Part shown: positions 1 to 57,986 of the stretch, piece by piece | Position numbering within the stretch: the first letter of the stretch is position 1 | Layout: the number at the start of each line of letters is the position of its first letter | NCBI GenBank assembly: GCA_002840785.1 | Contig: PHCH01000023.1 | Coordinates: 1-57,986, forward strand | Direction of reading: 5' to 3' | Length of the DNA: 57,986 nt | From: Betaproteobacteria bacterium HGW-Betaproteobacteria-4 | GTDB lineage: Bacteria; Pseudomonadota; Gammaproteobacteria; Burkholderiales; Rhodocyclaceae | Program-made: the position numbers and the translations under genes | Notes under the pieces: generated by a model | The model's input: the letters and a program-made list of their open reading frames with translations, nothing else | Told to the model about the DNA's origin: nothing | Database searches by the model: none

Positions 1-205
1 CGAATACAACCTGTCGCTCGGCCAGAAGCGGGCCGAAGCGGTCAAGCGTTCGCTGACCCTGCTCGGCGTTGCCGAATCGCAGATCGAATCGGTCAGCCTC
101 GGCGAAGAAAAGCCGAAGAATGCCGGCCACGACGAAGCAGCCTGGTCTGAAAACCGTCGCGCCGACATCCTCTACAAGGCTGCTGACGGTCGCGGCGAGT
201 TCTAA
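1..205 (+). CDS. pal: Pal peptidoglycan-associated lipoprotein, C-terminal end (partial)
   Basis: This is the last 67 codons of a gene entering from the left edge, read from base 2 and ending with TAA at 203-205. The residues EYNLSLGQKRAEAVK and the later ENRRADI are the usual end of an OmpA-like peptidoglycan-binding domain as found in Pal. Pal anchors the outer membrane to peptidoglycan as part of the Tol-Pal envelope machine. The next gene, cpoB, starts 2 nt after the stop, the standard tol-pal-cpoB order, which separates it from other OmpA-like proteins. The lipobox and N-terminus are outside the window. Confidence 0.9.
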   Translation, partial: EYNLSLGQKRAEAVKRSLTLLGVAESQIESVSLGEEKPKNAGHDEAAWSENRRADILYKAADGRGEF

Positions 206-207
206 GC

Positions 208-948
208 ATGCGCCCGGTTCGAATCGCCCTGTTCATCGCCGCGCTGGGGGCCGCCCAGGTCCAGGCCGGCGTATTTGACGACGAAGAAGCGCGTCGCCAG
301 GTTACCGATCTGCGGATCAAGACCGAGGCGCGATTCGACCAGCAGGCCAAGGCCCAGCTGGATCTGGCCAGCCAGATCCAGCGCCAGACCGATGAGATTG
401 CCCGCCTGCGCGGCCAGATCGAAACGCTCAATTACGAGCTGGAGACGGCCAAGAAGCGCCAGCAGGATTTCTACCTCGACCTCGACAGCCGCCTGCGCAA
501 GATTGAAACCGTGGGCAGCGCGACTGCTACGGTCAACCCGGAAAATGGGCAAAATTCGCCAACGGCCGCCGATCCGGCCCGGGAAACCCGCGAATACGAA
601 GCCGCCCTGAATCAGTTCAAGGCCGGCAAGTACAAAGAAGCCGCCGCCAGTTTCGACACCTACGTACAGACTTATCCGAACGCTGCGCTGGCCCCCAATG
701 CCCAGTACTGGCTCGGCAACGCCTGGTACGCCCAGCGCGACTGCAAGCGCGCCATCGAGGCGCAGAGTGTGGTCACCACCAAGTACGCCGACAGCGCCAA
801 GGCGCCCGATGCCTGGCTGGCCATCGCCACCTGCCAGCAGGAAATGGGCAATCCGAAAGGCGTCAAGCGCTCGCTCGAAACCGTCGTCGCCAAGTATCCG
901 GGCACCCCGGCTGCCGACACGGCCCGTGATCGCCTGAAGAAGAAGTAA
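208..948 (+). CDS. cpoB: CpoB (YbgF), Tol-Pal associated periplasmic TPR protein
   Basis: A 246-residue exported protein that coordinates outer-membrane constriction with septal peptidoglycan synthesis. It has a signal peptide ending near VQAG (residue 21), a coiled-coil trimerisation region at about residues 30-95 rich in Q, E, R and L, a low-complexity linker, and TPR repeats from about residue 130 to the end (EYEAALNQFKAGKYKEAA, then the YWLGNAWYAQ region). This is the normal CpoB layout and length. It starts 2 nt after pal, so the two are probably co-transcribed. The linker at 525-560 is encoded by one copy of the dispersed TGCTACGGTCAACC element, giving the residues ATVNPENG. Confidence 0.93.
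   Translation: MRPVRIALFIAALGAAQVQAGVFDDEEARRQVTDLRIKTEARFDQQAKAQLDLASQIQRQTDEIARLRGQIETLNYELETAKKRQQDFYLDLDSRLRKIETVGSATATVNPENGQNSPTAADPARETREYEAALNQFKAGKYKEAAASFDTYVQTYPNAALAPNAQYWLGNAWYAQRDCKRAIEAQSVVTTKYADSAKAPDAWLAIATCQQEMGNPKGVKRSLETVVAKYPGTPAADTARDRLKKK
525..560 (+). repeat. Dispersed element copy 1 (in cpoB)
   Basis: Core TGCTACGGTCAACC, then CGGAAAA and GCAAAATTCG. It lies in the cpoB linker between the coiled coil and the TPR domain, in the same orientation as the gene, read as ATVNPENG. Confidence 0.8.
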
Positions 949-1587
949 TTGGCTTTACGTCTCACTGAAATTTTCTACTCCCTGCAGGGCGAGGCCTCGC
1001 GCGCCGGCCTGCCGACCGTCTTCGTCCGCCTGACCGGCTGTCCCTTGCGTTGCACTTGGTGCGACACGACCTACAGTTTCACCGGCGGCGAACCGGCGAG
1101 CATCGAGTCGGTGCTGGCCGAAGTCGGCAAGTACCCGGCCCGCCAGGTCTGTGTGACCGGCGGCGAGCCGCTTTCACAGAAGGATTGCCTGCCGCTGCTG
1201 ACGGCCCTGTGCGATGCCGGTTACGACGTCTCGCTGGAAACCTCCGGGGCGCTCGATGTTGCCGGCGTCGATCCGCGCGTGGCACGCATCATGGACCTCA
1301 AGGCGCCGGATTCCGGCGAATCGGCGAAGAATCTGTGGGCCAATCTCGACGTCCTCAACCGGCGCGACGAGATCAAGATTGTCATCGCCTCGCGTGGCGA
1401 CTACGAGTGGGCGCGCGAAGTCCTGCGCGACCGCCAACTCGATGACCTGTGCCCGGTGCTGCTGTCGCCGGCCGGCGGCTTGATCGAGCCGCAGTCGCTG
1501 GCCGAGTGGATACTCGAAGATGGTCTCAACGTGCGTTTCCAGCTGCAGTTGCACAAGCTGCTTTGGGGTAACATGAAGGGAAAATAA
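949..1587 (+). CDS. queE: QueE, 7-carboxy-7-deazaguanine synthase
   Basis: Radical SAM enzyme that converts 6-carboxytetrahydropterin to 7-carboxy-7-deazaguanine in queuosine biosynthesis. The 212-residue protein has the QueE cluster motif CPLRCTWCDTTYSF at about residues 28-41 (CxxxCxxC form) and the VTGGEPL motif at about residue 70. The likely start is TTG at 949, directly after the cpoB stop (946-948). No nearby ATG would keep the N-terminal segment LRLTEIFYSLQGE, which the family conserves. Translation probably depends on coupling to cpoB. queC lies 5 kb away, with a PilZ gene and the liv operon in between. Confidence 0.93.
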   Translation: MALRLTEIFYSLQGEASRAGLPTVFVRLTGCPLRCTWCDTTYSFTGGEPASIESVLAEVGKYPARQVCVTGGEPLSQKDCLPLLTALCDAGYDVSLETSGALDVAGVDPRVARIMDLKAPDSGESAKNLWANLDVLNRRDEIKIVIASRGDYEWAREVLRDRQLDDLCPVLLSPAGGLIEPQSLAEWILEDGLNVRFQLQLHKLLWGNMKGK

Positions 1588-1601
1588 CGGAGGAGACGGT
1601 C

Positions 1602-1964
1602 ATGGAACACAATCGCCGCAAGTTTTCCCGCATTTCTTTCCAGACCGAAGCCAGCCTTTTCCTGCCTGACGGCGAATATGTCGTCGAAGTGCTCGATCTC
1701 TCGCTCAAGGGCGCCCTGATCCATCCCAATGCCAACGTCTTCATCACCGTCGGCACCAACTGCACCCTCAAAATCCAGCTCGACCATACCGGGGCCTCCA
1801 TTCGCATGGACGCCACCGTCGTCCATCACCTGGCCAATTACTACGGGCTGTACTGCCGCGACATCGATCTCGACAGCGTTACCCATTTGCGCCGGCTGGT
1901 CGAACTCAACCTCGGCGACGAGGCGCTGGCGGATCGGGAATTCGCCCTGCTCCGCGAATCCTGA
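1602..1964 (+). CDS. PilZ domain protein
   Basis: A 120-residue single-domain protein with the c-di-GMP binding pattern of PilZ domains: an RRKFSR motif (residues 5-10) and a DLSLKGALI motif at about residues 32-40 (D/NxSxxG form). It is soluble, with no signal peptide or membrane segment. It starts 14 nt after queE with a good Shine-Dalgarno (GGAGGAGA just upstream), so it may be transcribed with queE. Single-domain PilZ proteins usually relay c-di-GMP to motility or secretion targets. The partner here cannot be read from context. Confidence 0.88.
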   Translation: MEHNRRKFSRISFQTEASLFLPDGEYVVEVLDLSLKGALIHPNANVFITVGTNCTLKIQLDHTGASIRMDATVVHHLANYYGLYCRDIDLDSVTHLRRLVELNLGDEALADREFALLRES

Positions 1965-1996
1965 GAAAGCGGCCGGGAGCGGCCGGCCTCAAGCTG

Positions 1997-2703
<707 letters not shown>

Positions 2704-2707
<4 letters not shown>

Positions 2708-3459
2708 AGGTGATCTCCGAGGTAGGCGCGGCGCACTTCCGGGTTGGCGCGAACGGCTTCCGGCTCGCCGGTGCAGATCAGCTGGCCGTTGACCAGGACC
2801 GAAATGCGGTCGGCCAGCCGGAAAACGGCTGCCATGTCGTGTTCGACAAGGAGGATGGTGACGTGGCGGGCCAGGTGTTCGATGAGGTCGACCATGCGCG
2901 CCGACTCCTCCGGGCCGGCGCCGGCCATCGGTTCGTCAAGGAGCAGCATTCTCGGTTTGGTGGCCAGCGCCATGGCCAGCTCCAGCGCCCGTTGCTCGCC
3001 GTGGGCCAGGTTGCTGGCCAGCGTGGCGCCGCGCGAACCGAGGCCGACCTGGTCGAGAAAGTCGCGGGCCTCGTCGAACAGTCGTTGCTCGGCCCGGGCC
3101 GGCTTCCAGAAGCGGAAACTGCTGCCGGCATCGGTCCGCCCTTGTACGGCGAGCGCCACATTGTCGAGCGCCGAGAGGCCAAGGAAGACGTTGGTAATCT
3201 GGTAGGAGCGCGCCATGCCGGCGGCCACGCGCTGGTGCATGGACAGGGTGGTGACGTCGGCGCCGGCAAAATGCACGCTGCCCGAATCCGGTTGCAGGGC
3301 GCCGGAAACGTGATGGATGAAGGTTGTCTTGCCGGCGCCGTTGGGGCCGATCAGGGCGTGGACCTCGCCGGCCTCGACGCTGAAATTGACCGCTTTCAGC
3401 GCGTCGACCGCAGCAAAGCGGCGCGACAGGTTGCGGACTTCGAGCAGCGCTTCAGCCAT
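2704..3459 (-). CDS. livG: LivG, branched-chain amino acid ABC transporter ATPase
   Basis: A 251-residue ATPase subunit of the same HAAT transporter. Walker A is GPNGAGKTT at about residues 38-46. The LAHGEQRALELA segment replaces the usual LSGGQ signature, as is normal for LivG. Walker B reads MLLLDEPMAGAGPEE. I start at ATG 3459 (MAEALLEVRNLSRRF), because the frame upstream of it overlaps livM and looks non-coding. The two ATPases probably form a heterodimer on LivH and LivM. Confidence 0.92.
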
Positions 3460-4399
3460 GTTTTTTTCCGAACAAGGCGGCGACGCCCTTTGGCGCAAAG
3501 AGCACGACGCCAAGCAGGATCAGGCCGAGGGCAATGTGCCAGTGTGGCGTGAAGCCGACCAACACCTCTTCCAGGCAAAGCAGGATCAGCGCGCCGACCG
3601 CGCCGCCGTAGAGATAGCCGACGCCGCCGATGATGACCATGACGAGCAGCGTGCCGGACTGCGTCCAGACCAGCAGGTTGGGGCTGGCCAGCCCGGTCAG
3701 GTTGGCGAGCAGGGCGCCGGCCAGTCCGGCCAGGGCGCCACCGAGCGCGAAGCAGACCAGGCGATAACGGAAAACCGGGTAGCCGAGCGCTTCCATGCGC
3801 GTTTCGTTTTCGCGGATGGCCTGGATGACGCGGCCGAAGCGCGCATTGGCCAGCCGGCCGAGAAACAGCATTGCTACGGTCAACCCGGAAAAAGCCGCAA
3901 AATAGAAATGCGTGTCATCGGCCAGCGAAACGCCGGCCAGCGTCATCCGGCCAAGCAGCGGCAAACCGTCGTCACCGCCCCAACTGCGCGCCGAGACGAA
4001 CAGGTAGTAAGCCATCTGGGCGAAGGCCAGCGTGATCATGATGAAATAGACGCCGCGCGTGCGCAGGCTGATCGCCCCGACGGCCAGTGCAAACAGGCCG
4101 GCGACGGCCATGGCCAGCGGAAACGCGATGAGCGCCTCATTGATGCCAGCTTGCTGACAAATCGCCGCCGCGTAAGCGCCAATGCCAAAAAATGCTGCGT
4201 GGCCAAGCGAGAACATGCCGCCGAAACCGAGGACCAGATTCAGGCTGGAGGCGGCCAGCGCAAAGATCAGGACGCGCGTCGCGAAGCCGATGTAAAACTC
4301 CTGGCCGAAGGCAGTCAGCCCGAACGGCAAGGCGGCCAAAAGCAGGACGAGCGCAATGGCGACCGGCTTCTGATAGGGAGCGGCACGGTAGAAAGCCAT
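3452..4399 (-). CDS. livM: LivM, branched-chain amino acid ABC transporter permease
   Basis: A 315-residue permease with about eight to nine hydrophobic segments and the family motif SLNLVLGFGGMFSLGHAAFFGIGAY split across the first third. The start at 4399 (MAFYRAAPY) overlaps the livH stop, a translational coupling arrangement. The segment HFYFAAFSGLTVAML in the central part is encoded by an antisense copy of the dispersed element (3872-3909), so here the repeat supplies part of a membrane segment. Confidence 0.92.
   Translation of the reverse strand: MAFYRAAPYQKPVAIALVLLLAALPFGLTAFGQEFYIGFATRVLIFALAASSLNLVLGFGGMFSLGHAAFFGIGAYAAAICQQAGINEALIAFPLAMAVAGLFALAVGAISLRTRGVYFIMITLAFAQMAYYLFVSARSWGGDDGLPLLGRMTLAGVSLADDTHFYFAAFSGLTVAMLFLGRLANARFGRVIQAIRENETRMEALGYPVFRYRLVCFALGGALAGLAGALLANLTGLASPNLLVWTQSGTLLVMVIIGGVGYLYGGAVGALILLCLEEVLVGFTPHWHIALGLILLGVVLFAPKGVAALFGKKHG
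3872..3909 (+). repeat. Dispersed element copy 2 (in livM, antisense)
   Basis: Core TGCTACGGTCAACC, then CGGAAAAAG and GCAAAATAGAAAT. It lies inside livM in antisense orientation and encodes the residues FYFAAFSGLTVA on the gene strand. Confidence 0.85.
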
Positions 4400-5313
4400 C
4401 AGGCGCGCGCCGGGAAAAGGCCTTGCGGCTTGAAGAACAGGATGCCGGCCATGAGCAGGTAGATGAGGATAGAGGCCAGCGCCGGGCCGAGCGTTGAAGC
4501 AGCATCGGCCGGCAACAGCGCGCGCAGCAAGGTCGGCAACAGCGCGCGGCCGAGCGTATCGACCGAGCCGACGATCAGGCTGCCGACCAGCGCGCCGCGA
4601 ATCGAGCCGATGCCGCCGATGATGATGACGACGAAAGCCAGAATCAGCACGCTCTCGCCCATGCCGACCTGAACGGCGAGCAGCGGCCCGAGCAGCCCGC
4701 CGGCCAGTGCACAGAGCGCCGTGCCGAAAACGAAGACGGCGGTGAACAAAGCCTGGACGTTGATGCCGAGCGCTTCGGTCATTTCCCGATTCGCCGCCCC
4801 GGCCCGCACCCACATGCCGACCCGGCTCTTGGCGACGACCAGGTAAAGCAGCCCGGCCACGGCAAGGCCGAAGGCGATGATGACGAGCCGGTAGGCCGGG
4901 TAGAAAAAGTCGCCAATCTCAACCGGCCCGGCCAGCGCATCGGGTGGATTGAGCATGACCGGCTGGGCGCCCCAGATGACTCGTACCGCCTCGTTGGCGA
5001 TCAGGATCAGGGCGAAAGTGGCGAGCACCTGCGACAGGTGGTCGCGTTTGTAGAACTGGCGGAACAGCGACAGTTCAAGCAATAGCCCAAGCACGGCAGC
5101 CCCAGCCGCCCCGGCACCGAGGCCGATCCAGAAGGAATCCGCCGCCTGCGTGGCCGCCGCGACGAAGTAAGCGCCCACCATGTAGAGCGAACCATGGGCC
5201 AGATTAATGCAGTCCATGATGCCGAAGACGAGCGTCAGCCCGGCCGCCAGCAGGAAAAGCATGAGGCCGAACTGGAGGCCGTTGAGGGCTTGTTCGAGGA
5301 TGAGTTGGGTCAT
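4399..5313 (-). CDS. livH: LivH, branched-chain amino acid ABC transporter permease
   Basis: A 304-residue permease with about eight hydrophobic helices and the family segment [20 protein letters not shown] near the N-terminus, followed by [17 protein letters not shown]. The motif [14 protein letters not shown] at about residue 230 is the cytoplasmic ATPase-contact region of HAAT permeases. It follows livK by about 50 nt and overlaps livM at ATGA-type spacing. Confidence 0.92.
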
Positions 5314-5362
5314 GGGGGAAACCCCGTCATTCCCGCCGATGCGGGAACGACGGTTGAGGCGA

Positions 5363-6529
5363 TCACTTCATCTTGCAGGAGGCAACGTAGGCATCCGCAT
5401 GATTGGTGAAAATGGTGCCCATGGTCTTGTTGGTGACCCGGCCGCTGGCGTCTTTGCCGATGGCGCGCAGGTAGTAGTTCTGCACCGGATAGTGGTTGGT
5501 GTTGAACTTGAAGTCGCCGCGCACGGACTTGAAGCGCTTGGCTTCGAGTGCCTTTTGCAGCGCCGCCTTGTCGCTAACCTTACCCTTCACGTCGCGCACG
5601 GCGCCATCCATCATCAGTGCCGCGTCGTAGCCTTGCGAGGCGTAGAGCGAGGGCAGGCGGTTGTATTCCTTCTGGAAATCGGCGACGAAGCGCTTGTTTT
5701 CGGCGTTGTCCATGTCGTGCGCCCAGTGCGACGAGTTGAACATGCCCATCATCGAGGGGCCGACCGCCTTGATGACGTCTTCGTCGGCCGAGAAGCCGGG
5801 GGCGAACAGTTGCGTGTCGCGCGACAGGCCGGCGGCGACGAACTGTTTGACGAAGTTGATGCCCATGCCGCCGGGCAGGAAGAAGAACAGCGCATCGGGC
5901 TTCAGGCTGCGGATCTGCGCCAGTTCGGCGGCGTAGTCGAGCTGGCCGAGCTTGGTGTAAACCTCTTCGGCGACCTTGCCCTTGTAGTAGCGCTTGAAGC
6001 CGGAGACGGCATCCTTGCCGCCCGGGTAGTTCGGGGTGACGATGACGACGTTCTTGTAGCCCTTGTCCTGGACGATCTTGCCGACGGCTTCGTGCAGGTT
6101 GTCGTTCTGCCAGGCGACGTTGAAAAAGAAGGGGTTGCACTGCTCGCCGGCGTATTGCGAGGGGCCGGCATTGGCCGAGATGTAGAAGGTCTTGTTCTCG
6201 AAGACGGTCGGGCCGACGGCAAGCATGATGTTGGAGAAGACGATGCCGGTCATGAAATCGACCTTGTCCTTCTTGAGGAAGCGGTCGGCCGCCTGCTTGG
6301 CGATGTCGGGGCTTTGCCGGTCGTCGGCGATCAGGACTTCGGCCGGCAGGCCGCCCAGTTTGCCATTGAGTTGCTTCATCGCCAGATTGAAACCGTCGCG
6401 GATGTCGACGCCAAGGCCGGCACCCGGGCCGGACAGCGTGGAAACGAAGCCGACCTTGATCGGGTCGGCGGCGTGGGCAGAGCCGGCCAGCAACAGTGCA
6501 GCGGCGAGGGCAGTCAGGCGAAGCGACAT
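5363..6529 (-). CDS. livK: LivK-like ABC transporter substrate-binding protein
   Basis: A 388-residue periplasmic binding protein, with a signal peptide cleaved after AHA (about residue 20) and then the Peripla_BP_6 start [21 protein letters not shown]. It is the first gene of livKHMGF and presumably sets the substrate. Proteins of this subfamily bind branched-chain amino acids, amides, urea or aromatic acids. Without a structure or close match I cannot choose. The promoter must lie in the roughly 100 nt shared with the divergent queC. Confidence 0.88.
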
Positions 6530-6628
6530 TCGTATCTCCAGTCAGGGGGCGCAATGCGGCAAATTGTAGCGCAGGAACAAGCAGATACCGGGTCAAAGGC
6601 GGCTCAATTTCAGGTATATTCGCGACCC

Positions 6629-7306
6629 ATGATGAAGCCTGCTGTCGTTCTCCTTTCTGGTGGACTCGATTCCGCCACTTGCCTCGCCATTGCCCGCAGC
6701 CAGGGTTTTGACTGTTATTGTTTGTCGTTCAATTACGGCCAGCGCCACTGTGCCGAGTTGCAGGCGGCCGAACGGGTCGTCAAGGCGCTCGGTGCCGTCG
6801 AGCATCGCGTGCTCAACCTCGGGCTGGCCCAGTTCGGCGGCTCGGCCCTGACCGATACCAACATCAACGTGCCGGTCGACGGCGTGCAGCCAGGGATTCC
6901 CGTCACCTACGTGCCGGCACGCAATACCATCATGCTCTCGCTGGCCCTGGCCTGGGCCGAGGTTTTGGGGAGCCGCGACATCTTCGTCGGGATCAATGCG
7001 GTCGATTATTCCGGTTACCCGGATTGCCGGCCGGAATACCTTGCTGCTTTCGAGAAAATGGCCAACCTCGCCACCAAATCCGGCGTCGAGGGCGTCAAGC
7101 TGAGCATCCACGCGCCGCTCATCGATCTCTCCAAGGCCGACATCATCCGCACCGGTGCGGCGCTCGGCGTCGATTACGGGCTGACCGTTTCCTGCTATCA
7201 GGCCGATGAGCTGGGCCGGGCCTGCGGTGTCTGCGACTCGTGCCGCCTGCGGGCCGAAGGCTTTGCCGCCGCCGGCCTGCCCGACCCGACGTCTTACCGT
7301 ACCTGA
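6629..7306 (+). CDS. queC: QueC, 7-cyano-7-deazaguanine synthase
   Basis: ATP-dependent enzyme making preQ0 from 7-carboxy-7-deazaguanine, the step after QueE. The protein (225 residues from ATG 6629, or 224 from the adjacent ATG 6632) starts with the PP-loop [11 protein letters not shown] at residues 10-20. It ends with a four-cysteine zinc site: C, then eight residues, CGVCDSC, near residues 190-204. It has the normal length. Much longer readings that extend upstream through livK are antisense noise. Confidence 0.94.
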
Positions 7307-7308
7307 TC

Positions 7309-8412
7309 ATGGATATTGCCAGCCAGTCGACGACCGTTCTCTGGCTGGCCTTTGCCATTTCCTTCTGGTTTGGGGCGATCGGCCAGAAGACGCGGTTCTG
7401 CACCATGGGGGCGGTTTCCGACATCGTTACCATGGGCGACTGGAGCCGCATGCGCATGTGGCTGCTGGCCATCGGTGTTGCCGTGCTCGGCTCGGCCGCG
7501 CTGCACGCGGCGGGGCTGATCGATCTCGATAAATCGATCTACCGGACGCCCGGTTTCACCTGGTTGTCGTACATCGTCGGCGGTTTGCTGTTCGGCATCG
7601 GCATGGTGCTCGCCTCGGGCTGCGGCTCGAAGACGCTGATCCGCATCGGTGGCGGCAATCTCAAGGCGCTGGTCGTCCTGGTCGTCCTCGGGCTGGTCGC
7701 CTACATGACCATGCGCGGTCTGTTTGCCGCCTTCCGCGTCAATGTGCTGGAAAAAGTGGCGATCGACTTTCCCGCCGGGCAGGATATTCCGGCCCTGCTG
7801 ACCGCCGCCGGGGTGGAGGCGAAGACGGCCTTCCGGCTGGCGGTGCTGGTCATCGGTGGTGGCCTGATTGCCTTCTGCCTGGGCAACCGCGAGTTCCGGA
7901 CCTTCGACAACCTGCTCGGTGGCCTCGGCATCGGGCTGGCCGTTGTGGCGGCCTGGTATGTCAGCGGCCATCTCGGCTATCTGGCCGAGCATCCGGATAC
8001 CCTGGACGAGGCTTTCCTGGCGACCAGCAGTGGGCGCATGGAGGCGCTGACCTTCGTGGCGCCGCAGGCTTATACGCTGGAACTGCTCATGCTGTGGTCG
8101 GACGCCAGCCGCACGCTGACTTTCGGCATCGCCAGCGTGCTCGGCGTGATTGCCGGCTCCGCGGCCTGGGCTCTGATCACTGGAAATTTTCGCTGGGAGG
8201 GGTTTGTCGGCCTGGAAGACACCGCCAGCCACCTGCTCGGCGCGGCCCTGATGGGCTTCGGTGGTGTCGTTGCCATGGGCTGCACGGTGGGTCAGGGGAT
8301 CAGCGGCTTTTCGACGCTGGCGCTCGGTTCCATCGTGACTTTCCTGGCCATCGTGGCCGGCGCCGCGGGCATGCTCAAATTCCAGTACTGGCGCCTGATG
8401 CGCGAAGCCTGA
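7309..8412 (+). CDS. YeeE/YedE family transporter (thiosulfate/sulfur type)
   Basis: A 367-residue polytopic membrane protein of the YeeE/YedE family, whose studied members carry thiosulfate or are linked to selenium or sulfur metabolism. Family motifs include QKTRFCTMGAVSD near the N-terminus, VLASGCGSKTL at about residue 100, and a second half-repeat MGFGGVVAMGCTVGQGISG near the C-terminus. The paired Cys-containing repeats are the feature thought to handle sulfur. It starts 2 nt after queC. It carries no fused rhodanese or TusA domain and none is nearby, so the exact substrate is open. Confidence 0.85.
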   Translation: MDIASQSTTVLWLAFAISFWFGAIGQKTRFCTMGAVSDIVTMGDWSRMRMWLLAIGVAVLGSAALHAAGLIDLDKSIYRTPGFTWLSYIVGGLLFGIGMVLASGCGSKTLIRIGGGNLKALVVLVVLGLVAYMTMRGLFAAFRVNVLEKVAIDFPAGQDIPALLTAAGVEAKTAFRLAVLVIGGGLIAFCLGNREFRTFDNLLGGLGIGLAVVAAWYVSGHLGYLAEHPDTLDEAFLATSSGRMEALTFVAPQAYTLELLMLWSDASRTLTFGIASVLGVIAGSAAWALITGNFRWEGFVGLEDTASHLLGAALMGFGGVVAMGCTVGQGISGFSTLALGSIVTFLAIVAGAAGMLKFQYWRLMREA

Positions 8413-8432
8413 GCGACGCCGCTCAAGGGCAT

Positions 8433-8469
8433 TGCTGCGGTCAACCGGAAAAATAGGCCAAAATCGAAA
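8433..8469 (+). repeat. Dispersed element copy 3 (intergenic)
   Basis: Core TGCTGCGGTCAACC (one change from the others), then GGAAAAATAGG and CCAAAATCGAAA. It occupies most of the gap between the YeeE gene and the convergent small membrane gene, and is one of the fullest copies of the A-tract half. Confidence 0.85.
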
Positions 8470-8474
8470 GGCGC

Positions 8475-8693
8475 TCAGGCGCCCTCGTTTTCCTTGAGCT
8501 TTTCGATGACCAGCGGAAAGGCGCCCGAGCCGATCAGGGCGATGGCCGAGACGATGCAGGCGAGGCCGGCCATCGGGTCGTCAAGCAGCGGGTGAAGGAC
8601 GGCGCCGAAACCGGCCAGGCTGACGATGCCGGCCATGGCGCAAAGAATCCCCAAGGTGGTCAGGGCAATGAACGAGAACGGATAGCGGCGCAT
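8475..8693 (-). CDS. Small two-helix membrane protein of unknown function
   Basis: A 72-residue protein with two hydrophobic helices (about residues 7-30 and 42-62) and a charged C-terminal tail (EKLKENEGA). No family recognised. It follows the hybrid histidine kinase by 13 nt on the same strand, so it may be the last gene of the receptor-YfiR-kinase operon. It could be an accessory of the kinase or unrelated. It is kept because the spacing is tight and the two-helix pattern is clean. Confidence 0.6.
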   Translation of the reverse strand: MRRYPFSFIALTTLGILCAMAGIVSLAGFGAVLHPLLDDPMAGLACIVSAIALIGSGAFPLVIEKLKENEGA

Positions 8694-8706
8694 GGCGGTC
8701 AGTGGC

Positions 8707-10674
8707 TCAACAGACGCTTTCCAGCTGGCGCGCCTGCAGCCATTTGAGCATGATCACGAACAGCTTGTCCGGATCCACAGGCTTGGCGATGAAGTCGTTC
8801 ATTCCGGCGTCCAGGCATAGGGTGCGGTCTTCGGTAAAGGCATTGGCGGTCATCGCGATGATCGGCGTTTCGGCGTAGCCGGGGATTTCGCGGATGGCCT
8901 GGGTGGCGCCCAGACCGTCGAGTTCCGGCATCTGCATGTCCATGAGGATCAGATCGTAGCGTTGCTGAATTGCCATGTCGAGCGCGTGTGCGCCGTTCGG
9001 GGCAATATCGACGGAGAAGCCGAGGGTTTCGCGCAGCAGTTCCAAGGCAACCTCCTGATTGACCCAGTCGTCTTCGGCAACAAGAATGCGGCAATCCGGG
9101 AATCCAGTCCGCAAGGCCCGTTCCGCCGCGATCCCGGTATGCCCCGTATCGGCTGGCGCGGCCTGCACCTCCACGGCCCGGCGCAGGCGGACGGCAAAGC
9201 TGAACGCGCTGCCGGAGCCGGGCGTGCTGACCACCTTGATCTCGCCGCCCATCAGGCCGACAAGGCGCTGACAGATGGGCAGGCCGAGTCCGGTGCCCCC
9301 GAATTTGCGCGTGGTCGATCCGTCGGCCTGCTCGAAGGGGTTGAAGATGCGTTCGAGCGCATCCGGCGCAATGCCGATGCCGGTATCCCAGACCGACAGC
9401 TCGAGCAGCAGCGCGTCGCCGTAATTTTCGGCAATCCGGGCGACGACGCGAACCTCGCCGCGCTCGGTGAATTTGATCGCATTGCCGGCCAGGTTGATCA
9501 GTATCTGCTGCAGGCGCAGCGGGTCGCCCAGAAGTTGCAGACTCCCGAGGCGTGCGTCGATGTCCAGCACAAAACGCAGCTGGGCCGATTCGGCGCGCGG
9601 GGCGAGCAAGCCGGCCAGATCGGCCGTCAGTGCATCGACCGTGAAGGCGGTCTCTTCCAGCGTCATCCGGTCGGCATCGATTTTCGACAGGTCGAGAATG
9701 TCGTTGAGCAGCTGCAACAGGTGGTTGGCGGCGTTGTCGATCTTGCTCAGCTTGTCGATCTGGGCTGGGTCGTCATTATTTCGCCTGAGCATGTAAGTCA
9801 TGCCGATGATGGCGTTCATCGGCGTGCGCAGTTCATGGCTCATATTCGACAGAAAAGTGCTCTTTGCCCGGCTCGCCGCCTCGGCCGCTTCCTTGGCCAG
9901 CGACAGGGCCTGGGTCCTTTCCTGCACCGTATCTTCAAGGTGGTTGCGCTGGTCGGCCAGTTGGCTGTCGCGCTCGGCTACCTCGCTGAGCATGCTGTTG
10001 AAAGCCTTGCCCAGTTCACCGATTTCGTCATCCGAAAATACCTTGGCGTGCCGGGAGTAATCCTTCGATTCCGCCACGTAGCGGGCCGTGTCGGTCAGCG
10101 ACCCGAGGGCGGCCAGTATCGAAGCCAACATCTGGCGCCCGATGGCAAAGGCGATGACGAAGGAAATGGTCAGGGCCAGCAGCGACAAGGTCAGATTCCA
10201 GGCAATCGCCCGCCATACGGCATCGAGGTCAGCCGAAATGGACACCGTGCCGACAACCTCATTGTCCGAGCGGATGGGCACGGCGACGGTGACCGATGAC
10301 CAGTCGGCATAGACGGCACGCTCGCGATGCGGCTTGTCGCCAAGCGCCACCTGAGCCGGCAGCAGGCGGTCGGCGGCATCGTAACGATAGTGGAAATCCG
10401 AAGTGATGCCGATCAGGCGGACTGCCAGCACATCCTGGTGTTCGGCAAACGAACTGAGCAGGCGCTTGGCACCCTTGGTGTCACGGAATTCGATGATCGC
10501 CGAGGCATTGAAAGCGACGACGTCGGCCATGGCGAACAATTCGCTGGTCTTGGCCTGGCGCCGCTGATCGATCTCGCGCACGGCAAAGGTCAGGAAGGAG
10601 AGGAGCAGGCCAACGCCGAGCGAAGCCGCGATGGCCAGCGCAATTTTCTTGCGGATAGTCTGGCGGCGGGTCAT
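8707..10674 (-). CDS. Hybrid sensor histidine kinase with receiver domain
   Basis: A 655-residue membrane kinase. TM1 is at about 11-31, a periplasmic sensor of about 120 residues resembles CHASE8 (as in YfiN-type proteins), TM2 is at about 157-178, and HAMP at about 180-235. HisKA follows with the phospho-acceptor His280 in [10 protein letters not shown]. The ATPase domain has N- and G-boxes ([20 protein letters not shown]). The C-terminal receiver (about 530-650) has the acceptor Asp in LILMDMQMP. It overlaps the YfiR-like gene by 4 nt. YfiR usually represses a CHASE8 sensor in the same membrane, so this kinase is probably its target. No output regulator lies in the window. Confidence 0.9.
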
Positions 10675-11216
10675 CGCTCACCTCCGATCACCCGGTTGGC
10701 CAGCCGCATCATTTGCGAACTCGGGGCCAGACCTTTGCGCGCCATCATCTCGGCATTGACGATGAACTGTACACGCCCGCCGGTGCGCAGCAGCTCGATG
10801 CCGCCGCCGGACCGGGCAAAACCGTCGGCATTGCTGGCAGTCAGGATGGGCATGCCCGACGTCCAGCGCAACACGGCGCCGATCCGCGCCTCCTCGACGT
10901 CGGGGATATACACGAGCTGGCAGTTGGTCATGTCATCAGGACTGCTCACCCGGCGAATATGCAATTCCTTGCCGCCGATCACTCGTCCCTCGTGACCGCT
11001 CAGGAAGGGACCCAGCGTATCGCGGCCAAACAGGCAGATGGTGGACGAATTTCGCTGGCTGGCAGGCCATTCGACGTATTTCAGAAAGTTGACGAGATAA
11101 GCCGCTTCCAGTTGCGGTTCGGAATCAGGCTGGGCAAAGACCGGCGAAATGGCGATGAGCAGCGTTGACACCAGCCAACGCAGCAAATGAATGCGGAAAG
11201 CACGACCTGTCGGCAT
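10671..11216 (-). CDS. YfiR family periplasmic protein
   Basis: A 181-residue exported protein with a signal peptide ending at VFAQ (about residue 29), followed by the YfiR/DUF4154 pattern AAYLVNFLKYVEWP and the C-terminal segment VQFIVNAEMMARKGL. In Pseudomonas, YfiR is a periplasmic repressor of a CHASE8 diguanylate cyclase. Here the neighbour with the matching sensor is a histidine kinase. The gene sits 2 nt after the TonB receptor and overlaps the kinase, so the three probably act together. Confidence 0.85.
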   Translation of the reverse strand: MPTGRAFRIHLLRWLVSTLLIAISPVFAQPDSEPQLEAAYLVNFLKYVEWPASQRNSSTICLFGRDTLGPFLSGHEGRVIGGKELHIRRVSSPDDMTNCQLVYIPDVEEARIGAVLRWTSGMPILTASNADGFARSGGGIELLRTGGRVQFIVNAEMMARKGLAPSSQMMRLANRVIGGER

Positions 11217-11218
11217 GG

Positions 11219-13282
11219 TCAGAACTTCCAGCGCCCTGATAGCAATACGGAGGGTTCGATGATCACGGGCGTCGCCGGCACGTAGTCAGTCACATACTCA
11301 ACACGTCGGGGACCGACCAGATTGCGGCCGGTCAGCGCCAACTCGATATCCTTGTTCAGCTTGTAAGCGTAGCGCAAATCCAGTGTCACGTAGCCCGGTA
11401 CGCGGATCGTCGTGGTGTACGGGGAAAGCGTGCGGTCAACACCGGACGAGCCCCGAATCCAGGCATCGAGCTGCTGGCTGGGCGATACATTCCATTGCGA
11501 GCGCAGGGAGCCGTAATGGCGAGCCGTGCTGTCCTCTTCCTTTTGGCCATGAGCCTGGGCAATCGGGTTGGCCGAATCGTCCATGTCGACATGCGTGAAG
11601 GCATACGACAACTGCATCCGCCAGGTTGGCGCAAGCAGCCAGTCCACACTCAATTCGGCGCCACTTAACCAGCCATTGCCGCAATTGCAGCGATCTAGGT
11701 TTTGAATGGCCAGCGGAATACCCGAGATAACGACCGGATACAGCATAGTGCCCTGAATGCTTGATACGACATCGGTGTAGCGATACCGGTAGACCGAGAT
11801 GTCGACGCCAAGCTGCTGGGTGAGCTGGCTGCGATATCCCAGTTCGAAACCTTCCATTGTTTCCTGGCGCAACGGTGTGCTACCGGGTTGGGCTCGAAAT
11901 ACCACGGGCGGAGTGGACAGTGTGGGCGGCAGGTAGCCAGTCAGCATGGTGACTGCGAATTCGGCACGTGCCGGCATGCGCGGGGCCTTCGAGTATTTGG
12001 CCCAAATGGTATCGCTGCGCGTAGGCGTCCACATCAATGTGGCGTTCGGCGAGAAGGTGTTGCCGCCCAGATTGGTCTGATCCCAGCGAGCGCCAAGGCC
12101 AAATTGGAGGGTGTCCTGGATCAGCGTCCAGTTGTCATGAATGAAAAAGCCGGTGGTTCGCTGTGTGAATTCCGCCGCACCAATCTCGACCACATATCTT
12201 GCCCAGACTTCGTCGGATACGGTGCGGTGACTGGCGCCCCACAAAAGATCGTGTTCGGCAAAGGTGTAGCGACCCTGGTAATCGATATCGAACTGTGTGT
12301 TGCTGACCTCCAGGGCATCCTTCAGCTCAATGTTGGAACTGCCAAACGAGGCTTGCACGGACGATTCGATACCAGTCCCGCTCAACCAGCGGTAGCGGCC
12401 GCCGAGCGTTTGGGTGGAAATCTTCTGGCTAATTTCGACCGGAATGAGGGTGGACGGATCGAGCGGATTGGGGGTCAGCGGGTAAAGGTCGCCGAGCGAC
12501 GATTTTCCGGCATTGGCCCAGATGCTGAAGTCACTGCCCCCGGACAGTGCGCGGTCGAGGCGAAAATCGACCACGCCATTGTTCAGGTCGTCTTCGCTGT
12601 AGTTGTCGTTGGCAAGCTGTTTCGATGGCTCGGCGTGACGTCCTTGGGCAGACAGTTTCCATGTCGTGTCGGCGTCGATGCTGCCGCCGGCCCGGGCATA
12701 CAACTGACGCTGCCCATTGCTGCCTAGCGTGGCGGCAACCAAGCCACCTTTTTGCGTGCGGGAATGTCGGCTGATGATGTTGATGACGCCGTTGACTGCA
12801 TTGACGCCCCACATCGCGGCGCCTGCGCCACGGATTACTTCGATGCGCTCGATATCCTCGAGTGGGATCGGGTCATATTCCCAGATGGTCCCTGAGAAAA
12901 ATGGGTGATAGACGCTCCGGCCGTCGATGAGGACCTGCAATTTGTTGGTAAAACGACCGTTGAAGCCGCGTGCCGAGACGGCATACCGCCCGCTGTCGAC
13001 TTGCGCCACCTGGATGCCCGGCACCATGCGCAGCACGTCGGGCAGGGCCTGTGCGCCTGAACGGCGGATGTCTTCGGCGGTAATGACAAAGGCAGCGGCG
13101 GGAACGTTGCTCAGGCTCTGGTTACGCCGCGAAACCGATGAAACTTCGGTTTTTGTCAGATCTTCCAGGCTGAGATCGTCGTCCTGGGCGGCGAGCGCAG
13201 GGTGCCATGCAAGGGCCAGAGCGATGGTGGCAGCCGCATAGAAAATACCCAATATGTTCTGGATTTTATTATTGAGAAACAA
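11219..13282 (-). CDS. TonB-dependent outer-membrane receptor
   Basis: A 687-residue receptor with an N-terminal signal sequence ending near ALAAQ. The plug domain has SLEDLTKTEVSSVSRR (TonB-box-like start) and the segments GFNGRFTNKLQVLIDGRS and RIEVIRGAGAAMWGVNAVNG. A long beta-barrel follows, ending in an aromatic residue (RWKF), as expected for BamA-dependent assembly. This subfamily, with EDLTKTEVSSVS, is often found beside YfiR and sensor proteins. The ligand is unknown. It is the first gene of the receptor-YfiR-kinase operon, so binding or uptake may feed signalling. Confidence 0.88.
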   Translation of the reverse strand: MFLNNKIQNILGIFYAAATIALALAWHPALAAQDDDLSLEDLTKTEVSSVSRRNQSLSNVPAAAFVITAEDIRRSGAQALPDVLRMVPGIQVAQVDSGRYAVSARGFNGRFTNKLQVLIDGRSVYHPFFSGTIWEYDPIPLEDIERIEVIRGAGAAMWGVNAVNGVINIISRHSRTQKGGLVAATLGSNGQRQLYARAGGSIDADTTWKLSAQGRHAEPSKQLANDNYSEDDLNNGVVDFRLDRALSGGSDFSIWANAGKSSLGDLYPLTPNPLDPSTLIPVEISQKISTQTLGGRYRWLSGTGIESSVQASFGSSNIELKDALEVSNTQFDIDYQGRYTFAEHDLLWGASHRTVSDEVWARYVVEIGAAEFTQRTTGFFIHDNWTLIQDTLQFGLGARWDQTNLGGNTFSPNATLMWTPTRSDTIWAKYSKAPRMPARAEFAVTMLTGYLPPTLSTPPVVFRAQPGSTPLRQETMEGFELGYRSQLTQQLGVDISVYRYRYTDVVSSIQGTMLYPVVISGIPLAIQNLDRCNCGNGWLSGAELSVDWLLAPTWRMQLSYAFTHVDMDDSANPIAQAHGQKEEDSTARHYGSLRSQWNVSPSQQLDAWIRGSSGVDRTLSPYTTTIRVPGYVTLDLRYAYKLNKDIELALTGRNLVGPRRVEYVTDYVPATPVIIEPSVLLSGRWKF

Positions 13283-13393
13283 TGTGTTCTGTGCGGCGAG
13301 TGGATAAGTGCCGACTATGCCATTGGTCAGGCTTTATATCAATCTGCTAATTCAGGGTATTGGTCCAGGAACTGCATCGCTGGTAGTGAGTGC

Positions 13394-13420
13394 GAAAAAA
13401 AGGCCGGATTGCTCCGGCCT
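13394..13420 (-). terminator. Rho-independent terminator after the Tim44-domain gene
   Basis: On the minus strand, AGGCCGGA-GCAA-TCCGGCCT forms an 8-bp stem followed directly by a T-run (the A-run at 13395-13400). It sits about 20 nt past the stop of the Tim44-domain gene and insulates the TonB receptor gene downstream. Confidence 0.85.
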
Positions 13421-13441
13421 GATTTTGGGGTACGTCGTTTG

Positions 13442-14299
13442 TTACTGGACTTGTTGAATCCCGGCCAGTACCCAGCCGCGGCTGTTGTCGGTCGGCTTGG
13501 TCATGTGCCAGATTTCGTCGAACGGGGTCGGTGCGGCCCCCTTCTCTTCGCTGATCAGGCCGGTGAAGCGGATGCTGACGATGTAGCGGTTGGCTTCGTC
13601 GGCGACATCGATGACTTCACCATTGAGCTGGGCAACGTCGGTTTCCTGCTTGGCATCGCCGCGCTCGCTCATGCCCATCTTGATCTCGGCGAACATTTCC
13701 GGCGAGGTAAATTCGCGGATGTCGTCAAGATTGCCGGCATCGTTGGCGGCTTGCAGGCGGATGAAGTTGACCTTGGCGTTGCGCACGAAGCTCTCGACGT
13801 CGAAGTCAGCCGGGATGTTGCCGCCAGTTGTGGCGGCAGCGGCCGAGCCACCGGCTGGCAGGAAGTCGGGCTGACGCGGGGCATTGCCACCGAGATTCGT
13901 GTCGGCGGCAGCATACTGCAGGCCGCCGGCTCGGGTTGCCCCAGCCTTGTTGCGCGACAGGAAGCGGAAGAGCATGACGGCGCCAACGATGAGCAGACCG
14001 ATCATCAGAATGTTGGCCATGCCTTCGCCAAAGCCGAAGTGCGAAGCCAGGGCGGCCAGGCCGAGGCCGGCGGCGAGACCGGCCAACGGACCCATCCAGG
14101 AGCGCTTGGGTTGCGCCTGGGCGGCGCCGGCCGCGCTTTGTTGCTGAGTCGGGGCTGCGTTGGTCGATTTGCTTGGTGCAACCGATTGGCGCTGCATGCC
14201 CGAGAAACCACCGCCACCGAGGCGCTTGGCTTCGGCGTCGCCGATTTGCAGTGTGAAGCCGAGGACGACTGCCGCGGCCATCAATACGAAATTCTTCAT
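13442..14299 (-). CDS. Tim44-like domain protein, membrane-anchored
   Basis: A 285-residue protein with a signal sequence or N-terminal helix (residues 1-24), a Q/A/S-rich linker, one or two transmembrane segments at about residues 85-120 (LAGLAAGLGLAALASHFGFG and ILMIGLLIVGAVMLFRFL), and a Tim44-like domain over about residues 150-285. Bacterial members are common in betaproteobacteria and poorly understood. They are proposed to act in the envelope by analogy to the mitochondrial import factor. It is monocistronic: a terminator follows, and cobB ends upstream on the same strand. Confidence 0.82.
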   Translation of the reverse strand: MKNFVLMAAAVVLGFTLQIGDAEAKRLGGGGFSGMQRQSVAPSKSTNAAPTQQQSAAGAAQAQPKRSWMGPLAGLAAGLGLAALASHFGFGEGMANILMIGLLIVGAVMLFRFLSRNKAGATRAGGLQYAAADTNLGGNAPRQPDFLPAGGSAAAATTGGNIPADFDVESFVRNAKVNFIRLQAANDAGNLDDIREFTSPEMFAEIKMGMSERGDAKQETDVAQLNGEVIDVADEANRYIVSIRFTGLISEEKGAAPTPFDEIWHMTKPTDNSRGWVLAGIQQVQ

Positions 14300-14399
14300 G
14301 GTTGTCTCCGTGTGGAAAAGTTGCAGGCCGTAGTGTAGCCGCTTCCGCTTGCGGAAAAATTAAGCGGTGCCTGCGCTATTGTTCGTAAAAATCGAAGGT

Positions 14400-15683
14400 T
14401 TATCGATTTGAGAACAGGCTGGCGGCTGCATTTGGATTCGATGGGAAGTAAAAATGGACGTAGGAGGCGGTCAGCCGGCCTTGCCGGTAGATCGCTTCGC
14501 CGTCGCGGCCGTCGGCGGTTCTGGCGCGGACGAGGGGGGTGAGCGGCGTTTCGCTTTTCGAGTAATGGAAGGTGTGGCCGGCGAGGCGGCCTTCGGGCAG
14601 GTCGGCGAATTGCGTACCCAGCGCGGCGAGCCGTTTTTGCATGACCGAACGCCCCGGCAGCAGGCCGCCAAAGCGGTGGCTGGCGCCGGCCTTGTCGACC
14701 ACTTCCTCGAACAGGCTCATCATGCCGCCGCATTCGGCGAGCAGCGGTTTGCCGGCGGCGATGTGGTTTTTCAGGGCATGCCACAGCGCGGCATGCTGGC
14801 TCAGGGCGTCGGCGTGGAGTTCCGGGTAGCCGCCGGGCAGCCAGACGGCGTCGCAGTCGGGCAGAGGATCGCCGGCGACCGGCGAGAAGAAACGCAACTC
14901 GGCACCCTGCGCGCTCAGGGTTTCGAGATTGGCCGGGTAGATGAAGCCGTAGGCGGCATCGCGGGCGATGGCGATGCGCTGGCCGGCGAGCCAGGGTTCG
15001 ATGCGCGGCGCCGGGGCCGTTTCGAAATTCACCGGTTTTGGCAGGTCGACCGTAGCACTGGCGGCTAACCCATCGGCCAGGGCATCGAGGCGGGCTTCGA
15101 GGTCGGTGATTTCGGCCGCCTGGAGCAGGCCGAGGTGGCGTTCGGGCAGGCTGTCGGCGCTTTTGGGCAGGGCGCCGAACCAGCCCATGCCGGGAGGGAC
15201 GCTGTCGCGCAGCAATTGGGTGTGGCCTTGGCTGGCCGAACGATTGGCCAGCACGCCGGCAAAGGGCAGGTTGGGGCGATAGGTGGCGAGGCCATGGGCG
15301 ACGGCGCCGAAAGTCTGGGCCATCGCTCCGGCGTCGATCAGCGCCATGACCGGGATGGCGAAGCGCTCGGCGATGTCGGCGGCGGAAGGCTGGCCATCGA
15401 ACAGGCCCATGACGCCTTCGACGAGAATGAGGTCGGATTCCTCGGCGGCGCGGGCCAGTCGCCAGCGTGCATCGTCTTCGCCGCACATGCCGAGGTCGAG
15501 GTTCTGGCACGGTCGGCCGCTGGCGACCGCATGGATTTGCGGGTCGAGAAAATCCGGGCCGCATTTGAAGACGGTGACGCGCCGACCCTGGCGGGCGTGC
15601 AGCCGGGCCAGCGCGGCGGTGACGGTGGTCTTGCCCTGGCCGGAGGCGGGGGCGGCGATGAGGAGAGCGGGACAGGCGGGCAT
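14400..15683 (-). CDS. cobB: CobB/CbiA, cobyrinate a,c-diamide synthase
   Basis: A 427-residue glutamine-dependent amidase that amidates the a and c side chains of (hydrogeno)cobyrinate. It has the P-loop APASGQGKTT at residues 11-20 and a C-terminal class I glutamine amidotransferase domain with catalytic Cys318 in LLAECGGMMS. It is the last gene of the riboswitch-led corrinoid operon, starting 9 nt after the CbiZ-nitrilase gene. The segment ATVDLPKPVNFE is encoded by a copy of the dispersed element (15021-15057). The window holds no other corrin-ring synthesis genes. Confidence 0.92.
   Translation of the reverse strand: MPACPALLIAAPASGQGKTTVTAALARLHARQGRRVTVFKCGPDFLDPQIHAVASGRPCQNLDLGMCGEDDARWRLARAAEESDLILVEGVMGLFDGQPSAADIAERFAIPVMALIDAGAMAQTFGAVAHGLATYRPNLPFAGVLANRSASQGHTQLLRDSVPPGMGWFGALPKSADSLPERHLGLLQAAEITDLEARLDALADGLAASATVDLPKPVNFETAPAPRIEPWLAGQRIAIARDAAYGFIYPANLETLSAQGAELRFFSPVAGDPLPDCDAVWLPGGYPELHADALSQHAALWHALKNHIAAGKPLLAECGGMMSLFEEVVDKAGASHRFGGLLPGRSVMQKRLAALGTQFADLPEGRLAGHTFHYSKSETPLTPLVRARTADGRDGEAIYRQGRLTASYVHFYFPSNPNAAASLFSNR
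15021..15057 (-). repeat. Dispersed element copy 4 (in cobB)
   Basis: Core TGCTACGGTCGACC on the minus strand, with a diverged A-tract half (TGCCAAAACCGG, then AATTTCGAAA). It is in the same orientation as cobB and read as ATVDLPKPVNFE. Confidence 0.7.
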
Positions 15684-15692
15684 TCTTGTTCC

Positions 15693-17306
15693 TTAACGGG
15701 CTGGCTGGCTGAAGTCCTGCCGGCGATCCCAATCGATATAAAACACGCGGCTGTGGCTGGCGCTGAACGAGAACAGGCGCGCGCCACCGGCCGCAACGAC
15801 GCTTTCGCCGTGCGAGAAATCGAGTTCCGGCTCGCGCCCGGTGCGGTTGTTGACGACGAGCGGCAGGCCGGTTTCGGCGCTGCGCCGCTCCCACAAATCA
15901 TCCGGCCCCATGCCGGCGACCGGTGGCCAGTTGGCCGGGGCGAGCAGGATGGCGGCACCTTGGTCGCGGTAGCGGGCAGCCGGTTCGGGTTTGTAGGTGT
16001 CGGCGCAGATCAGGACACCGACCGGGATGCCGTCGACGACGAAGGGCACGCCGCCGGTGCCGGGTGTAGACCAGCTTTCGGCCCCACCATGCACGCGCTG
16101 CTTGCGGTAGGCGCCCTGGATGACCCCCGCGCGGTCGATGGCGACGACGCTGTTGTGCAGCTTGCCGCTTTTTGCATCGCGCTCGGCGAAGCCGACGAAG
16201 AGCGCCACGCGGTTATCGCGGGCGATGGCGGCCAGGGTGCTGATCCAGGTGTCGGGAAAGGGGGCGATCCAGTCGGTGCCGATGCGGCTGGCGAAGTTGT
16301 AGCCGGTTTCGGCCAGTTCGGGCGTCATGATCCAGTCGGCGCCATGGCCGACCGCCTCTTGAATGCCAGCCTCGATGCGGGCGCGGTTGCCGGCGATGTC
16401 GCCGGGGACGGCATCGAGATGGAGCAAGGCGATGCGCAGCGCTTCCGGGGCCTTGGCCGGCGCTTCGGCGGTGGCCGTGAAACGCTTCGCGCCGGGCAGG
16501 AAAAAACCGTTCTGCTTGCCGAGGGCTTCGATCACCGCCTGGTAGCTGGCCTTGCCGATCAGCTCGCCGATCCGGCTGTGGCCGCCGGTATAGCTGGCCT
16601 GCGGCCCTTGCGTGCCGGAGACAACGATGATGCTGTCGGTGCCCGTCCCGGTCGCCTGCACGGTCTTAGTGTAGGTGCTCGGGACGTTCAGATCCTGCAG
16701 CGCCGCCGTCTTGCCTTCGGTGACGGTGATCAGGGCGCGGGCCATCGCCGCGTCGGTCAGGCGGATATTGGTCAGCACCATGATGTTGATCGTGCCGGCT
16801 GGTTCCTTGCCTTCGATGTAGGTTCCGGCATCGACGCCGGTGCGGATAGCGTTGCTTTTGGCGCCGGCCGTGGCCAGCACGGTGACGGTCAGCGGGCCGT
16901 GGCTTTTCGTGACGACCGCCAGGTTGTCGAGGTCGGCGGCGGTGGCCATGTGGGCGACCGCCGACTTGTCCAGATGTTGCTGGCGGGCGGTCTGTTCGTG
17001 CACGTGCTCGGCATAGGCCTTGCCGCCCCGGCCGTCCTGACCCATGAAACGCATGCCGAGCGATTTCCAGAGCTGCGGGTGGCTGGCGTGGTTCATCGCG
17101 GCGCGGGCGTCGAGCAGGCCGTCGGAAGTCGATAGCGTGCGCCGCGGTTCGGCGAAGCTGACGAGCAGCACTTTTTCCCAATGGCCGTCGCGCTCGCCGC
17201 GGATGATCCGCGCCTCGGCCTGGATATTGGCCGGGATGTCGATTTCGCCCGCCCAGGCGGTAGCGGAAAAGAGCAGCAGGAGGACGAAACGGACCAGTTT
17301 GTTCAT
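15693..17306 (-). CDS. Exported fusion: CbiZ adenosylcobinamide amidohydrolase + nitrilase
   Basis: A 537-residue two-domain protein. A signal peptide (LVRFVLLLLFSATAWAG, residues 4-20) precedes a CbiZ domain (about 22-260) with the family segment DLNVPSTYTKTVQATGTGTD then IIVVSG. The second domain (about 275-537) is a carbon-nitrogen hydrolase with the full triad Glu330 (TPELAET), Lys402 (YRKQRV) and Cys434 (LICADTY). CbiZ cleaves the aminopropanol amide of cobinamides so that foreign corrinoids can be rebuilt. The nitrilase may trim a second amide. The gene overlaps the cobO stop and sits in the riboswitch-led operon. Family CbiZ proteins are usually cytoplasmic, so the predicted export is unusual. 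The signal could instead act as a membrane anchor. Confidence 0.85.
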   Translation of the reverse strand: MNKLVRFVLLLLFSATAWAGEIDIPANIQAEARIIRGERDGHWEKVLLVSFAEPRRTLSTSDGLLDARAAMNHASHPQLWKSLGMRFMGQDGRGGKAYAEHVHEQTARQQHLDKSAVAHMATAADLDNLAVVTKSHGPLTVTVLATAGAKSNAIRTGVDAGTYIEGKEPAGTINIMVLTNIRLTDAAMARALITVTEGKTAALQDLNVPSTYTKTVQATGTGTDSIIVVSGTQGPQASYTGGHSRIGELIGKASYQAVIEALGKQNGFFLPGAKRFTATAEAPAKAPEALRIALLHLDAVPGDIAGNRARIEAGIQEAVGHGADWIMTPELAETGYNFASRIGTDWIAPFPDTWISTLAAIARDNRVALFVGFAERDAKSGKLHNSVVAIDRAGVIQGAYRKQRVHGGAESWSTPGTGGVPFVVDGIPVGVLICADTYKPEPAARYRDQGAAILLAPANWPPVAGMGPDDLWERRSAETGLPLVVNNRTGREPELDFSHGESVVAAGGARLFSFSASHSRVFYIDWDRRQDFSQPAR

Positions 17307-17896
17307 CAGAATTCGAGGCCCGGCATGGCCTTGATGCCGCTCTGGAAGGCGTGTTTTTCCATGCCGATGTCGCTCACCGTGTCGGCGACGTCGCGCAGGG
17401 CCTGTGGCGCCCCACGGCCGGTGATGATGACGTGCTGCATGGCCGGGCGGCCAAGTAGTTGGGCGATGACGGTATCGAGGTCGAGCCAGCCGTATTTGAA
17501 GGCGTAGGTCATTTCATCGAGGACGACGAGGCCGATTTCCGGATTGCGCAGGTGGCCGCAGGCAACTTCCCAGGCGGCTTGCGCGGCGTGGGCGTCGCGG
17601 TCCTTGTCCTGCGTTTCCCAGGTGAAGCCTTCGCCGCCGACGTGCCAGGCGACGTTCGGCTGCTGGCGGAAGAAGGCTTCTTCGCCGGTATCTGAACGAC
17701 CTTTGACGAACTGGACGACGCCGACCTTGAGGCCGTGGCCAAGGGCGCGGGCGACAACGCCGAAAGCGGCGCTTGACTTGCCCTTGCCGTTACCGGTGTT
17801 GATGACCAGCACGCCGCGTTCTTCCTGAGCGGCGTCGATCTTGCCGTCGATGACGGCTTTCTTTTTCTGCATACGTTGTTCGTGGGTGACGGTCAT
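17306..17896 (-). CDS. cobO: CobO/BtuR, corrinoid adenosyltransferase
   Basis: A 196-residue ATP:corrinoid adenosyltransferase of the CobA/CobO/BtuR class, attaching the 5'-deoxyadenosyl group to cob(I)alamin-type corrinoids. The P-loop NTGNGKGKSSAAFG is at about residues 33-46, with GLVVLDEMTYAFKYGW in the C-terminal half. It is the fourth gene of the operon, after btuBCD and one dispersed element copy. Its product is the cofactor needed by the methylmalonyl-CoA mutase further along the window. Confidence 0.93.
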   Translation of the reverse strand: MTVTHEQRMQKKKAVIDGKIDAAQEERGVLVINTGNGKGKSSAAFGVVARALGHGLKVGVVQFVKGRSDTGEEAFFRQQPNVAWHVGGEGFTWETQDKDRDAHAAQAAWEVACGHLRNPEIGLVVLDEMTYAFKYGWLDLDTVIAQLLGRPAMQHVIITGRGAPQALRDVADTVSDIGMEKHAFQSGIKAMPGLEF

Positions 17897-17919
17897 ATTG
17901 ATAGGCTCGGAAAAGGCAT

Positions 17920-17956
17920 TGCTACGGTCAACCGGAAAAAATGCCCAAAATTGAAA
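17920..17956 (+). repeat. Dispersed element copy 5 (intergenic, btuD-cobO)
   Basis: Core TGCTACGGTCAACC, then GGAAAAAATG and CCCAAAATTGAAA. One of the best copies. It fills the 64-nt gap between btuD and cobO, opposite in orientation to the operon. Confidence 0.88.
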
Positions 17957-17960
17957 TGGC

Positions 17961-18734
17961 TTACTCGGGGATGAAGCAGCGATGGCCGCGATCTTCGATC
18001 TGACGCAGGCCGTAGCCGTAAAGTTCGGACAGCGTTTCTGCTGTCAGGATGGTGTCGACCGTGCCGATCTCCGTGCGGCCGTCGCCATAAACAAGCAGCG
18101 CCCGGTCGCAGAATCGATGGGCCAGCGCCGGGTCGTGCAGGACCATGATGACGCCGGCGCCGCCATCGCGCGCCGTGCCGGCGAAAAGCTCCAGCACGGC
18201 CATTTGGTGATTGAGGTCAAGATGCGCCAGCGGTTCGTCGAGCAGGTAGAGCGGCGCTGCCTGAGTGAGCAGTGTGGCGATGGCCAGCCGCTGACGCTCG
18301 CCGCCGGACAGCGTGTGGATCTGGCGGGCTTCCATGCCGTCCAGGCCAACCGCCTTGAGCGCCGCACGGGCCAGTTCGGCATCGTGCTTCGATTCCCAGT
18401 CCCAGCGCCCGAGGTGCGGGTGGCGGCCGGTCAGCGCCGTTTCCAGCACGGTCGAACCGAAAGGATCGGACTGGAACTGGCCGAGCCAGGCCCGGCGCAG
18501 GGCGGCCTCGCGGGCGTGCAGCAGGGCGGCGTCTTCGCCGTCGAGAAGCAGGGAACCGCCGGCAGCAGGGCGCAAGCCGGCCAGCGTCGACAGCAAGGTC
18601 GATTTGCCGGCGCCGTTGCGGCCAAGGATGGCGATGCGTTCACCGCTGGCGACGCTCAGGTCGACACGGTCGACCACCGTTTTGCCGCCAATTTCGACGA
18701 CCAGTTGCTTGGCTTCGAGCAGCGGCCGGGTCAT
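17961..18734 (-). CDS. btuD: BtuD-like cobalamin ABC transporter ATPase
   Basis: A 257-residue FecE/BtuD-type ATPase with Walker A GRNGAGKST, signature LSGGERQRL, and a Walker B ending in YLLDEPLAHLD. I use ATG 18734 (MTRPLLEAKQ), which overlaps the permease stop by 4 nt. The frame upstream of it is arginine-rich antisense-like text. Its place after btuB and btuC under a B12 riboswitch makes corrinoid the likely substrate, although the ATPase itself is generic for iron-chelate transporters. Confidence 0.9.
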   Translation of the reverse strand: MTRPLLEAKQLVVEIGGKTVVDRVDLSVASGERIAILGRNGAGKSTLLSTLAGLRPAAGGSLLLDGEDAALLHAREAALRRAWLGQFQSDPFGSTVLETALTGRHPHLGRWDWESKHDAELARAALKAVGLDGMEARQIHTLSGGERQRLAIATLLTQAAPLYLLDEPLAHLDLNHQMAVLELFAGTARDGGAGVIMVLHDPALAHRFCDRALLVYGDGRTEIGTVDTILTAETLSELYGYGLRQIEDRGHRCFIPE

Positions 18735-19708
18735 TTCGGCTGCCTCGAAAGCAGGAAAAGGAAGACCGGCACGCCGATCAGCGCTGTCAGCACGCCAACC
18801 GGAAGTTGTTGCGGCGCGATCAAAGTGCGGGCCAGTGTGTCGGCCAGGACAAGCAGCGAACCGCCGGCCAGCACCGAAGCCGGCAACAGCAGACGCTGGT
18901 CGTTGCCGGTGGCCAGCCGGACGAGATGCGGCACGATCAGCCCGACGAAGCCGATCGAACCAGCCGTCGTCACCGAGGCGGCGGTAGCCAGCGATGCGAG
19001 CAGGTAGATCGCGTAACGCAGCCGGCCAACAGCGACACCCAACGCCTGCGCCTGCATCAGGCCGCGTGACAGCAAATTCAGCTCGCGGGCAAAGGGCATG
19101 GCCAGCAGCAGCGCGATGGCCAGCGCGGCAAAGGCCGGCCACCATTGCGCGCTTTGCCCGAGGTCGCCCATCAGCCAGAACAGCATGCCGCGCAGCTTGT
19201 GCTCGTCGGCAATGCTCAGCATCAGCGCGACCAACGCGCCGCAACCGGCAGCGACGATGACGCCGGTCAGCAGCAGGCGCGTCTGCGTCCAGCTCCCGTC
19301 GCCGTGCGCCAGCCCGAAAACCAGCAGCATCGCGGCGAAGGCCCCGACGAAGGCCAGCCCGTCGATGCCCAGAACCGGCCAGCCGAGCAACATGGCGAAC
19401 ATCGCTCCGACCCCGGCGCCGCCGGAAATACCCAGCACGTAAGGATCGGCCAGCGGATTGCGCAACAAGACCTGCATCAGCGCCCCAGCCAGGGCGAGCA
19501 GCCCGCCGCAGGCAAAACCAGCCAGGGCGCGTGGCAGGCGAAGCTGTAGCACGACATCGCCCGCTCCGCCTTCACTACCCAGCAGCGCAGCCAGCACCTC
19601 ACTGTAGGAAACCTTGAAACTGCCCACCGTCAACGCCAGCCCGATACTCGCCACGGCGAGAAGGCCGAGGCTGGCGAGGATCAGGAAGGCACGCTGGCGG
19701 GTGGGCAT
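18731..19708 (-). CDS. btuC: BtuC-like cobalamin ABC transporter permease
   Basis: A 325-residue FecCD-family permease with about ten hydrophobic helices, containing LRLPRALAGFACGGLLALAG and the family segment GSIGFVGLIVPHLVRL near residue 240. It follows btuB by 6 nt. No gene for the periplasmic partner (BtuF) is present between btuB and cobB, so that protein must be encoded elsewhere or replaced. Confidence 0.9.
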   Translation of the reverse strand: MPTRQRAFLILASLGLLAVASIGLALTVGSFKVSYSEVLAALLGSEGGAGDVVLQLRLPRALAGFACGGLLALAGALMQVLLRNPLADPYVLGISGGAGVGAMFAMLLGWPVLGIDGLAFVGAFAAMLLVFGLAHGDGSWTQTRLLLTGVIVAAGCGALVALMLSIADEHKLRGMLFWLMGDLGQSAQWWPAFAALAIALLLAMPFARELNLLSRGLMQAQALGVAVGRLRYAIYLLASLATAASVTTAGSIGFVGLIVPHLVRLATGNDQRLLLPASVLAGGSLLVLADTLARTLIAPQQLPVGVLTALIGVPVFLFLLSRQPK

Positions 19709-19714
19709 GGTTGC

Positions 19715-21535
19715 TTACTTCGGACTGTAGCGGATGCCGACGAAGGCGTTCATGCCCGGCGTGGCATAGGTGTCGGCCAACACGTATTCACGGTCGAACA
19801 GGTTGTTGACCCGGGTGAAAATCGACCAGTCCTTGGCAAATCGATAGGCTCCATAGAGGTTGGTAAGCGAATAACCGCCCAACTTCTTGGCCGGCTGGCC
19901 GAAAGGATAATCCATGCGCTCGTCGCTGACCTGTTCCTCGACGCGCCATTCCCAGGCGCCATGCGTTTTGCCGATGGCGGCGACGACGCGATTCTGGGCG
20001 CGGCGAGCCAGGCGAAGATCGGTGTCGAGATCCTTGGCATCGAGATAGTCGTAACTGGCCTGAATGTTCAGGCCGGCAATAACACCCTCATAAGCCAGGG
20101 TGATGCCCTCGAGGCGCGCGCTGCCGACGTTGCTCGGCGTATTGGTCCACACGATCAGGTTTTCGACGCGATTCAGGTACCAGGTCAGCGAAACGTGCTG
20201 CTGGCCGGTTTCGAAATGCAGGGCAGCTTCGCGGTTGCGCGCGTTTTCCGGCACAAGGTTGGGGTTGCCGTGGTAGCCGAAACTCAGCGGGTAGTAGAGG
20301 TCGTTGAAAGTCGGGGCCTTGAAGGCGGTGCCGTAACCCACGTTGGCGCGCCAGTTGCGCGAAAAGCGATAGCCGTAGGCCAGCGAACCGGTCGTCTTGT
20401 CACCGAACTGCGAATTGTCGTCGCGGCGCAGGTTGGCCTGCAGGCGGTGCGCTGCGTAACCCAATGTCCAGCCACCGAGCAGGGAATTATTGGTGCGTTC
20501 GCGGACGGAGTAGGCGGCCGTCGTGTCGACCTCTTGTTCGAGGCGCTCGGCGGCGAGCAGGAAATTGCCGTAGCGGGTATGCAGATCGTTTTGCCAGGAA
20601 TATTGGCGCTGGTCCGTGCGGAAATTGCTGTTGCGGATGCCGTTCTTCAGGTCGTCGGAATCATCCGAGCTGGCGCCGATATTCACGGTGCTCGTCCAGC
20701 TTTCGGTGAGCCGGTTTTTCGAGTAGGCATTGACGCTGCTCACGCTGTTGCGATTGCGCCAATCGACCGTTGCGCCGGAACCGTCATATTTGCTCTCCCC
20801 GTCGCTGTAAAAAACGCTGAAGCCGGCTTCGTGGCCTTTGGCAAAACTGTAGGCCAGCCGGCCGCTCAGGCTGTTCAGCGAGAAGCCGTCTTTGTCCTTG
20901 TTGGCCGTGGCAGTCCACGGCTTGCTGTTGAAACCGTCAGTTGAATAGGTGGCCGCATTGAGCGCGTAACGCCAACCATTCTGGGCGCCGGAAAAGCCGC
21001 CGGACGCTGCTGCAGTGTCGTAAGAGCCTGCCCCCACTTCGCCGTAGAAACTCAACGGACCGTCCCCCTGGCGGGTGAAAACCTGAACGACGCCGCCGAT
21101 GGCATCGCTACCATAGAGCGATGAGGCCGGGCCGCGGACAATTTCGACGCGCTCGATCTGGCTGGCCGGAATGCGACTCCACGAAGCGCTGCCCGACGTG
21201 GCCGATCCCATGCGCATGCCGTCGACCAGCAGCAAGACATGGGCGCCGCTGGTGCCGCGCAGGTAGAGCGATGAATTCGAGCCGAAACTGCCGTTGGCAG
21301 AGAACTCGATACCCGGCAGGCGCGACAGAACTTCTTCCAGTGTCGACTGGCCGGCTGCCTCGATTTCCTCGTGTTCGATCACCGATACGTCAGACAACTG
21401 GTCGGAGACGCGCATTTCCTGGCGCGTTGCGGTGATCAGGACGGGGTCGAGAGAGGCCATCTGATCGACGGCAAAGACGGATGGCGCAAAAGACAAAGCC
21501 GCCAGCGCGGCGATGGGGGGCAAACGTGAATGCAT
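19715..21535 (-). CDS. btuB: BtuB-like TonB-dependent cobalamin receptor
   Basis: A 606-residue outer-membrane receptor. I start at ATG 21535 (MHSRLPPIAAL), giving a signal peptide cleaved near VFAVDQ, then a TonB box (PVLITATRQE at about residues 32-41) and a plug with VEIVRGPASSLYGSDAIGG. The barrel ends in RYSPK. The upstream in-frame extension covers the riboswitch and is not coding. A cobalamin riboswitch directly in front, plus btuCD behind, make cobalamin or cobinamide the likely ligand. Confidence 0.92.
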   Translation of the reverse strand: MHSRLPPIAALAALSFAPSVFAVDQMASLDPVLITATRQEMRVSDQLSDVSVIEHEEIEAAGQSTLEEVLSRLPGIEFSANGSFGSNSSLYLRGTSGAHVLLLVDGMRMGSATSGSASWSRIPASQIERVEIVRGPASSLYGSDAIGGVVQVFTRQGDGPLSFYGEVGAGSYDTAAASGGFSGAQNGWRYALNAATYSTDGFNSKPWTATANKDKDGFSLNSLSGRLAYSFAKGHEAGFSVFYSDGESKYDGSGATVDWRNRNSVSSVNAYSKNRLTESWTSTVNIGASSDDSDDLKNGIRNSNFRTDQRQYSWQNDLHTRYGNFLLAAERLEQEVDTTAAYSVRERTNNSLLGGWTLGYAAHRLQANLRRDDNSQFGDKTTGSLAYGYRFSRNWRANVGYGTAFKAPTFNDLYYPLSFGYHGNPNLVPENARNREAALHFETGQQHVSLTWYLNRVENLIVWTNTPSNVGSARLEGITLAYEGVIAGLNIQASYDYLDAKDLDTDLRLARRAQNRVVAAIGKTHGAWEWRVEEQVSDERMDYPFGQPAKKLGGYSLTNLYGAYRFAKDWSIFTRVNNLFDREYVLADTYATPGMNAFVGIRYSPK

Positions 21536-21656
21536 GATTTTCCTTTTCCCGGCGGGCGTCCCCGCATGCCGGAATAACATTGAAAAGGAAATGCCAGGGG
21601 AGGGAGAAGGGCTGGTTGCGTAAACCCGCGCCACACCCCCGTGGCACTTCCGCTTT

Positions 21657-21807
21657 TTGTCCCAGGCCGGTATCCGGGCTCGCAAGTCTTGACGTATCGC
21701 CTTCCCAGGTGGGTACCCAGTGGCCTGTTGATACGCCCGCACTTGCTTACCGTTGCGGGGGCAGCAGCGGATTTGTCTCCTTGGAGACGCACCGCTTTCC
21801 CGTTTAA
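21657..21807 (-). ncRNA. Cobalamin riboswitch (AdoCbl type) upstream of btuB
   Basis: Read on the minus strand, all diagnostic blocks occur in order: AAACGGGAA with GCGGTG, then AATCCGCTGCTGCCCCCGC followed by AACGGTAAGC, then GGCCACTGGG, GGGAAGGCGAT, and the B12 box GAGCCCGGATACCGGCC. About 120 nt separate it from the btuB start, room for a terminator or an RBS-masking expression platform. It should lower expression of the whole btuB-to-cobB operon when adenosylcobalamin is plentiful. A TAGAAT -10-like box lies upstream at 21850-21855. The rest of the 21536-21969 gap holds only this leader and the promoters of btuB and the zapB-like gene. Confidence 0.95.
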
Positions 21808-21969
21808 CTGCGCTTGGAGAGACCGTGCGCAGCACCTAAAACGGCTCGCATTCTACATTCATTGTGGTTGCGGCGCACCAGTTGGCATGCTGCCGTTTGC
21901 TATAAACCACTTTTAGAATAATGGCTTAGTCCTTGACCGGGCGGCGTTTTTCCCTCTATAGTGCGCGCC

Positions 21970-22167
21970 ATGAATACGGAACTCGAAACCCTCGAAGCCA
22001 AGATCGAACAGGTCGTTGCCCTGGTTCACCAGCTACGCGCCGAGAATGAGGTTTTGAAGAACCAGATGGCGGCCGCCGAAGCTGAAAGGCTGCATCTGCG
22101 GCAGACGATGACGGCTGCCCGCGAGCGTCTCGAAGGCCTGGTCGACAAGATTCCCGAGGATGTCTGA
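21970..22167 (+). CDS. ZapB-like small coiled-coil cell-division protein
   Basis: A 65-residue, entirely helical coiled-coil protein (MNTELETLEAKIEQVV onward, heptads of L and V, no membrane segment). It belongs to the small conserved family encoded just before zapA in beta- and gammaproteobacteria. I start at ATG 21970; a GTG at 21961 in frame would add three residues. It is followed at once by zapA. A division or FtsZ-ring role is inferred from the neighbour, not from motifs. Confidence 0.8.
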   Translation: MNTELETLEAKIEQVVALVHQLRAENEVLKNQMAAAEAERLHLRQTMTAARERLEGLVDKIPEDV

Positions 22168-22168
22168 G

Positions 22169-22504
22169 ATGAGTGGCGAGCCGAATTTCCTCGACGTCAA
22201 GATCATGGGCCGTGAATACCGCGTCGCCTGCACGCCCGAAGAGCGCGAAGCCCTGCTCTCGGCGGTTGATCTGGTCGACAACAAGATGCGCGAAATCGCC
22301 CAGCGCACCAAGAACACCATCGCCGAACGCGTTGCCGTCATGGCCGCGCTGAACATCGCCCATGAGCACCTTTCCAGTGCTTCCGGCGACGCCGAAAAAG
22401 AGTTTTCGGAAGCGGTTGATACTTCCGAAACGAAGCGTAGAATCGACGACATGGGAGCACGACTTGATGCCGTGCTTGCGCCCCAGCAGCAACTGGACTT
22501 GTAG
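22169..22504 (+). CDS. zapA: ZapA, FtsZ-ring associated protein
   Basis: A 111-residue ZapA that bundles FtsZ filaments. It has the family start FLDVKIMGREYRVACTPEE and the AVDLVDNKMREIAQRTKN helix, with a coiled-coil C-terminus. ATG 22169 lies 1 nt after the previous stop with GAGG at good spacing. An in-frame ATG at 22160 overlaps the previous gene and lacks room for an RBS. 6S RNA follows, as in many betaproteobacteria. Confidence 0.92.
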   Translation: MSGEPNFLDVKIMGREYRVACTPEEREALLSAVDLVDNKMREIAQRTKNTIAERVAVMAALNIAHEHLSSASGDAEKEFSEAVDTSETKRRIDDMGARLDAVLAPQQQLDL

Positions 22505-22517
22505 TCATTTACTGCTG

Positions 22518-22682
22518 ACCCCGGCGCCGCCCGCCGAGCGTCCCCTGCGGTGTTTGTTAAGGCCATACATTCCTTGAACCAATGCTAATTGGCATCGGTT
22601 GCGGACCATCGGAAGGAATGCGACCACTCTGGACCCAGGTTCAGGATGCCGGCCTGACGGCACTTGCGGGGGCCTTTTTTTG
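22518..22682 (+). ncRNA. ssrS: 6S RNA
   Basis: The 200-nt gap between zapA and the EVE gene folds like 6S RNA, the decoy that binds sigma-70 RNA polymerase. A long central hairpin closes with CATTCCTT (22568-22575) and AAGGAATG (22613-22620), with an inner stem CCAATGC/GCATCGG. An outer stem pairs CCCC and GGTG near 22542-22552 with CACTTGCGGGG near 22661-22671. The CCTTGAACC block is shared with known 6S RNAs. A GC-rich stretch then T8 at 22674-22681 forms the terminator. The gene order zapA-ssrS-EVE is standard. Ends are approximate. Confidence 0.8.
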
Positions 22683-22703
22683 CCCTCCAAATTTCCCGAA
22701 CGC

Positions 22704-23171
22704 ATGCAATATTGGCTGATGAAGTCGGAGCCGGACGAGGTTTCAATTGACGACCTCGAAGCTGCCACGGACCAACGCGTGCCGTGGTTTGGCGTGCGCA
22801 ACTACCAGGCGCGCAATTTCATGCGCGACGCGATGCAGGTCGGCGATCTCGCCTTCTTTTATCACTCCAGTTGCGCCGAGCCGGGCATTGCCGGCATCTG
22901 CGAGGTGTGTTCCGAGCCTTACCCGGACGAAACCCAGTTTGCTACGGTCAACCGGTATTTTGACCCAAAATCGAAACCGGAAAATCCGCGCTGGTGGCTG
23001 CGTGACGTCCGTTTCGTCGAGAAGACGCGCCTGGTTACGTTGTCCGAACTGCGTATCCATCCCGAACTTGCTAACATGCGCCTCCTTGCCCGCGGCAACC
23101 GGCTGTCGATCATGCCGGTCACGGCCGAAGAATGGGCCTTCATCAACCGTCTCATGGCAGATAACTCGTGA
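22704..23171 (+). CDS. EVE (PUA-like) domain protein
   Basis: A 155-residue single EVE domain (MQYWLMKSEPDE, then WFGVRNYQARNFMRD, GDLAFFYHS and NPRWWLRDVRFVEKT). EVE domains resemble PUA and YTH folds and are thought to bind modified bases in RNA or DNA. ATG 22704 gives the family N-terminus; the longer frame would run through the 6S RNA. Residues FATVNRYFDPKSK come from a copy of the dispersed element, which replaces the usual sequence here without lengthening the protein as I remember the family. Confidence 0.92.
   Translation: MQYWLMKSEPDEVSIDDLEAATDQRVPWFGVRNYQARNFMRDAMQVGDLAFFYHSSCAEPGIAGICEVCSEPYPDETQFATVNRYFDPKSKPENPRWWLRDVRFVEKTRLVTLSELRIHPELANMRLLARGNRLSIMPVTAEEWAFINRLMADNS
22940..22976 (+). 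repeat. Dispersed element copy 6 (in the EVE gene)
   Basis: Core TGCTACGGTCAACC, then GGTATTTTGA (first A-tract altered) and CCCAAAATCGAAA. Sense orientation, read as ATVNRYFDPKSKPE. Confidence 0.85.
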
Positions 23172-23968
23172 CAATCTGGTGGCTAACCTATCCCCTGCTG
23201 GGGATCTTCGGCGGTTTTGTCGCCGGTCTGTTCGGCGTTGGCGGCGGGCTGACCCTCGTTCCGTTCATGTACATGCTGTTCGTCGCCCAGAGTTTTCCGC
23301 CCGAGCATGTCATGCATCTGGCGCTGGGCACGTCGATGGCGACCATCGTTTTCACGTCGATTTCCAGCATGCGTGCCCACCACGCGCATGGCGCAGTGCG
23401 CTGGGACGTTGTCCGTAACCTGGCACCCGGTCTGGTGCTCGGCACTTTTGGCGGCTCGCTGGTGGCCGGTCAGGTGCCGACCGGGCCGATGACGATGATT
23501 TTTGTCGTCATCGTCTACTACGCTTCGCTGCAAATGATGCTTGATTTCAAGCCGCATGCGCACCGGCAACTGCCCGGCGCTTTCGGGCTGTTTGCTGCCG
23601 GCGGTGTGATCGGTGGCGTCTCCAGTCTGGTTGCGGCGGGCGGCGGCTTTCTCTCTGTGCCCTTCATGTTGTTCTGCAACGTCGCCATCCACTCGGCGGT
23701 CGGTACCTCGTCGGCGCTCGGCTTTCCGATTGCCGTCGCCGGTGCCGTCGGCTACATCGTTGCCGGCTGGCACGATAGCGGACTGCCGCCCTATACCTTC
23801 GGCTATATCTACCTTCCGGCTTTCGTCGGCATCGTCGTGATGAGCATACTGATGGCGCCGGTCGGTGCCCGTCTGGCGCACCGGCTGCCGGTCAAGAAAC
23901 TCAAGCGCGCCTTCGGCGCCTTTCTCGCCCTGCTGGCCAGCAAGATGCTCTACAGCCTGATCGGCTGA
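23168..23968 (+). CDS. TauE/SafE family permease
   Basis: A 266-residue membrane protein of the TauE/SafE (DUF81) family with about eight helices and two glycine-rich half-repeats (GVGGGLTLVPFMYM and AAGGGFLSVPFMLF). The family exports or imports sulfonates, sulfite and small organic anions. The GTG start at 23168 overlaps the EVE stop by 4 nt. It is a close paralogue of the permease at 33935-34744, sharing the segment HVMHLALGTSMATI and then TSISS and RAHHAH. No sulfur genes adjoin it, so the substrate is open. Confidence 0.85.
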   Translation: MTIWWLTYPLLGIFGGFVAGLFGVGGGLTLVPFMYMLFVAQSFPPEHVMHLALGTSMATIVFTSISSMRAHHAHGAVRWDVVRNLAPGLVLGTFGGSLVAGQVPTGPMTMIFVVIVYYASLQMMLDFKPHAHRQLPGAFGLFAAGGVIGGVSSLVAAGGGFLSVPFMLFCNVAIHSAVGTSSALGFPIAVAGAVGYIVAGWHDSGLPPYTFGYIYLPAFVGIVVMSILMAPVGARLAHRLPVKKLKRAFGAFLALLASKMLYSLIG

Positions 23969-23974
23969 GTTCTC

Positions 23975-24661
23975 TCAGGTGCCGGCCTTGAAGTCGCGCA
24001 GCGTCGCGACCAGGTCGGCGAACCGTTCGCCTTGAACGGTGACATGCGCGCGCAATAGTGCCGTCGCCAGTTCGCTGTCGCCCTTGACGATGGCATCGAC
24101 AATGGCTTGATGCTCGTTGAACGAGCTGTTCATCCGGTTGCGCACGCGCAACTGGAGCCGCCGATAGGGGCGTAGCCGGCGGTGCAGCGCGCTGGTCTGC
24201 TCGACGAGGAAGCCGTTGTGGCTGGCTTCGTAGATGCGCTGGTGGAAAACCTCATTCAACTGGTAATAAATATCCGGGGTGTTTGCATCGCGCGCGGCTT
24301 CGCAGGCGCGATGGGCTTCCTGCAAGGCCACCTGTTCGCTTGGTGTGATGCGCCGGGCGGCGAGTCGGCCGCACATTGCCTCCAGTTCGGCCATGACCTC
24401 GAACATTTCGCAAACCCGGTCGGCCCCCACTTCCGGGACGGTTGCGCCGCGCCTTGGCTTGATTTCGATCAGCCCGACCGAGGCAAGCTGAATCAGCGCT
24501 TCGCGGACCGGTGTCCGTGAAACGCCGAAGGTGTCGGCCAGTTCCTGCTCGTCGAGCCGCGTGCCGGGCGGATAGACGCCGGTGACGATGCGCTCCTCGA
24601 TGAGTTCACCCAGGCGTTCGGAGTGGCGGGTGATGGCGGGGGTTTCGGCGGGGTTGTTCAC
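23975..24661 (-). CDS. GntR/FadR-type regulator of the malonate operon
   Basis: A 228-residue regulator with an N-terminal winged helix (ELADTFGVSRTPVREALIQL, about residues 42-61) and a C-terminal FCD ligand-binding domain (about 90-215). It faces the TRAP-mdc operon across 190 nt that hold a perfect palindrome over the promoter. By analogy with MdcY/MatR-type GntR repressors of malonate genes it probably represses that operon until malonate or malonyl-CoA binds. This assignment is inference from position. Confidence 0.82.
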   Translation of the reverse strand: MNNPAETPAITRHSERLGELIEERIVTGVYPPGTRLDEQELADTFGVSRTPVREALIQLASVGLIEIKPRRGATVPEVGADRVCEMFEVMAELEAMCGRLAARRITPSEQVALQEAHRACEAARDANTPDIYYQLNEVFHQRIYEASHNGFLVEQTSALHRRLRPYRRLQLRVRNRMNSSFNEHQAIVDAIVKGDSELATALLRAHVTVQGERFADLVATLRDFKAGT

Positions 24662-24692
24662 GACTCATGCTCCAGCATGTGGCAATAGTTTA

Positions 24693-24722
24693 ATTATACG
24701 AAATTAGTTGACCAGTATTCAA
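24693..24722 (-). promoter_or_regulatory. Predicted promoter of the GntR gene
   Basis: On the minus strand, a -35-like TTGAAT (24717-24722), an 18-nt spacer and a perfect -10 TATAAT (24693-24698). It overlaps the divergent promoter region of the malonate operon. Confidence 0.5.
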
Positions 24723-24746
24723 TACTTGCTTATTGTGTATACACAA
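24708..24746 (+). promoter_or_regulatory. Predicted malonate-operon promoter with palindromic operator
   Basis: A -35 TTGACC (24708-24713), 17-nt spacer and -10 TATTGT (24731-24736). The perfect 14-bp palindrome TTGTGTATACACAA (24733-24746) covers the -10 and likely start site. This is the usual size and TNGTATACNA style of FadR-subfamily GntR operators, so binding there should block transcription. Confidence 0.65.
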
Positions 24747-24851
24747 CGGTGATTTTTGAACACAAAACAACAGTGCGGTATTCCCGGGTGCGGATAAGCC
24801 AGCCAGTGAGGTTTCACCGTCAGTGCTTTTCTAACCTTGGAGGAGATATCC

Positions 24852-25877
24852 ATGTTCAGCCAGACCAAACGCCACCTTACGCTCGCCATCGCTGCCGCCG
24901 CCCTGACCTGTGCACTGCCTGCCGCCCATGCGCAGGCGCCGCGTGTCATCAAGATTTCCCACCAGTTTCCTGCCGCCACCAATGAGGATGGCGATTTCCG
25001 CGATCGTCTGGTCCGCCGCTTCGTGGCAGAAGTCGAGAAGCAGTCCAAGGGTAGTCTGAAATTCGAGGTATATCCCGGTAGCTCGTTGATGAAGACCAAC
25101 AGCCAGATCGGCGCCCTGCGCAAGAGCGCGCTGGATATGAGTCTGGTCCCGCTGGCTTATGGCGGCGGCGAAATTCCGCAGGTCAACATCACGCTGATGC
25201 CGACTTTGGTCAGCAGCTACGAACAGGGCATGCGCTGGAAAACGGCGCCGGTCGGCAAGGAACTCGACCGCATCCTGGCCGACAAGAACATCAAGATCGT
25301 TACCTGGATCTGGCAGGCCGGCGGTATCGCCTCGACCAAGAAAACGGTGGTTGTTCCCGATGATGCTGCGGGCCTGAAATTCCGCGGTGGCAGCAAGGAA
25401 ATGGACCGGATGCTGAAGGGCGCCGGTGCTGCTGTGACCGGCATGCCGTCCTCCGAAATCTATAGTGCGATGCAGTCCGGCGTGCTTGATGCGGCGCTGA
25501 CTTCCAGCACCTCGCTGATCAGCTTCCGCCTGCAGGAGTTCAGCAAGTATGTGACGACGGCGCGCAACAAGAGCTTCTGGTTCATGTTCGAGCCGCTGCT
25601 GATTTCCAAGGGCCTCTACGACTCGCTGACCCCGGAACAACAGAAGATCATCAGCGACGTCGGCGCCAGCCTCGAGAAATTCGGTGTCGAAGAGGCCAAG
25701 AAGGATGATCAGCGCATGGCTGAAGTCTTCGCCAAAGCCGGCGCCAAGGTCGCCGACATGGACGAAAAAGCCTTCATGGCCTGGCGCGGTATCGCCGAAC
25801 AGACGGCTTTCAAGGATTTCGCCGAGAACATCAAGGATGGTCGCGCCCTGCTCGACATGGCGCTGTCGGTCAAGTAA
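24852..25877 (+). CDS. TRAP transporter substrate-binding protein (DctP family)
   Basis: A 341-residue periplasmic solute receptor. ATG 24852 follows a strong RBS (GGAGGAGA). A signal peptide (about 1-30, ending AHAQA) precedes the mature protein beginning PRVIKISHQFPA. The conserved Arg of TRAP receptors is likely in GLKFRGGSKEMDRML at about residue 178. As first gene of the operon that continues into dctQM and mdc genes, it most likely binds malonate, in line with TRAP systems reported for malonate in rhizobia. No sequence feature proves the substrate. Confidence 0.88.
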   Translation: MFSQTKRHLTLAIAAAALTCALPAAHAQAPRVIKISHQFPAATNEDGDFRDRLVRRFVAEVEKQSKGSLKFEVYPGSSLMKTNSQIGALRKSALDMSLVPLAYGGGEIPQVNITLMPTLVSSYEQGMRWKTAPVGKELDRILADKNIKIVTWIWQAGGIASTKKTVVVPDDAAGLKFRGGSKEMDRMLKGAGAAVTGMPSSEIYSAMQSGVLDAALTSSTSLISFRLQEFSKYVTTARNKSFWFMFEPLLISKGLYDSLTPEQQKIISDVGASLEKFGVEEAKKDDQRMAEVFAKAGAKVADMDEKAFMAWRGIAEQTAFKDFAENIKDGRALLDMALSVK

Positions 25878-25923
25878 TCCACCGGCCGGGCAGCGCCCGG
25901 CCCATCCTTCTTAAAGGTGAATC

Positions 25924-26508
25924 ATGAGCCCCGGATATTTCATCAGCCGAGCGGTCAAGGCCTTCAATGTCTCGACCGGTTACCTGTCGGCCTTACTGAT
26001 CGTTATTGCCACCGGCGTCCTCGTTTTCGAAGTGGCCGTCCGTTACATCTTTGCCTGGCCGACCGACTGGGAAATCGAGTTTTGCGTCATGTTGCTGATC
26101 GCTTCCAGCTTCCTGGCTGCTGCCCATACCCAGCTCAATCGCGGCCATGTGACGATCGAAATCCTCGACGAAATCACGCCGCCAAGCTGGACGCAGTGGC
26201 GCATGGCGTTTTCCGACCTGCTGTCCTTCCTGTTCTGCGCCTTCGTTGCCTGGAACTGCTGGCACTTGTTCTACGAAGCCTGGGACGAAGGCCGGATGAG
26301 CGATACCTCGTGGTCGCCCAAGATGTGGCCGGTTTTCGCCACCATGGCAGTCGGCATGACCTCGCTCGCCCTGCAGGTTTTTGTCCAGTTCATCGAAGAC
26401 TCGCTGCCCGAAGCCATGCGCTCGCACCAGCCGCCGCCGCAACACAACGCAGCCATTCAAGTTGCCATTGAACGCATCCAGCACGATGACGAAGGAGAGC
26501 GCAAATGA
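25924..26508 (+). CDS. TRAP transporter small permease (DctQ family)
   Basis: A 194-residue protein with four hydrophobic helices and the typical DctQ segments VLVFEVAVRYIFAWPTDWE and HTQLNRGHVTIEIL. The histidine- and glutamine-bearing hydrophilic tail (about residues 160-194) is somewhat longer than usual. It overlaps the large permease by 4 nt, which is normal for TRAP systems. Confidence 0.9.
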   Translation: MSPGYFISRAVKAFNVSTGYLSALLIVIATGVLVFEVAVRYIFAWPTDWEIEFCVMLLIASSFLAAAHTQLNRGHVTIEILDEITPPSWTQWRMAFSDLLSFLFCAFVAWNCWHLFYEAWDEGRMSDTSWSPKMWPVFATMAVGMTSLALQVFVQFIEDSLPEAMRSHQPPPQHNAAIQVAIERIQHDDEGERK

Positions 26509-27845
26509 GCGTCGGAACCTTGGGCCTGCTCTACGCGGCCGCCACTTTCATATTCCTCTTTTCCGGGATGCCGATTGCCTTTGCCGTTGGCTCGGTCGCC
26601 CTGATCTTCATGTACTTTTTCATGCCGGTGGCGCAGCTGTCGATCATCGCTGAGACCATCTTTTCCGAACTGAACAGCTTCACGCTGCTGACCATTCCGC
26701 TCTTCATCATGATGGGCGCTGCCATCGGCAAATCGCGTGCTGGCGCCGATCTCTACAACTCGCTGAACCGCTGGCTGTACAAGGTGCCGGGCGGCCTCGG
26801 CCTGGCCAATACGCTGGCTTGTTCGGTGTTCGCCGCGATGTGCGGTTCCTCGCCGGCAACCTGCTCGGCCATCGGTTCCTCGGGCATCCCGGAAATGCGC
26901 AAACGCGGCTATTCCGAGCGTCTGGCGACTGGCCTGATCGCCGCCGGCGGCACGCTGGGCATCCTGATTCCACCATCGCTGACGCTGATTCTCTATGGTC
27001 TGGCCACCGAACAGTCGATCGGCAAGCTGTTCATGGCCGGTGTCGGCCCCGGCTTGATGCTGACCGCGATGTTCTCGATTTGGGTGATCTACAAATCCTG
27101 GGCCGAAAAGAACGAAAAAATTTCAGCCAATCGGTCGACCGGCATCGCCATGCCGGCGGAAGAGTCGTACAGCTGGAAACAGCGTCTTGAAACGCTGCCC
27201 CGCCTCGCTCCCTTCCTTGGCCTGATCATCATTGTCATGGTCGCCCTCTACGGCGGCTGGGCCACGCCTTCGGAAGTCGCCGGCATCGGCGCCTTCGGTG
27301 CGCTGGTAATGGTCATGCTGATCTACGGCTGCTGGCGCTGGAGCGACCTCAAGGTCATCCTCTCCGGGACGGCGCGCGAGTCGTCGATGATCATGCTGAT
27401 CATCGCGATGTCCTTCCTCTACACCTATGTCATGAGCTACCTGCACATCACCCAATCGGCTGCTGCCTGGATGATTTCGCTGGAACTGAGCAAATGGGCC
27501 TTCTTCTTCTGGGTCAATATCCTGCTCATCGTGCTCGGCTTCTTCCTGCCGCCGGTCGCCATCATCCTGATGGTCACGCCGATCATCCTGCCGGCGCTGA
27601 ACGCCCTGGGTATCGACCTGATCTGGTTCGGCGTGATCATGACCATCCTCATGGAAATGGGCCTGATTCACCCGCCGGTTGGCCTCAACCTGTTCGTGAT
27701 CAGCGGTATCGCACCCGACATCAAGCTCAAGGAAATCATGTGGGGCACCGTGCCCTTCCTGCTGCTGATGGCGCTCGGCATCGTGCTGCTCTGCATCTTC
27801 CCGGAAATCGCCACCTGGCTGCCGTCGCAGTACAGCGGCTCCTGA
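26505..27845 (+). CDS. TRAP transporter large permease (DctM family)
   Basis: A 446-residue, roughly 12-helix ion-coupled permease. Family marks include IPLFIMMGAAIGKS (about residue 65), SVFAAMCGSSPATCSAIG (about 107) and ILIPPSLTLILYG (about 155). The final part reads MGLIHPPVGLNLFVISGI. Together with the previous two genes it forms a complete sodium-dependent TRAP carrier feeding malonate decarboxylase. Confidence 0.93.
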   Translation: MSVGTLGLLYAAATFIFLFSGMPIAFAVGSVALIFMYFFMPVAQLSIIAETIFSELNSFTLLTIPLFIMMGAAIGKSRAGADLYNSLNRWLYKVPGGLGLANTLACSVFAAMCGSSPATCSAIGSSGIPEMRKRGYSERLATGLIAAGGTLGILIPPSLTLILYGLATEQSIGKLFMAGVGPGLMLTAMFSIWVIYKSWAEKNEKISANRSTGIAMPAEESYSWKQRLETLPRLAPFLGLIIIVMVALYGGWATPSEVAGIGAFGALVMVMLIYGCWRWSDLKVILSGTARESSMIMLIIAMSFLYTYVMSYLHITQSAAAWMISLELSKWAFFFWVNILLIVLGFFLPPVAIILMVTPIILPALNALGIDLIWFGVIMTILMEMGLIHPPVGLNLFVISGIAPDIKLKEIMWGTVPFLLLMALGIVLLCIFPEIATWLPSQYSGS

Positions 27846-27863
27846 GTAAGCGGAAAGACGATA

Positions 27864-29479
27864 ATGAACGCACCTCTCCCGAGTAACTGGGACACGCTGC
27901 GCCAGAGCCGTGGTCGCCGCCTTGAGCGGGCGGCGAGCCTCGGTTTTGGCCAGGAAATTCCGGTCGACCGTATCATCGACCTGCTCGAAGCCGTCATCCA
28001 GCCGGGCGACCGCGTCTGTCTGGAAGGCAACAACCAGAAGCAGGCCGATTTCCTCTCCGAGTCCCTGGCTGACTGCAGCCCGGAACGCATCAATCACCTC
28101 AGTATGGTCCAGTCAGTCCTGGCTCTCCCGAGCCATGTGGACCTTTTCGAGGTCCGCAGGGCGCCCGGCTGGCCAAGCTGGTCCAGGAACAGCGCATCGA
28201 GATCGGAGCGATTCATACCTATCTCGAACTGTTCGGCCGCTATTTCATGGACCTGACGCCGAATGTGGCGCTGATCGCGGCGCAGGCGGCTGATGCCGAG
28301 GGCAACCTCTATCTTGGGCCGAATACCGAAGACACGCCGGCGATTGTCGAGGCGACCGCCTTCAAGGGCGGCATTGTCATCGCCCAGGTCAATGAGCGGC
28401 TGGAAAAGCTGCCGCGCGTCGACGTGCCGGCCGATTGGGTCGATTTCACCGTGCTCGCGCCGAAGCCGAACTACATCGAGCCCTTGTTCACCCGCGATCC
28501 GGCGCAGATTACCGAGGTCCAGGTGCTGATGGCGATGATGGCGATCAAGGGCATCTACGCCGAGTACGGCGTGACGCGCCTGAACCACGGCATCGGCTTT
28601 GACACCGCAGCCATCGAGCTGTTGCTGCCGACCTACGCCGCCGACCTTGGCCTGAAGGGCAAGATCTGCACGCACTGGGCGCTGAATCCGCATCCGACGC
28701 TGATCCCGGCCATCGAGTCCGGCTTCGTCGAATCGGTGCACTGCTTCGGTTCGGAAGTCGGTATGGATCCTTACATCTCGGCCCGTTCCGACGTCTTCTT
28801 CACCGGTGCCGACGGCAGCATGCGTTCCAACCGGGCCTTCAGCCAGACGGCCGGCCTCTACGCCTGCGACATGTTCATCGGCTCGACCTTGCAGATGGAC
28901 ATGGCCGGCAACAGTTCGACGGCGACGCTGGGCCGCATCACCGGCTTCGGCGGCGCGCCGAACATGGGTTCCGACCCGCACGGCCGGCGTCACGCCAGTC
29001 CGGCCTGGCTCAAGGCCGGGCGCGAAGCCTACGGGCCGAACGCCATCCGCGGCCGCAAGCTGGTGGTGCAGATGGTCGAAACCTTCCGCGAGCACATGGC
29101 GCCGGTTTTCGTCGAGGAACTCGACGCCTGGAAACTGCAGAAGTCGATGGGCGCCGAACTGCCGCCGATCATGATCTATGGCGACGACGTCAGCCACATC
29201 GTGACCGAGGAAGGCATCGCCAACCTGCTGCTCTGCCGGACGCCAGAAGAGCGCGAGCAGGCGATCCGCGGCGTCGCCGGCTTCACGCCGGTCGGTATGG
29301 CACGCGACAAGGCGATGGTCGAAAACCTGCGCGACCGCGGCATCGTCCGCCGTCCCGAAGACCTCGGCATCGACCCGCGGCTAGCCACGCGCGACCTGCT
29401 CGCCGCCCGTTCCGTCAAGGATCTGGTGCGCTGGTCGGGCGGCCTGTACGCGCCCCCTTCACGCTTCCGCAATTGGTGA
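27864..29479 (+). pseudogene. mdcA: mdcA, malonate decarboxylase alpha subunit, frameshifted
   Basis: MdcA transfers malonyl to the acyl carrier subunit MdcC. The N-terminal frame runs from ATG 27864 to about 28150 (ending HVDLFE), and the rest continues in another frame from 28151 (GPQGARLAKL onward) to TGA 29477-29479. Known MdcA proteins have about 12 more residues between these points (in the style of HGIASRLDFSFS). A loss of 37 nt explains both the gap and the shift, and restores a normal 550-residue protein. Everything else is conserved, including NHGIGFDTAAIELLLPTY. It is either a recent inactivating deletion or an assembly fault. Confidence 0.85.
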
Positions 29480-29484
29480 CCGCC

Positions 29485-29799
29485 ATGGAAACACTCGAAT
29501 TTCGTTTCAATTCCAAGCCCGTTCCGCGGGTAGCCGATCCCGCGCTGTGCGGCGTGGTTGGCTCGGGCAATCTGGAAATTCTCGTCAAGCCCGGTATTGA
29601 GCCGGAGGCTTGCCGGGTCCGCATCAAGACCTCGGCGCGCGGCTTCGGTGAAACCTGGCGTGCCGTGCTCGACAGCTTCGCCTCGAGCCACCCGGCCGGG
29701 GGCACCGTCATCGCCATCAATGACATGGGGGCGACGCCGGCTGTCGTCACTTTGCGCCTGGCTCAGGCGCTGGCCGAATATCAGGGAGGCGCCCTATGA
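29485..29799 (+). CDS. mdcC: MdcC, malonate decarboxylase acyl carrier protein (delta subunit)
   Basis: A 104-residue acyl carrier that holds the 2'-(5''-triphosphoribosyl)-3'-dephospho-CoA group. The likely attachment serine is Ser27 in VVGSGNLEILV. ATG 29485 is chosen over the upstream in-frame GTG because it gives the normal N-terminus (METLEFRFNSKP). It overlaps mdcD by 4 nt. Confidence 0.93.
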   Translation: METLEFRFNSKPVPRVADPALCGVVGSGNLEILVKPGIEPEACRVRIKTSARGFGETWRAVLDSFASSHPAGGTVIAINDMGATPAVVTLRLAQALAEYQGGAL

Positions 29800-30698
29800 T
29801 CGCGTCGCTTGCTGCACGCCACAGCTGGTTCGAGGCGACTGCCCGGGCTCGCGTCGCCGGCTTGCTCGATCCCGGCAGTTTCAGCGAAATCCTGCCGCCG
29901 GCCGAATCCAGCCCCAGCCCGCATCTCGCCCTGCTCGACCTGCCCGGTGCCTTTGATGACGGCGTGGTCGTTTGCTACGGTCAACTGGAAAAAAAGCCGA
30001 TTTTTGCAATCGCTCAAGAGGGTCAGTTCATGGGCGGCTCGGTTGGTGAAATCCACGGCGCCAAGATCGTCGGGATGCTGCGCCGGGCAGTGAAGGAAAA
30101 GCCGGCCGCCGTGCTCTTTCTCATCGATTCCGGCGGCGTTCGGCTGCATGAGGCCAATGCCGGTCTGATCGCCATTTCGGAAATCATGCGCGCCGTGCTC
30201 GATGTGCGTGCGGCTGGCGTCCCGGTCATCGCGCTGGTCGGCGGCAGTTGTGGTGCTTTCGGCGGCATGGGCATCGTCGCCAAGCTGTGTTCGGCCATCC
30301 TCATTTCCGAAGAAGGCCGACTCGCGCTGTCCGGCCCGGAGGTCATCGAAACGGTGGCCGGCGTCGAGGAATTCGACTCGAAGGATCGGGCGCTGGTCTG
30401 GCGCGTCACCGGCGGCAAGCATCGTTACCTGATGGGCGATTGCGCCATGCTGGTCGACGATGACATCGCCGCCTTCCGCAGCGGTGCTGCGGAATTCCTC
30501 GCCGGCTGGAGCGAACCCGCCCCGAGCGTCGCCCATCTGCGGGCCGGCCAGCAGGCGCTGGAAAATCGTCTGGCCGCCTACGCCAGCTACCGCGACGGCC
30601 TGCAAGTCTGGGCCGCGCTCGGTATAGCCGAGCCGGAAAGCGTGCCGTTGCTCGACCGCGACGCGCTGGTCGCTTTGAAGGAAGGATTGCCGACATGA
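29796..30698 (+). CDS. mdcD: MdcD, malonate decarboxylase beta subunit
   Basis: A 300-residue carboxyltransferase-fold subunit that, with MdcE, decarboxylates malonyl-ACP. Family marks are QEGQFMGGSVGEIHGAK (about residue 70) and LVGGSCGAFGGMGIVAKL (about 148), the oxyanion-hole glycines. The residues CYGQLEKKPIFAI just before the first motif come from a copy of the dispersed element in a different reading frame from most other copies. Overlaps mdcE by 4 nt. Confidence 0.93.
   Translation: MIASLAARHSWFEATARARVAGLLDPGSFSEILPPAESSPSPHLALLDLPGAFDDGVVVCYGQLEKKPIFAIAQEGQFMGGSVGEIHGAKIVGMLRRAVKEKPAAVLFLIDSGGVRLHEANAGLIAISEIMRAVLDVRAAGVPVIALVGGSCGAFGGMGIVAKLCSAILISEEGRLALSGPEVIETVAGVEEFDSKDRALVWRVTGGKHRYLMGDCAMLVDDDIAAFRSGAAEFLAGWSEPAPSVAHLRAGQQALENRLAAYASYRDGLQVWAALGIAEPESVPLLDRDALVALKEGLPT
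29973..30009 (+). repeat. Dispersed element copy 7 (in mdcD)
   Basis: Core TGCTACGGTCAACT (last base changed), then GGAAAAAAAGCCG and TTTTTGCAA (second A-tract lost). Sense orientation, read as CYGQLEKKPIFA. Confidence 0.78.
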
Positions 30699-31417
30699 GC
30701 CTCAACGACATTCTCGATAGCCTGTTCCCGGCCGGCCACGCGGTCGCCGTGAACAACAAGGTGATTTCCGGCGAAGCGACGACGGCGCAAGGCACGGTCG
30801 CCGTGCTCGGCACCACCGACGCGGCGGCCATCGACCACGCCATGGCGCTGGCTTTGTCCGCCTACATTCTCGACACCATCGAGCAGCACCCCGGCCGGCC
30901 GCTGGTCTACTTGGTAGACACCAGCGGTCAAGCCCTGTCGCGCAGCCAGGAGTTGCTCTGCCTGAACGGCTCGCTGGCCCACCTCGCGCAGTGCGTCGAT
31001 CTGGCCCGCCGTCAGGGCCATGCCTCGCTCAGTCTGGTCACCGCCAATGCGGTCAGCGGCGGTTTCCTCTCCTTCGGCCTGATGGCCGACCGGGCTTATG
31101 CGCTGGCCGATGCCCAGGTCCGGGTCATGGATTTGCGGGCGATGGCTCGCGTCACAAAGATCGCCCACGAACGTCTGATCGAACTGGCTGCAGACTCGCC
31201 GATCTTCGCGCCGGGCGCCGAGAGCTATGTCCGCATGGGCGCTATCGAAGCGATCTGGCCGGCACCATCGGCCAGCTTGCTGGAGGCGGCACTCGCTGCT
31301 GGCGGGCTGGCCGCGCCGGCCAGCGATCAACGCCAATACAGCGGTCTGCTGCGCGGTGGTCGCCAACTGGCGGCGGGCATAGCCAAAACCGTTCAGAACG
31401 CCGCGCGCGGAGCCTGA
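30695..31417 (+). CDS. mdcE: MdcE, malonate decarboxylase gamma subunit
   Basis: A 240-residue co-decarboxylase subunit, the partner of MdcD. Visible marks are LVYLVDTSGQALSRSQELL (about residue 69) and the glycine-rich VSGGFLSFGLMADRAYAL (about 121). It ends 4 nt before mdcG. Standard length and position in the mdcACDEGBH order. Confidence 0.92.
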   Translation: MSLNDILDSLFPAGHAVAVNNKVISGEATTAQGTVAVLGTTDAAAIDHAMALALSAYILDTIEQHPGRPLVYLVDTSGQALSRSQELLCLNGSLAHLAQCVDLARRQGHASLSLVTANAVSGGFLSFGLMADRAYALADAQVRVMDLRAMARVTKIAHERLIELAADSPIFAPGAESYVRMGAIEAIWPAPSASLLEAALAAGGLAAPASDQRQYSGLLRGGRQLAAGIAKTVQNAARGA

Positions 31418-31421
31418 CCCG

Positions 31422-32090
31422 ATGCGTCGCCACGACCTCGTCTATCTGGATCGCGATGCAGCATTCGAGACGCCCTGCACCGCAACGGGCGATTCGTTGT
31501 GGCAGGCGGCGCGCGACTGGATCGCCGCCGGTCGGCCGCTGGTCGCCGCCCGCCAGCCGGCCGGCGACGGGCCGCTGCTGCTCGGCCTGAGCCTGCCGCT
31601 GAAACAGCAACGAAAGCGGCTGACCATCCACGTCGACCGCCGGGCAGTGGCCCGAATCGACGCACCGCTGAGCATCGCCCGCTGTTGTTCCCGGCTACCG
31701 GTGGCCGAGGCCGACGTCCTGCGCCGATTGGCCGAGCGGGCCGCTGCCTGTTCTGCCCGCCTCGGCGTTTTCGGCTCGCTGGCCTGGGAGGCGCTGAGCG
31801 GCGAGGACTACCGCCATGCCGAGTCCGACATCGACCTGATCTGCGATGTCGAGACCTTGCCGCAATTCGACGCCATGCTGACCGCCTTGCAGCAAGCCGC
31901 CGGCCAGTTGTCCTGCCGGCTCGACGGCGAAATCCGCTTTCCCGATGGCGATGCCGTTGCCTGGCGGGAAGTCGCCGTCCAGCGGGAAAATCCGGCTGCC
32001 CTCGTCCTGGTCAAAGGGCCGCACGAGGTTGGCTTGCGGCCCGTGCAGACCTTGCTGGCGACCCTGAACGAGGCTTGCTGCCATGCTTGA
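31422..32090 (+). CDS. mdcG: MdcG, phosphoribosyl-dephospho-CoA transferase
   Basis: A 222-residue nucleotidyltransferase that attaches the triphosphoribosyl-dephospho-CoA prosthetic group to MdcC. Its fold marks are GVFGSLAWE (about residue 125) and the acid pair ESDIDLICDVE (about 142). It overlaps mdcB by 8 nt. Confidence 0.92.
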   Translation: MRRHDLVYLDRDAAFETPCTATGDSLWQAARDWIAAGRPLVAARQPAGDGPLLLGLSLPLKQQRKRLTIHVDRRAVARIDAPLSIARCCSRLPVAEADVLRRLAERAAACSARLGVFGSLAWEALSGEDYRHAESDIDLICDVETLPQFDAMLTALQQAAGQLSCRLDGEIRFPDGDAVAWREVAVQRENPAALVLVKGPHEVGLRPVQTLLATLNEACCHA

Positions 32091-32976
32091 ACGCATCGTC
32101 CCGGTCAGTCGTCTTGCCCCGCGGGCCGTATCGGCCGAGCGCGCGGCAACCGATCGCATCGGTCGCCTGGCCATCCGCAGCCTGTACCGTGAGGCTGCCC
32201 TGGCGCCCAAGCCCGGACTGGTCAGCCCGGTCAGCCAGGGCAGCCACAGCGACATGGATTTCAGTACATTCCTGCGCAGCCTGCAGGCTTTGCGCACCTA
32301 CTTTCCCGCCATCGCCGCTTGCGGCCTGCAACGGCCGGGCTTTGCGCCCTTGCGAGTGCTCGGCATCGAGGCCGAAGCCGCCATGCTGGCAGCGACCGGC
32401 GGCGTCAACACCCACCGCGGGGCGATTTTCAATCTCGGCCTGCTCTGTGCGGCGGCCGGTCGCCTGATTGCGGATGGCGAAACGCCGAGCGCCGCGACGG
32501 CTTGCGCGGCCGTCAAAACGAACTGGGCGCCCGACATTCTTGACGGTCTGGCCGTCTTGCCCGCCGCCTCGCAACTGAGCCACGGACTGGAAGTCGCCCG
32601 CCGCTATGGCAGCGGCGGAGCGCGTCAGGAGGCGGCGAGCGGTTTTCCGGCGGCGTTGGAGATCGGCCTGCCGGCCTATCGAAGCATTCTGGTCGCCACC
32701 GGCGACGGCGAGCTGGCGGCGGTGCAGGCCTTGTTTGCCCTGATCGCCGAACTCGACGACACCAACCTGCTGTGGCGTGGCGGGCCGGCCGGGTTGGCCT
32801 GCGGGCGGCGTGTCGCAAGTGAATTTCTGGCGGCCGGCGGCGTGCTCGCCGACGACTGGCGCGAGCACGCGGCGGCCATCGACCGCGATTTCGTGGCGCG
32901 CGATCTGAGCCCCGGCGGTAGCGCCGACCTGCTCGGCGTGACGCTCTTTCTCGCCGAACTCGACGGCCGGGACTGA
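32083..32976 (+). CDS. mdcB: MdcB, triphosphoribosyl-dephospho-CoA synthase
   Basis: A 297-residue CitG-like enzyme joining ATP ribose to dephospho-CoA to make the MdcC cofactor precursor. Marks include LYREAALAPKPGLVSP (about residue 34), the SHSDMDFSTF acidic segment (about 51) and GVNTHRGAIFNLGLL (about 107). It is followed 1 nt later by mdcH. Confidence 0.92.
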   Translation: MLERIVPVSRLAPRAVSAERAATDRIGRLAIRSLYREAALAPKPGLVSPVSQGSHSDMDFSTFLRSLQALRTYFPAIAACGLQRPGFAPLRVLGIEAEAAMLAATGGVNTHRGAIFNLGLLCAAAGRLIADGETPSAATACAAVKTNWAPDILDGLAVLPAASQLSHGLEVARRYGSGGARQEAASGFPAALEIGLPAYRSILVATGDGELAAVQALFALIAELDDTNLLWRGGPAGLACGRRVASEFLAAGGVLADDWREHAAAIDRDFVARDLSPGGSADLLGVTLFLAELDGRD

Positions 32977-32977
32977 A

Positions 32978-33892
32978 ATGCGCCTCGCCCTTCTCTTCAG
33001 CGGTCAGGGTGGGCAAACCGTTGGCCACTGGCAGCAGGTGCAGGCCGGCGTCGCTGGCGAATTGCGTGAGGCGCTGGCGCAGGTTCTGCCCGACATCGCG
33101 GAGCCGAATGCTACGGTCAACCCGGAAAAACTGGCAAAAAACAAATTTGCCCAGCCGCTGATCTTCGCCCAGCAGATGCTGCTCTGGAGCAGCCTGCAAA
33201 GTCGCCTGCCGCGGCCGATCTGCGCCGCCGGCTATTCGCTAGGCGAAATGGCGGCGTGCAGCGCAGCCGGCGCTTTTACGGCGGTCGAGGGCGTTGCCCT
33301 GTGTGCCGAGCGCGCCGCGGCGATGGACGGCGCGGCGGTCGGCGAGCACGGCATGCTCGCCGTGCTCGGGCTGGACGATGCGCTGGTGGAAAAACTGGCC
33401 AGCGAGGCCGGGCTGGCCGTGGCCATTCGCAATGCACCGCGTCATCTGGTCGTGGCCGGACCGCGGGCCGGCATCGCGACCGTGGCCGGCAAGTTCGAGG
33501 CCGCCGGGGCGAGCCGGCTGGTCCATCTGGCCGTGCGCACGCCCTCGCATACACCACTGCTGGTCAAGGCTGCGGTCGACTTCAAAAAGAGCCTCGATTT
33601 GCTGCCCGAGCGCCGCCTGGCCTTCCCCGTACTCAGCGCCATCGATGCGACGGCAGTACGCACCGCCCGCCCGGCGCTAGCCGCGCTGGCCCGCCAGATC
33701 TGCACTCCGCTCGACTGGGCGGCCTGCCTGCAGGCGGTGCGCGAGATGCAGCCCGATGCGGTGCTCGAAATCGGCCCCGGCAATGCGCTTGCCCGGCTGT
33801 TCGGCGAACTCGCCCCGGAGATTCCGGTGCGAGCCTGCGATGATTTTCGCAGCCTCGACGGCATTGTTCGCTGGCTCGAGGCCGGCCACTGA
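32978..33892 (+). CDS. mdcH: MdcH, malonyl-CoA:ACP transacylase of malonate decarboxylase
   Basis: A 304-residue FabD-like enzyme that charges MdcC with malonyl to start the cycle. It has the GQGGQ loop (residues 9-13), the nucleophile Ser87 in AGYSLGEMA, and a late HTPLL segment with the catalytic His. A copy of the dispersed element encodes ATVNPEKLAKNKF at residues 45-57, in a surface region just before the AQPLIFAQQ helix. The protein keeps normal length. Confidence 0.92.
   Translation: MRLALLFSGQGGQTVGHWQQVQAGVAGELREALAQVLPDIAEPNATVNPEKLAKNKFAQPLIFAQQMLLWSSLQSRLPRPICAAGYSLGEMAACSAAGAFTAVEGVALCAERAAAMDGAAVGEHGMLAVLGLDDALVEKLASEAGLAVAIRNAPRHLVVAGPRAGIATVAGKFEAAGASRLVHLAVRTPSHTPLLVKAAVDFKKSLDLLPERRLAFPVLSAIDATAVRTARPALAALARQICTPLDWAACLQAVREMQPDAVLEIGPGNALARLFGELAPEIPVRACDDFRSLDGIVRWLEAGH
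33109..33146 (+). repeat. Dispersed element copy 8 (in mdcH)
   Basis: Core TGCTACGGTCAACC, then CGGAAAAACTGG and CAAAAAACAAA. Sense orientation, read as ATVNPEKLAKNK. Confidence 0.85.
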
Positions 33893-33934
33893 TAAAGTTC
33901 GGCGCTTGCCAATATCGCCGCTGCCTCCATTCTC

Positions 33935-34744
33935 GTGATCTCTTTCGATGTCATTCCGGCGTATCTGCTGACCGGCGCCGTAGCCGGTTTTTTTGCCGGG
34001 CTGCTCGGCGTGGGTGGTGGCGTCGTGGTCGTTCCGTTGCTGACTGTCATCTTTGCCGGGCAGGGTTTTCCGGCCAACGAAGTCATGCATCTGGCGCTCG
34101 GTACCTCGATGGCGACTATCCTGTTCACATCAATTTCCAGCTTGCGCGCCCATCACGCGCACCGTGCCGTACTGTGGCCAGTGATGCGCGACCTGACGCC
34201 GGGCGTTCTGGTCGGCACGCTGTTCGGGGCGATGCTGGCAGCCGGCATTTCGTCGCGGGGGCTGTCGATTTTCTTCGTCGGCTTCATGATCTTCGTCGCC
34301 GTCCAAATGATGGCCAACCTGCGTCCGAAACCGAGCCGCAACCTGCCCGGGCGCGGCGGCCTGGGCCTTGCCGGCACCGTCATCGGCACGCTGGCCAGTC
34401 TCGCCGCGATGGGCGGCGGGGCGCTTACCGTGCCTTATTTGATCTGGTGCAACGTCCGGCCACATCAGGCGATCGGGACTTCGGCGGCGGTCGGCTTGCC
34501 GATCGCCATCGGCGGCACCATCGGCTATGTCTGGAATGGCTGGGGGCATCCCGGCTTGCCAGCGGGCAGCCTGGGGTTCATCTATTTGCCGGCGCTGGCC
34601 GTCATCTTGCTCGCCAGCGTATTGGCCGCCCCGCTCGGCGCCCGCCTCGCCCATCGTCTGCCGGTGGTCGTGCTCAAGCGGATCTTCGCGGGGCTGCTCC
34701 TGGTGCTCTCGAGCAAAATGCTGTGGAGCCTGTACGGCAGCTGA
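33935..34744 (+). CDS. TauE/SafE family permease (second paralogue)
   Basis: A 269-residue permease with about eight helices and glycine-rich repeats LGVGGGVVVVPLL and AMGGGALTVPYLI. It starts at GTG 33935, 42 nt after mdcH, so it may be part of the malonate operon. It is clearly related to the permease at 23168-23968. The two bracket the malonate locus. A role in moving malonate, acetate or a sulfur anion is possible. It converges on the enoyl-CoA hydratase gene. Confidence 0.85.
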   Translation: MISFDVIPAYLLTGAVAGFFAGLLGVGGGVVVVPLLTVIFAGQGFPANEVMHLALGTSMATILFTSISSLRAHHAHRAVLWPVMRDLTPGVLVGTLFGAMLAAGISSRGLSIFFVGFMIFVAVQMMANLRPKPSRNLPGRGGLGLAGTVIGTLASLAAMGGGALTVPYLIWCNVRPHQAIGTSAAVGLPIAIGGTIGYVWNGWGHPGLPAGSLGFIYLPALAVILLASVLAAPLGARLAHRLPVVVLKRIFAGLLLVLSSKMLWSLYGS

Positions 34745-34753
34745 TTGCCGGGT

Positions 34754-35539
34754 TCAGCGCGCCTTGAACGCCGGTTTGCGTTTTTCCAGAAAGGCAGCCA
34801 GTCCTTCCCGGTAATCCTCAGTGTCGAGGAAGGCGAACGAGGCGGCCTTTTCCTCGTCGCTTAACGGTTTTCCATCGAGCAGCCGGCTTATCCACTGCTT
34901 GTGCCAGCCGGCGACCAGTGGCGCCCCGGCGCAGATGCGTTTGGCCGTGGCGTAGGCTTCGCTTTCGGTTTCGTCATCGGCAACGACGCGCGTCACCAGC
35001 CCTTTGGCGTAGGCCTCGGCGGAAGTCAGGATGCGGCCTTCAAGCAGGATTTCCTTCATGACCGCCGGCCCGGCCAGGCGCAGCAGACCTTCCATTTCGC
35101 CGGGGTACATCGAAAATCCCAGACGATTGATCGGTGCGCCAAAACGGGCTGACTCGCCACAGATCCGGAAGTCGCAGACGCCGGCAATTTCCAGCCCGCC
35201 GCCAATGCAGGCGCCCTGAATCAGCGCCACGGTCGGATGCGGGCAGTTGTCGATGGCCTGCAGGGCCAAAGCGACCTGGCCGTGATAGTGCAGCGCCTGA
35301 TCGAGCGTTGCCCGGTCCGTGACGAATTCTTCCAGGTCGCCACCGGCTGCAAACGCCTCGTTACCGGTACCACGGATGACGACGCAGCGAATGCTACGGT
35401 CAACCGACAAATTGGCCATATTTTCGGCCAGTTGCCGCCACATGGCGAGATCGATGGCATTGAGTTTGCCGGGATTGTCGAGAACCAGGGTGGCGACTTC
35501 ACCCTGGACAGAGAGGTTGATCTGGGCCATCGCAGGCAT
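34754..35539 (-). CDS. Enoyl-CoA hydratase/isomerase family protein
   Basis: A 261-residue crotonase-fold protein with the oxyanion-hole segments GNEAFAAGGDLEEF (about residue 60) and IQGACIGGGLEIAGVCDFRI (about 109). The active-site acid pattern is not the textbook Glu-Glu hydratase pair that I can confirm, so hydratase, isomerase or decarboxylase are all possible. Start ATG 35539 or 35530 (MAQINLSV); neither has a clear RBS. Residues NLSVDRSIR are encoded by an antisense copy of the dispersed element. Confidence 0.85.
   Translation of the reverse strand: MPAMAQINLSVQGEVATLVLDNPGKLNAIDLAMWRQLAENMANLSVDRSIRCVVIRGTGNEAFAAGGDLEEFVTDRATLDQALHYHGQVALALQAIDNCPHPTVALIQGACIGGGLEIAGVCDFRICGESARFGAPINRLGFSMYPGEMEGLLRLAGPAVMKEILLEGRILTSAEAYAKGLVTRVVADDETESEAYATAKRICAGAPLVAGWHKQWISRLLDGKPLSDEEKAASFAFLDTEDYREGLAAFLEKRKPAFKAR
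35392..35428 (+). repeat. Dispersed element copy 9 (in the enoyl-CoA hydratase gene, antisense)
   Basis: Core TGCTACGGTCAACC, then GACAAATTGGCC and ATATTTTCGG (A-tract half weak). It lies antisense in the gene and encodes NLSVDRSIR on the gene strand. Confidence 0.78.
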
Positions 35540-35664
35540 CCGTTACGAAGAAACGCTCGATTATACGAAGGGCGGTGGCGTTTACCATTTGTTGATGTTA
35601 CGTACAGCATATAAAATGGCTGCGCCAAATTTTAGTAATTATTAATTAGGGGAGACTACAAGCC

Positions 35665-35985
35665 ATGAGCAGCGCGATGTACGAGCGGATGCGGGCCAAT
35701 CCGAAATTTCAGGAACTCGTCTCGAAGCGGGGACGTTTTGCCTGGACCTTGGCCTTTGTTGTGTTAACCATGTTTTACGGCTTCGTGATGGTCGTTGCCT
35801 TCAATCCGGCGGCCCTTGGCCAGCCCGTTGCCGAAGGCTCGATGCTGACAGTCGGCGTTGCCGTTGAACTATTCATGTTCATTTTCTTCTGGACGCTGAC
35901 GGCACTTTACGTCAAACGCGCTAATTCGGAATTCGACGCCCTGACGCAGGAAATCGTCAAGGAAGCCTGGAAGGAGAACAAATAA
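35665..35985 (+). CDS. DUF485 membrane protein (YjcH-like)
   Basis: A 106-residue protein with two transmembrane helices (about 28-52 and 63-88) and the DUF485 start [17 protein letters not shown]. These proteins almost always precede an ActP-type acetate symporter and are thought to assist it. The stop overlaps the symporter start by 1 nt (TAATG). Confidence 0.9.
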
Positions 35986-37659
35986 TGCGACGTATCGCTC
36001 AATTCGGCAGCGCCCTCGGTCTCTTCGCCGTTGCCGCTGTGGCATTTGCCGGTGGCCCGCTGGAAGGCGTCACCGAAAAGCAGGCCACCAACTGGCACGC
36101 CATCATCATGTTCTGTCTTTTCGTCTCGATGACGATGGGCATCACCTATTGGGCCGCCAGCCGGACCAAATCGACGGCTGATTTCTACACCGCCGGCGGC
36201 GGCATCACCGGTTTCCAGAACGGCCTGGCCATTGCCGGCGACTATATGTCGGCGGCCACCCTGCTCGGTCTGACCGCCATGGTCTATAGCAAGGGCTACG
36301 ACGGCTACATCTACATGCTGGCCTTCTTCGCCGGCTGGCCGATCATCCTGTTCCTGATGGCCGAACGCCTGCGCAACCTGGGCAAGTTCACCTTCTCGGA
36401 CATCACCGCCTATCGCCTCGACCAGGGCAAGGTGCGCACCATGGCGGCGATTTCCTCGCTCGTCGTGGTCTGCTTCTACCTGATCGCCCAGATGGTCGGT
36501 GCCGGCCAGTTGATCAAGCTGCTCTTCGGTCTTGACTACAACATCGCCATCTTCGCCGTCGGCATCCTGATGATGGTCTATGTCACCTTCGGCGGCATGG
36601 TCGCCACCACCTGGGTGCAGATCATCAAGGCCTGCATGCTTCTGTTTGGCGGCACCCTGGTCATGTTCCTGGCCTTCAGCCAGTTCGGGTTTTCGTTCCA
36701 GACCTTGCTCGAAAAGGCCACCGCCGTTCATACCCTCGGTCCCAAGCTGATGTCTCCGGGCAGCCTGCTGGCCGATCCGGTCACCGCCATCTCCCTCGGC
36801 CTCGGCCTGATGTTCGGTACAGCTGGCCTGCCGCACATCCTGATGCGTTTCTTTACCGTGACCGATGCCAAGGAAGCGCGCAAGTCGGTTCTTTACGCTT
36901 CCGGCTTCGTCGCCTATTTCTTCAACGTCATCTTCCTGATGGGTCTGTGCGGCATCATCATCGTCGGCCAGAATCCGGAGTTCTTCGAAGGCGGTACGGT
37001 CGGCGGCCAAGCTGGTCGGTGGCGGCAATATGGTTGCCATGCACCTGGCCAAGGCGGTGGGCGGCGACATGCTGCTCGGCTTCCTGGCCGCCGTCGCTTT
37101 TGCCACCATTCTGGCAGTCGTATCGGGCCTGGCCCTGGCCGGCGCATCCGCCATCTCGCATGATCTCTACGCCCGCGTCATCAAGAAGGGAACGGCGTCC
37201 GAAGCATCGGAAATCCGCGTCTCCCGGATCGCCACCATCTGCCTCGGTTTTGTTGCCATCATCCTCGGCATCCTGTTCGAAAAGCAGAACATCGCCTTCA
37301 TGGTCGGTCTGGCCTTCGGTGTGGCAGCCGCTGCCAACTTCCCGGTGCTCATCCTTTCCATGTACTGGAAAGGCCTGACCACTCGCGGCGCCCTGTTCGG
37401 TGGCTATGGCGGCCTGGTTTCCGCTGTCCTCTTCGTGGTCTTCTCGAAATCGGTGTGGGTCGATGTGCTGCATAACGCGGCGCCGCTCTTCCCCTACACC
37501 CAGCCGGCGCTGTTCGCCATGCCGATAGCCTTCCTGTTGGCGTACATCTTCTCGAAGACGGATTCGAGCGTGCGTGCCGGTAAGGAAATCGAGGCCTTCG
37601 AAGACCAGTATGTCCGTGCCCAGACGGGTTACGGCGCAGCAACTGCCAGCAACCACTAA
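35985..37659 (+). pseudogene. actP: ActP-like sodium:solute symporter, frameshifted
   Basis: A sodium:solute symporter of the ActP (acetate/glycolate) family with a signal-like N-terminus, the segment [23 protein letters not shown] split over about residues 65-87, and about 13 helices. The reading frame breaks at 37007-37008: an extra C in GGCGGCCAAG shifts the frame, after which [17 protein letters not shown] continues to TAA at 37657-37659. Removing one C gives a normal protein of about 557 residues. The shift is in a loop with no homopolymer longer than two, so it may be a real mutation or a sequencing error. Confidence 0.85.
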
Positions 37660-37677
37660 GCATCCTTGGTTTTGCCC

Positions 37678-37713
37678 ATTAAGCCCTGACGACGAAAGTC
37701 GTCAGGGCTTAAT
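37678..37713 (+). terminator. Strong hairpin after the actP-like gene
   Basis: ATTAAGCCCTGACGAC and GTCGTCAGGGCTTAAT form a perfect 16-bp stem capped by a GAAA tetraloop, 18 nt past the symporter stop. Only a loose T-rich stretch follows, so termination may be partial, or the hairpin may mainly protect the mRNA 3' end. Confidence 0.7.
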
Positions 37714-37803
37714 CCATTTGATTTTGGCGATTGAGCTGGTTGATGTAGTAGATTTGAGCCACAAAATCGGTAATCCAAAAATCTACCGGCGGAGGAGGCC
37801 AGG

Positions 37804-38322
37804 ATGAAGCGGCAAATTCAACCAAGTACCGTCGAACGCATGATGCGAGAGGATGATTTCATCGTCTCCAAGACCAATCCCAAGGGCATCATCACCTACG
37901 GCAACCCGATATTCATCGAATTCTCAGGGTATTCGGAAGAGGAGCTTCTCGGCTCGCAACACAATATCGTTCGCCATCCGGACATGCCGCGTGCTGCTTT
38001 CCAGTTGGCCTGGGACACCATTCGCGCCGGGAAGGAATTTTTTGCCTACGTAAAGAACATGGCGAAGGATGGCAGTTACTACTGGGTCTTCACCCACATC
38101 ACCCCGGACTTTGATCAGCAGCACAACATCGTCGGCTATACCTCGGTGCGGCGCTGTCCTAAACGCGATGCGGTCGCCAAGGTCGAACCGGTCTATCGCC
38201 TGATGCTTCAGGCCGAACAGAGTGCCGGTCCGCGCGATGCAATCGCTGCCGGCACGGGCGTGTTGCTGGACTTGTTGAATCAGAAAGGAATGAGTTATGA
38301 AGAACTCGTCTTTTCCCTTTAG
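37804..38322 (+). CDS. Aer-type PAS domain protein (sensor half of a split receptor)
   Basis: A 172-residue cytoplasmic protein with a single PAS domain of the Aer class: [39 protein letters not shown] (the HNxVRHPDMP motif typical of FAD-binding Aer PAS) and [12 protein letters not shown] short helical tail follows. It has no membrane segment and no signalling domain. It overlaps the chemoreceptor gene downstream by 26 nt, so the two proteins are probably made together and act as one redox or oxygen taxis receptor. RBS GGAGGAGG precedes the ATG. Confidence 0.88.
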
Positions 38323-39580
38323 GCGTCTCCTGCTGGCGTTACTCATCGTGGGAGCCGCCGGGTCCGCATTCGTCGCACCCTGGGTCCCGGCAACATTGCT
38401 CATGCCCGCGCTGATTCTCTTGTTCTGGCCGGATCGCGTGTCACAGGCGCCTCTACTGGAACTGGACGGTTTGCTCGATCAGGTTGGGCAGGGGCAGGTG
38501 GTCGGGCGATTGCCTCATGAATTCGATACGCCGAGGCTGGAGGCGATTCGGATCAACCTCAATTCGGTACTCGATCAAACAGAAACCGCCTTCCGCGAAA
38601 TCCTGGGTGGCTTGAGTGCCTCTGCCGAGAACCGACATTGGCGCCGCCTGCAAACCACGGGTCTGCACGGTGCATTCAAGAACGTGCTCGAAGAAATGCA
38701 GGCGCTGCTGGATAGATGGGGCGCTGCGCAGGAGTCAATTGCCCGGGAGGCACTGTTATCGGAGATATTTTTGCGCTCGGAGCGCGGACTCTCAATGGCA
38801 ATTGACCATGTCGGGGCTGCCCTCAGAGACGTCGGAGGCCATTCGGAAAACACCCAGGCGCTGGCCGGTGACTTTGCCCGTTCGGCCAGCGACATGGCCG
38901 ATGCTGCCAACCGCATGTCCGGCGCTCTGGGGGGCGCTCAGACCTCCGCCGAAAGCAGCGTGCATGCGCTGGCCGACCTGAACGTCAAAGCTGACGCTAT
39001 TCGCCGGTTGACCGGGCATATTGACGCCATTGCCAAGCAGACCAATCTGCTCGCTCTCAACGCGGCCATCGAGGCTGCACGGGCCGGCGAAGCGGGGCGG
39101 GGTTTTGCAGTTGTGGCCGATGAGGTACGCAAGTTGGCGGACCAGTCCCTGCGAGCGGCCGAGGAAATCGCGGCAGCCATTTCGGCCGTTTCCGGTTCGA
39201 TGGAAAGCGTGACTACCCGGATTGCCTCGCTGAACGATTCCGTTTCCGAGGCGCGGGCGACGGCGGATGAATTCGGGCTGAAGCTGACGGTTTCAGCATC
39301 GTCGGCGGTCAAGGTGAAGGATTTGTCGGTGACGATCGGCAGCGGTGCGGAATCGATGAGCGATTCAATGCGACTGGTCGCCATGGCGCAGAAAGCGCGC
39401 GCTGACGTTACCGCCATTCTGCATGGCGAAGAAATTGATATCGATGGCGTTCACGACATCGAGCGGGAGGCGATAGCTGCCGTCCAGGGGCGTCAGTGGA
39501 TGAAGGGAGCGGCCGACCGCGATGCGCTGATCGACATCTACGATCGATTGTTCGCCAACATCGAAGGGCAGATGCGATGA
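38297..39580 (+). CDS. Methyl-accepting chemotaxis protein (signalling half)
   Basis: A 427-residue receptor with an N-terminal membrane hairpin (about residues 9-45) and no periplasmic sensor domain. A linker of about 130 residues follows, then the MCP signalling domain with the hairpin tip (about residues 240-285, containing [20 protein letters not shown] and [18 protein letters not shown]). The C-terminal 80 residues lack a CheR/CheB-tethering pentapeptide. With no sensor of its own, it most likely takes its input from the overlapping PAS protein. Confidence 0.9.
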
Positions 39581-39602
39581 TGGAACGTTTCCCGGCGAAC
39601 GT

Positions 39603-40262
39603 TTAGCCGGAAGCCCCGTCCCGAATCTTGGCCAATGCCTCGCGGCCGGACAGCAGATGGTCGTGCATCATTTTTTCGGCCTTGGCAGCATCGCCAGCCT
39701 GCAGCGCAGCCATGATCAGTCGGTGCTCGTCCAGTGACTGTTGCAGGCGGCCCTCGAGCGATAGCGAGTGCAGGCGGGAGAGCTTCAGTACCTTGCGCAG
39801 GTCTTGAATGACCGACAGCAACCAGCGGTTACCGGACAGTTCCTGGATTTTTTTGTGGAATTCCTGATTGGACTCGAAGAAGGCGTCAATGCGTCCCTCG
39901 CGGGCGGCCGCTTCAAGCTGCTCATGAATATTTTTGAGTGCCGCAATGTCGGCTGGCTTCGCCCGCCTGACTGCTTCTGCGGCGCTGCGCCCCTCCAGAA
40001 GGGCCATCAGCGGGAATATGTCGTCCGTATCCTGGCGGGAAATTTCGGTGACGTAGCAACCGCGGCGAGGCCTGAGATCGACCAGCCCTTCAGAGGCCAG
40101 AACCTTGAGCGCCTCGCGCAAGGGCGTACGGGAAATGCCGTATTCTTCGGCAATTTTCTGCTCGTCAATCCAGGTTCCCGGGGTCAGTTCGTGGGCGAAG
40201 ATGCGTTGCCGCAGTCGCTCGGCCACTTCCTGATAGAGCGCGGTAGGTGCGATACGTGTCAT
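39603..40262 (-). CDS. GntR/FadR-type regulator of the propionyl-CoA genes
   Basis: A 219-residue regulator with winged helix (KIAEEYGISRTPLREALKVL, about residues 34-53) and a C-terminal FCD domain. I start at ATG 40262 (MTRIAPTALY); the longer frame reads into the mutase leader. It diverges from the methylmalonyl-CoA mutase across only 55 nt, so control of that operon is likely. An inverted repeat CTCGA-ATC-TCGAG (40296-40308) in the gap is a possible but weak operator. It is a distant paralogue of the regulator at 23975. Confidence 0.83.
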   Translation of the reverse strand: MTRIAPTALYQEVAERLRQRIFAHELTPGTWIDEQKIAEEYGISRTPLREALKVLASEGLVDLRPRRGCYVTEISRQDTDDIFPLMALLEGRSAAEAVRRAKPADIAALKNIHEQLEAAAREGRIDAFFESNQEFHKKIQELSGNRWLLSVIQDLRKVLKLSRLHSLSLEGRLQQSLDEHRLIMAALQAGDAAKAEKMMHDHLLSGREALAKIRDGASG

Positions 40263-40317
40263 GGTTTTGGTGTGATGTGATTGAGCCTGTCGGTACTCGA
40301 ATCTCGAGGGGTATGTC

Positions 40318-42468
<2,151 letters not shown>

Positions 42469-42475
42469 ACCTCGG

Positions 42476-43486
42476 ATGAATCTGGGCGAAGCTTCCGTGC
42501 GTGCCAATATCCTGTCTGCTGCCGACCAGTTGCTGGTCGACGGCGTGCTGGCCGGTCAGCGCCGTGCGCTGGCCAAGGCCATCACGCTGATCGAATCGAC
42601 GCGTCCCGACCATCAGCAGCGCGCCCAGCAGGTGCTCAACGCCATTTTGCCGAGTACCGGCAAGGCGATTCGCATCGGCATTTCCGGCGTGCCGGGGGCG
42701 GGCAAGTCGACTTTCATCGAGGCGCTGGGTGTCTGGCTGATCGAACAGGGCAAGAAGCTGGCAGTACTGGCCGTCGACCCTTCATCCTCGGTTTCCGGCG
42801 GTTCCATTCTTGGTGACAAGACGCGCATGGAGTTGCTGAGCCAGCGCGAGGAAGCCTTCATCCGGCCCAGTCCGTCGTCAGGTTCGCTTGGCGGCGTGGC
42901 AGAAAAATCACGTGAAGCGATGCTCCTTTGCGAAGCCTCGGGCTACGACGTGATCATCATCGAGACCGTCGGTGTCGGCCAGTCGGAAACGACGGTGGCC
43001 GGCATGGTCGACATGTTCTGCCTGCTCCAGTTGCCGAATGCCGGCGACGACCTGCAGGCGATCAAGAAGGGCATCGTCGAGATTGCCGACATGGTGATCA
43101 TCAACAAGGCCGATATCGATCGTCAAGCTACCGCCGTGGTCCGCGCCCAGTGGCGCAACGCCCTGCACATGCTGCGTCCGGCCTCGCCCAACTGGGCACC
43201 ACCGGTCATCACGCTGTCGGCCTTGCACAAGGAAGGCATTGCCGATTTCTGGGAGCAGGTCGAGAAGTACCAGGCGGCCTTGAAGCCGACCGGTGAATTC
43301 GATGCCAAGCGCCAGCATCAGGCCTTGAGCTGGATGTGGCAACTGATCGACTCCGGCCTGCGCCAGCATTTCCGTCATCACCCGCGCGTGCAGGAAAACC
43401 TGCCCGCCTTCACCCGATCCGTCGAGGCGGGGCATACGACACCGGCTGCCGCCGCGTATGCGCTGCTCGACTATCTGAAACACTAA
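42476..43486 (+). CDS. meaB: MeaB/ArgK GTPase, methylmalonyl-CoA mutase chaperone
   Basis: A 336-residue G3E-family GTPase that gates cofactor loading and protects the mutase. Walker A GVPGAGKST is at residues 71-79, VLAVDPSSSVSGGSILGDKT is the switch region, and NKAD is the guanine-specificity motif at about residue 208. Directly after the mutase gene, as is usual. Confidence 0.94.
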   Translation: MNLGEASVRANILSAADQLLVDGVLAGQRRALAKAITLIESTRPDHQQRAQQVLNAILPSTGKAIRIGISGVPGAGKSTFIEALGVWLIEQGKKLAVLAVDPSSSVSGGSILGDKTRMELLSQREEAFIRPSPSSGSLGGVAEKSREAMLLCEASGYDVIIIETVGVGQSETTVAGMVDMFCLLQLPNAGDDLQAIKKGIVEIADMVIINKADIDRQATAVVRAQWRNALHMLRPASPNWAPPVITLSALHKEGIADFWEQVEKYQAALKPTGEFDAKRQHQALSWMWQLIDSGLRQHFRHHPRVQENLPAFTRSVEAGHTTPAAAAYALLDYLKH

Positions 43487-43513
43487 TCACCCGATCCATT
43501 GAGGGAGTTTTCT

Positions 43514-45049
<1,536 letters not shown>

Positions 45050-45070
45050 GCGTCAGGGAGAAAAAGGAAT

Positions 45071-47083
45071 ATGTTCACTAAGATTCTGATCGCAAACCGC
45101 GGCGAAATTGCCTGCCGCGTCATCAAGACCGCCCGCAAGATGGGCATCAAGACCGTCGCCGTCTATTCCGAAGCTGACAAGGATGCCTTGTTCGTCGACA
45201 TGGCCGACGAAGCCGTCTGCATTGGACCGGCTGCCTCGAAAGAGTCGTATCTGGTTGCCGACAAGATCATCGCTGCCTGCAAGCAGACCGGTGCTCAGGC
45301 CGTTCATCCGGGCTACGGCTTCCTGTCGGAAAACGCCGCGTTCTCGCGCCGTCTGGAAGAAGAAGGCATCAAGTTCATCGGTCCGAAGCACTACTCCATC
45401 GCCAAGATGGGCGACAAGATCGAGTCCAAGAAGCTGGCCATCGAAGCCAAGGTCAATACCATTCCGGGTTACAACGACGCCATCGCGGGTCCTGACGAAG
45501 CCGTCAAGATCGCTCAGGGCATCGGCTATCCGGTCATGATCAAGGCTTCCGCCGGCGGCGGCGGCAAGGGTCTGCGCGTTGCTTACAACGATGCCGAAGC
45601 GCACGAAGGTTTCTCCTCCTGCGTCAATGAAGCGCGCAACTCCTTCGGTGACGACCGCGTCTTCATCGAAAAATACGTGCTGGAACCGCGTCACATCGAA
45701 ATTCAGCTGCTCGGCGACTCTCATGGCAACTACGTCTACCTGAACGAACGTGATTGCTCAATTCAGCGTCGTCACCAGAAGGTAATCGAAGAGGCGCCGA
45801 GCCCCTTCGTTGATGCCGAGATGCGCAAGGCGATGGGTGAGCAGGCCGTGGCCCTGGCCCGTGCTGTGAATTACGAGTCGGCCGGTACGGTCGAGTTCGT
45901 GGTGTCCGGCGCGACCAAGGAGTTCTACTTCCTGGAAATGAACACCCGCCTGCAGGTGGAGCATCCGGTTACCGAGCTGATCACCGGCCTCGACCTCGTC
46001 GAGCAGATGATCCGCGTCGCCTACGGCGAAAAGCTGCCGCTGACCCAGGCCGACGTGAAGATCGACGGTTGGGCCATGGAGTGCCGGATCAACGCCGAAG
46101 ACCCGTTCCGCGGCTTCCTGCCGTCGACTGGCCGTCTCGTGAAGTTCCAGCCGCCCAAGGAAATCAGCGACGCCAGCGGCACTACTCGTGTCGATACCGG
46201 TGTTTACGATGGTGGCGAGATTTCGATGTTCTACGACTCGATGATCGCCAAGCTCATCGTGCACGGCAAGGACCGCAATACCGCCATCACCCGCATGCGT
46301 GATGCACTGAACGGTTTCGTCATCCGCGGCATTTCCTCGAATATCCCGTTCCAGGCTGCGTTGATGCAGCACCCGGTATTCCATTCCGGCATCTTCGACA
46401 CCGGTTTCATCCCCAAGCACTACCCGACGGGCTTCGATGCCTCGATGGTTCCGCACGATGATCCGGCCTTGCTGGTTTCGGTGGCTGCCTATGTTTATCG
46501 CGCCTTCACCGACCGTTCCGCCTCTATCTCCGGCCAGTTGCAGGGCCACGAGCGTCTGGTCAGCGACAACTGGATGGTCGTTCGCCTCGATGCCGCCGGT
46601 AATCAGCATCATCCGGTCACCGCCCGTCTGGTCGATGGCGGCTATGACATCGAGTACGGCGGTCAGCACTACGAGCTGCGCTCTTCCTGGAAACTCGGCG
46701 AGTCGCTGTTCGTCGGTACCTGCAATGGTCAGGCTTTCACGCTGCAGGTCGAGCGCCACAAGACCAAGTACAGCCTGTTCCACTGGGGTACCCGTGCCGA
46801 CTTCATGGTGATGAGCGCCCGCGCAGCCGAATTGCTGGCGCTGATGCCGGAAAAGCAGGCGCCGGACTTGTCCAAGTTCCTGATTTCGCCGATGCCCGGC
46901 CTGCTCCGCGAAGTCGCGGTGACAGTTGGTCAGGAAGTGAAGGCGGGCGAGAAGCTGGCCGTCATCGAAGCCATGAAGATGGAAAACATCCTCAAGGCCG
47001 ACCAGGACTGCAAGGTGAAGAAGATTTCAGCGGCCGCCGGCGAAAGCTTGACGGTGGATCAGGTCATCATCGAATTCGAGTGA
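45071..47083 (+). CDS. pccA: Propionyl-CoA carboxylase alpha subunit (biotin carboxylase + BCCP)
   Basis: A 670-residue subunit. The biotin carboxylase domain (about 1-450) has KASAGGGGKGLRV (ATP-grasp glycine loop) and EMNTRLQVEHPVTE. A BT linker domain follows. The C-terminal biotinyl domain carries Lys636 in the EAMKMEN motif. It ends immediately before a dispersed element copy and the terminator. It completes the propionyl-CoA to succinyl-CoA route except for methylmalonyl-CoA epimerase, which is not in the window. Confidence 0.94.
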   Translation: MFTKILIANRGEIACRVIKTARKMGIKTVAVYSEADKDALFVDMADEAVCIGPAASKESYLVADKIIAACKQTGAQAVHPGYGFLSENAAFSRRLEEEGIKFIGPKHYSIAKMGDKIESKKLAIEAKVNTIPGYNDAIAGPDEAVKIAQGIGYPVMIKASAGGGGKGLRVAYNDAEAHEGFSSCVNEARNSFGDDRVFIEKYVLEPRHIEIQLLGDSHGNYVYLNERDCSIQRRHQKVIEEAPSPFVDAEMRKAMGEQAVALARAVNYESAGTVEFVVSGATKEFYFLEMNTRLQVEHPVTELITGLDLVEQMIRVAYGEKLPLTQADVKIDGWAMECRINAEDPFRGFLPSTGRLVKFQPPKEISDASGTTRVDTGVYDGGEISMFYDSMIAKLIVHGKDRNTAITRMRDALNGFVIRGISSNIPFQAALMQHPVFHSGIFDTGFIPKHYPTGFDASMVPHDDPALLVSVAAYVYRAFTDRSASISGQLQGHERLVSDNWMVVRLDAAGNQHHPVTARLVDGGYDIEYGGQHYELRSSWKLGESLFVGTCNGQAFTLQVERHKTKYSLFHWGTRADFMVMSARAAELLALMPEKQAPDLSKFLISPMPGLLREVAVTVGQEVKAGEKLAVIEAMKMENILKADQDCKVKKISAAAGESLTVDQVIIEFE

Positions 47084-47120
47084 TTTGATTTTCGGCCGTT
47101 TTTTCCGGTCGACCGTAGCA
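47084..47120 (-). repeat. Dispersed element copy 10 (intergenic, after pccA)
   Basis: On the minus strand, core TGCTACGGTCGACC, then GGAAAAAACGG and CCGAAAATCAAAT. It begins right at the pccA stop codon and precedes the bidirectional terminator. Its central GGTCGACC is a perfect palindrome. Confidence 0.88.
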
Positions 47121-47123
47121 TTC

Positions 47124-47150
47124 AAGGCCCGCCAAGCAGCGGGCCTTATT
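47124..47150. terminator. Bidirectional terminator between pccA and the unknown gene
   Basis: AAGGCCCGC and GCGGGCCTT form a 9-bp stem around CAAGCA (47124-47147), followed by ATTTATT on the plus strand. It serves two convergent genes. Confidence 0.75.
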
Positions 47151-48685
47151 TATTGCTTCATCACGGCGTAGCGGACGAAATCGACGCCACGTTCGAGCAC
47201 TTCGGTCGGCATCAGGTGGCTGAGCGAGGTTCCCTCCAGCGTCACCCCGTTGTGCAGGCGGATGCCGGCAATGCTGGGGACGATCAGCGAGCAGAGGTTG
47301 CCATCGCGCAGCAGGAAAACCGGCACCACCGGCGCCGTCTGGCCCGGCGCGGCCGGGCGATTGAGGCGGCCGGCTTCGACACGCTCTTCATACCAGCGCA
47401 GATCGGCGGCCAGGGCACCGCCCGGGATGCTTTGCAGTCCGATCATGACGCCGAGGCGGGGCACGCCGAGCGAGGACGAGGCGATCAGGCAGGGCGACTG
47501 GCGGCGGGCGCCCTTGCGGTCGGCCGGGCGGATCGCCTTGCCATCGACGAGCAGCCAGTTTTCACTCGGCACGTTGAGTTTCTTGACGGCGGTTGGCATC
47601 GTCGACACGCGGTCGAAGCCGAACAGGGCGGTGCGCTGGTGCGCCAGCGATGCGCTGCTGGCCTCCAGCGAGCCGCTTTGGACGAGCATTTCGCCGGTAA
47701 AGGCCGCGTAGGCGAATTCGGCCCCGAAGGCCAGCTCGATTTCGCCGATTTCGGTGCTTTGCTGCCGGCTGTGCGATTCCAGGCTGGTCTCGATGTCGTG
47801 CAGCAGGCGGATGCAGGCCGCCGGCGAAAGTTCGCGCCCGAGCTTGAGGGATTCGGGCGATTCGCCGGCCTTGAGGGCGGCGATTCTCTGCGCGATCTTG
47901 CGGCTGACCCGCGGTACTTCAAGCCAGCGCGGAATGCCTTCCGGCAAGGGGCCGCCGAAGAGCGGACCGAGATCGACCGAATGCCCACGCGGGTCGTCGT
48001 CCGGCATGCTCTGGAAGCCGGCCAGTTCGCGCCAGCGGCTCAGCGCCCGGTTGGCGACGGTGAGCTGGGCAGCCGACAGGCGATAGGGGTCAATCAGGCG
48101 CAGCATGAAGGCCCAGGCCAGATGGCCGGCGATGCTGGTCTCGACAAGATGCCGGAAATCCGGATCGGGCAAGGCCTGGCGCAGCAGGCCATCGCGTTCG
48201 GCCTGGTCGAGGATGGCGATGAGGAGCTGATCGAGTTGGCTCGGGCATTCGCGGGCGGCCAGGAAATGACAGTATTGCGCCATGCGGAAGGCGCAGGCGG
48301 CGCGGTGCAGCGGTTTCGTCTTGTCGGCCGGCGAAAAGTGGGGCGCCAGGCGCAGATAGGCCGTTCCGAGACGCAGCCACAGGCGCTGGGCGACCTCGAA
48401 GGCGCGCTGGTCGTCGTCGAGCATGGGGAGCGCTTTGCGGGTGTATTGCGGCTCGATGATCTCCTGGCCGGGTACGGCAGCCGTCCGCATCAGGTCGAGC
48501 AGTTCGATGGCGACGGGCGGCGGCAGCGAGGAGGCTTCGATGCCTTCGATCTGCAGACTGATGGCGGCCAGCATGTGCATCGGCTGGGTTTGTGGCTGGC
48601 TGGCCAGCCAGGCTTTGGCCGAGGCCAGGTCGTTGAAGGCCAGGGCTATGTTCTTGCGCGGTTCGGGCAGTGTTAACCAGTGCAT
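47150..48685 (-). CDS. Conserved-looking protein of unknown function, 511 residues
   Basis: A 511-residue soluble protein without signal peptide or membrane helices. No family recognised with confidence. It has a helical, leucine/alanine-rich N-terminal half (about residues 1-280). The mixed C-terminal half, about 300-511, reads TEIGEIELAFGAEFAYAAF and LIASSSLGVPRLGVMIGL. The last part has the look of a small beta-barrel such as PilZ, but the RxxxR and DxSxxG signatures are not visible. It is transcribed alone, divergent from the small gene at 48715. Confidence 0.75.
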   Translation of the reverse strand: MHWLTLPEPRKNIALAFNDLASAKAWLASQPQTQPMHMLAAISLQIEGIEASSLPPPVAIELLDLMRTAAVPGQEIIEPQYTRKALPMLDDDQRAFEVAQRLWLRLGTAYLRLAPHFSPADKTKPLHRAACAFRMAQYCHFLAARECPSQLDQLLIAILDQAERDGLLRQALPDPDFRHLVETSIAGHLAWAFMLRLIDPYRLSAAQLTVANRALSRWRELAGFQSMPDDDPRGHSVDLGPLFGGPLPEGIPRWLEVPRVSRKIAQRIAALKAGESPESLKLGRELSPAACIRLLHDIETSLESHSRQQSTEIGEIELAFGAEFAYAAFTGEMLVQSGSLEASSASLAHQRTALFGFDRVSTMPTAVKKLNVPSENWLLVDGKAIRPADRKGARRQSPCLIASSSLGVPRLGVMIGLQSIPGGALAADLRWYEERVEAGRLNRPAAPGQTAPVVPVFLLRDGNLCSLIVPSIAGIRLHNGVTLEGTSLSHLMPTEVLERGVDFVRYAVMKQ

Positions 48686-48714
48686 GGTCGCTCCTTCCGG
48701 AGTAAGCTGAAGTG

Positions 48715-48981
48715 ATGAGCGGATTTGAACATTATGATCGCGAATTGCGCGATCTTGACAACGAGATTCACCGGTATGCGGCGGTTTGTGGCGTCAATCT
48801 GGCCAATCGTCACGAAGTCGATGCCTGCTTGCGCAATCACCATGCCGGCTGGGCCGACGACAAGGCGCGCGAATCGCTGCATGGACTGCTCATCCTGCGC
48901 ATCAAGCTCGAGGCCGAGATGATCGCCCTTGGCTTTTCGCCGCCACCGCTGGTTCGGCCGGCAGCCGGGCAAAATTCCTAA
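48715..48981 (+). CDS. Small soluble helical protein of unknown function
   Basis: An 88-residue protein, mostly helical and rich in H, D, N and R (FEHYDRELRDLDNEIHRYAA at its start), with no membrane segment. It starts at ATG 48715 (GTG 48712 is an alternative) and overlaps the end of napF by 4 nt on opposite strands. No family recognised. Codon use and a reasonable GGAG upstream support it as real. Confidence 0.6.
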   Translation: MSGFEHYDRELRDLDNEIHRYAAVCGVNLANRHEVDACLRNHHAGWADDKARESLHGLLILRIKLEAEMIALGFSPPPLVRPAAGQNS

Positions 48982-49457
48982 CTGACACTGATCGCGGTGA
49001 CCGGGCAGGGCGCGACGCAGGCGCCGCAACCGGTGCACGTTTCAAGGTCGATTTCGGGTAGCGGGTTGCCACCCTGTCGTGGCGCAAAACGGATGGCGCG
49101 GACATCACAGAAATCGCCGCAGACGCGGCATTCGACGCCGTGCTGCGGCAGGCAGCTGGCACCGATGGCGGCCCGGTAGGGCCAGGCGGCTTGCTCCGGA
49201 TCGTTACGAACCAGCGCTTTGGGTTGGCAACTAGCCAGACAGTCGGCGCAGAAAGTGCATTCGCCGGCGCTGAAATCGACGGTCGGGTAGCCGCCGTCGC
49301 CGCTGACCAGAATGTGCGTCGGGCAGGCTTTGAGGCAGTCGTTGCAGCGCGTGCAATGGTCGACGAATGCTGGCTCGGGGAGTGCCCAGGGCGGGCGAAT
49401 TTCGGCCTTGGGGCGAGGTCGACCGCGGAAGAAAGCGCGGCGGGACAGGTCGACCAT
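48978..49457 (-). CDS. napF: NapF-like polyferredoxin
   Basis: A 159-residue cytoplasmic iron-sulfur protein. Cluster motifs are CTRCNDCLKACP (about residue 35), CTFCADCLASCQP (about 67), a CRVCGDFCD group (about 115) and CTGCGACVAPCP (about 141). The start MVDLSRRAFFRG is typical of NapF, which helps mature or feed electrons to the periplasmic nitrate reductase NapA. No napA or other nap genes are in the window; the neighbour is ccmI, 10 nt upstream, and cytochrome c maturation is also needed for Nap. Confidence 0.88.
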   Translation of the reverse strand: MVDLSRRAFFRGRPRPKAEIRPPWALPEPAFVDHCTRCNDCLKACPTHILVSGDGGYPTVDFSAGECTFCADCLASCQPKALVRNDPEQAAWPYRAAIGASCLPQHGVECRVCGDFCDVRAIRFAPRQGGNPLPEIDLETCTGCGACVAPCPVTAISVS

Positions 49458-49467
49458 GATTTTCCGG

Positions 49468-50310
49468 CTACTTGGCGGCTCTCATTTTGGCCAGGCCGCT
49501 TTGCAGCATCTGGTCGATTTCCGAACCCGGCTCGACCTGCGGCAGCAGGGCTTCCCAGTAGGCGATGCCCTTTTTGTTCTGACCCGCCTCCATGGCCGCG
49601 GCGCCGGCCAGGAACAGGCTGTGGCCGTGATTGGGATTGATCTTGAGGGCCTGCTCGATGAGCTGGATGGCCTTGCCGGTGATGCCCTTGCCGTTGGCCA
49701 TGGCGATCGTTTCGGCGTAGCTGGCCAGCTGGTCGGGATCGTCGCCGATGCCCTTCTCGGCATGGCTGTAGGCGTCGACAGCTTCGGCGTAGCGGCCCAT
49801 CGATTTGTACGAGCGGGCGAGCATGAGCCAGCCCGGGATGTTGTCGGGGTCGGCCTTGAGTTTTTCGGCCAGGCTGGCAACCATCTCGTTGATCTTTTCC
49901 GGGGTCATCTCCTGCGGCGCGGCGGTTTGTACCGGGTCGAGCGCGGTCGGATTGCCGAGGATGCCGTAGCCGAGCAGGCCGAAAATGGGCAGCAGGACGA
50001 GGATGGCGATGGCCATCTTGCGGCTCGGGCCGTGCGTGGCCTGGGCGGCCAGCGCGGCGTCGGCCGGCTCGACTTCTTCGAGCAGGCGGCGCTGCAGCTC
50101 GTGCCTGGCTTGTTCGAAATCGGCTTCGGCCAGCGAGCCGTCCGATTTTTCACGGACCAGTTCGGCCAGCTGGTCGCGGAAGATGGCGACGTTGGCTTCC
50201 TTGCGGTCGGCCTGGCTTTTCGGGGCGCGCAGGCCGAGCCAGAGCGGGGGCAGGATGAAGGCGGATACGACCACGATCAGGAGGACGGCAAAAACGGAAA
50301 ACAGGTTCAT
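49468..50310 (-). CDS. ccmI: CcmI, cytochrome c maturation TPR protein
   Basis: A 280-residue apocytochrome chaperone of the heme ligation complex. TM1 is at about 4-24, a cytoplasmic coiled part follows, and TM2 at about 95-114. The periplasmic TPR region is at about 130-270 (PGWLMLARSYKSMGRYAEAV, then ALKINPNHGHSLFLAGAAAM). It binds the C-terminus of apocytochromes. Last gene of the ccm operon, overlapping ccmH by 4 nt. Confidence 0.9.
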   Translation of the reverse strand: MNLFSVFAVLLIVVVSAFILPPLWLGLRAPKSQADRKEANVAIFRDQLAELVREKSDGSLAEADFEQARHELQRRLLEEVEPADAALAAQATHGPSRKMAIAILVLLPIFGLLGYGILGNPTALDPVQTAAPQEMTPEKINEMVASLAEKLKADPDNIPGWLMLARSYKSMGRYAEAVDAYSHAEKGIGDDPDQLASYAETIAMANGKGITGKAIQLIEQALKINPNHGHSLFLAGAAAMEAGQNKKGIAYWEALLPQVEPGSEIDQMLQSGLAKMRAAK

Positions 50311-50795
50311 TTCGGTTCGATTTCCTTGAGCAGCGCATCGGCGCGGCTGGTCTCGTCAGCCGACAGCGGCTGGTCCTCGGCGATGACGCGGGTGGCGCGC
50401 CGGCGCAAGTAGCGCAGCAGGATGAAGAGGCCGAGCAGCATGAGGGCGACCGGGCCGCCCCAGAGGAGCAGCGTGATGGCCTTGAGCGGCGGGCGATAGA
50501 GGACAAAATCGCCGTAGCGGACGACCATGAAATCGACGATTTCCTGGTCGGTCTTGCCATCCTTGATCATGGTCCGGACTTCGCGGCGCAGGTCCTGGGC
50601 CAGCTCGGCATTGGAGTCGGCGATGGTCTGGTTCTGGCAGACCAGGCAGCGCAGTTCTTCGGAAAGCTTTTGCAGGCGCTTTTCGGCCACCGGGTCGGCG
50701 GCCGTGGCGGCTTCGGTGGCGGCATCGGCGAATGCTACGGTCGACCCGAAAAAAGAGCCAAAAATGAAAAGGGCAATCAGGATGCGGCGCTTCAT
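50307..50795 (-). CDS. ccmH: CcmH, cytochrome c maturation thiol-disulfide protein
   Basis: A 162-residue protein with a signal peptide cleaved near AFADA (about residue 23), the reducing motif LRCLVCQ (Cys50, Cys53) and a transmembrane helix at about residues 108-128. It reduces the apocytochrome CxxCH thiols. I start at ATG 50795. The signal peptide FIFGSFFGSTVAFA is encoded almost wholly by an antisense copy of the dispersed element, a striking use of the repeat. Confidence 0.92.
   Translation of the reverse strand: MKRRILIALFIFGSFFGSTVAFADAATEAATAADPVAEKRLQKLSEELRCLVCQNQTIADSNAELAQDLRREVRTMIKDGKTDQEIVDFMVVRYGDFVLYRPPLKAITLLLWGGPVALMLLGLFILLRYLRRRATRVIAEDQPLSADETSRADALLKEIEPK
50733..50769 (+). 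repeat. Dispersed element copy 11 (in ccmH, antisense)
   Basis: Core TGCTACGGTCGACC, then CGAAAAAAGAG and CCAAAAATGAAA. It lies antisense over the signal-peptide codons of ccmH. Confidence 0.88.
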
Positions 50796-51376
50796 TTGTT
50801 CAGCTCGGCAAGCAGCGGCATGATCTTCTGGGCCAGGACATCGGGCGAAATCGGCCCGGTGTGCTTCATGCGGATAATGCCGGCCTTGTCGATGACGTAG
50901 GTTTCCGGGACGCCATAGACGCCGTAGTCGATGCCGACGCGGCCGTCGATATCCATGACCGTCAGCGTGTACGGGTTGCCGTGCTGGGCCAGCCACTGCT
51001 CGGCGCGCTGGAAGGCCAGCTTCTTTTCTTCATCGGCCGGCATCTTGCTCATGTCGAAATTGCCGTCGCCGCGCACTTCCTTGTAATTGAGTCCGACCAA
51101 CGGGACGTTGGCGTTCTTCGAGAATTCGACGAGCACCGGGTGCTCGGCGCGGCACGAAACGCACCACGAGGCCCAGACGTTGAACAACCAGACCTTGCCC
51201 TGCATGTCCTTGGGGCCGAGCGTCTTGTCCGGCGTGGCCAGGATGCTCAGGTTGAAGGCCGGGGCCGGCTTGCCGACCAGAGGCGACGGGACGTCACGCG
51301 GGTTGAGGCCGAGACCGACGGCGAGCAGGGCGACGAGGGCGGCAAAGGCGCCGAGGATCCAGAAATAACGGTTCAT
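50792..51376 (-). CDS. ccmG: CcmG/DsbE, thiol-disulfide oxidoreductase
   Basis: A 194-residue membrane-anchored thioredoxin-fold protein, with an N-terminal anchor helix (about 5-24) and the active site WCVSC at Cys72 and Cys75. The GVYGVPETYVID segment is the cis-proline region. ATG 51376 overlaps ccmF by 4 nt. It passes reductant to CcmH or the apocytochrome. Confidence 0.93.
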   Translation of the reverse strand: MNRYFWILGAFAALVALLAVGLGLNPRDVPSPLVGKPAPAFNLSILATPDKTLGPKDMQGKVWLFNVWASWCVSCRAEHPVLVEFSKNANVPLVGLNYKEVRGDGNFDMSKMPADEEKKLAFQRAEQWLAQHGNPYTLTVMDIDGRVGIDYGVYGVPETYVIDKAGIIRMKHTGPISPDVLAQKIMPLLAELNK

Positions 51377-53367
51377 GCGTGTTGGCTTCCAGCCGGGGTT
51401 TGAACAGCGGACGAGGCGCGGGATTTGGCGCGGTAACGGCGGTCGAGCATGGCCAGCAGGCCGCCCAGCGCCATCAGCACGCAACCGCCCCAGATCCAGT
51501 CGACGAAGGGTTTGTAGTAGACACGGACGGCCCATTCGCCCTCCGGCCGCTCGCGGTCGATCGGCTCGCCGAGCGAGACATAGACGTCGCGCAGGATGCC
51601 GGCGTCGATGGCAGCTTCGGTCATCGGCATGCCGGACGACGCGTAGTTGCGCTTTTCCGGTTTCATTTTCAGGCGAAATTTCCCGTCGACCGTAAGATCG
51701 AAGTCGCCCTGCGCCGCCACGTAGTTCGGCCCCTGCACTTCGCGGACGCCATTGAACACGAAATGGTAGCCGGCCACATCGACGCTATCGCCGGGCGCCA
51801 TCTTGACGTCCTTTTCATCCTGGAAGCTGCTGACCATGGTCACGCCGACAACAAAAACCGCGATGCCGAAGTGGGCGACGCACATGCCGACGAAGCTGCG
51901 CGGCTGCTTGAGCGCCGCGCTCAGGAAGGACTGGCCGGCGCGCGTGTTCTGGACGCGTTCGATGAAGGCGGCCAGTGTCGTGAAAGTAACCCAGGCGGCG
52001 AGCAGGATGCCGAGTGCAGTCAGCGCCGTCCATTGGCCATAAAGCAGCGGCAAGGCGATGGCGACGACAACGGCGGCGAGCAGCGCCCAGCGCACGGCGC
52101 GGGTGATTTCCGTCAGCGAGGCGTCCTTCCAGCGGGCGAAAGGCGCGACGCCCATGAGGAAGAGCACCGGCGCCATGACCGGCACGAAGACGGCATTGAA
52201 ATACGGTGGCCCGACCGAAATCTTGCCAACGCCGAGCGCGTCGATAAGCAGCGGGTAGAGCGTGCCGAGCAGCACGGTGGCGCAGGCGACAACCAGCAGC
52301 ACGTTATTGGTGAGCAGGAAGGATTCGCGCGACACCAGGCCGAAGCGGCCGCCCAGGCCAACCTTGGGCGCCCGCCAGGCGAACAGGGCGAGCGAGGTGC
52401 CGATGACGGCAACGAGGAAGATCAGGATGAAAATGCCGCGCCGTGGATCGGTGGCGAAGGCATGGACCGAGGTCAGCACGCCGGAGCGAACGAGGAAGGT
52501 GCCGAGCAAGGACAGCGAGAACGCCGAGATCGCCAGCAGCACCGTCCAGTTCTTGAAGCTGCCGCGTTTTTCGGTAACGGCCAGCGAATGGATCAGCGCC
52601 GTGCCGACCAGCCAGGGCATGAACGAGGCGTTTTCGACTGGGTCCCAGAACCACCAGCCGCCCCAGCCCAGTTCGTAATAAGCCCACCACGAACCCATGG
52701 CGATGCCGAGGGTCAGGAAGCACCAGGCGGCCATCGTCCACGGCCGCGACCAGCGCGCCCAGGCGGCGTCCAACTGGCCGGAAAGCAGGGCCGCGATAGC
52801 GAAGGCGAAGGCGACCGAGAAACCGACGTAGCCCATGTAGAGCAGCGGCGGGTGAATGACCAGCCCGAAATCCTGCAACAGCGGATTCAGGTCGCGCCCT
52901 TCGGCCGCAGCCGGCAACAGGCGCTCGAACGGGCTGGAAGTGATCAGGATGAAGAGCAGGAAGCCGAAGGCAACCAGACCGAGGGTGCCGAGGACACGGG
53001 CCACCATCGTTTCCGGCAATTGCTTCGACAGCATGGCGACGCCAAAGGCCCACCAGGTCAGCATCAGCATCCACAGCAGCAGCGAACCCTCATGGCCGCC
53101 CCACACCGCGGCGACGCGATATTGCAGCGGCAGCAGCGAATTGGAGTGCTGGGCGACATAGACCACGGAGAAGTCGTTGGTCACGAAGGCCTGCGTCAGG
53201 CAGGCGAAGGAGAAAGTGACGAGCAGCGCCATGGCTGAAGCCGCCGGACGGGCGACGGCAACCCAGGCCATGCGGTTCTGATGGGCGCCGATCAGCGGCA
53301 GGGTGCCGAGGATCAGGGCGACCAGCGCGGCGAGGATCAGGGCGAAATGACCGAGTTCGGGAATCAT
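51373..53367 (-). CDS. ccmF: CcmF, cytochrome c heme lyase
   Basis: A 664-residue polytopic protein that ligates heme to apocytochrome c. The tryptophan-rich WWFWDPVENAS motif is at residues 238-248. A large periplasmic loop near the C-terminus follows VGVTMVSSFQDEKDVKMAPG. The sequence LTVDGKFRLKMKPE in that loop is encoded by a diverged copy of the dispersed element. Between ccmE and ccmG, in the usual order. Confidence 0.94.
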   Translation of the reverse strand: MIPELGHFALILAALVALILGTLPLIGAHQNRMAWVAVARPAASAMALLVTFSFACLTQAFVTNDFSVVYVAQHSNSLLPLQYRVAAVWGGHEGSLLLWMLMLTWWAFGVAMLSKQLPETMVARVLGTLGLVAFGFLLFILITSSPFERLLPAAAEGRDLNPLLQDFGLVIHPPLLYMGYVGFSVAFAFAIAALLSGQLDAAWARWSRPWTMAAWCFLTLGIAMGSWWAYYELGWGGWWFWDPVENASFMPWLVGTALIHSLAVTEKRGSFKNWTVLLAISAFSLSLLGTFLVRSGVLTSVHAFATDPRRGIFILIFLVAVIGTSLALFAWRAPKVGLGGRFGLVSRESFLLTNNVLLVVACATVLLGTLYPLLIDALGVGKISVGPPYFNAVFVPVMAPVLFLMGVAPFARWKDASLTEITRAVRWALLAAVVVAIALPLLYGQWTALTALGILLAAWVTFTTLAAFIERVQNTRAGQSFLSAALKQPRSFVGMCVAHFGIAVFVVGVTMVSSFQDEKDVKMAPGDSVDVAGYHFVFNGVREVQGPNYVAAQGDFDLTVDGKFRLKMKPEKRNYASSGMPMTEAAIDAGILRDVYVSLGEPIDRERPEGEWAVRVYYKPFVDWIWGGCVLMALGGLLAMLDRRYRAKSRASSAVQTPAGSQHA
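51661..51697 (-). repeat. Dispersed element copy 12 (in ccmF, diverged)
   Basis: On the minus strand TCTTACGGTCGACG, then GGAAATTTCG and GAAAATGAAA. It matches 11 of 14 core positions and keeps both A-tracts. Weakest of the set; could be chance. Confidence 0.45.
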
Positions 53368-53369
53368 GC

Positions 53370-53855
53370 TCAGTAGCTCGCTTTCGGGCTGTCGCCGGAG
53401 GATGAGGGGGAAACATGCTTGCTGGCAGCGCGTGCCTGGGCGTCGTCGACGGCCTTGGCGGCTTCCGGCGGCATGTAGTTTTCATCGTGCTTGGCCAGCA
53501 CTTCGGTGGCCATGAAGGCGCCTTCAGTGTTCAGCTTGCCCTGGGCGACGGCGCCTTTGCCTTCCTTGAAGAGGTCGGGGAGGATGCCCTTGTAATGCAC
53601 CGGGATTTCCTTTTCGGTGTCGGTGATCGCGAAGCTGATGGTCACGCCATCGGCCTGGCGCTGGATGCTGCCATCCTTGACCAGCCCGCCGATGCGGAAC
53701 AGCTTGTCCTTGGGCGCCTTGCCGGCAGCCACTTCGGTCGGCGTGATGTAGAGGGCGATGTTGCTGTTCAGGGCGTTCAGAACCAGCGCCGCGATGATGC
53801 CGATGATGGCGAGCGCGCCGCCGATCAGGGCGAGTTTCTTGTGACGGGATTTCAT
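53370..53855 (-). CDS. ccmE: CcmE, periplasmic heme chaperone
   Basis: A 161-residue OB-fold protein with an N-terminal anchor helix (about 8-28). The covalent heme site is His123 in [12 protein letters not shown], with Tyr127 beside it. The C-terminal tail is flexible and A/S-rich. It takes heme from CcmABCD and gives it to CcmF. Confidence 0.94.
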
Positions 53856-54040
53856 TCTGCGGTGTTCCTTGTTTCGGCGCGCAACTGGCGCTTGAGGCGA
53901 GCGATGGTGGTCTTTCGATTGCGGGCGACGACGATCGGTTCAATGGCCATGATCAAAACCGTGGCGCCGAACGAGCCCCAGACGTAAAAGCCGTAGCCGC
54001 CCATGGCGATGAAGTCGGAAAAACTGTTCCAGTGGATCAT
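53852..54040 (-). CDS. ccmD: CcmD, small heme exporter subunit
   Basis: A 62-residue single-helix protein ([24 protein letters not shown], split by the helix at about 15-36) with a basic cytoplasmic tail. It releases holo-CcmE from CcmABC. It overlaps both ccmC and ccmE by 4 nt. Confidence 0.9.
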
Positions 54041-54792
54041 TTTTCGTCTCCTGCCTTGCCCAGTAATTCAGCCTTGACCCAGTCGGTGTGCCGCTCGCGT
54101 TCGAGCATGATGGTCCGCACCCGCATCAGCGCGATGGCAATCGAATACATCCAGAAGCACATGGCCATGAGCAGCATGCCCCACAGCATGGTGGTGGCCA
54201 TCGACGACTTGGCGAGATTGACGCTGGAACCCTGGTGCAGGGTGTTCCACCATTTGACCGAGAAATAGATGATCGGGATGTTGACGACGCCGACCAGCAG
54301 CAACAGGCCACCGGCCTTGTCGGCCCGGCGCGCATCGTCGATGGCGGCAGTCAGCGCCATGTAGCCGATGTAGAGGAAAAGCAGGATCAGTTCGGAAGTC
54401 AGGCGGGCATCCCAGACCCACCAGGCACCCCACATCGGTTTGCCCCACAGGGCGCCGGTGAGCAGCGAGAGGAAAGCCATGAGTGCGCCGGTCGGCGCCA
54501 GGGCCTGCGCCATCATGCCCGACAGCCGGGTGTTGAAGGCCAGCCCAATGGCCGCCCAGCCGGCCATGACGAGATAGATGAACATCGACATCCAGGAAGC
54601 CGGGACGTGGATGAAGATGATCCGGTAACCCTCGCCCTGCTGAAAGTCGGTCGGCGCGACGAGCATGCCGAGCCACAGCCCGGCGAGGCCGAAAACGATC
54701 GAGACAGCGACGAAGTAGGGAATCAGCGCGCCGGCGAACGGATAAAACGTGGCCGGCGACGCGAAGCGGTAGAGATTGAAGCGATCTTTCAT
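54037..54792 (-). CDS. ccmC: CcmC, heme handling permease
   Basis: A 251-residue protein with six helices and the tryptophan-rich periplasmic motif WGAWWVWDARLTSE at about residues 121-134. It presents heme to CcmE. I start at ATG 54792 (MKDRFNLYRF), overlapping ccmB by 4 nt. The longer frame runs antisense-like through ccmB. Confidence 0.93.
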   Translation of the reverse strand: MKDRFNLYRFASPATFYPFAGALIPYFVAVSIVFGLAGLWLGMLVAPTDFQQGEGYRIIFIHVPASWMSMFIYLVMAGWAAIGLAFNTRLSGMMAQALAPTGALMAFLSLLTGALWGKPMWGAWWVWDARLTSELILLFLYIGYMALTAAIDDARRADKAGGLLLLVGVVNIPIIYFSVKWWNTLHQGSSVNLAKSSMATTMLWGMLLMAMCFWMYSIAIALMRVRTIMLERERHTDWVKAELLGKAGDEK

Positions 54793-55457
54793 TCGAGGGC
54801 GATCTTCAAGGCAGCGGCCGATGCCCAGGGGGCAAAGCCAAGTGAGGCAAAGGTAAGTGCAGCGAGCAATGACAAGTGACCTTCTCCCCCGAGCCCGGAC
54901 ACCGTCGCATCTACTGCGCCAGCGCCGAATATTAGCACCGGGATGTAGAGCGGCAGAACAAGCAATGACAACAGCACGCCGCCGCCGCGCAAACCCATGG
55001 TCAGCGCCGCGCCGATGGCGCCGATGCCGGACAGCGCCGGGGTGCCGATCAGGATGGCGAAGGTCAGCACGATCAGGGCGTCGGTGGATAGATCGAACTG
55101 GATGCCGAGGACCGGGGCGATCAGGGCCAGCGGCAGACCGGAAACCAGCCAGTGAGCAATCACTTTTCCGGTAACGACCAGCCCGAGCGGGTGTGGTGCA
55201 AGGGCGAGTTGTTCGAGCGTGCCGTCGCGATGATCGTCGGCAAACATTCGCGGTAGAGACAGCATGGTGGCGAGCAAGGCGGCGACCCACAGGACGCCGG
55301 GCGCCAACTTGCGTAAAAGCTCAGGCTCCGGTCCGATGCCGAGCGGGAAGAGGCTGACGACGATGATGAAGAAAAACAGCGCCGACACGATGTCGGCCTG
55401 GCGGCGCATGGCCAGCTTGAGGTCGCGGCCGATGACCGCAGCAATGATCCGGAACAT
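54789..55457 (-). CDS. ccmB: CcmB, heme exporter permease
   Basis: A 222-residue permease with six helices. MFRIIAAVIGRDLKLAMRRQ forms the N-terminal amphipathic part, and the ADDHRDGTLEQLALAP loop contacts CcmA. Overlaps ccmA at 55457 by 1 nt and ccmC by 4 nt. Confidence 0.93.
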   Translation of the reverse strand: MFRIIAAVIGRDLKLAMRRQADIVSALFFFIIVVSLFPLGIGPEPELLRKLAPGVLWVAALLATMLSLPRMFADDHRDGTLEQLALAPHPLGLVVTGKVIAHWLVSGLPLALIAPVLGIQFDLSTDALIVLTFAILIGTPALSGIGAIGAALTMGLRGGGVLLSLLVLPLYIPVLIFGAGAVDATVSGLGGEGHLSLLAALTFASLGFAPWASAAALKIALE

Positions 55458-56065
55458 CAGGAAAGCCGCAGCTCGCGCACGGTACCGGCCGGGATGTCGA
55501 CCAGCTGGTGCGTTGTCATGACGGCCAGACCGCCGCGTTGCAGGTGGCCGGAAATGATGCCGGCCAGCCAGTCGACCGCAGCAATATCGAGGGCGACGAA
55601 AGGTTCATCGAGGATCCACAGCGGCCGCTTTTCCTTGACCAGGCGAGCCAGCGCGACCCGGCGCTTCTGGCCCTGCGAGAGGTATTTGCAGGCCAGATCC
55701 TCGCGCCCGGCCAGGCCGACCTGTTCGAGTGCATCCAGCGCGTCATCTTCGGACAAGGCTTCGTCGGCCAGATGGGCTGAGGCGAGGAGATTTTCCAGCG
55801 GGGTCAATTCTTCCTTGATGGCGTTCAGGTGACCGAGATAGCACAGGTCGGCGCGGAATTCGTCGGACTTGATCGACTCGCCCTTCCAGCGGATTTCGCC
55901 GGTTTCCGGCGGCAACAGGCCGATCAGCATGCGCAGCAGACTGGTCTTGCCGGAACCGTTCTTGCCCTGCAGGTAAAGCAGCTCTCCAGCCTCCAGCTTG
56001 AAGCCGAGGCCTGCGAACAGGCGGCGCTCGCCGCGCACGCATTCCAGATTGTCAGCTTCAAGCAT
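55457..56065 (-). CDS. ccmA: CcmA, heme exporter ATPase
   Basis: A 202-residue ATPase with Walker A GKNGSGKT at residues 34-41, signature LSQGQKRRV and Walker B LWILDEPFVALD. First gene of ccmABCDEFGHI. The promoter must lie in the 140-nt gap that follows the GGDEF-EAL gene. Confidence 0.93.
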   Translation of the reverse strand: MLEADNLECVRGERRLFAGLGFKLEAGELLYLQGKNGSGKTSLLRMLIGLLPPETGEIRWKGESIKSDEFRADLCYLGHLNAIKEELTPLENLLASAHLADEALSEDDALDALEQVGLAGREDLACKYLSQGQKRRVALARLVKEKRPLWILDEPFVALDIAAVDWLAGIISGHLQRGGLAVMTTHQLVDIPAGTVRELRLS

Positions 56066-56149
56066 TAGGGGGAAAACCGAAAGAAATCAGGCACAAATTA
56101 TGGACGCGCAAGTTTAACGGCAGATTAACGGGAATCAAATAAACGCCAA

Positions 56150-56185
56150 CAAGAAAAACGGGGGCGCCAGCGTTGCTCGACGCCG
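56150..56185 (-). terminator. Possible terminator after the GGDEF-EAL gene
   Basis: On the minus strand, CGGCGT and ACGCTG pair around CGAGCA (56168-56185), followed by GTTTTTC within 10 nt. The stem is short and includes one G-T pair, so this is tentative. The rest of the 56066-56207 gap shows no gene. Confidence 0.35.
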
Positions 56186-56207
56186 TGCGGGGGCTCCGTT
56201 CGCCGGC

Positions 56208-57986
56208 CTATCGCTTGCTGGTCTGAGTGTTCATCAGCACTTCGGCCTGAATGTGCTGGATGCACTCGGTCAGCTTGGCGTTCTGCTGTTCGAAGGCCTG
56301 TTTCAATGCCTCGATGGCGCCGTTTTCGCCGGTATCGTGACATTGACGTAGCTGGCTGCCGAGATCGTGCAGCTTTTCGTGCAGGTCTTCGATCATGCGG
56401 AAGGCGTCGGCGCCGGCATAGCGTTGGCCGTCCTGGCTGTAGTACCAGCGGCCGAAACGGCATTGATGGTGGTCGAGTTCGGGCGGACGGATGGCCCCGG
56501 TGGTGTCGTCGAGGTAGGCATACAGCGATTTTCTCCAACGGCTGTGGTCGACATCGGCGATCAGCATGGGCAAATCCTCGTGTGACCACTTGAAGGCGGT
56601 GGCCAGACCCCACAGTTCATCCGGCGTGAATTGCCGGATCCATTCCGGCAGAAGCGCCGCCGGCATCGGGTGGGCGATGCCGAAGCCCTGCGCCATGTCG
56701 CAGCCGAGGAGCAGGAGGACGAGACCGTGCTCGACGGTTTCCACCCCTTCGGCGATGACCTGCCGGCGGAAAGCCTGGGTCAGCCCGATGACGCCTTCGA
56801 CGATGGCCAGGTCGTCGGCGTCGTCGAGCATGTTGCGGATGAAGGACTGGTCGATCTTGAGCACGTCGGCCGGCAACTGGCGGAAGTAGGTCAGCGACGA
56901 ATAGCCGGTGCCGAAATCGTCGAGGGCGAAACTGACGCCGAGGCGCCGGCATTCGCCGAACAGTTCGGCGACATTGGCCATATCTTCAAGCGCCGCGGTT
57001 TCGAGCACTTCAAGCTCGATCAGGCCGGGGGCCAGGTTCGGGTGGGCGGCGAGCAGTTCGGCCAGGCGCCGGGTAAAGCCTTCATGCTGCAGGTGCTTGC
57101 CGGAAATATTGATGCTGACCGGCAGGTCGACGCCCTGGGCATGCCAAGCTTCCATCTGGCGCAGGGCTTCCTGGATGACCCAGTCGCCCAGTTCGACGTC
57201 GAGTTCGCTGTCCTCGATGACGGGCAGGAAGCGGCCGGGGAGGAGCAGGCCTTCCTCAGGGTGTTGCCAGCGGATCAGCGCTTCAGCGCCGGTGACACGG
57301 CCCTTGCGCATGTTCACCTTGGGCTGGAAATAGAGCTCGAATTCGCCGCGGGCCAGACCTTCCCGGATGCGCAGGAGTTCCTCGCGACGAACGCGGGTAC
57401 GCCGGTCGTTTTCCGGGTCGAACAGGTGATGGCGATTGCGTCCGCCCTGCTTGGCGGCATACATCGCCTGGTCGGCGTGGCGCAGCAAAGTGTCGGCATC
57501 GGAGCCGTCGTGCGGGTAGAGGGTGACGCCGATACTCGCCGAAATGGTGATGTTGTGCTCGGAGACGCGGAAGGGCTGGGTCAGCGCGCTGATGATGCGG
57601 CTCACCGCGTAGTCGCATTCGTGCAGGTCGGCGAGGTTGGAAACGAGCAGGACGAACTCGTCGCCGCCCAGGCGTGACACCGTATCGCCGGCGCGGACGC
57701 AGGTCTTGAGACGCTGGGCGACTTCGATGAGCAGGAAATCGCCGGCCGAGTGGCCGAACTGGTCGTTGATCGGTTTGAAATTGTCGAGGTCGAGGTAGCA
57801 GATGGCCAGCATCTTGCCGCTGCGCTCGGTCTGCGCCATGGCCAACTGAAGCCGGTCGCCGAGTAGCATGCGGTTGGGCAACTGGGTCAGCGCATCGTAA
57901 TGGGCGAGGTGCTCGAGGCGCTGCTGGTGCTGCTTGATGACCGTGATGTCGGAAAAAATGGCGACGAAATTGGCGATCTCGCCGTT
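56208..57986 (-). CDS. PAS-GGDEF-EAL protein with C-terminal CZB-type zinc domain (partial)
   Basis: The gene runs off the right edge; 593 codons are visible. The start of the visible part (NFVAIFSDITVIKQHQQRLE) is the end of a PAS domain. The GGDEF domain has the intact RLGGDEF site. The EAL domain has EALIRW and DDFGTGYSSL, so both c-di-GMP synthesis and breakdown are possible. The last 125 residues hold HHQCRFGRWYYSQ and DLHEKLHDLG, which match the Cys/His pattern of CZB zinc-binding domains. CZB is usually N-terminal to GGDEF (DgcZ) or C-terminal in chemoreceptors, so EAL-CZB is less common. Confidence 0.88.
   Translation of the reverse strand, partial: NGEIANFVAIFSDITVIKQHQQRLEHLAHYDALTQLPNRMLLGDRLQLAMAQTERSGKMLAICYLDLDNFKPINDQFGHSAGDFLLIEVAQRLKTCVRAGDTVSRLGGDEFVLLVSNLADLHECDYAVSRIISALTQPFRVSEHNITISASIGVTLYPHDGSDADTLLRHADQAMYAAKQGGRNRHHLFDPENDRRTRVRREELLRIREGLARGEFELYFQPKVNMRKGRVTGAEALIRWQHPEEGLLLPGRFLPVIEDSELDVELGDWVIQEALRQMEAWHAQGVDLPVSINISGKHLQHEGFTRRLAELLAAHPNLAPGLIELEVLETAALEDMANVAELFGECRRLGVSFALDDFGTGYSSLTYFRQLPADVLKIDQSFIRNMLDDADDLAIVEGVIGLTQAFRRQVIAEGVETVEHGLVLLLLGCDMAQGFGIAHPMPAALLPEWIRQFTPDELWGLATAFKWSHEDLPMLIADVDHSRWRKSLYAYLDDTTGAIRPPELDHHQCRFGRWYYSQDGQRYAGADAFRMIEDLHEKLHDLGSQLRQCHDTGENGAIEALKQAFEQQNAKLTECIQHIQAEVLMNTQTSKR

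What the first reader, a model, noticed from the sequence alone, without database searches (positions are those of the whole stretch)
525..51697. Dispersed ~37-bp element with a 14-nt core, present twelve times in 58 kb
The core TGCTACGGTCRACC, followed by GGAAAAA and then CCAAAATYGAAA, occurs at 525, 3872, 8433, 15057(-), 17920, 22940, 29973, 33109, 35392, 47120(-), 50733 and, weaker, 51697(-). Ten copies share the 12-mer GCTACGGTCRAC exactly. A given degenerate 12-mer is expected about 0.01 times on both strands of this window. It is not tandem, has no CRISPR-like spacing and no linked transposase. I know no named family matching it.
Basis: seen in the sequence. Interest (0 to 1): 0.88.

Follow-up and report, generated by a model that had tools for sequence, protein, structure and literature searches.

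The report
Putative DNA-uptake tag in Azonexus genomes
A roughly 39-base DNA signature is scattered hundreds of times through many genomes of one bacterial genus and looks like a "self" tag used to recognise kin DNA during natural transformation; such tags have been described in two other bacterial families, and actual DNA uptake remains to be tested here.

Summary
The 12-mer occurs 10 times in the window (0 in 100 shuffles) and 476 times in the 4.07-Mb genome, on both strands. The full element is about 39 bp: ATTGCTACGGTC(A/G)ACCGG, an A/T tract, GGCC, a second A/T tract 11 bp on, then gAAA. Perfect cores outnumber single-mismatch cores, 49 to 26. Copies lie in genes on either strand and are 2.7-fold enriched between genes. 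At two orthologous sites they arise by substitution, not insertion.
The genus is that of Azonexus hydrophilus. Of 76 genus genomes, 39 hold 324-1491 copies of the shared core plus second tract, 9 hold 75-144 and 28 hold 12-57. None of 285 other sampled genomes of the family exceeds 33. Lineages use dialects around CGGTCRAC.
Best explanation (inferred, about 0.85): a DNA uptake sequence for natural transformation, laid out like the Pasteurellaceae USS but with another core and spacing, and unlike the Neisseria DUS. My searches found no published description. Uptake and receptor are untested.

The parts
523..561 (+). Element copy, perfect core, inside a gene with TolA-binding trimerisation domain and TPR repeats (208-948 +)
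3379..3417 (-). Weak copy (GCTGCGGTCGACG), 7 of 8 A/T at tract positions
3870..3908 (+). Element copy, perfect core, antisense in a branched-chain amino acid permease ORF (3452-4813 -)
8431..8469 (+). Element copy, one core mismatch (GCTGCGG), between ORFs 7240-8412 and 8707-10674
15021..15059 (-). Element copy, perfect core, in ORF 14296-15894 (-)
17918..17956 (+). Element copy close to the full consensus, between a BtuR/CobO gene (17306-17896 -) and an ABC transporter gene (17961-19244 -)
22938..22976 (+). Element copy, perfect core, in ORF 22747-23418 (+) (ORF 22599-23171 overlaps it)
27939..27977 (-). Weak copy (GATACGGTCGACC), 8 of 8 A/T at tract positions
29971..30009 (+). Element copy in a carboxyl transferase gene (29796-30698 +)
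33107..33145 (+). Element copy, perfect core, in an acyl transferase gene (32978-33892 +)
35390..35428 (+). Element copy, perfect core, antisense in an enoyl-CoA hydratase gene (34754-35539 -)
47084..47122 (-). Element copy, perfect core, between ORFs 45071-47083 (+) and 47150-48685 (-)
50731..50769 (+). Element copy, perfect core, antisense in a CcmH ORF (50307-50996 -); site compared in 30 genus genomes
51661..51699 (-). Weaker copy (CTTACGGTCGAC), sense in ccmF (51373-53367 -); tract bases partly set by synonymous codons

Best explanation
The element is a DNA uptake sequence: a short orientation-specific tag that a receptor on the type IV pilus-based DNA uptake machine recognises, so that cells preferentially import DNA of their own kind. 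Shown here: hundreds of near-identical copies per genome on both strands; an asymmetric core (CGGTCRAC common to the dialects seen) followed in the window's genome by two A/T tracts 11 bp apart; change by point substitution in place at two sites, partly through synonymous codons; lineage dialects; restriction to one genus among the genomes sampled; absence or low numbers in part of that genus. Inferred: a pilin-like receptor binds the core; the A/T tracts help the duplex bend or melt on entry; imported fragments with good copies recombine more often, so biased uptake drives copies to a strong consensus; dialects partly isolate lineages; losing the receptor or competence lets copies decay.
For: Abundance: 344 GCTACGGTCRACC against 1 reversed; 476 of the 12-mer; words of the element head the over-represented 10-mers in 453 kb of this genome. 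Strong consensus: TGCTACGGTCRACC 49 perfect, 26 with one and 37 with two mismatches against 0, 0 and 12 in reversed sequence; 7 or 8 of 8 tract positions A/T in 47 of 49, 24 of 26 and 23 of 37; more perfect than singly mismatched copies is described for USS and DUS (PMC1626085, passages). Placement: 34 of 73 copies intergenic against 12.8 expected; coding copies 21 sense, 18 antisense, 5 strand/frame classes. No polarity: 163 of 303 within-contig pairs on the same strand; none detected with 36 places of G030 and 27 of G039. Substitution: at the ccmH site 17 of 18 copy-rich genomes have perfect CGGTCRAC and 0 of 8 copy-poor; at ccmF 15 of 18 and 0 of 8, Fisher p 1e-4; 4 intermediate genomes left out. 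Dialects. Bimodal counts in the genus. Restriction. Machinery: ComEC domain in 71 of 76 genus genomes, own included; own minor pilin of Pfam family ComP_DUS just after a PilY1 ORF.
Against: No uptake or transformation was measured. Density (723 loose matches in 4.07 Mb; 104 relaxed copies in 393 kb; so one per 4-6 kb) is below the roughly one per kb of Haemophilus and Neisseria. The two-tract layout is clear in G000, G052, G043 and G034; in G030 the first tract is weak, and in G051 (9 copies) only the second is clear. ComP_DUS (89 of 100 relatives, many without the element) and ComEC do not track presence of the element, so no receptor is identified. The compared genomes are related, so p-values overstate independence. 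One close pair, same strand, among 73 copies, so inverted-pair terminators were not seen.
Confidence: 0.85

Rival explanations
1. Binding site of a chromosome-organising or segregating protein (in the manner of matS, KOPS, Chi or nucleoid-occlusion sites; names recalled), kept by selection on chromosome structure.
For: Genome-wide spread with near-random spacing (CV 0.93, 54 gaps); the core with its next bases holds the near-palindrome CGGTCRACCG.
Against: No polarity found; dialects differ between congeners and 28 of 76 genus genomes hold only 12-57 loose matches, controls 7-37; perfect copies exceed single mismatches.
Confidence: 0.08
2. Mobile element or MITE-like repeat copied by insertion.
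For: Many near-identical dispersed copies.
Against: At ccmF all 8 copy-poor genomes have the same length and differ by substitutions; at ccmH 5 of 8 do, and the other 3 have gaps of roughly 12 to 21 bases, shorter than the element. Conservation falls off outside about -4 to +36 while tract positions vary between A and T.
Confidence: 0.02
3. Codon-bias echo of one common protein motif.
For: 15 of 21 sense coding copies share one frame.
Against: 34 of 73 copies are intergenic and 18 antisense; orthologous genes of copy-poor congeners lack the core at both sites.
Confidence: 0.01
4. Regulatory or terminator element, or a restriction-modification site.
For: Enrichment between genes; 9 of 34 intergenic copies lie between convergent genes.
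Against: 39 of 73 copies are inside genes; 3 of 34 intergenic copies lie between divergent genes, which make up 12.3 of 66 kb of intergenic DNA. A 39-bp element with phased A/T tracts resembles no restriction site I know of (recalled).
Confidence: 0.04

Closest known systems
Pasteurellaceae uptake signal sequence (USS; Hin type AAGTGCGGT, Apl type ACAAGCGGT)
   Same: Asymmetric core plus two 3' A/T tracts (11 bp apart here, centred 12 apart in the Hin type); CGGT shared, and CGGTCAA shared with the printed USS-Apl fragment; strong consensus, subclade types, origin by mutation (PMC1626085, passages; here).
   Different: Core here is GCTRCGGTCRAC, not ANNNGCGGT; the first tract starts about 7 bases after CGGT instead of just 3' of the core, and is weak in some dialects; betaproteobacterial host of about 62% GC; lower density; no inverted pairs seen.
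Neisseriaceae DNA uptake sequence (DUS, GCCGTCTGAA and dialects; receptor ComP)
   Same: Betaproteobacterial, genome-wide, with dialects (PMC3630211, passages); a ComP_DUS-family minor pilin is encoded.
   Different: Different 10-mer; DUS has no flanking tracts (PMC1626085); ComP_DUS homologues also occur in genomes without the element.

Membership tests
DNA uptake sequences (functional class) | DNA carrying the sequence is preferentially taken up | not testable with these tools
   Needs uptake experiments
DNA uptake sequences (functional class) | Hundreds to thousands of copies, far above chance, on both strands | tested here: met
   density lower than in the known cases
DNA uptake sequences (functional class) | Perfect copies outnumber singly mismatched ones | tested here: met
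   49 against 26
DNA uptake sequences (functional class) | Copies arise by point mutation, not insertion | tested here: met
   two orthologous sites only
DNA uptake sequences (functional class) | Many copies in coding sequence, with intergenic enrichment | tested here: met
   39 of 73 in genes; 34 intergenic against 12.8 expected
DNA uptake sequences (functional class) | Lineage-specific dialects | tested here: met
DNA uptake sequences (functional class) | Host has type IV pilus and competence genes | tested here: inconclusive
   ComEC domain (also rings in E. coli and others), PilY1 and ComP_DUS pilin; DprA, ComEA and PilQ were not searched
DNA uptake sequences (functional class) | Inverted pairs doubling as terminators (common, not defining) | tested here: not met
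   1 close pair in 73 copies, same strand
Pasteurellaceae USS | Core ANNNGCGGT | tested here: not met
   Core GCTRCGGTCRAC
Pasteurellaceae USS | Two 3' A/T-rich segments about one helical turn apart | tested here: met
   In the window's genome 11 bp apart, farther from the core; first tract weak in G030 and not clear in G051
Neisseriaceae DUS | GCCGTCTGAA-type 10-mer without flanking tracts | tested here: not met
   Top 10-mers of the genome are those of this element; tracts present

The most novel reading that the evidence does not exclude
A third, independently evolved self-DNA uptake grammar, in a genus of environmental betaproteobacteria, that converged on the physical plan of the Pasteurellaceae USS (CGGT-containing core plus phased A/T tracts). 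It split into dialects within one genus and was apparently lost several times, so that dialect change, uptake barriers and decay can be followed among close relatives.
Probability: 0.6. Interest if true: 0.9.

Novelty: new variant of a known kind. Interest (0 to 1): 0.82.

Why it matters
Strong uptake preferences for short motifs were described in two families (PMC7811141, passages), so ideas on how uptake sequences arise and what the A/T tracts do rest on two cases. A third, in the genus of Azonexus (formerly Dechloromonas), which includes phosphorus-removing wastewater bacteria (PMC12455942, start of abstract in the listing), with dialects, low-copy and copy-poor members inside one genus, would make origin, drift and loss of uptake specificity testable by comparison. 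It also predicts natural transformation in these organisms; I did not search exhaustively for reports of that.

Tried and rejected
The name comes from G402 (record of Azonexus hydrophilus DSM 23864, L082), which has the same four counts as genus member G045 and a match at the corresponding place. That genome is itself intermediate (75 loose matches, control 22).

Receptor: presence of ComP_DUS and a pairwise comparison of 30 fetched hits with the own pilin showed no link that I could see with presence of the element; ComEC likewise. Copy-poor G018, G035 and G044 have short or split ComEC matches, but so do copy-rich G002, G008 and G019, so nothing is claimed.

Viruses: TGCTACGGTCAACC lies in 114 stretches of the viral collection, one match in each of the 80 listed. 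No expectation was computed, so this is no more than consistent with absence from phages.

Tree: on a 200-residue CcmF tree of 33 rows the copy-rich label needs 6 changes (5-6 over bootstraps), of which well-supported branches force 2; the tree is weakly resolved and the aligned stretch includes the ccmF site.

Papers: searches. One search lists one paper with 'uptake sequence' and 'Azonexus' (PMC7593972, a gonococcal pilus paper) and three papers with one of six strings of the core (by title on a fungus, a human syndrome and a plant); I saw these four as listings only. Listings are capped, and only open-licence PubMed Central text is covered, no preprints.
Full report
Observation. The 12-mer GCTACGGTCRAC is present 10 times in the window at the stated places, against 0 in 100 shuffles; the two other listed copies carry one and two mismatches. 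In the 4.07-Mb, 174-contig genome GCTACGGTCRACC occurs 344 times (182 and 162 on the two strands) against 1 for the reversed pattern, and the 12-mer 476 times. In 453 kb of this genome (window plus 20 stretches) words of this element head the list of over-represented 10-mers under a fourth-order background.

Anatomy. In 60 exact-core copies conservation runs from about -4 to +36: A T T, GCTACGGTC(A/G)AC, C g g, an A/T tract at 15-20, one free base, GGCC, an A/T tract at 26-31, g, AAA. The tracts are 11 bp apart. Core positions are fixed by how copies were picked, so that profile speaks for the flanks only. Scanned by mismatches instead, 49 places match TGCTACGGTCRACC perfectly, 26 with one and 37 with two mismatches; reversed sequence gives 0, 0 and 12. 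At least 7 of 8 tract positions are A/T in 47, 24 and 23 of these. A relaxed scan gives 104 copies in 393 kb.

Placement. With a simple codon-usage gene finder of my own (353 genes, 82% coding), 34 of 73 copies of GCTRCGGTCRAC are intergenic against 12.8 expected; of the 39 in genes 21 are sense and 18 antisense, in 5 strand/frame classes, though 15 of the 21 sense copies share one frame. Three of 34 intergenic copies lie between divergent genes. Spacing is near random and orientation shows no polarity: 163 of 303 within-contig pairs on the same strand, and no polarity with the 36 listed places of G030 or the 27 of G039, the latter not of that genome's main dialect.

Relatives. The genus of the window contains the record of Azonexus hydrophilus DSM 23864: that record (G402, from L082) has the same counts as genus member G045 and a match at the corresponding place. 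Other lineages of the genus use GCTGCGGTCRAC (for example G051 441, G014 408, G030 385) or have CACGGTCGAC as their top 10-mer (G244). CGGTCRAC plus the second A/T tract occurs 324-1491 times in 39 of 76 genus genomes, 75-144 times in 9 and 12-57 times in 28; the reversed control gives 7-37. With core and both tracts none of 40 genomes from 40 other families of the order has a copy. Of 285 sampled genomes of other genera in the family none has more than 2 copies of core plus looser tracts, and none more than 33 of the loosest pattern (G222, control 23; a few others, such as G124 with 31 against 9, lie above their own control).

Dialects vary in layout too. Both tracts are clear in G000, G052, G043 and G034; in G030 the first is weak, and in G051, with only 9 copies in the sample, only the second is clear.

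How copies arise. The ccmH site (50731-50769) and the ccmF site (51661-51699) were compared in the same 30 genus genomes. Perfect CGGTCRAC is found in 17 of 18 copy-rich and 0 of 8 copy-poor genomes at ccmH, and in 15 of 18 and 0 of 8 at ccmF; of the 4 intermediate genomes left out, G005 and G007 have it at ccmH and G007 and G048 at ccmF. The ccmH count took the best match in the gene; the alignment shows these at the same place. At ccmF all rows have the same length; at ccmH 5 of the 8 copy-poor rows do, and 3 have gaps of roughly 12 to 21 bases, as do some copy-rich rows. In ccmF tract bases are partly set by synonymous choices such as AAATTT for AAGTTC. The base before CGGTC often matches the genome's dialect, with exceptions such as G057 at ccmH and G043 at ccmF; I did not count this. 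The genomes are related, so p-values are only indicative. On a 200-residue CcmF tree the copy-rich state needs 6 changes, 2 forced by well-supported branches, which suggests repeated loss or gain.

Function. These traits match those described for uptake sequences: strong consensus, origin by mutation, types or dialects, many copies in genes (PMC1626085 and PMC3630211, passages). The layout, core plus two 3' A/T tracts, is that of the Pasteurellaceae USS; CGGT is common to both, and the printed USS-Apl fragment shares CGGTCAA. But the core is not ANNNGCGGT and the first tract lies farther from it; nor is it the Neisseria DUS. The genome has a ComEC domain protein (71 of 76 genus genomes, and 51 of 51 of at least 90% completeness and at most 5% contamination) and a minor pilin of the ComP_DUS family directly after a PilY1 ORF. 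Neither tracks presence of the element, so the receptor is unknown and uptake itself is inferred.

Novelty. PMC7811141 (passages) names two families with such preferences; a 2026 terminator survey reports uptake sequences in those two (PMC13020248, passages). A recent paper predicts a minor pilin, ComN, as the USS receptor (PMC12616744, abstract and passages). My searches showed no description for Rhodocyclales; they cover open-licence papers only and their listings are capped. I class the element as a new variant of a known kind, with function inferred.

Noticed in passing
G005, G007, G045, G046, G047, G048, G390, G395, G400: Nine genus genomes hold intermediate numbers (75-144) of the loose pattern, some with perfect cores at shared orthologous sites, as if decaying after loss of the driving process.
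   Followed up: partly
window 5207-7306: A 699-aa ORF whose last third is QueC; the first about 475 residues match no Pfam family.
   Followed up: no
window 15693-17306: One ORF combines CbiZ (adenosylcobinamide amidohydrolase) and a carbon-nitrogen hydrolase domain, next to BtuR/CobO.
   Followed up: no
G000:C12 about 11445-11670 (L031): Short array of TCTCAGCCTT and TCTCGGACTT words, many at steps of 18 or 36 bases.
   Followed up: no
G244:C1 100001-200000 (L246-L250): Second set of over-represented words (TACTTTCTTT, TTTGGCTACT, AAAAGAAAGT) unlike the element.
   Followed up: no
G030:C1 2138734-2708653: No copy with both tracts is listed over about 570 kb of this single-contig genome; may be chance or an acquired region.
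   Followed up: no
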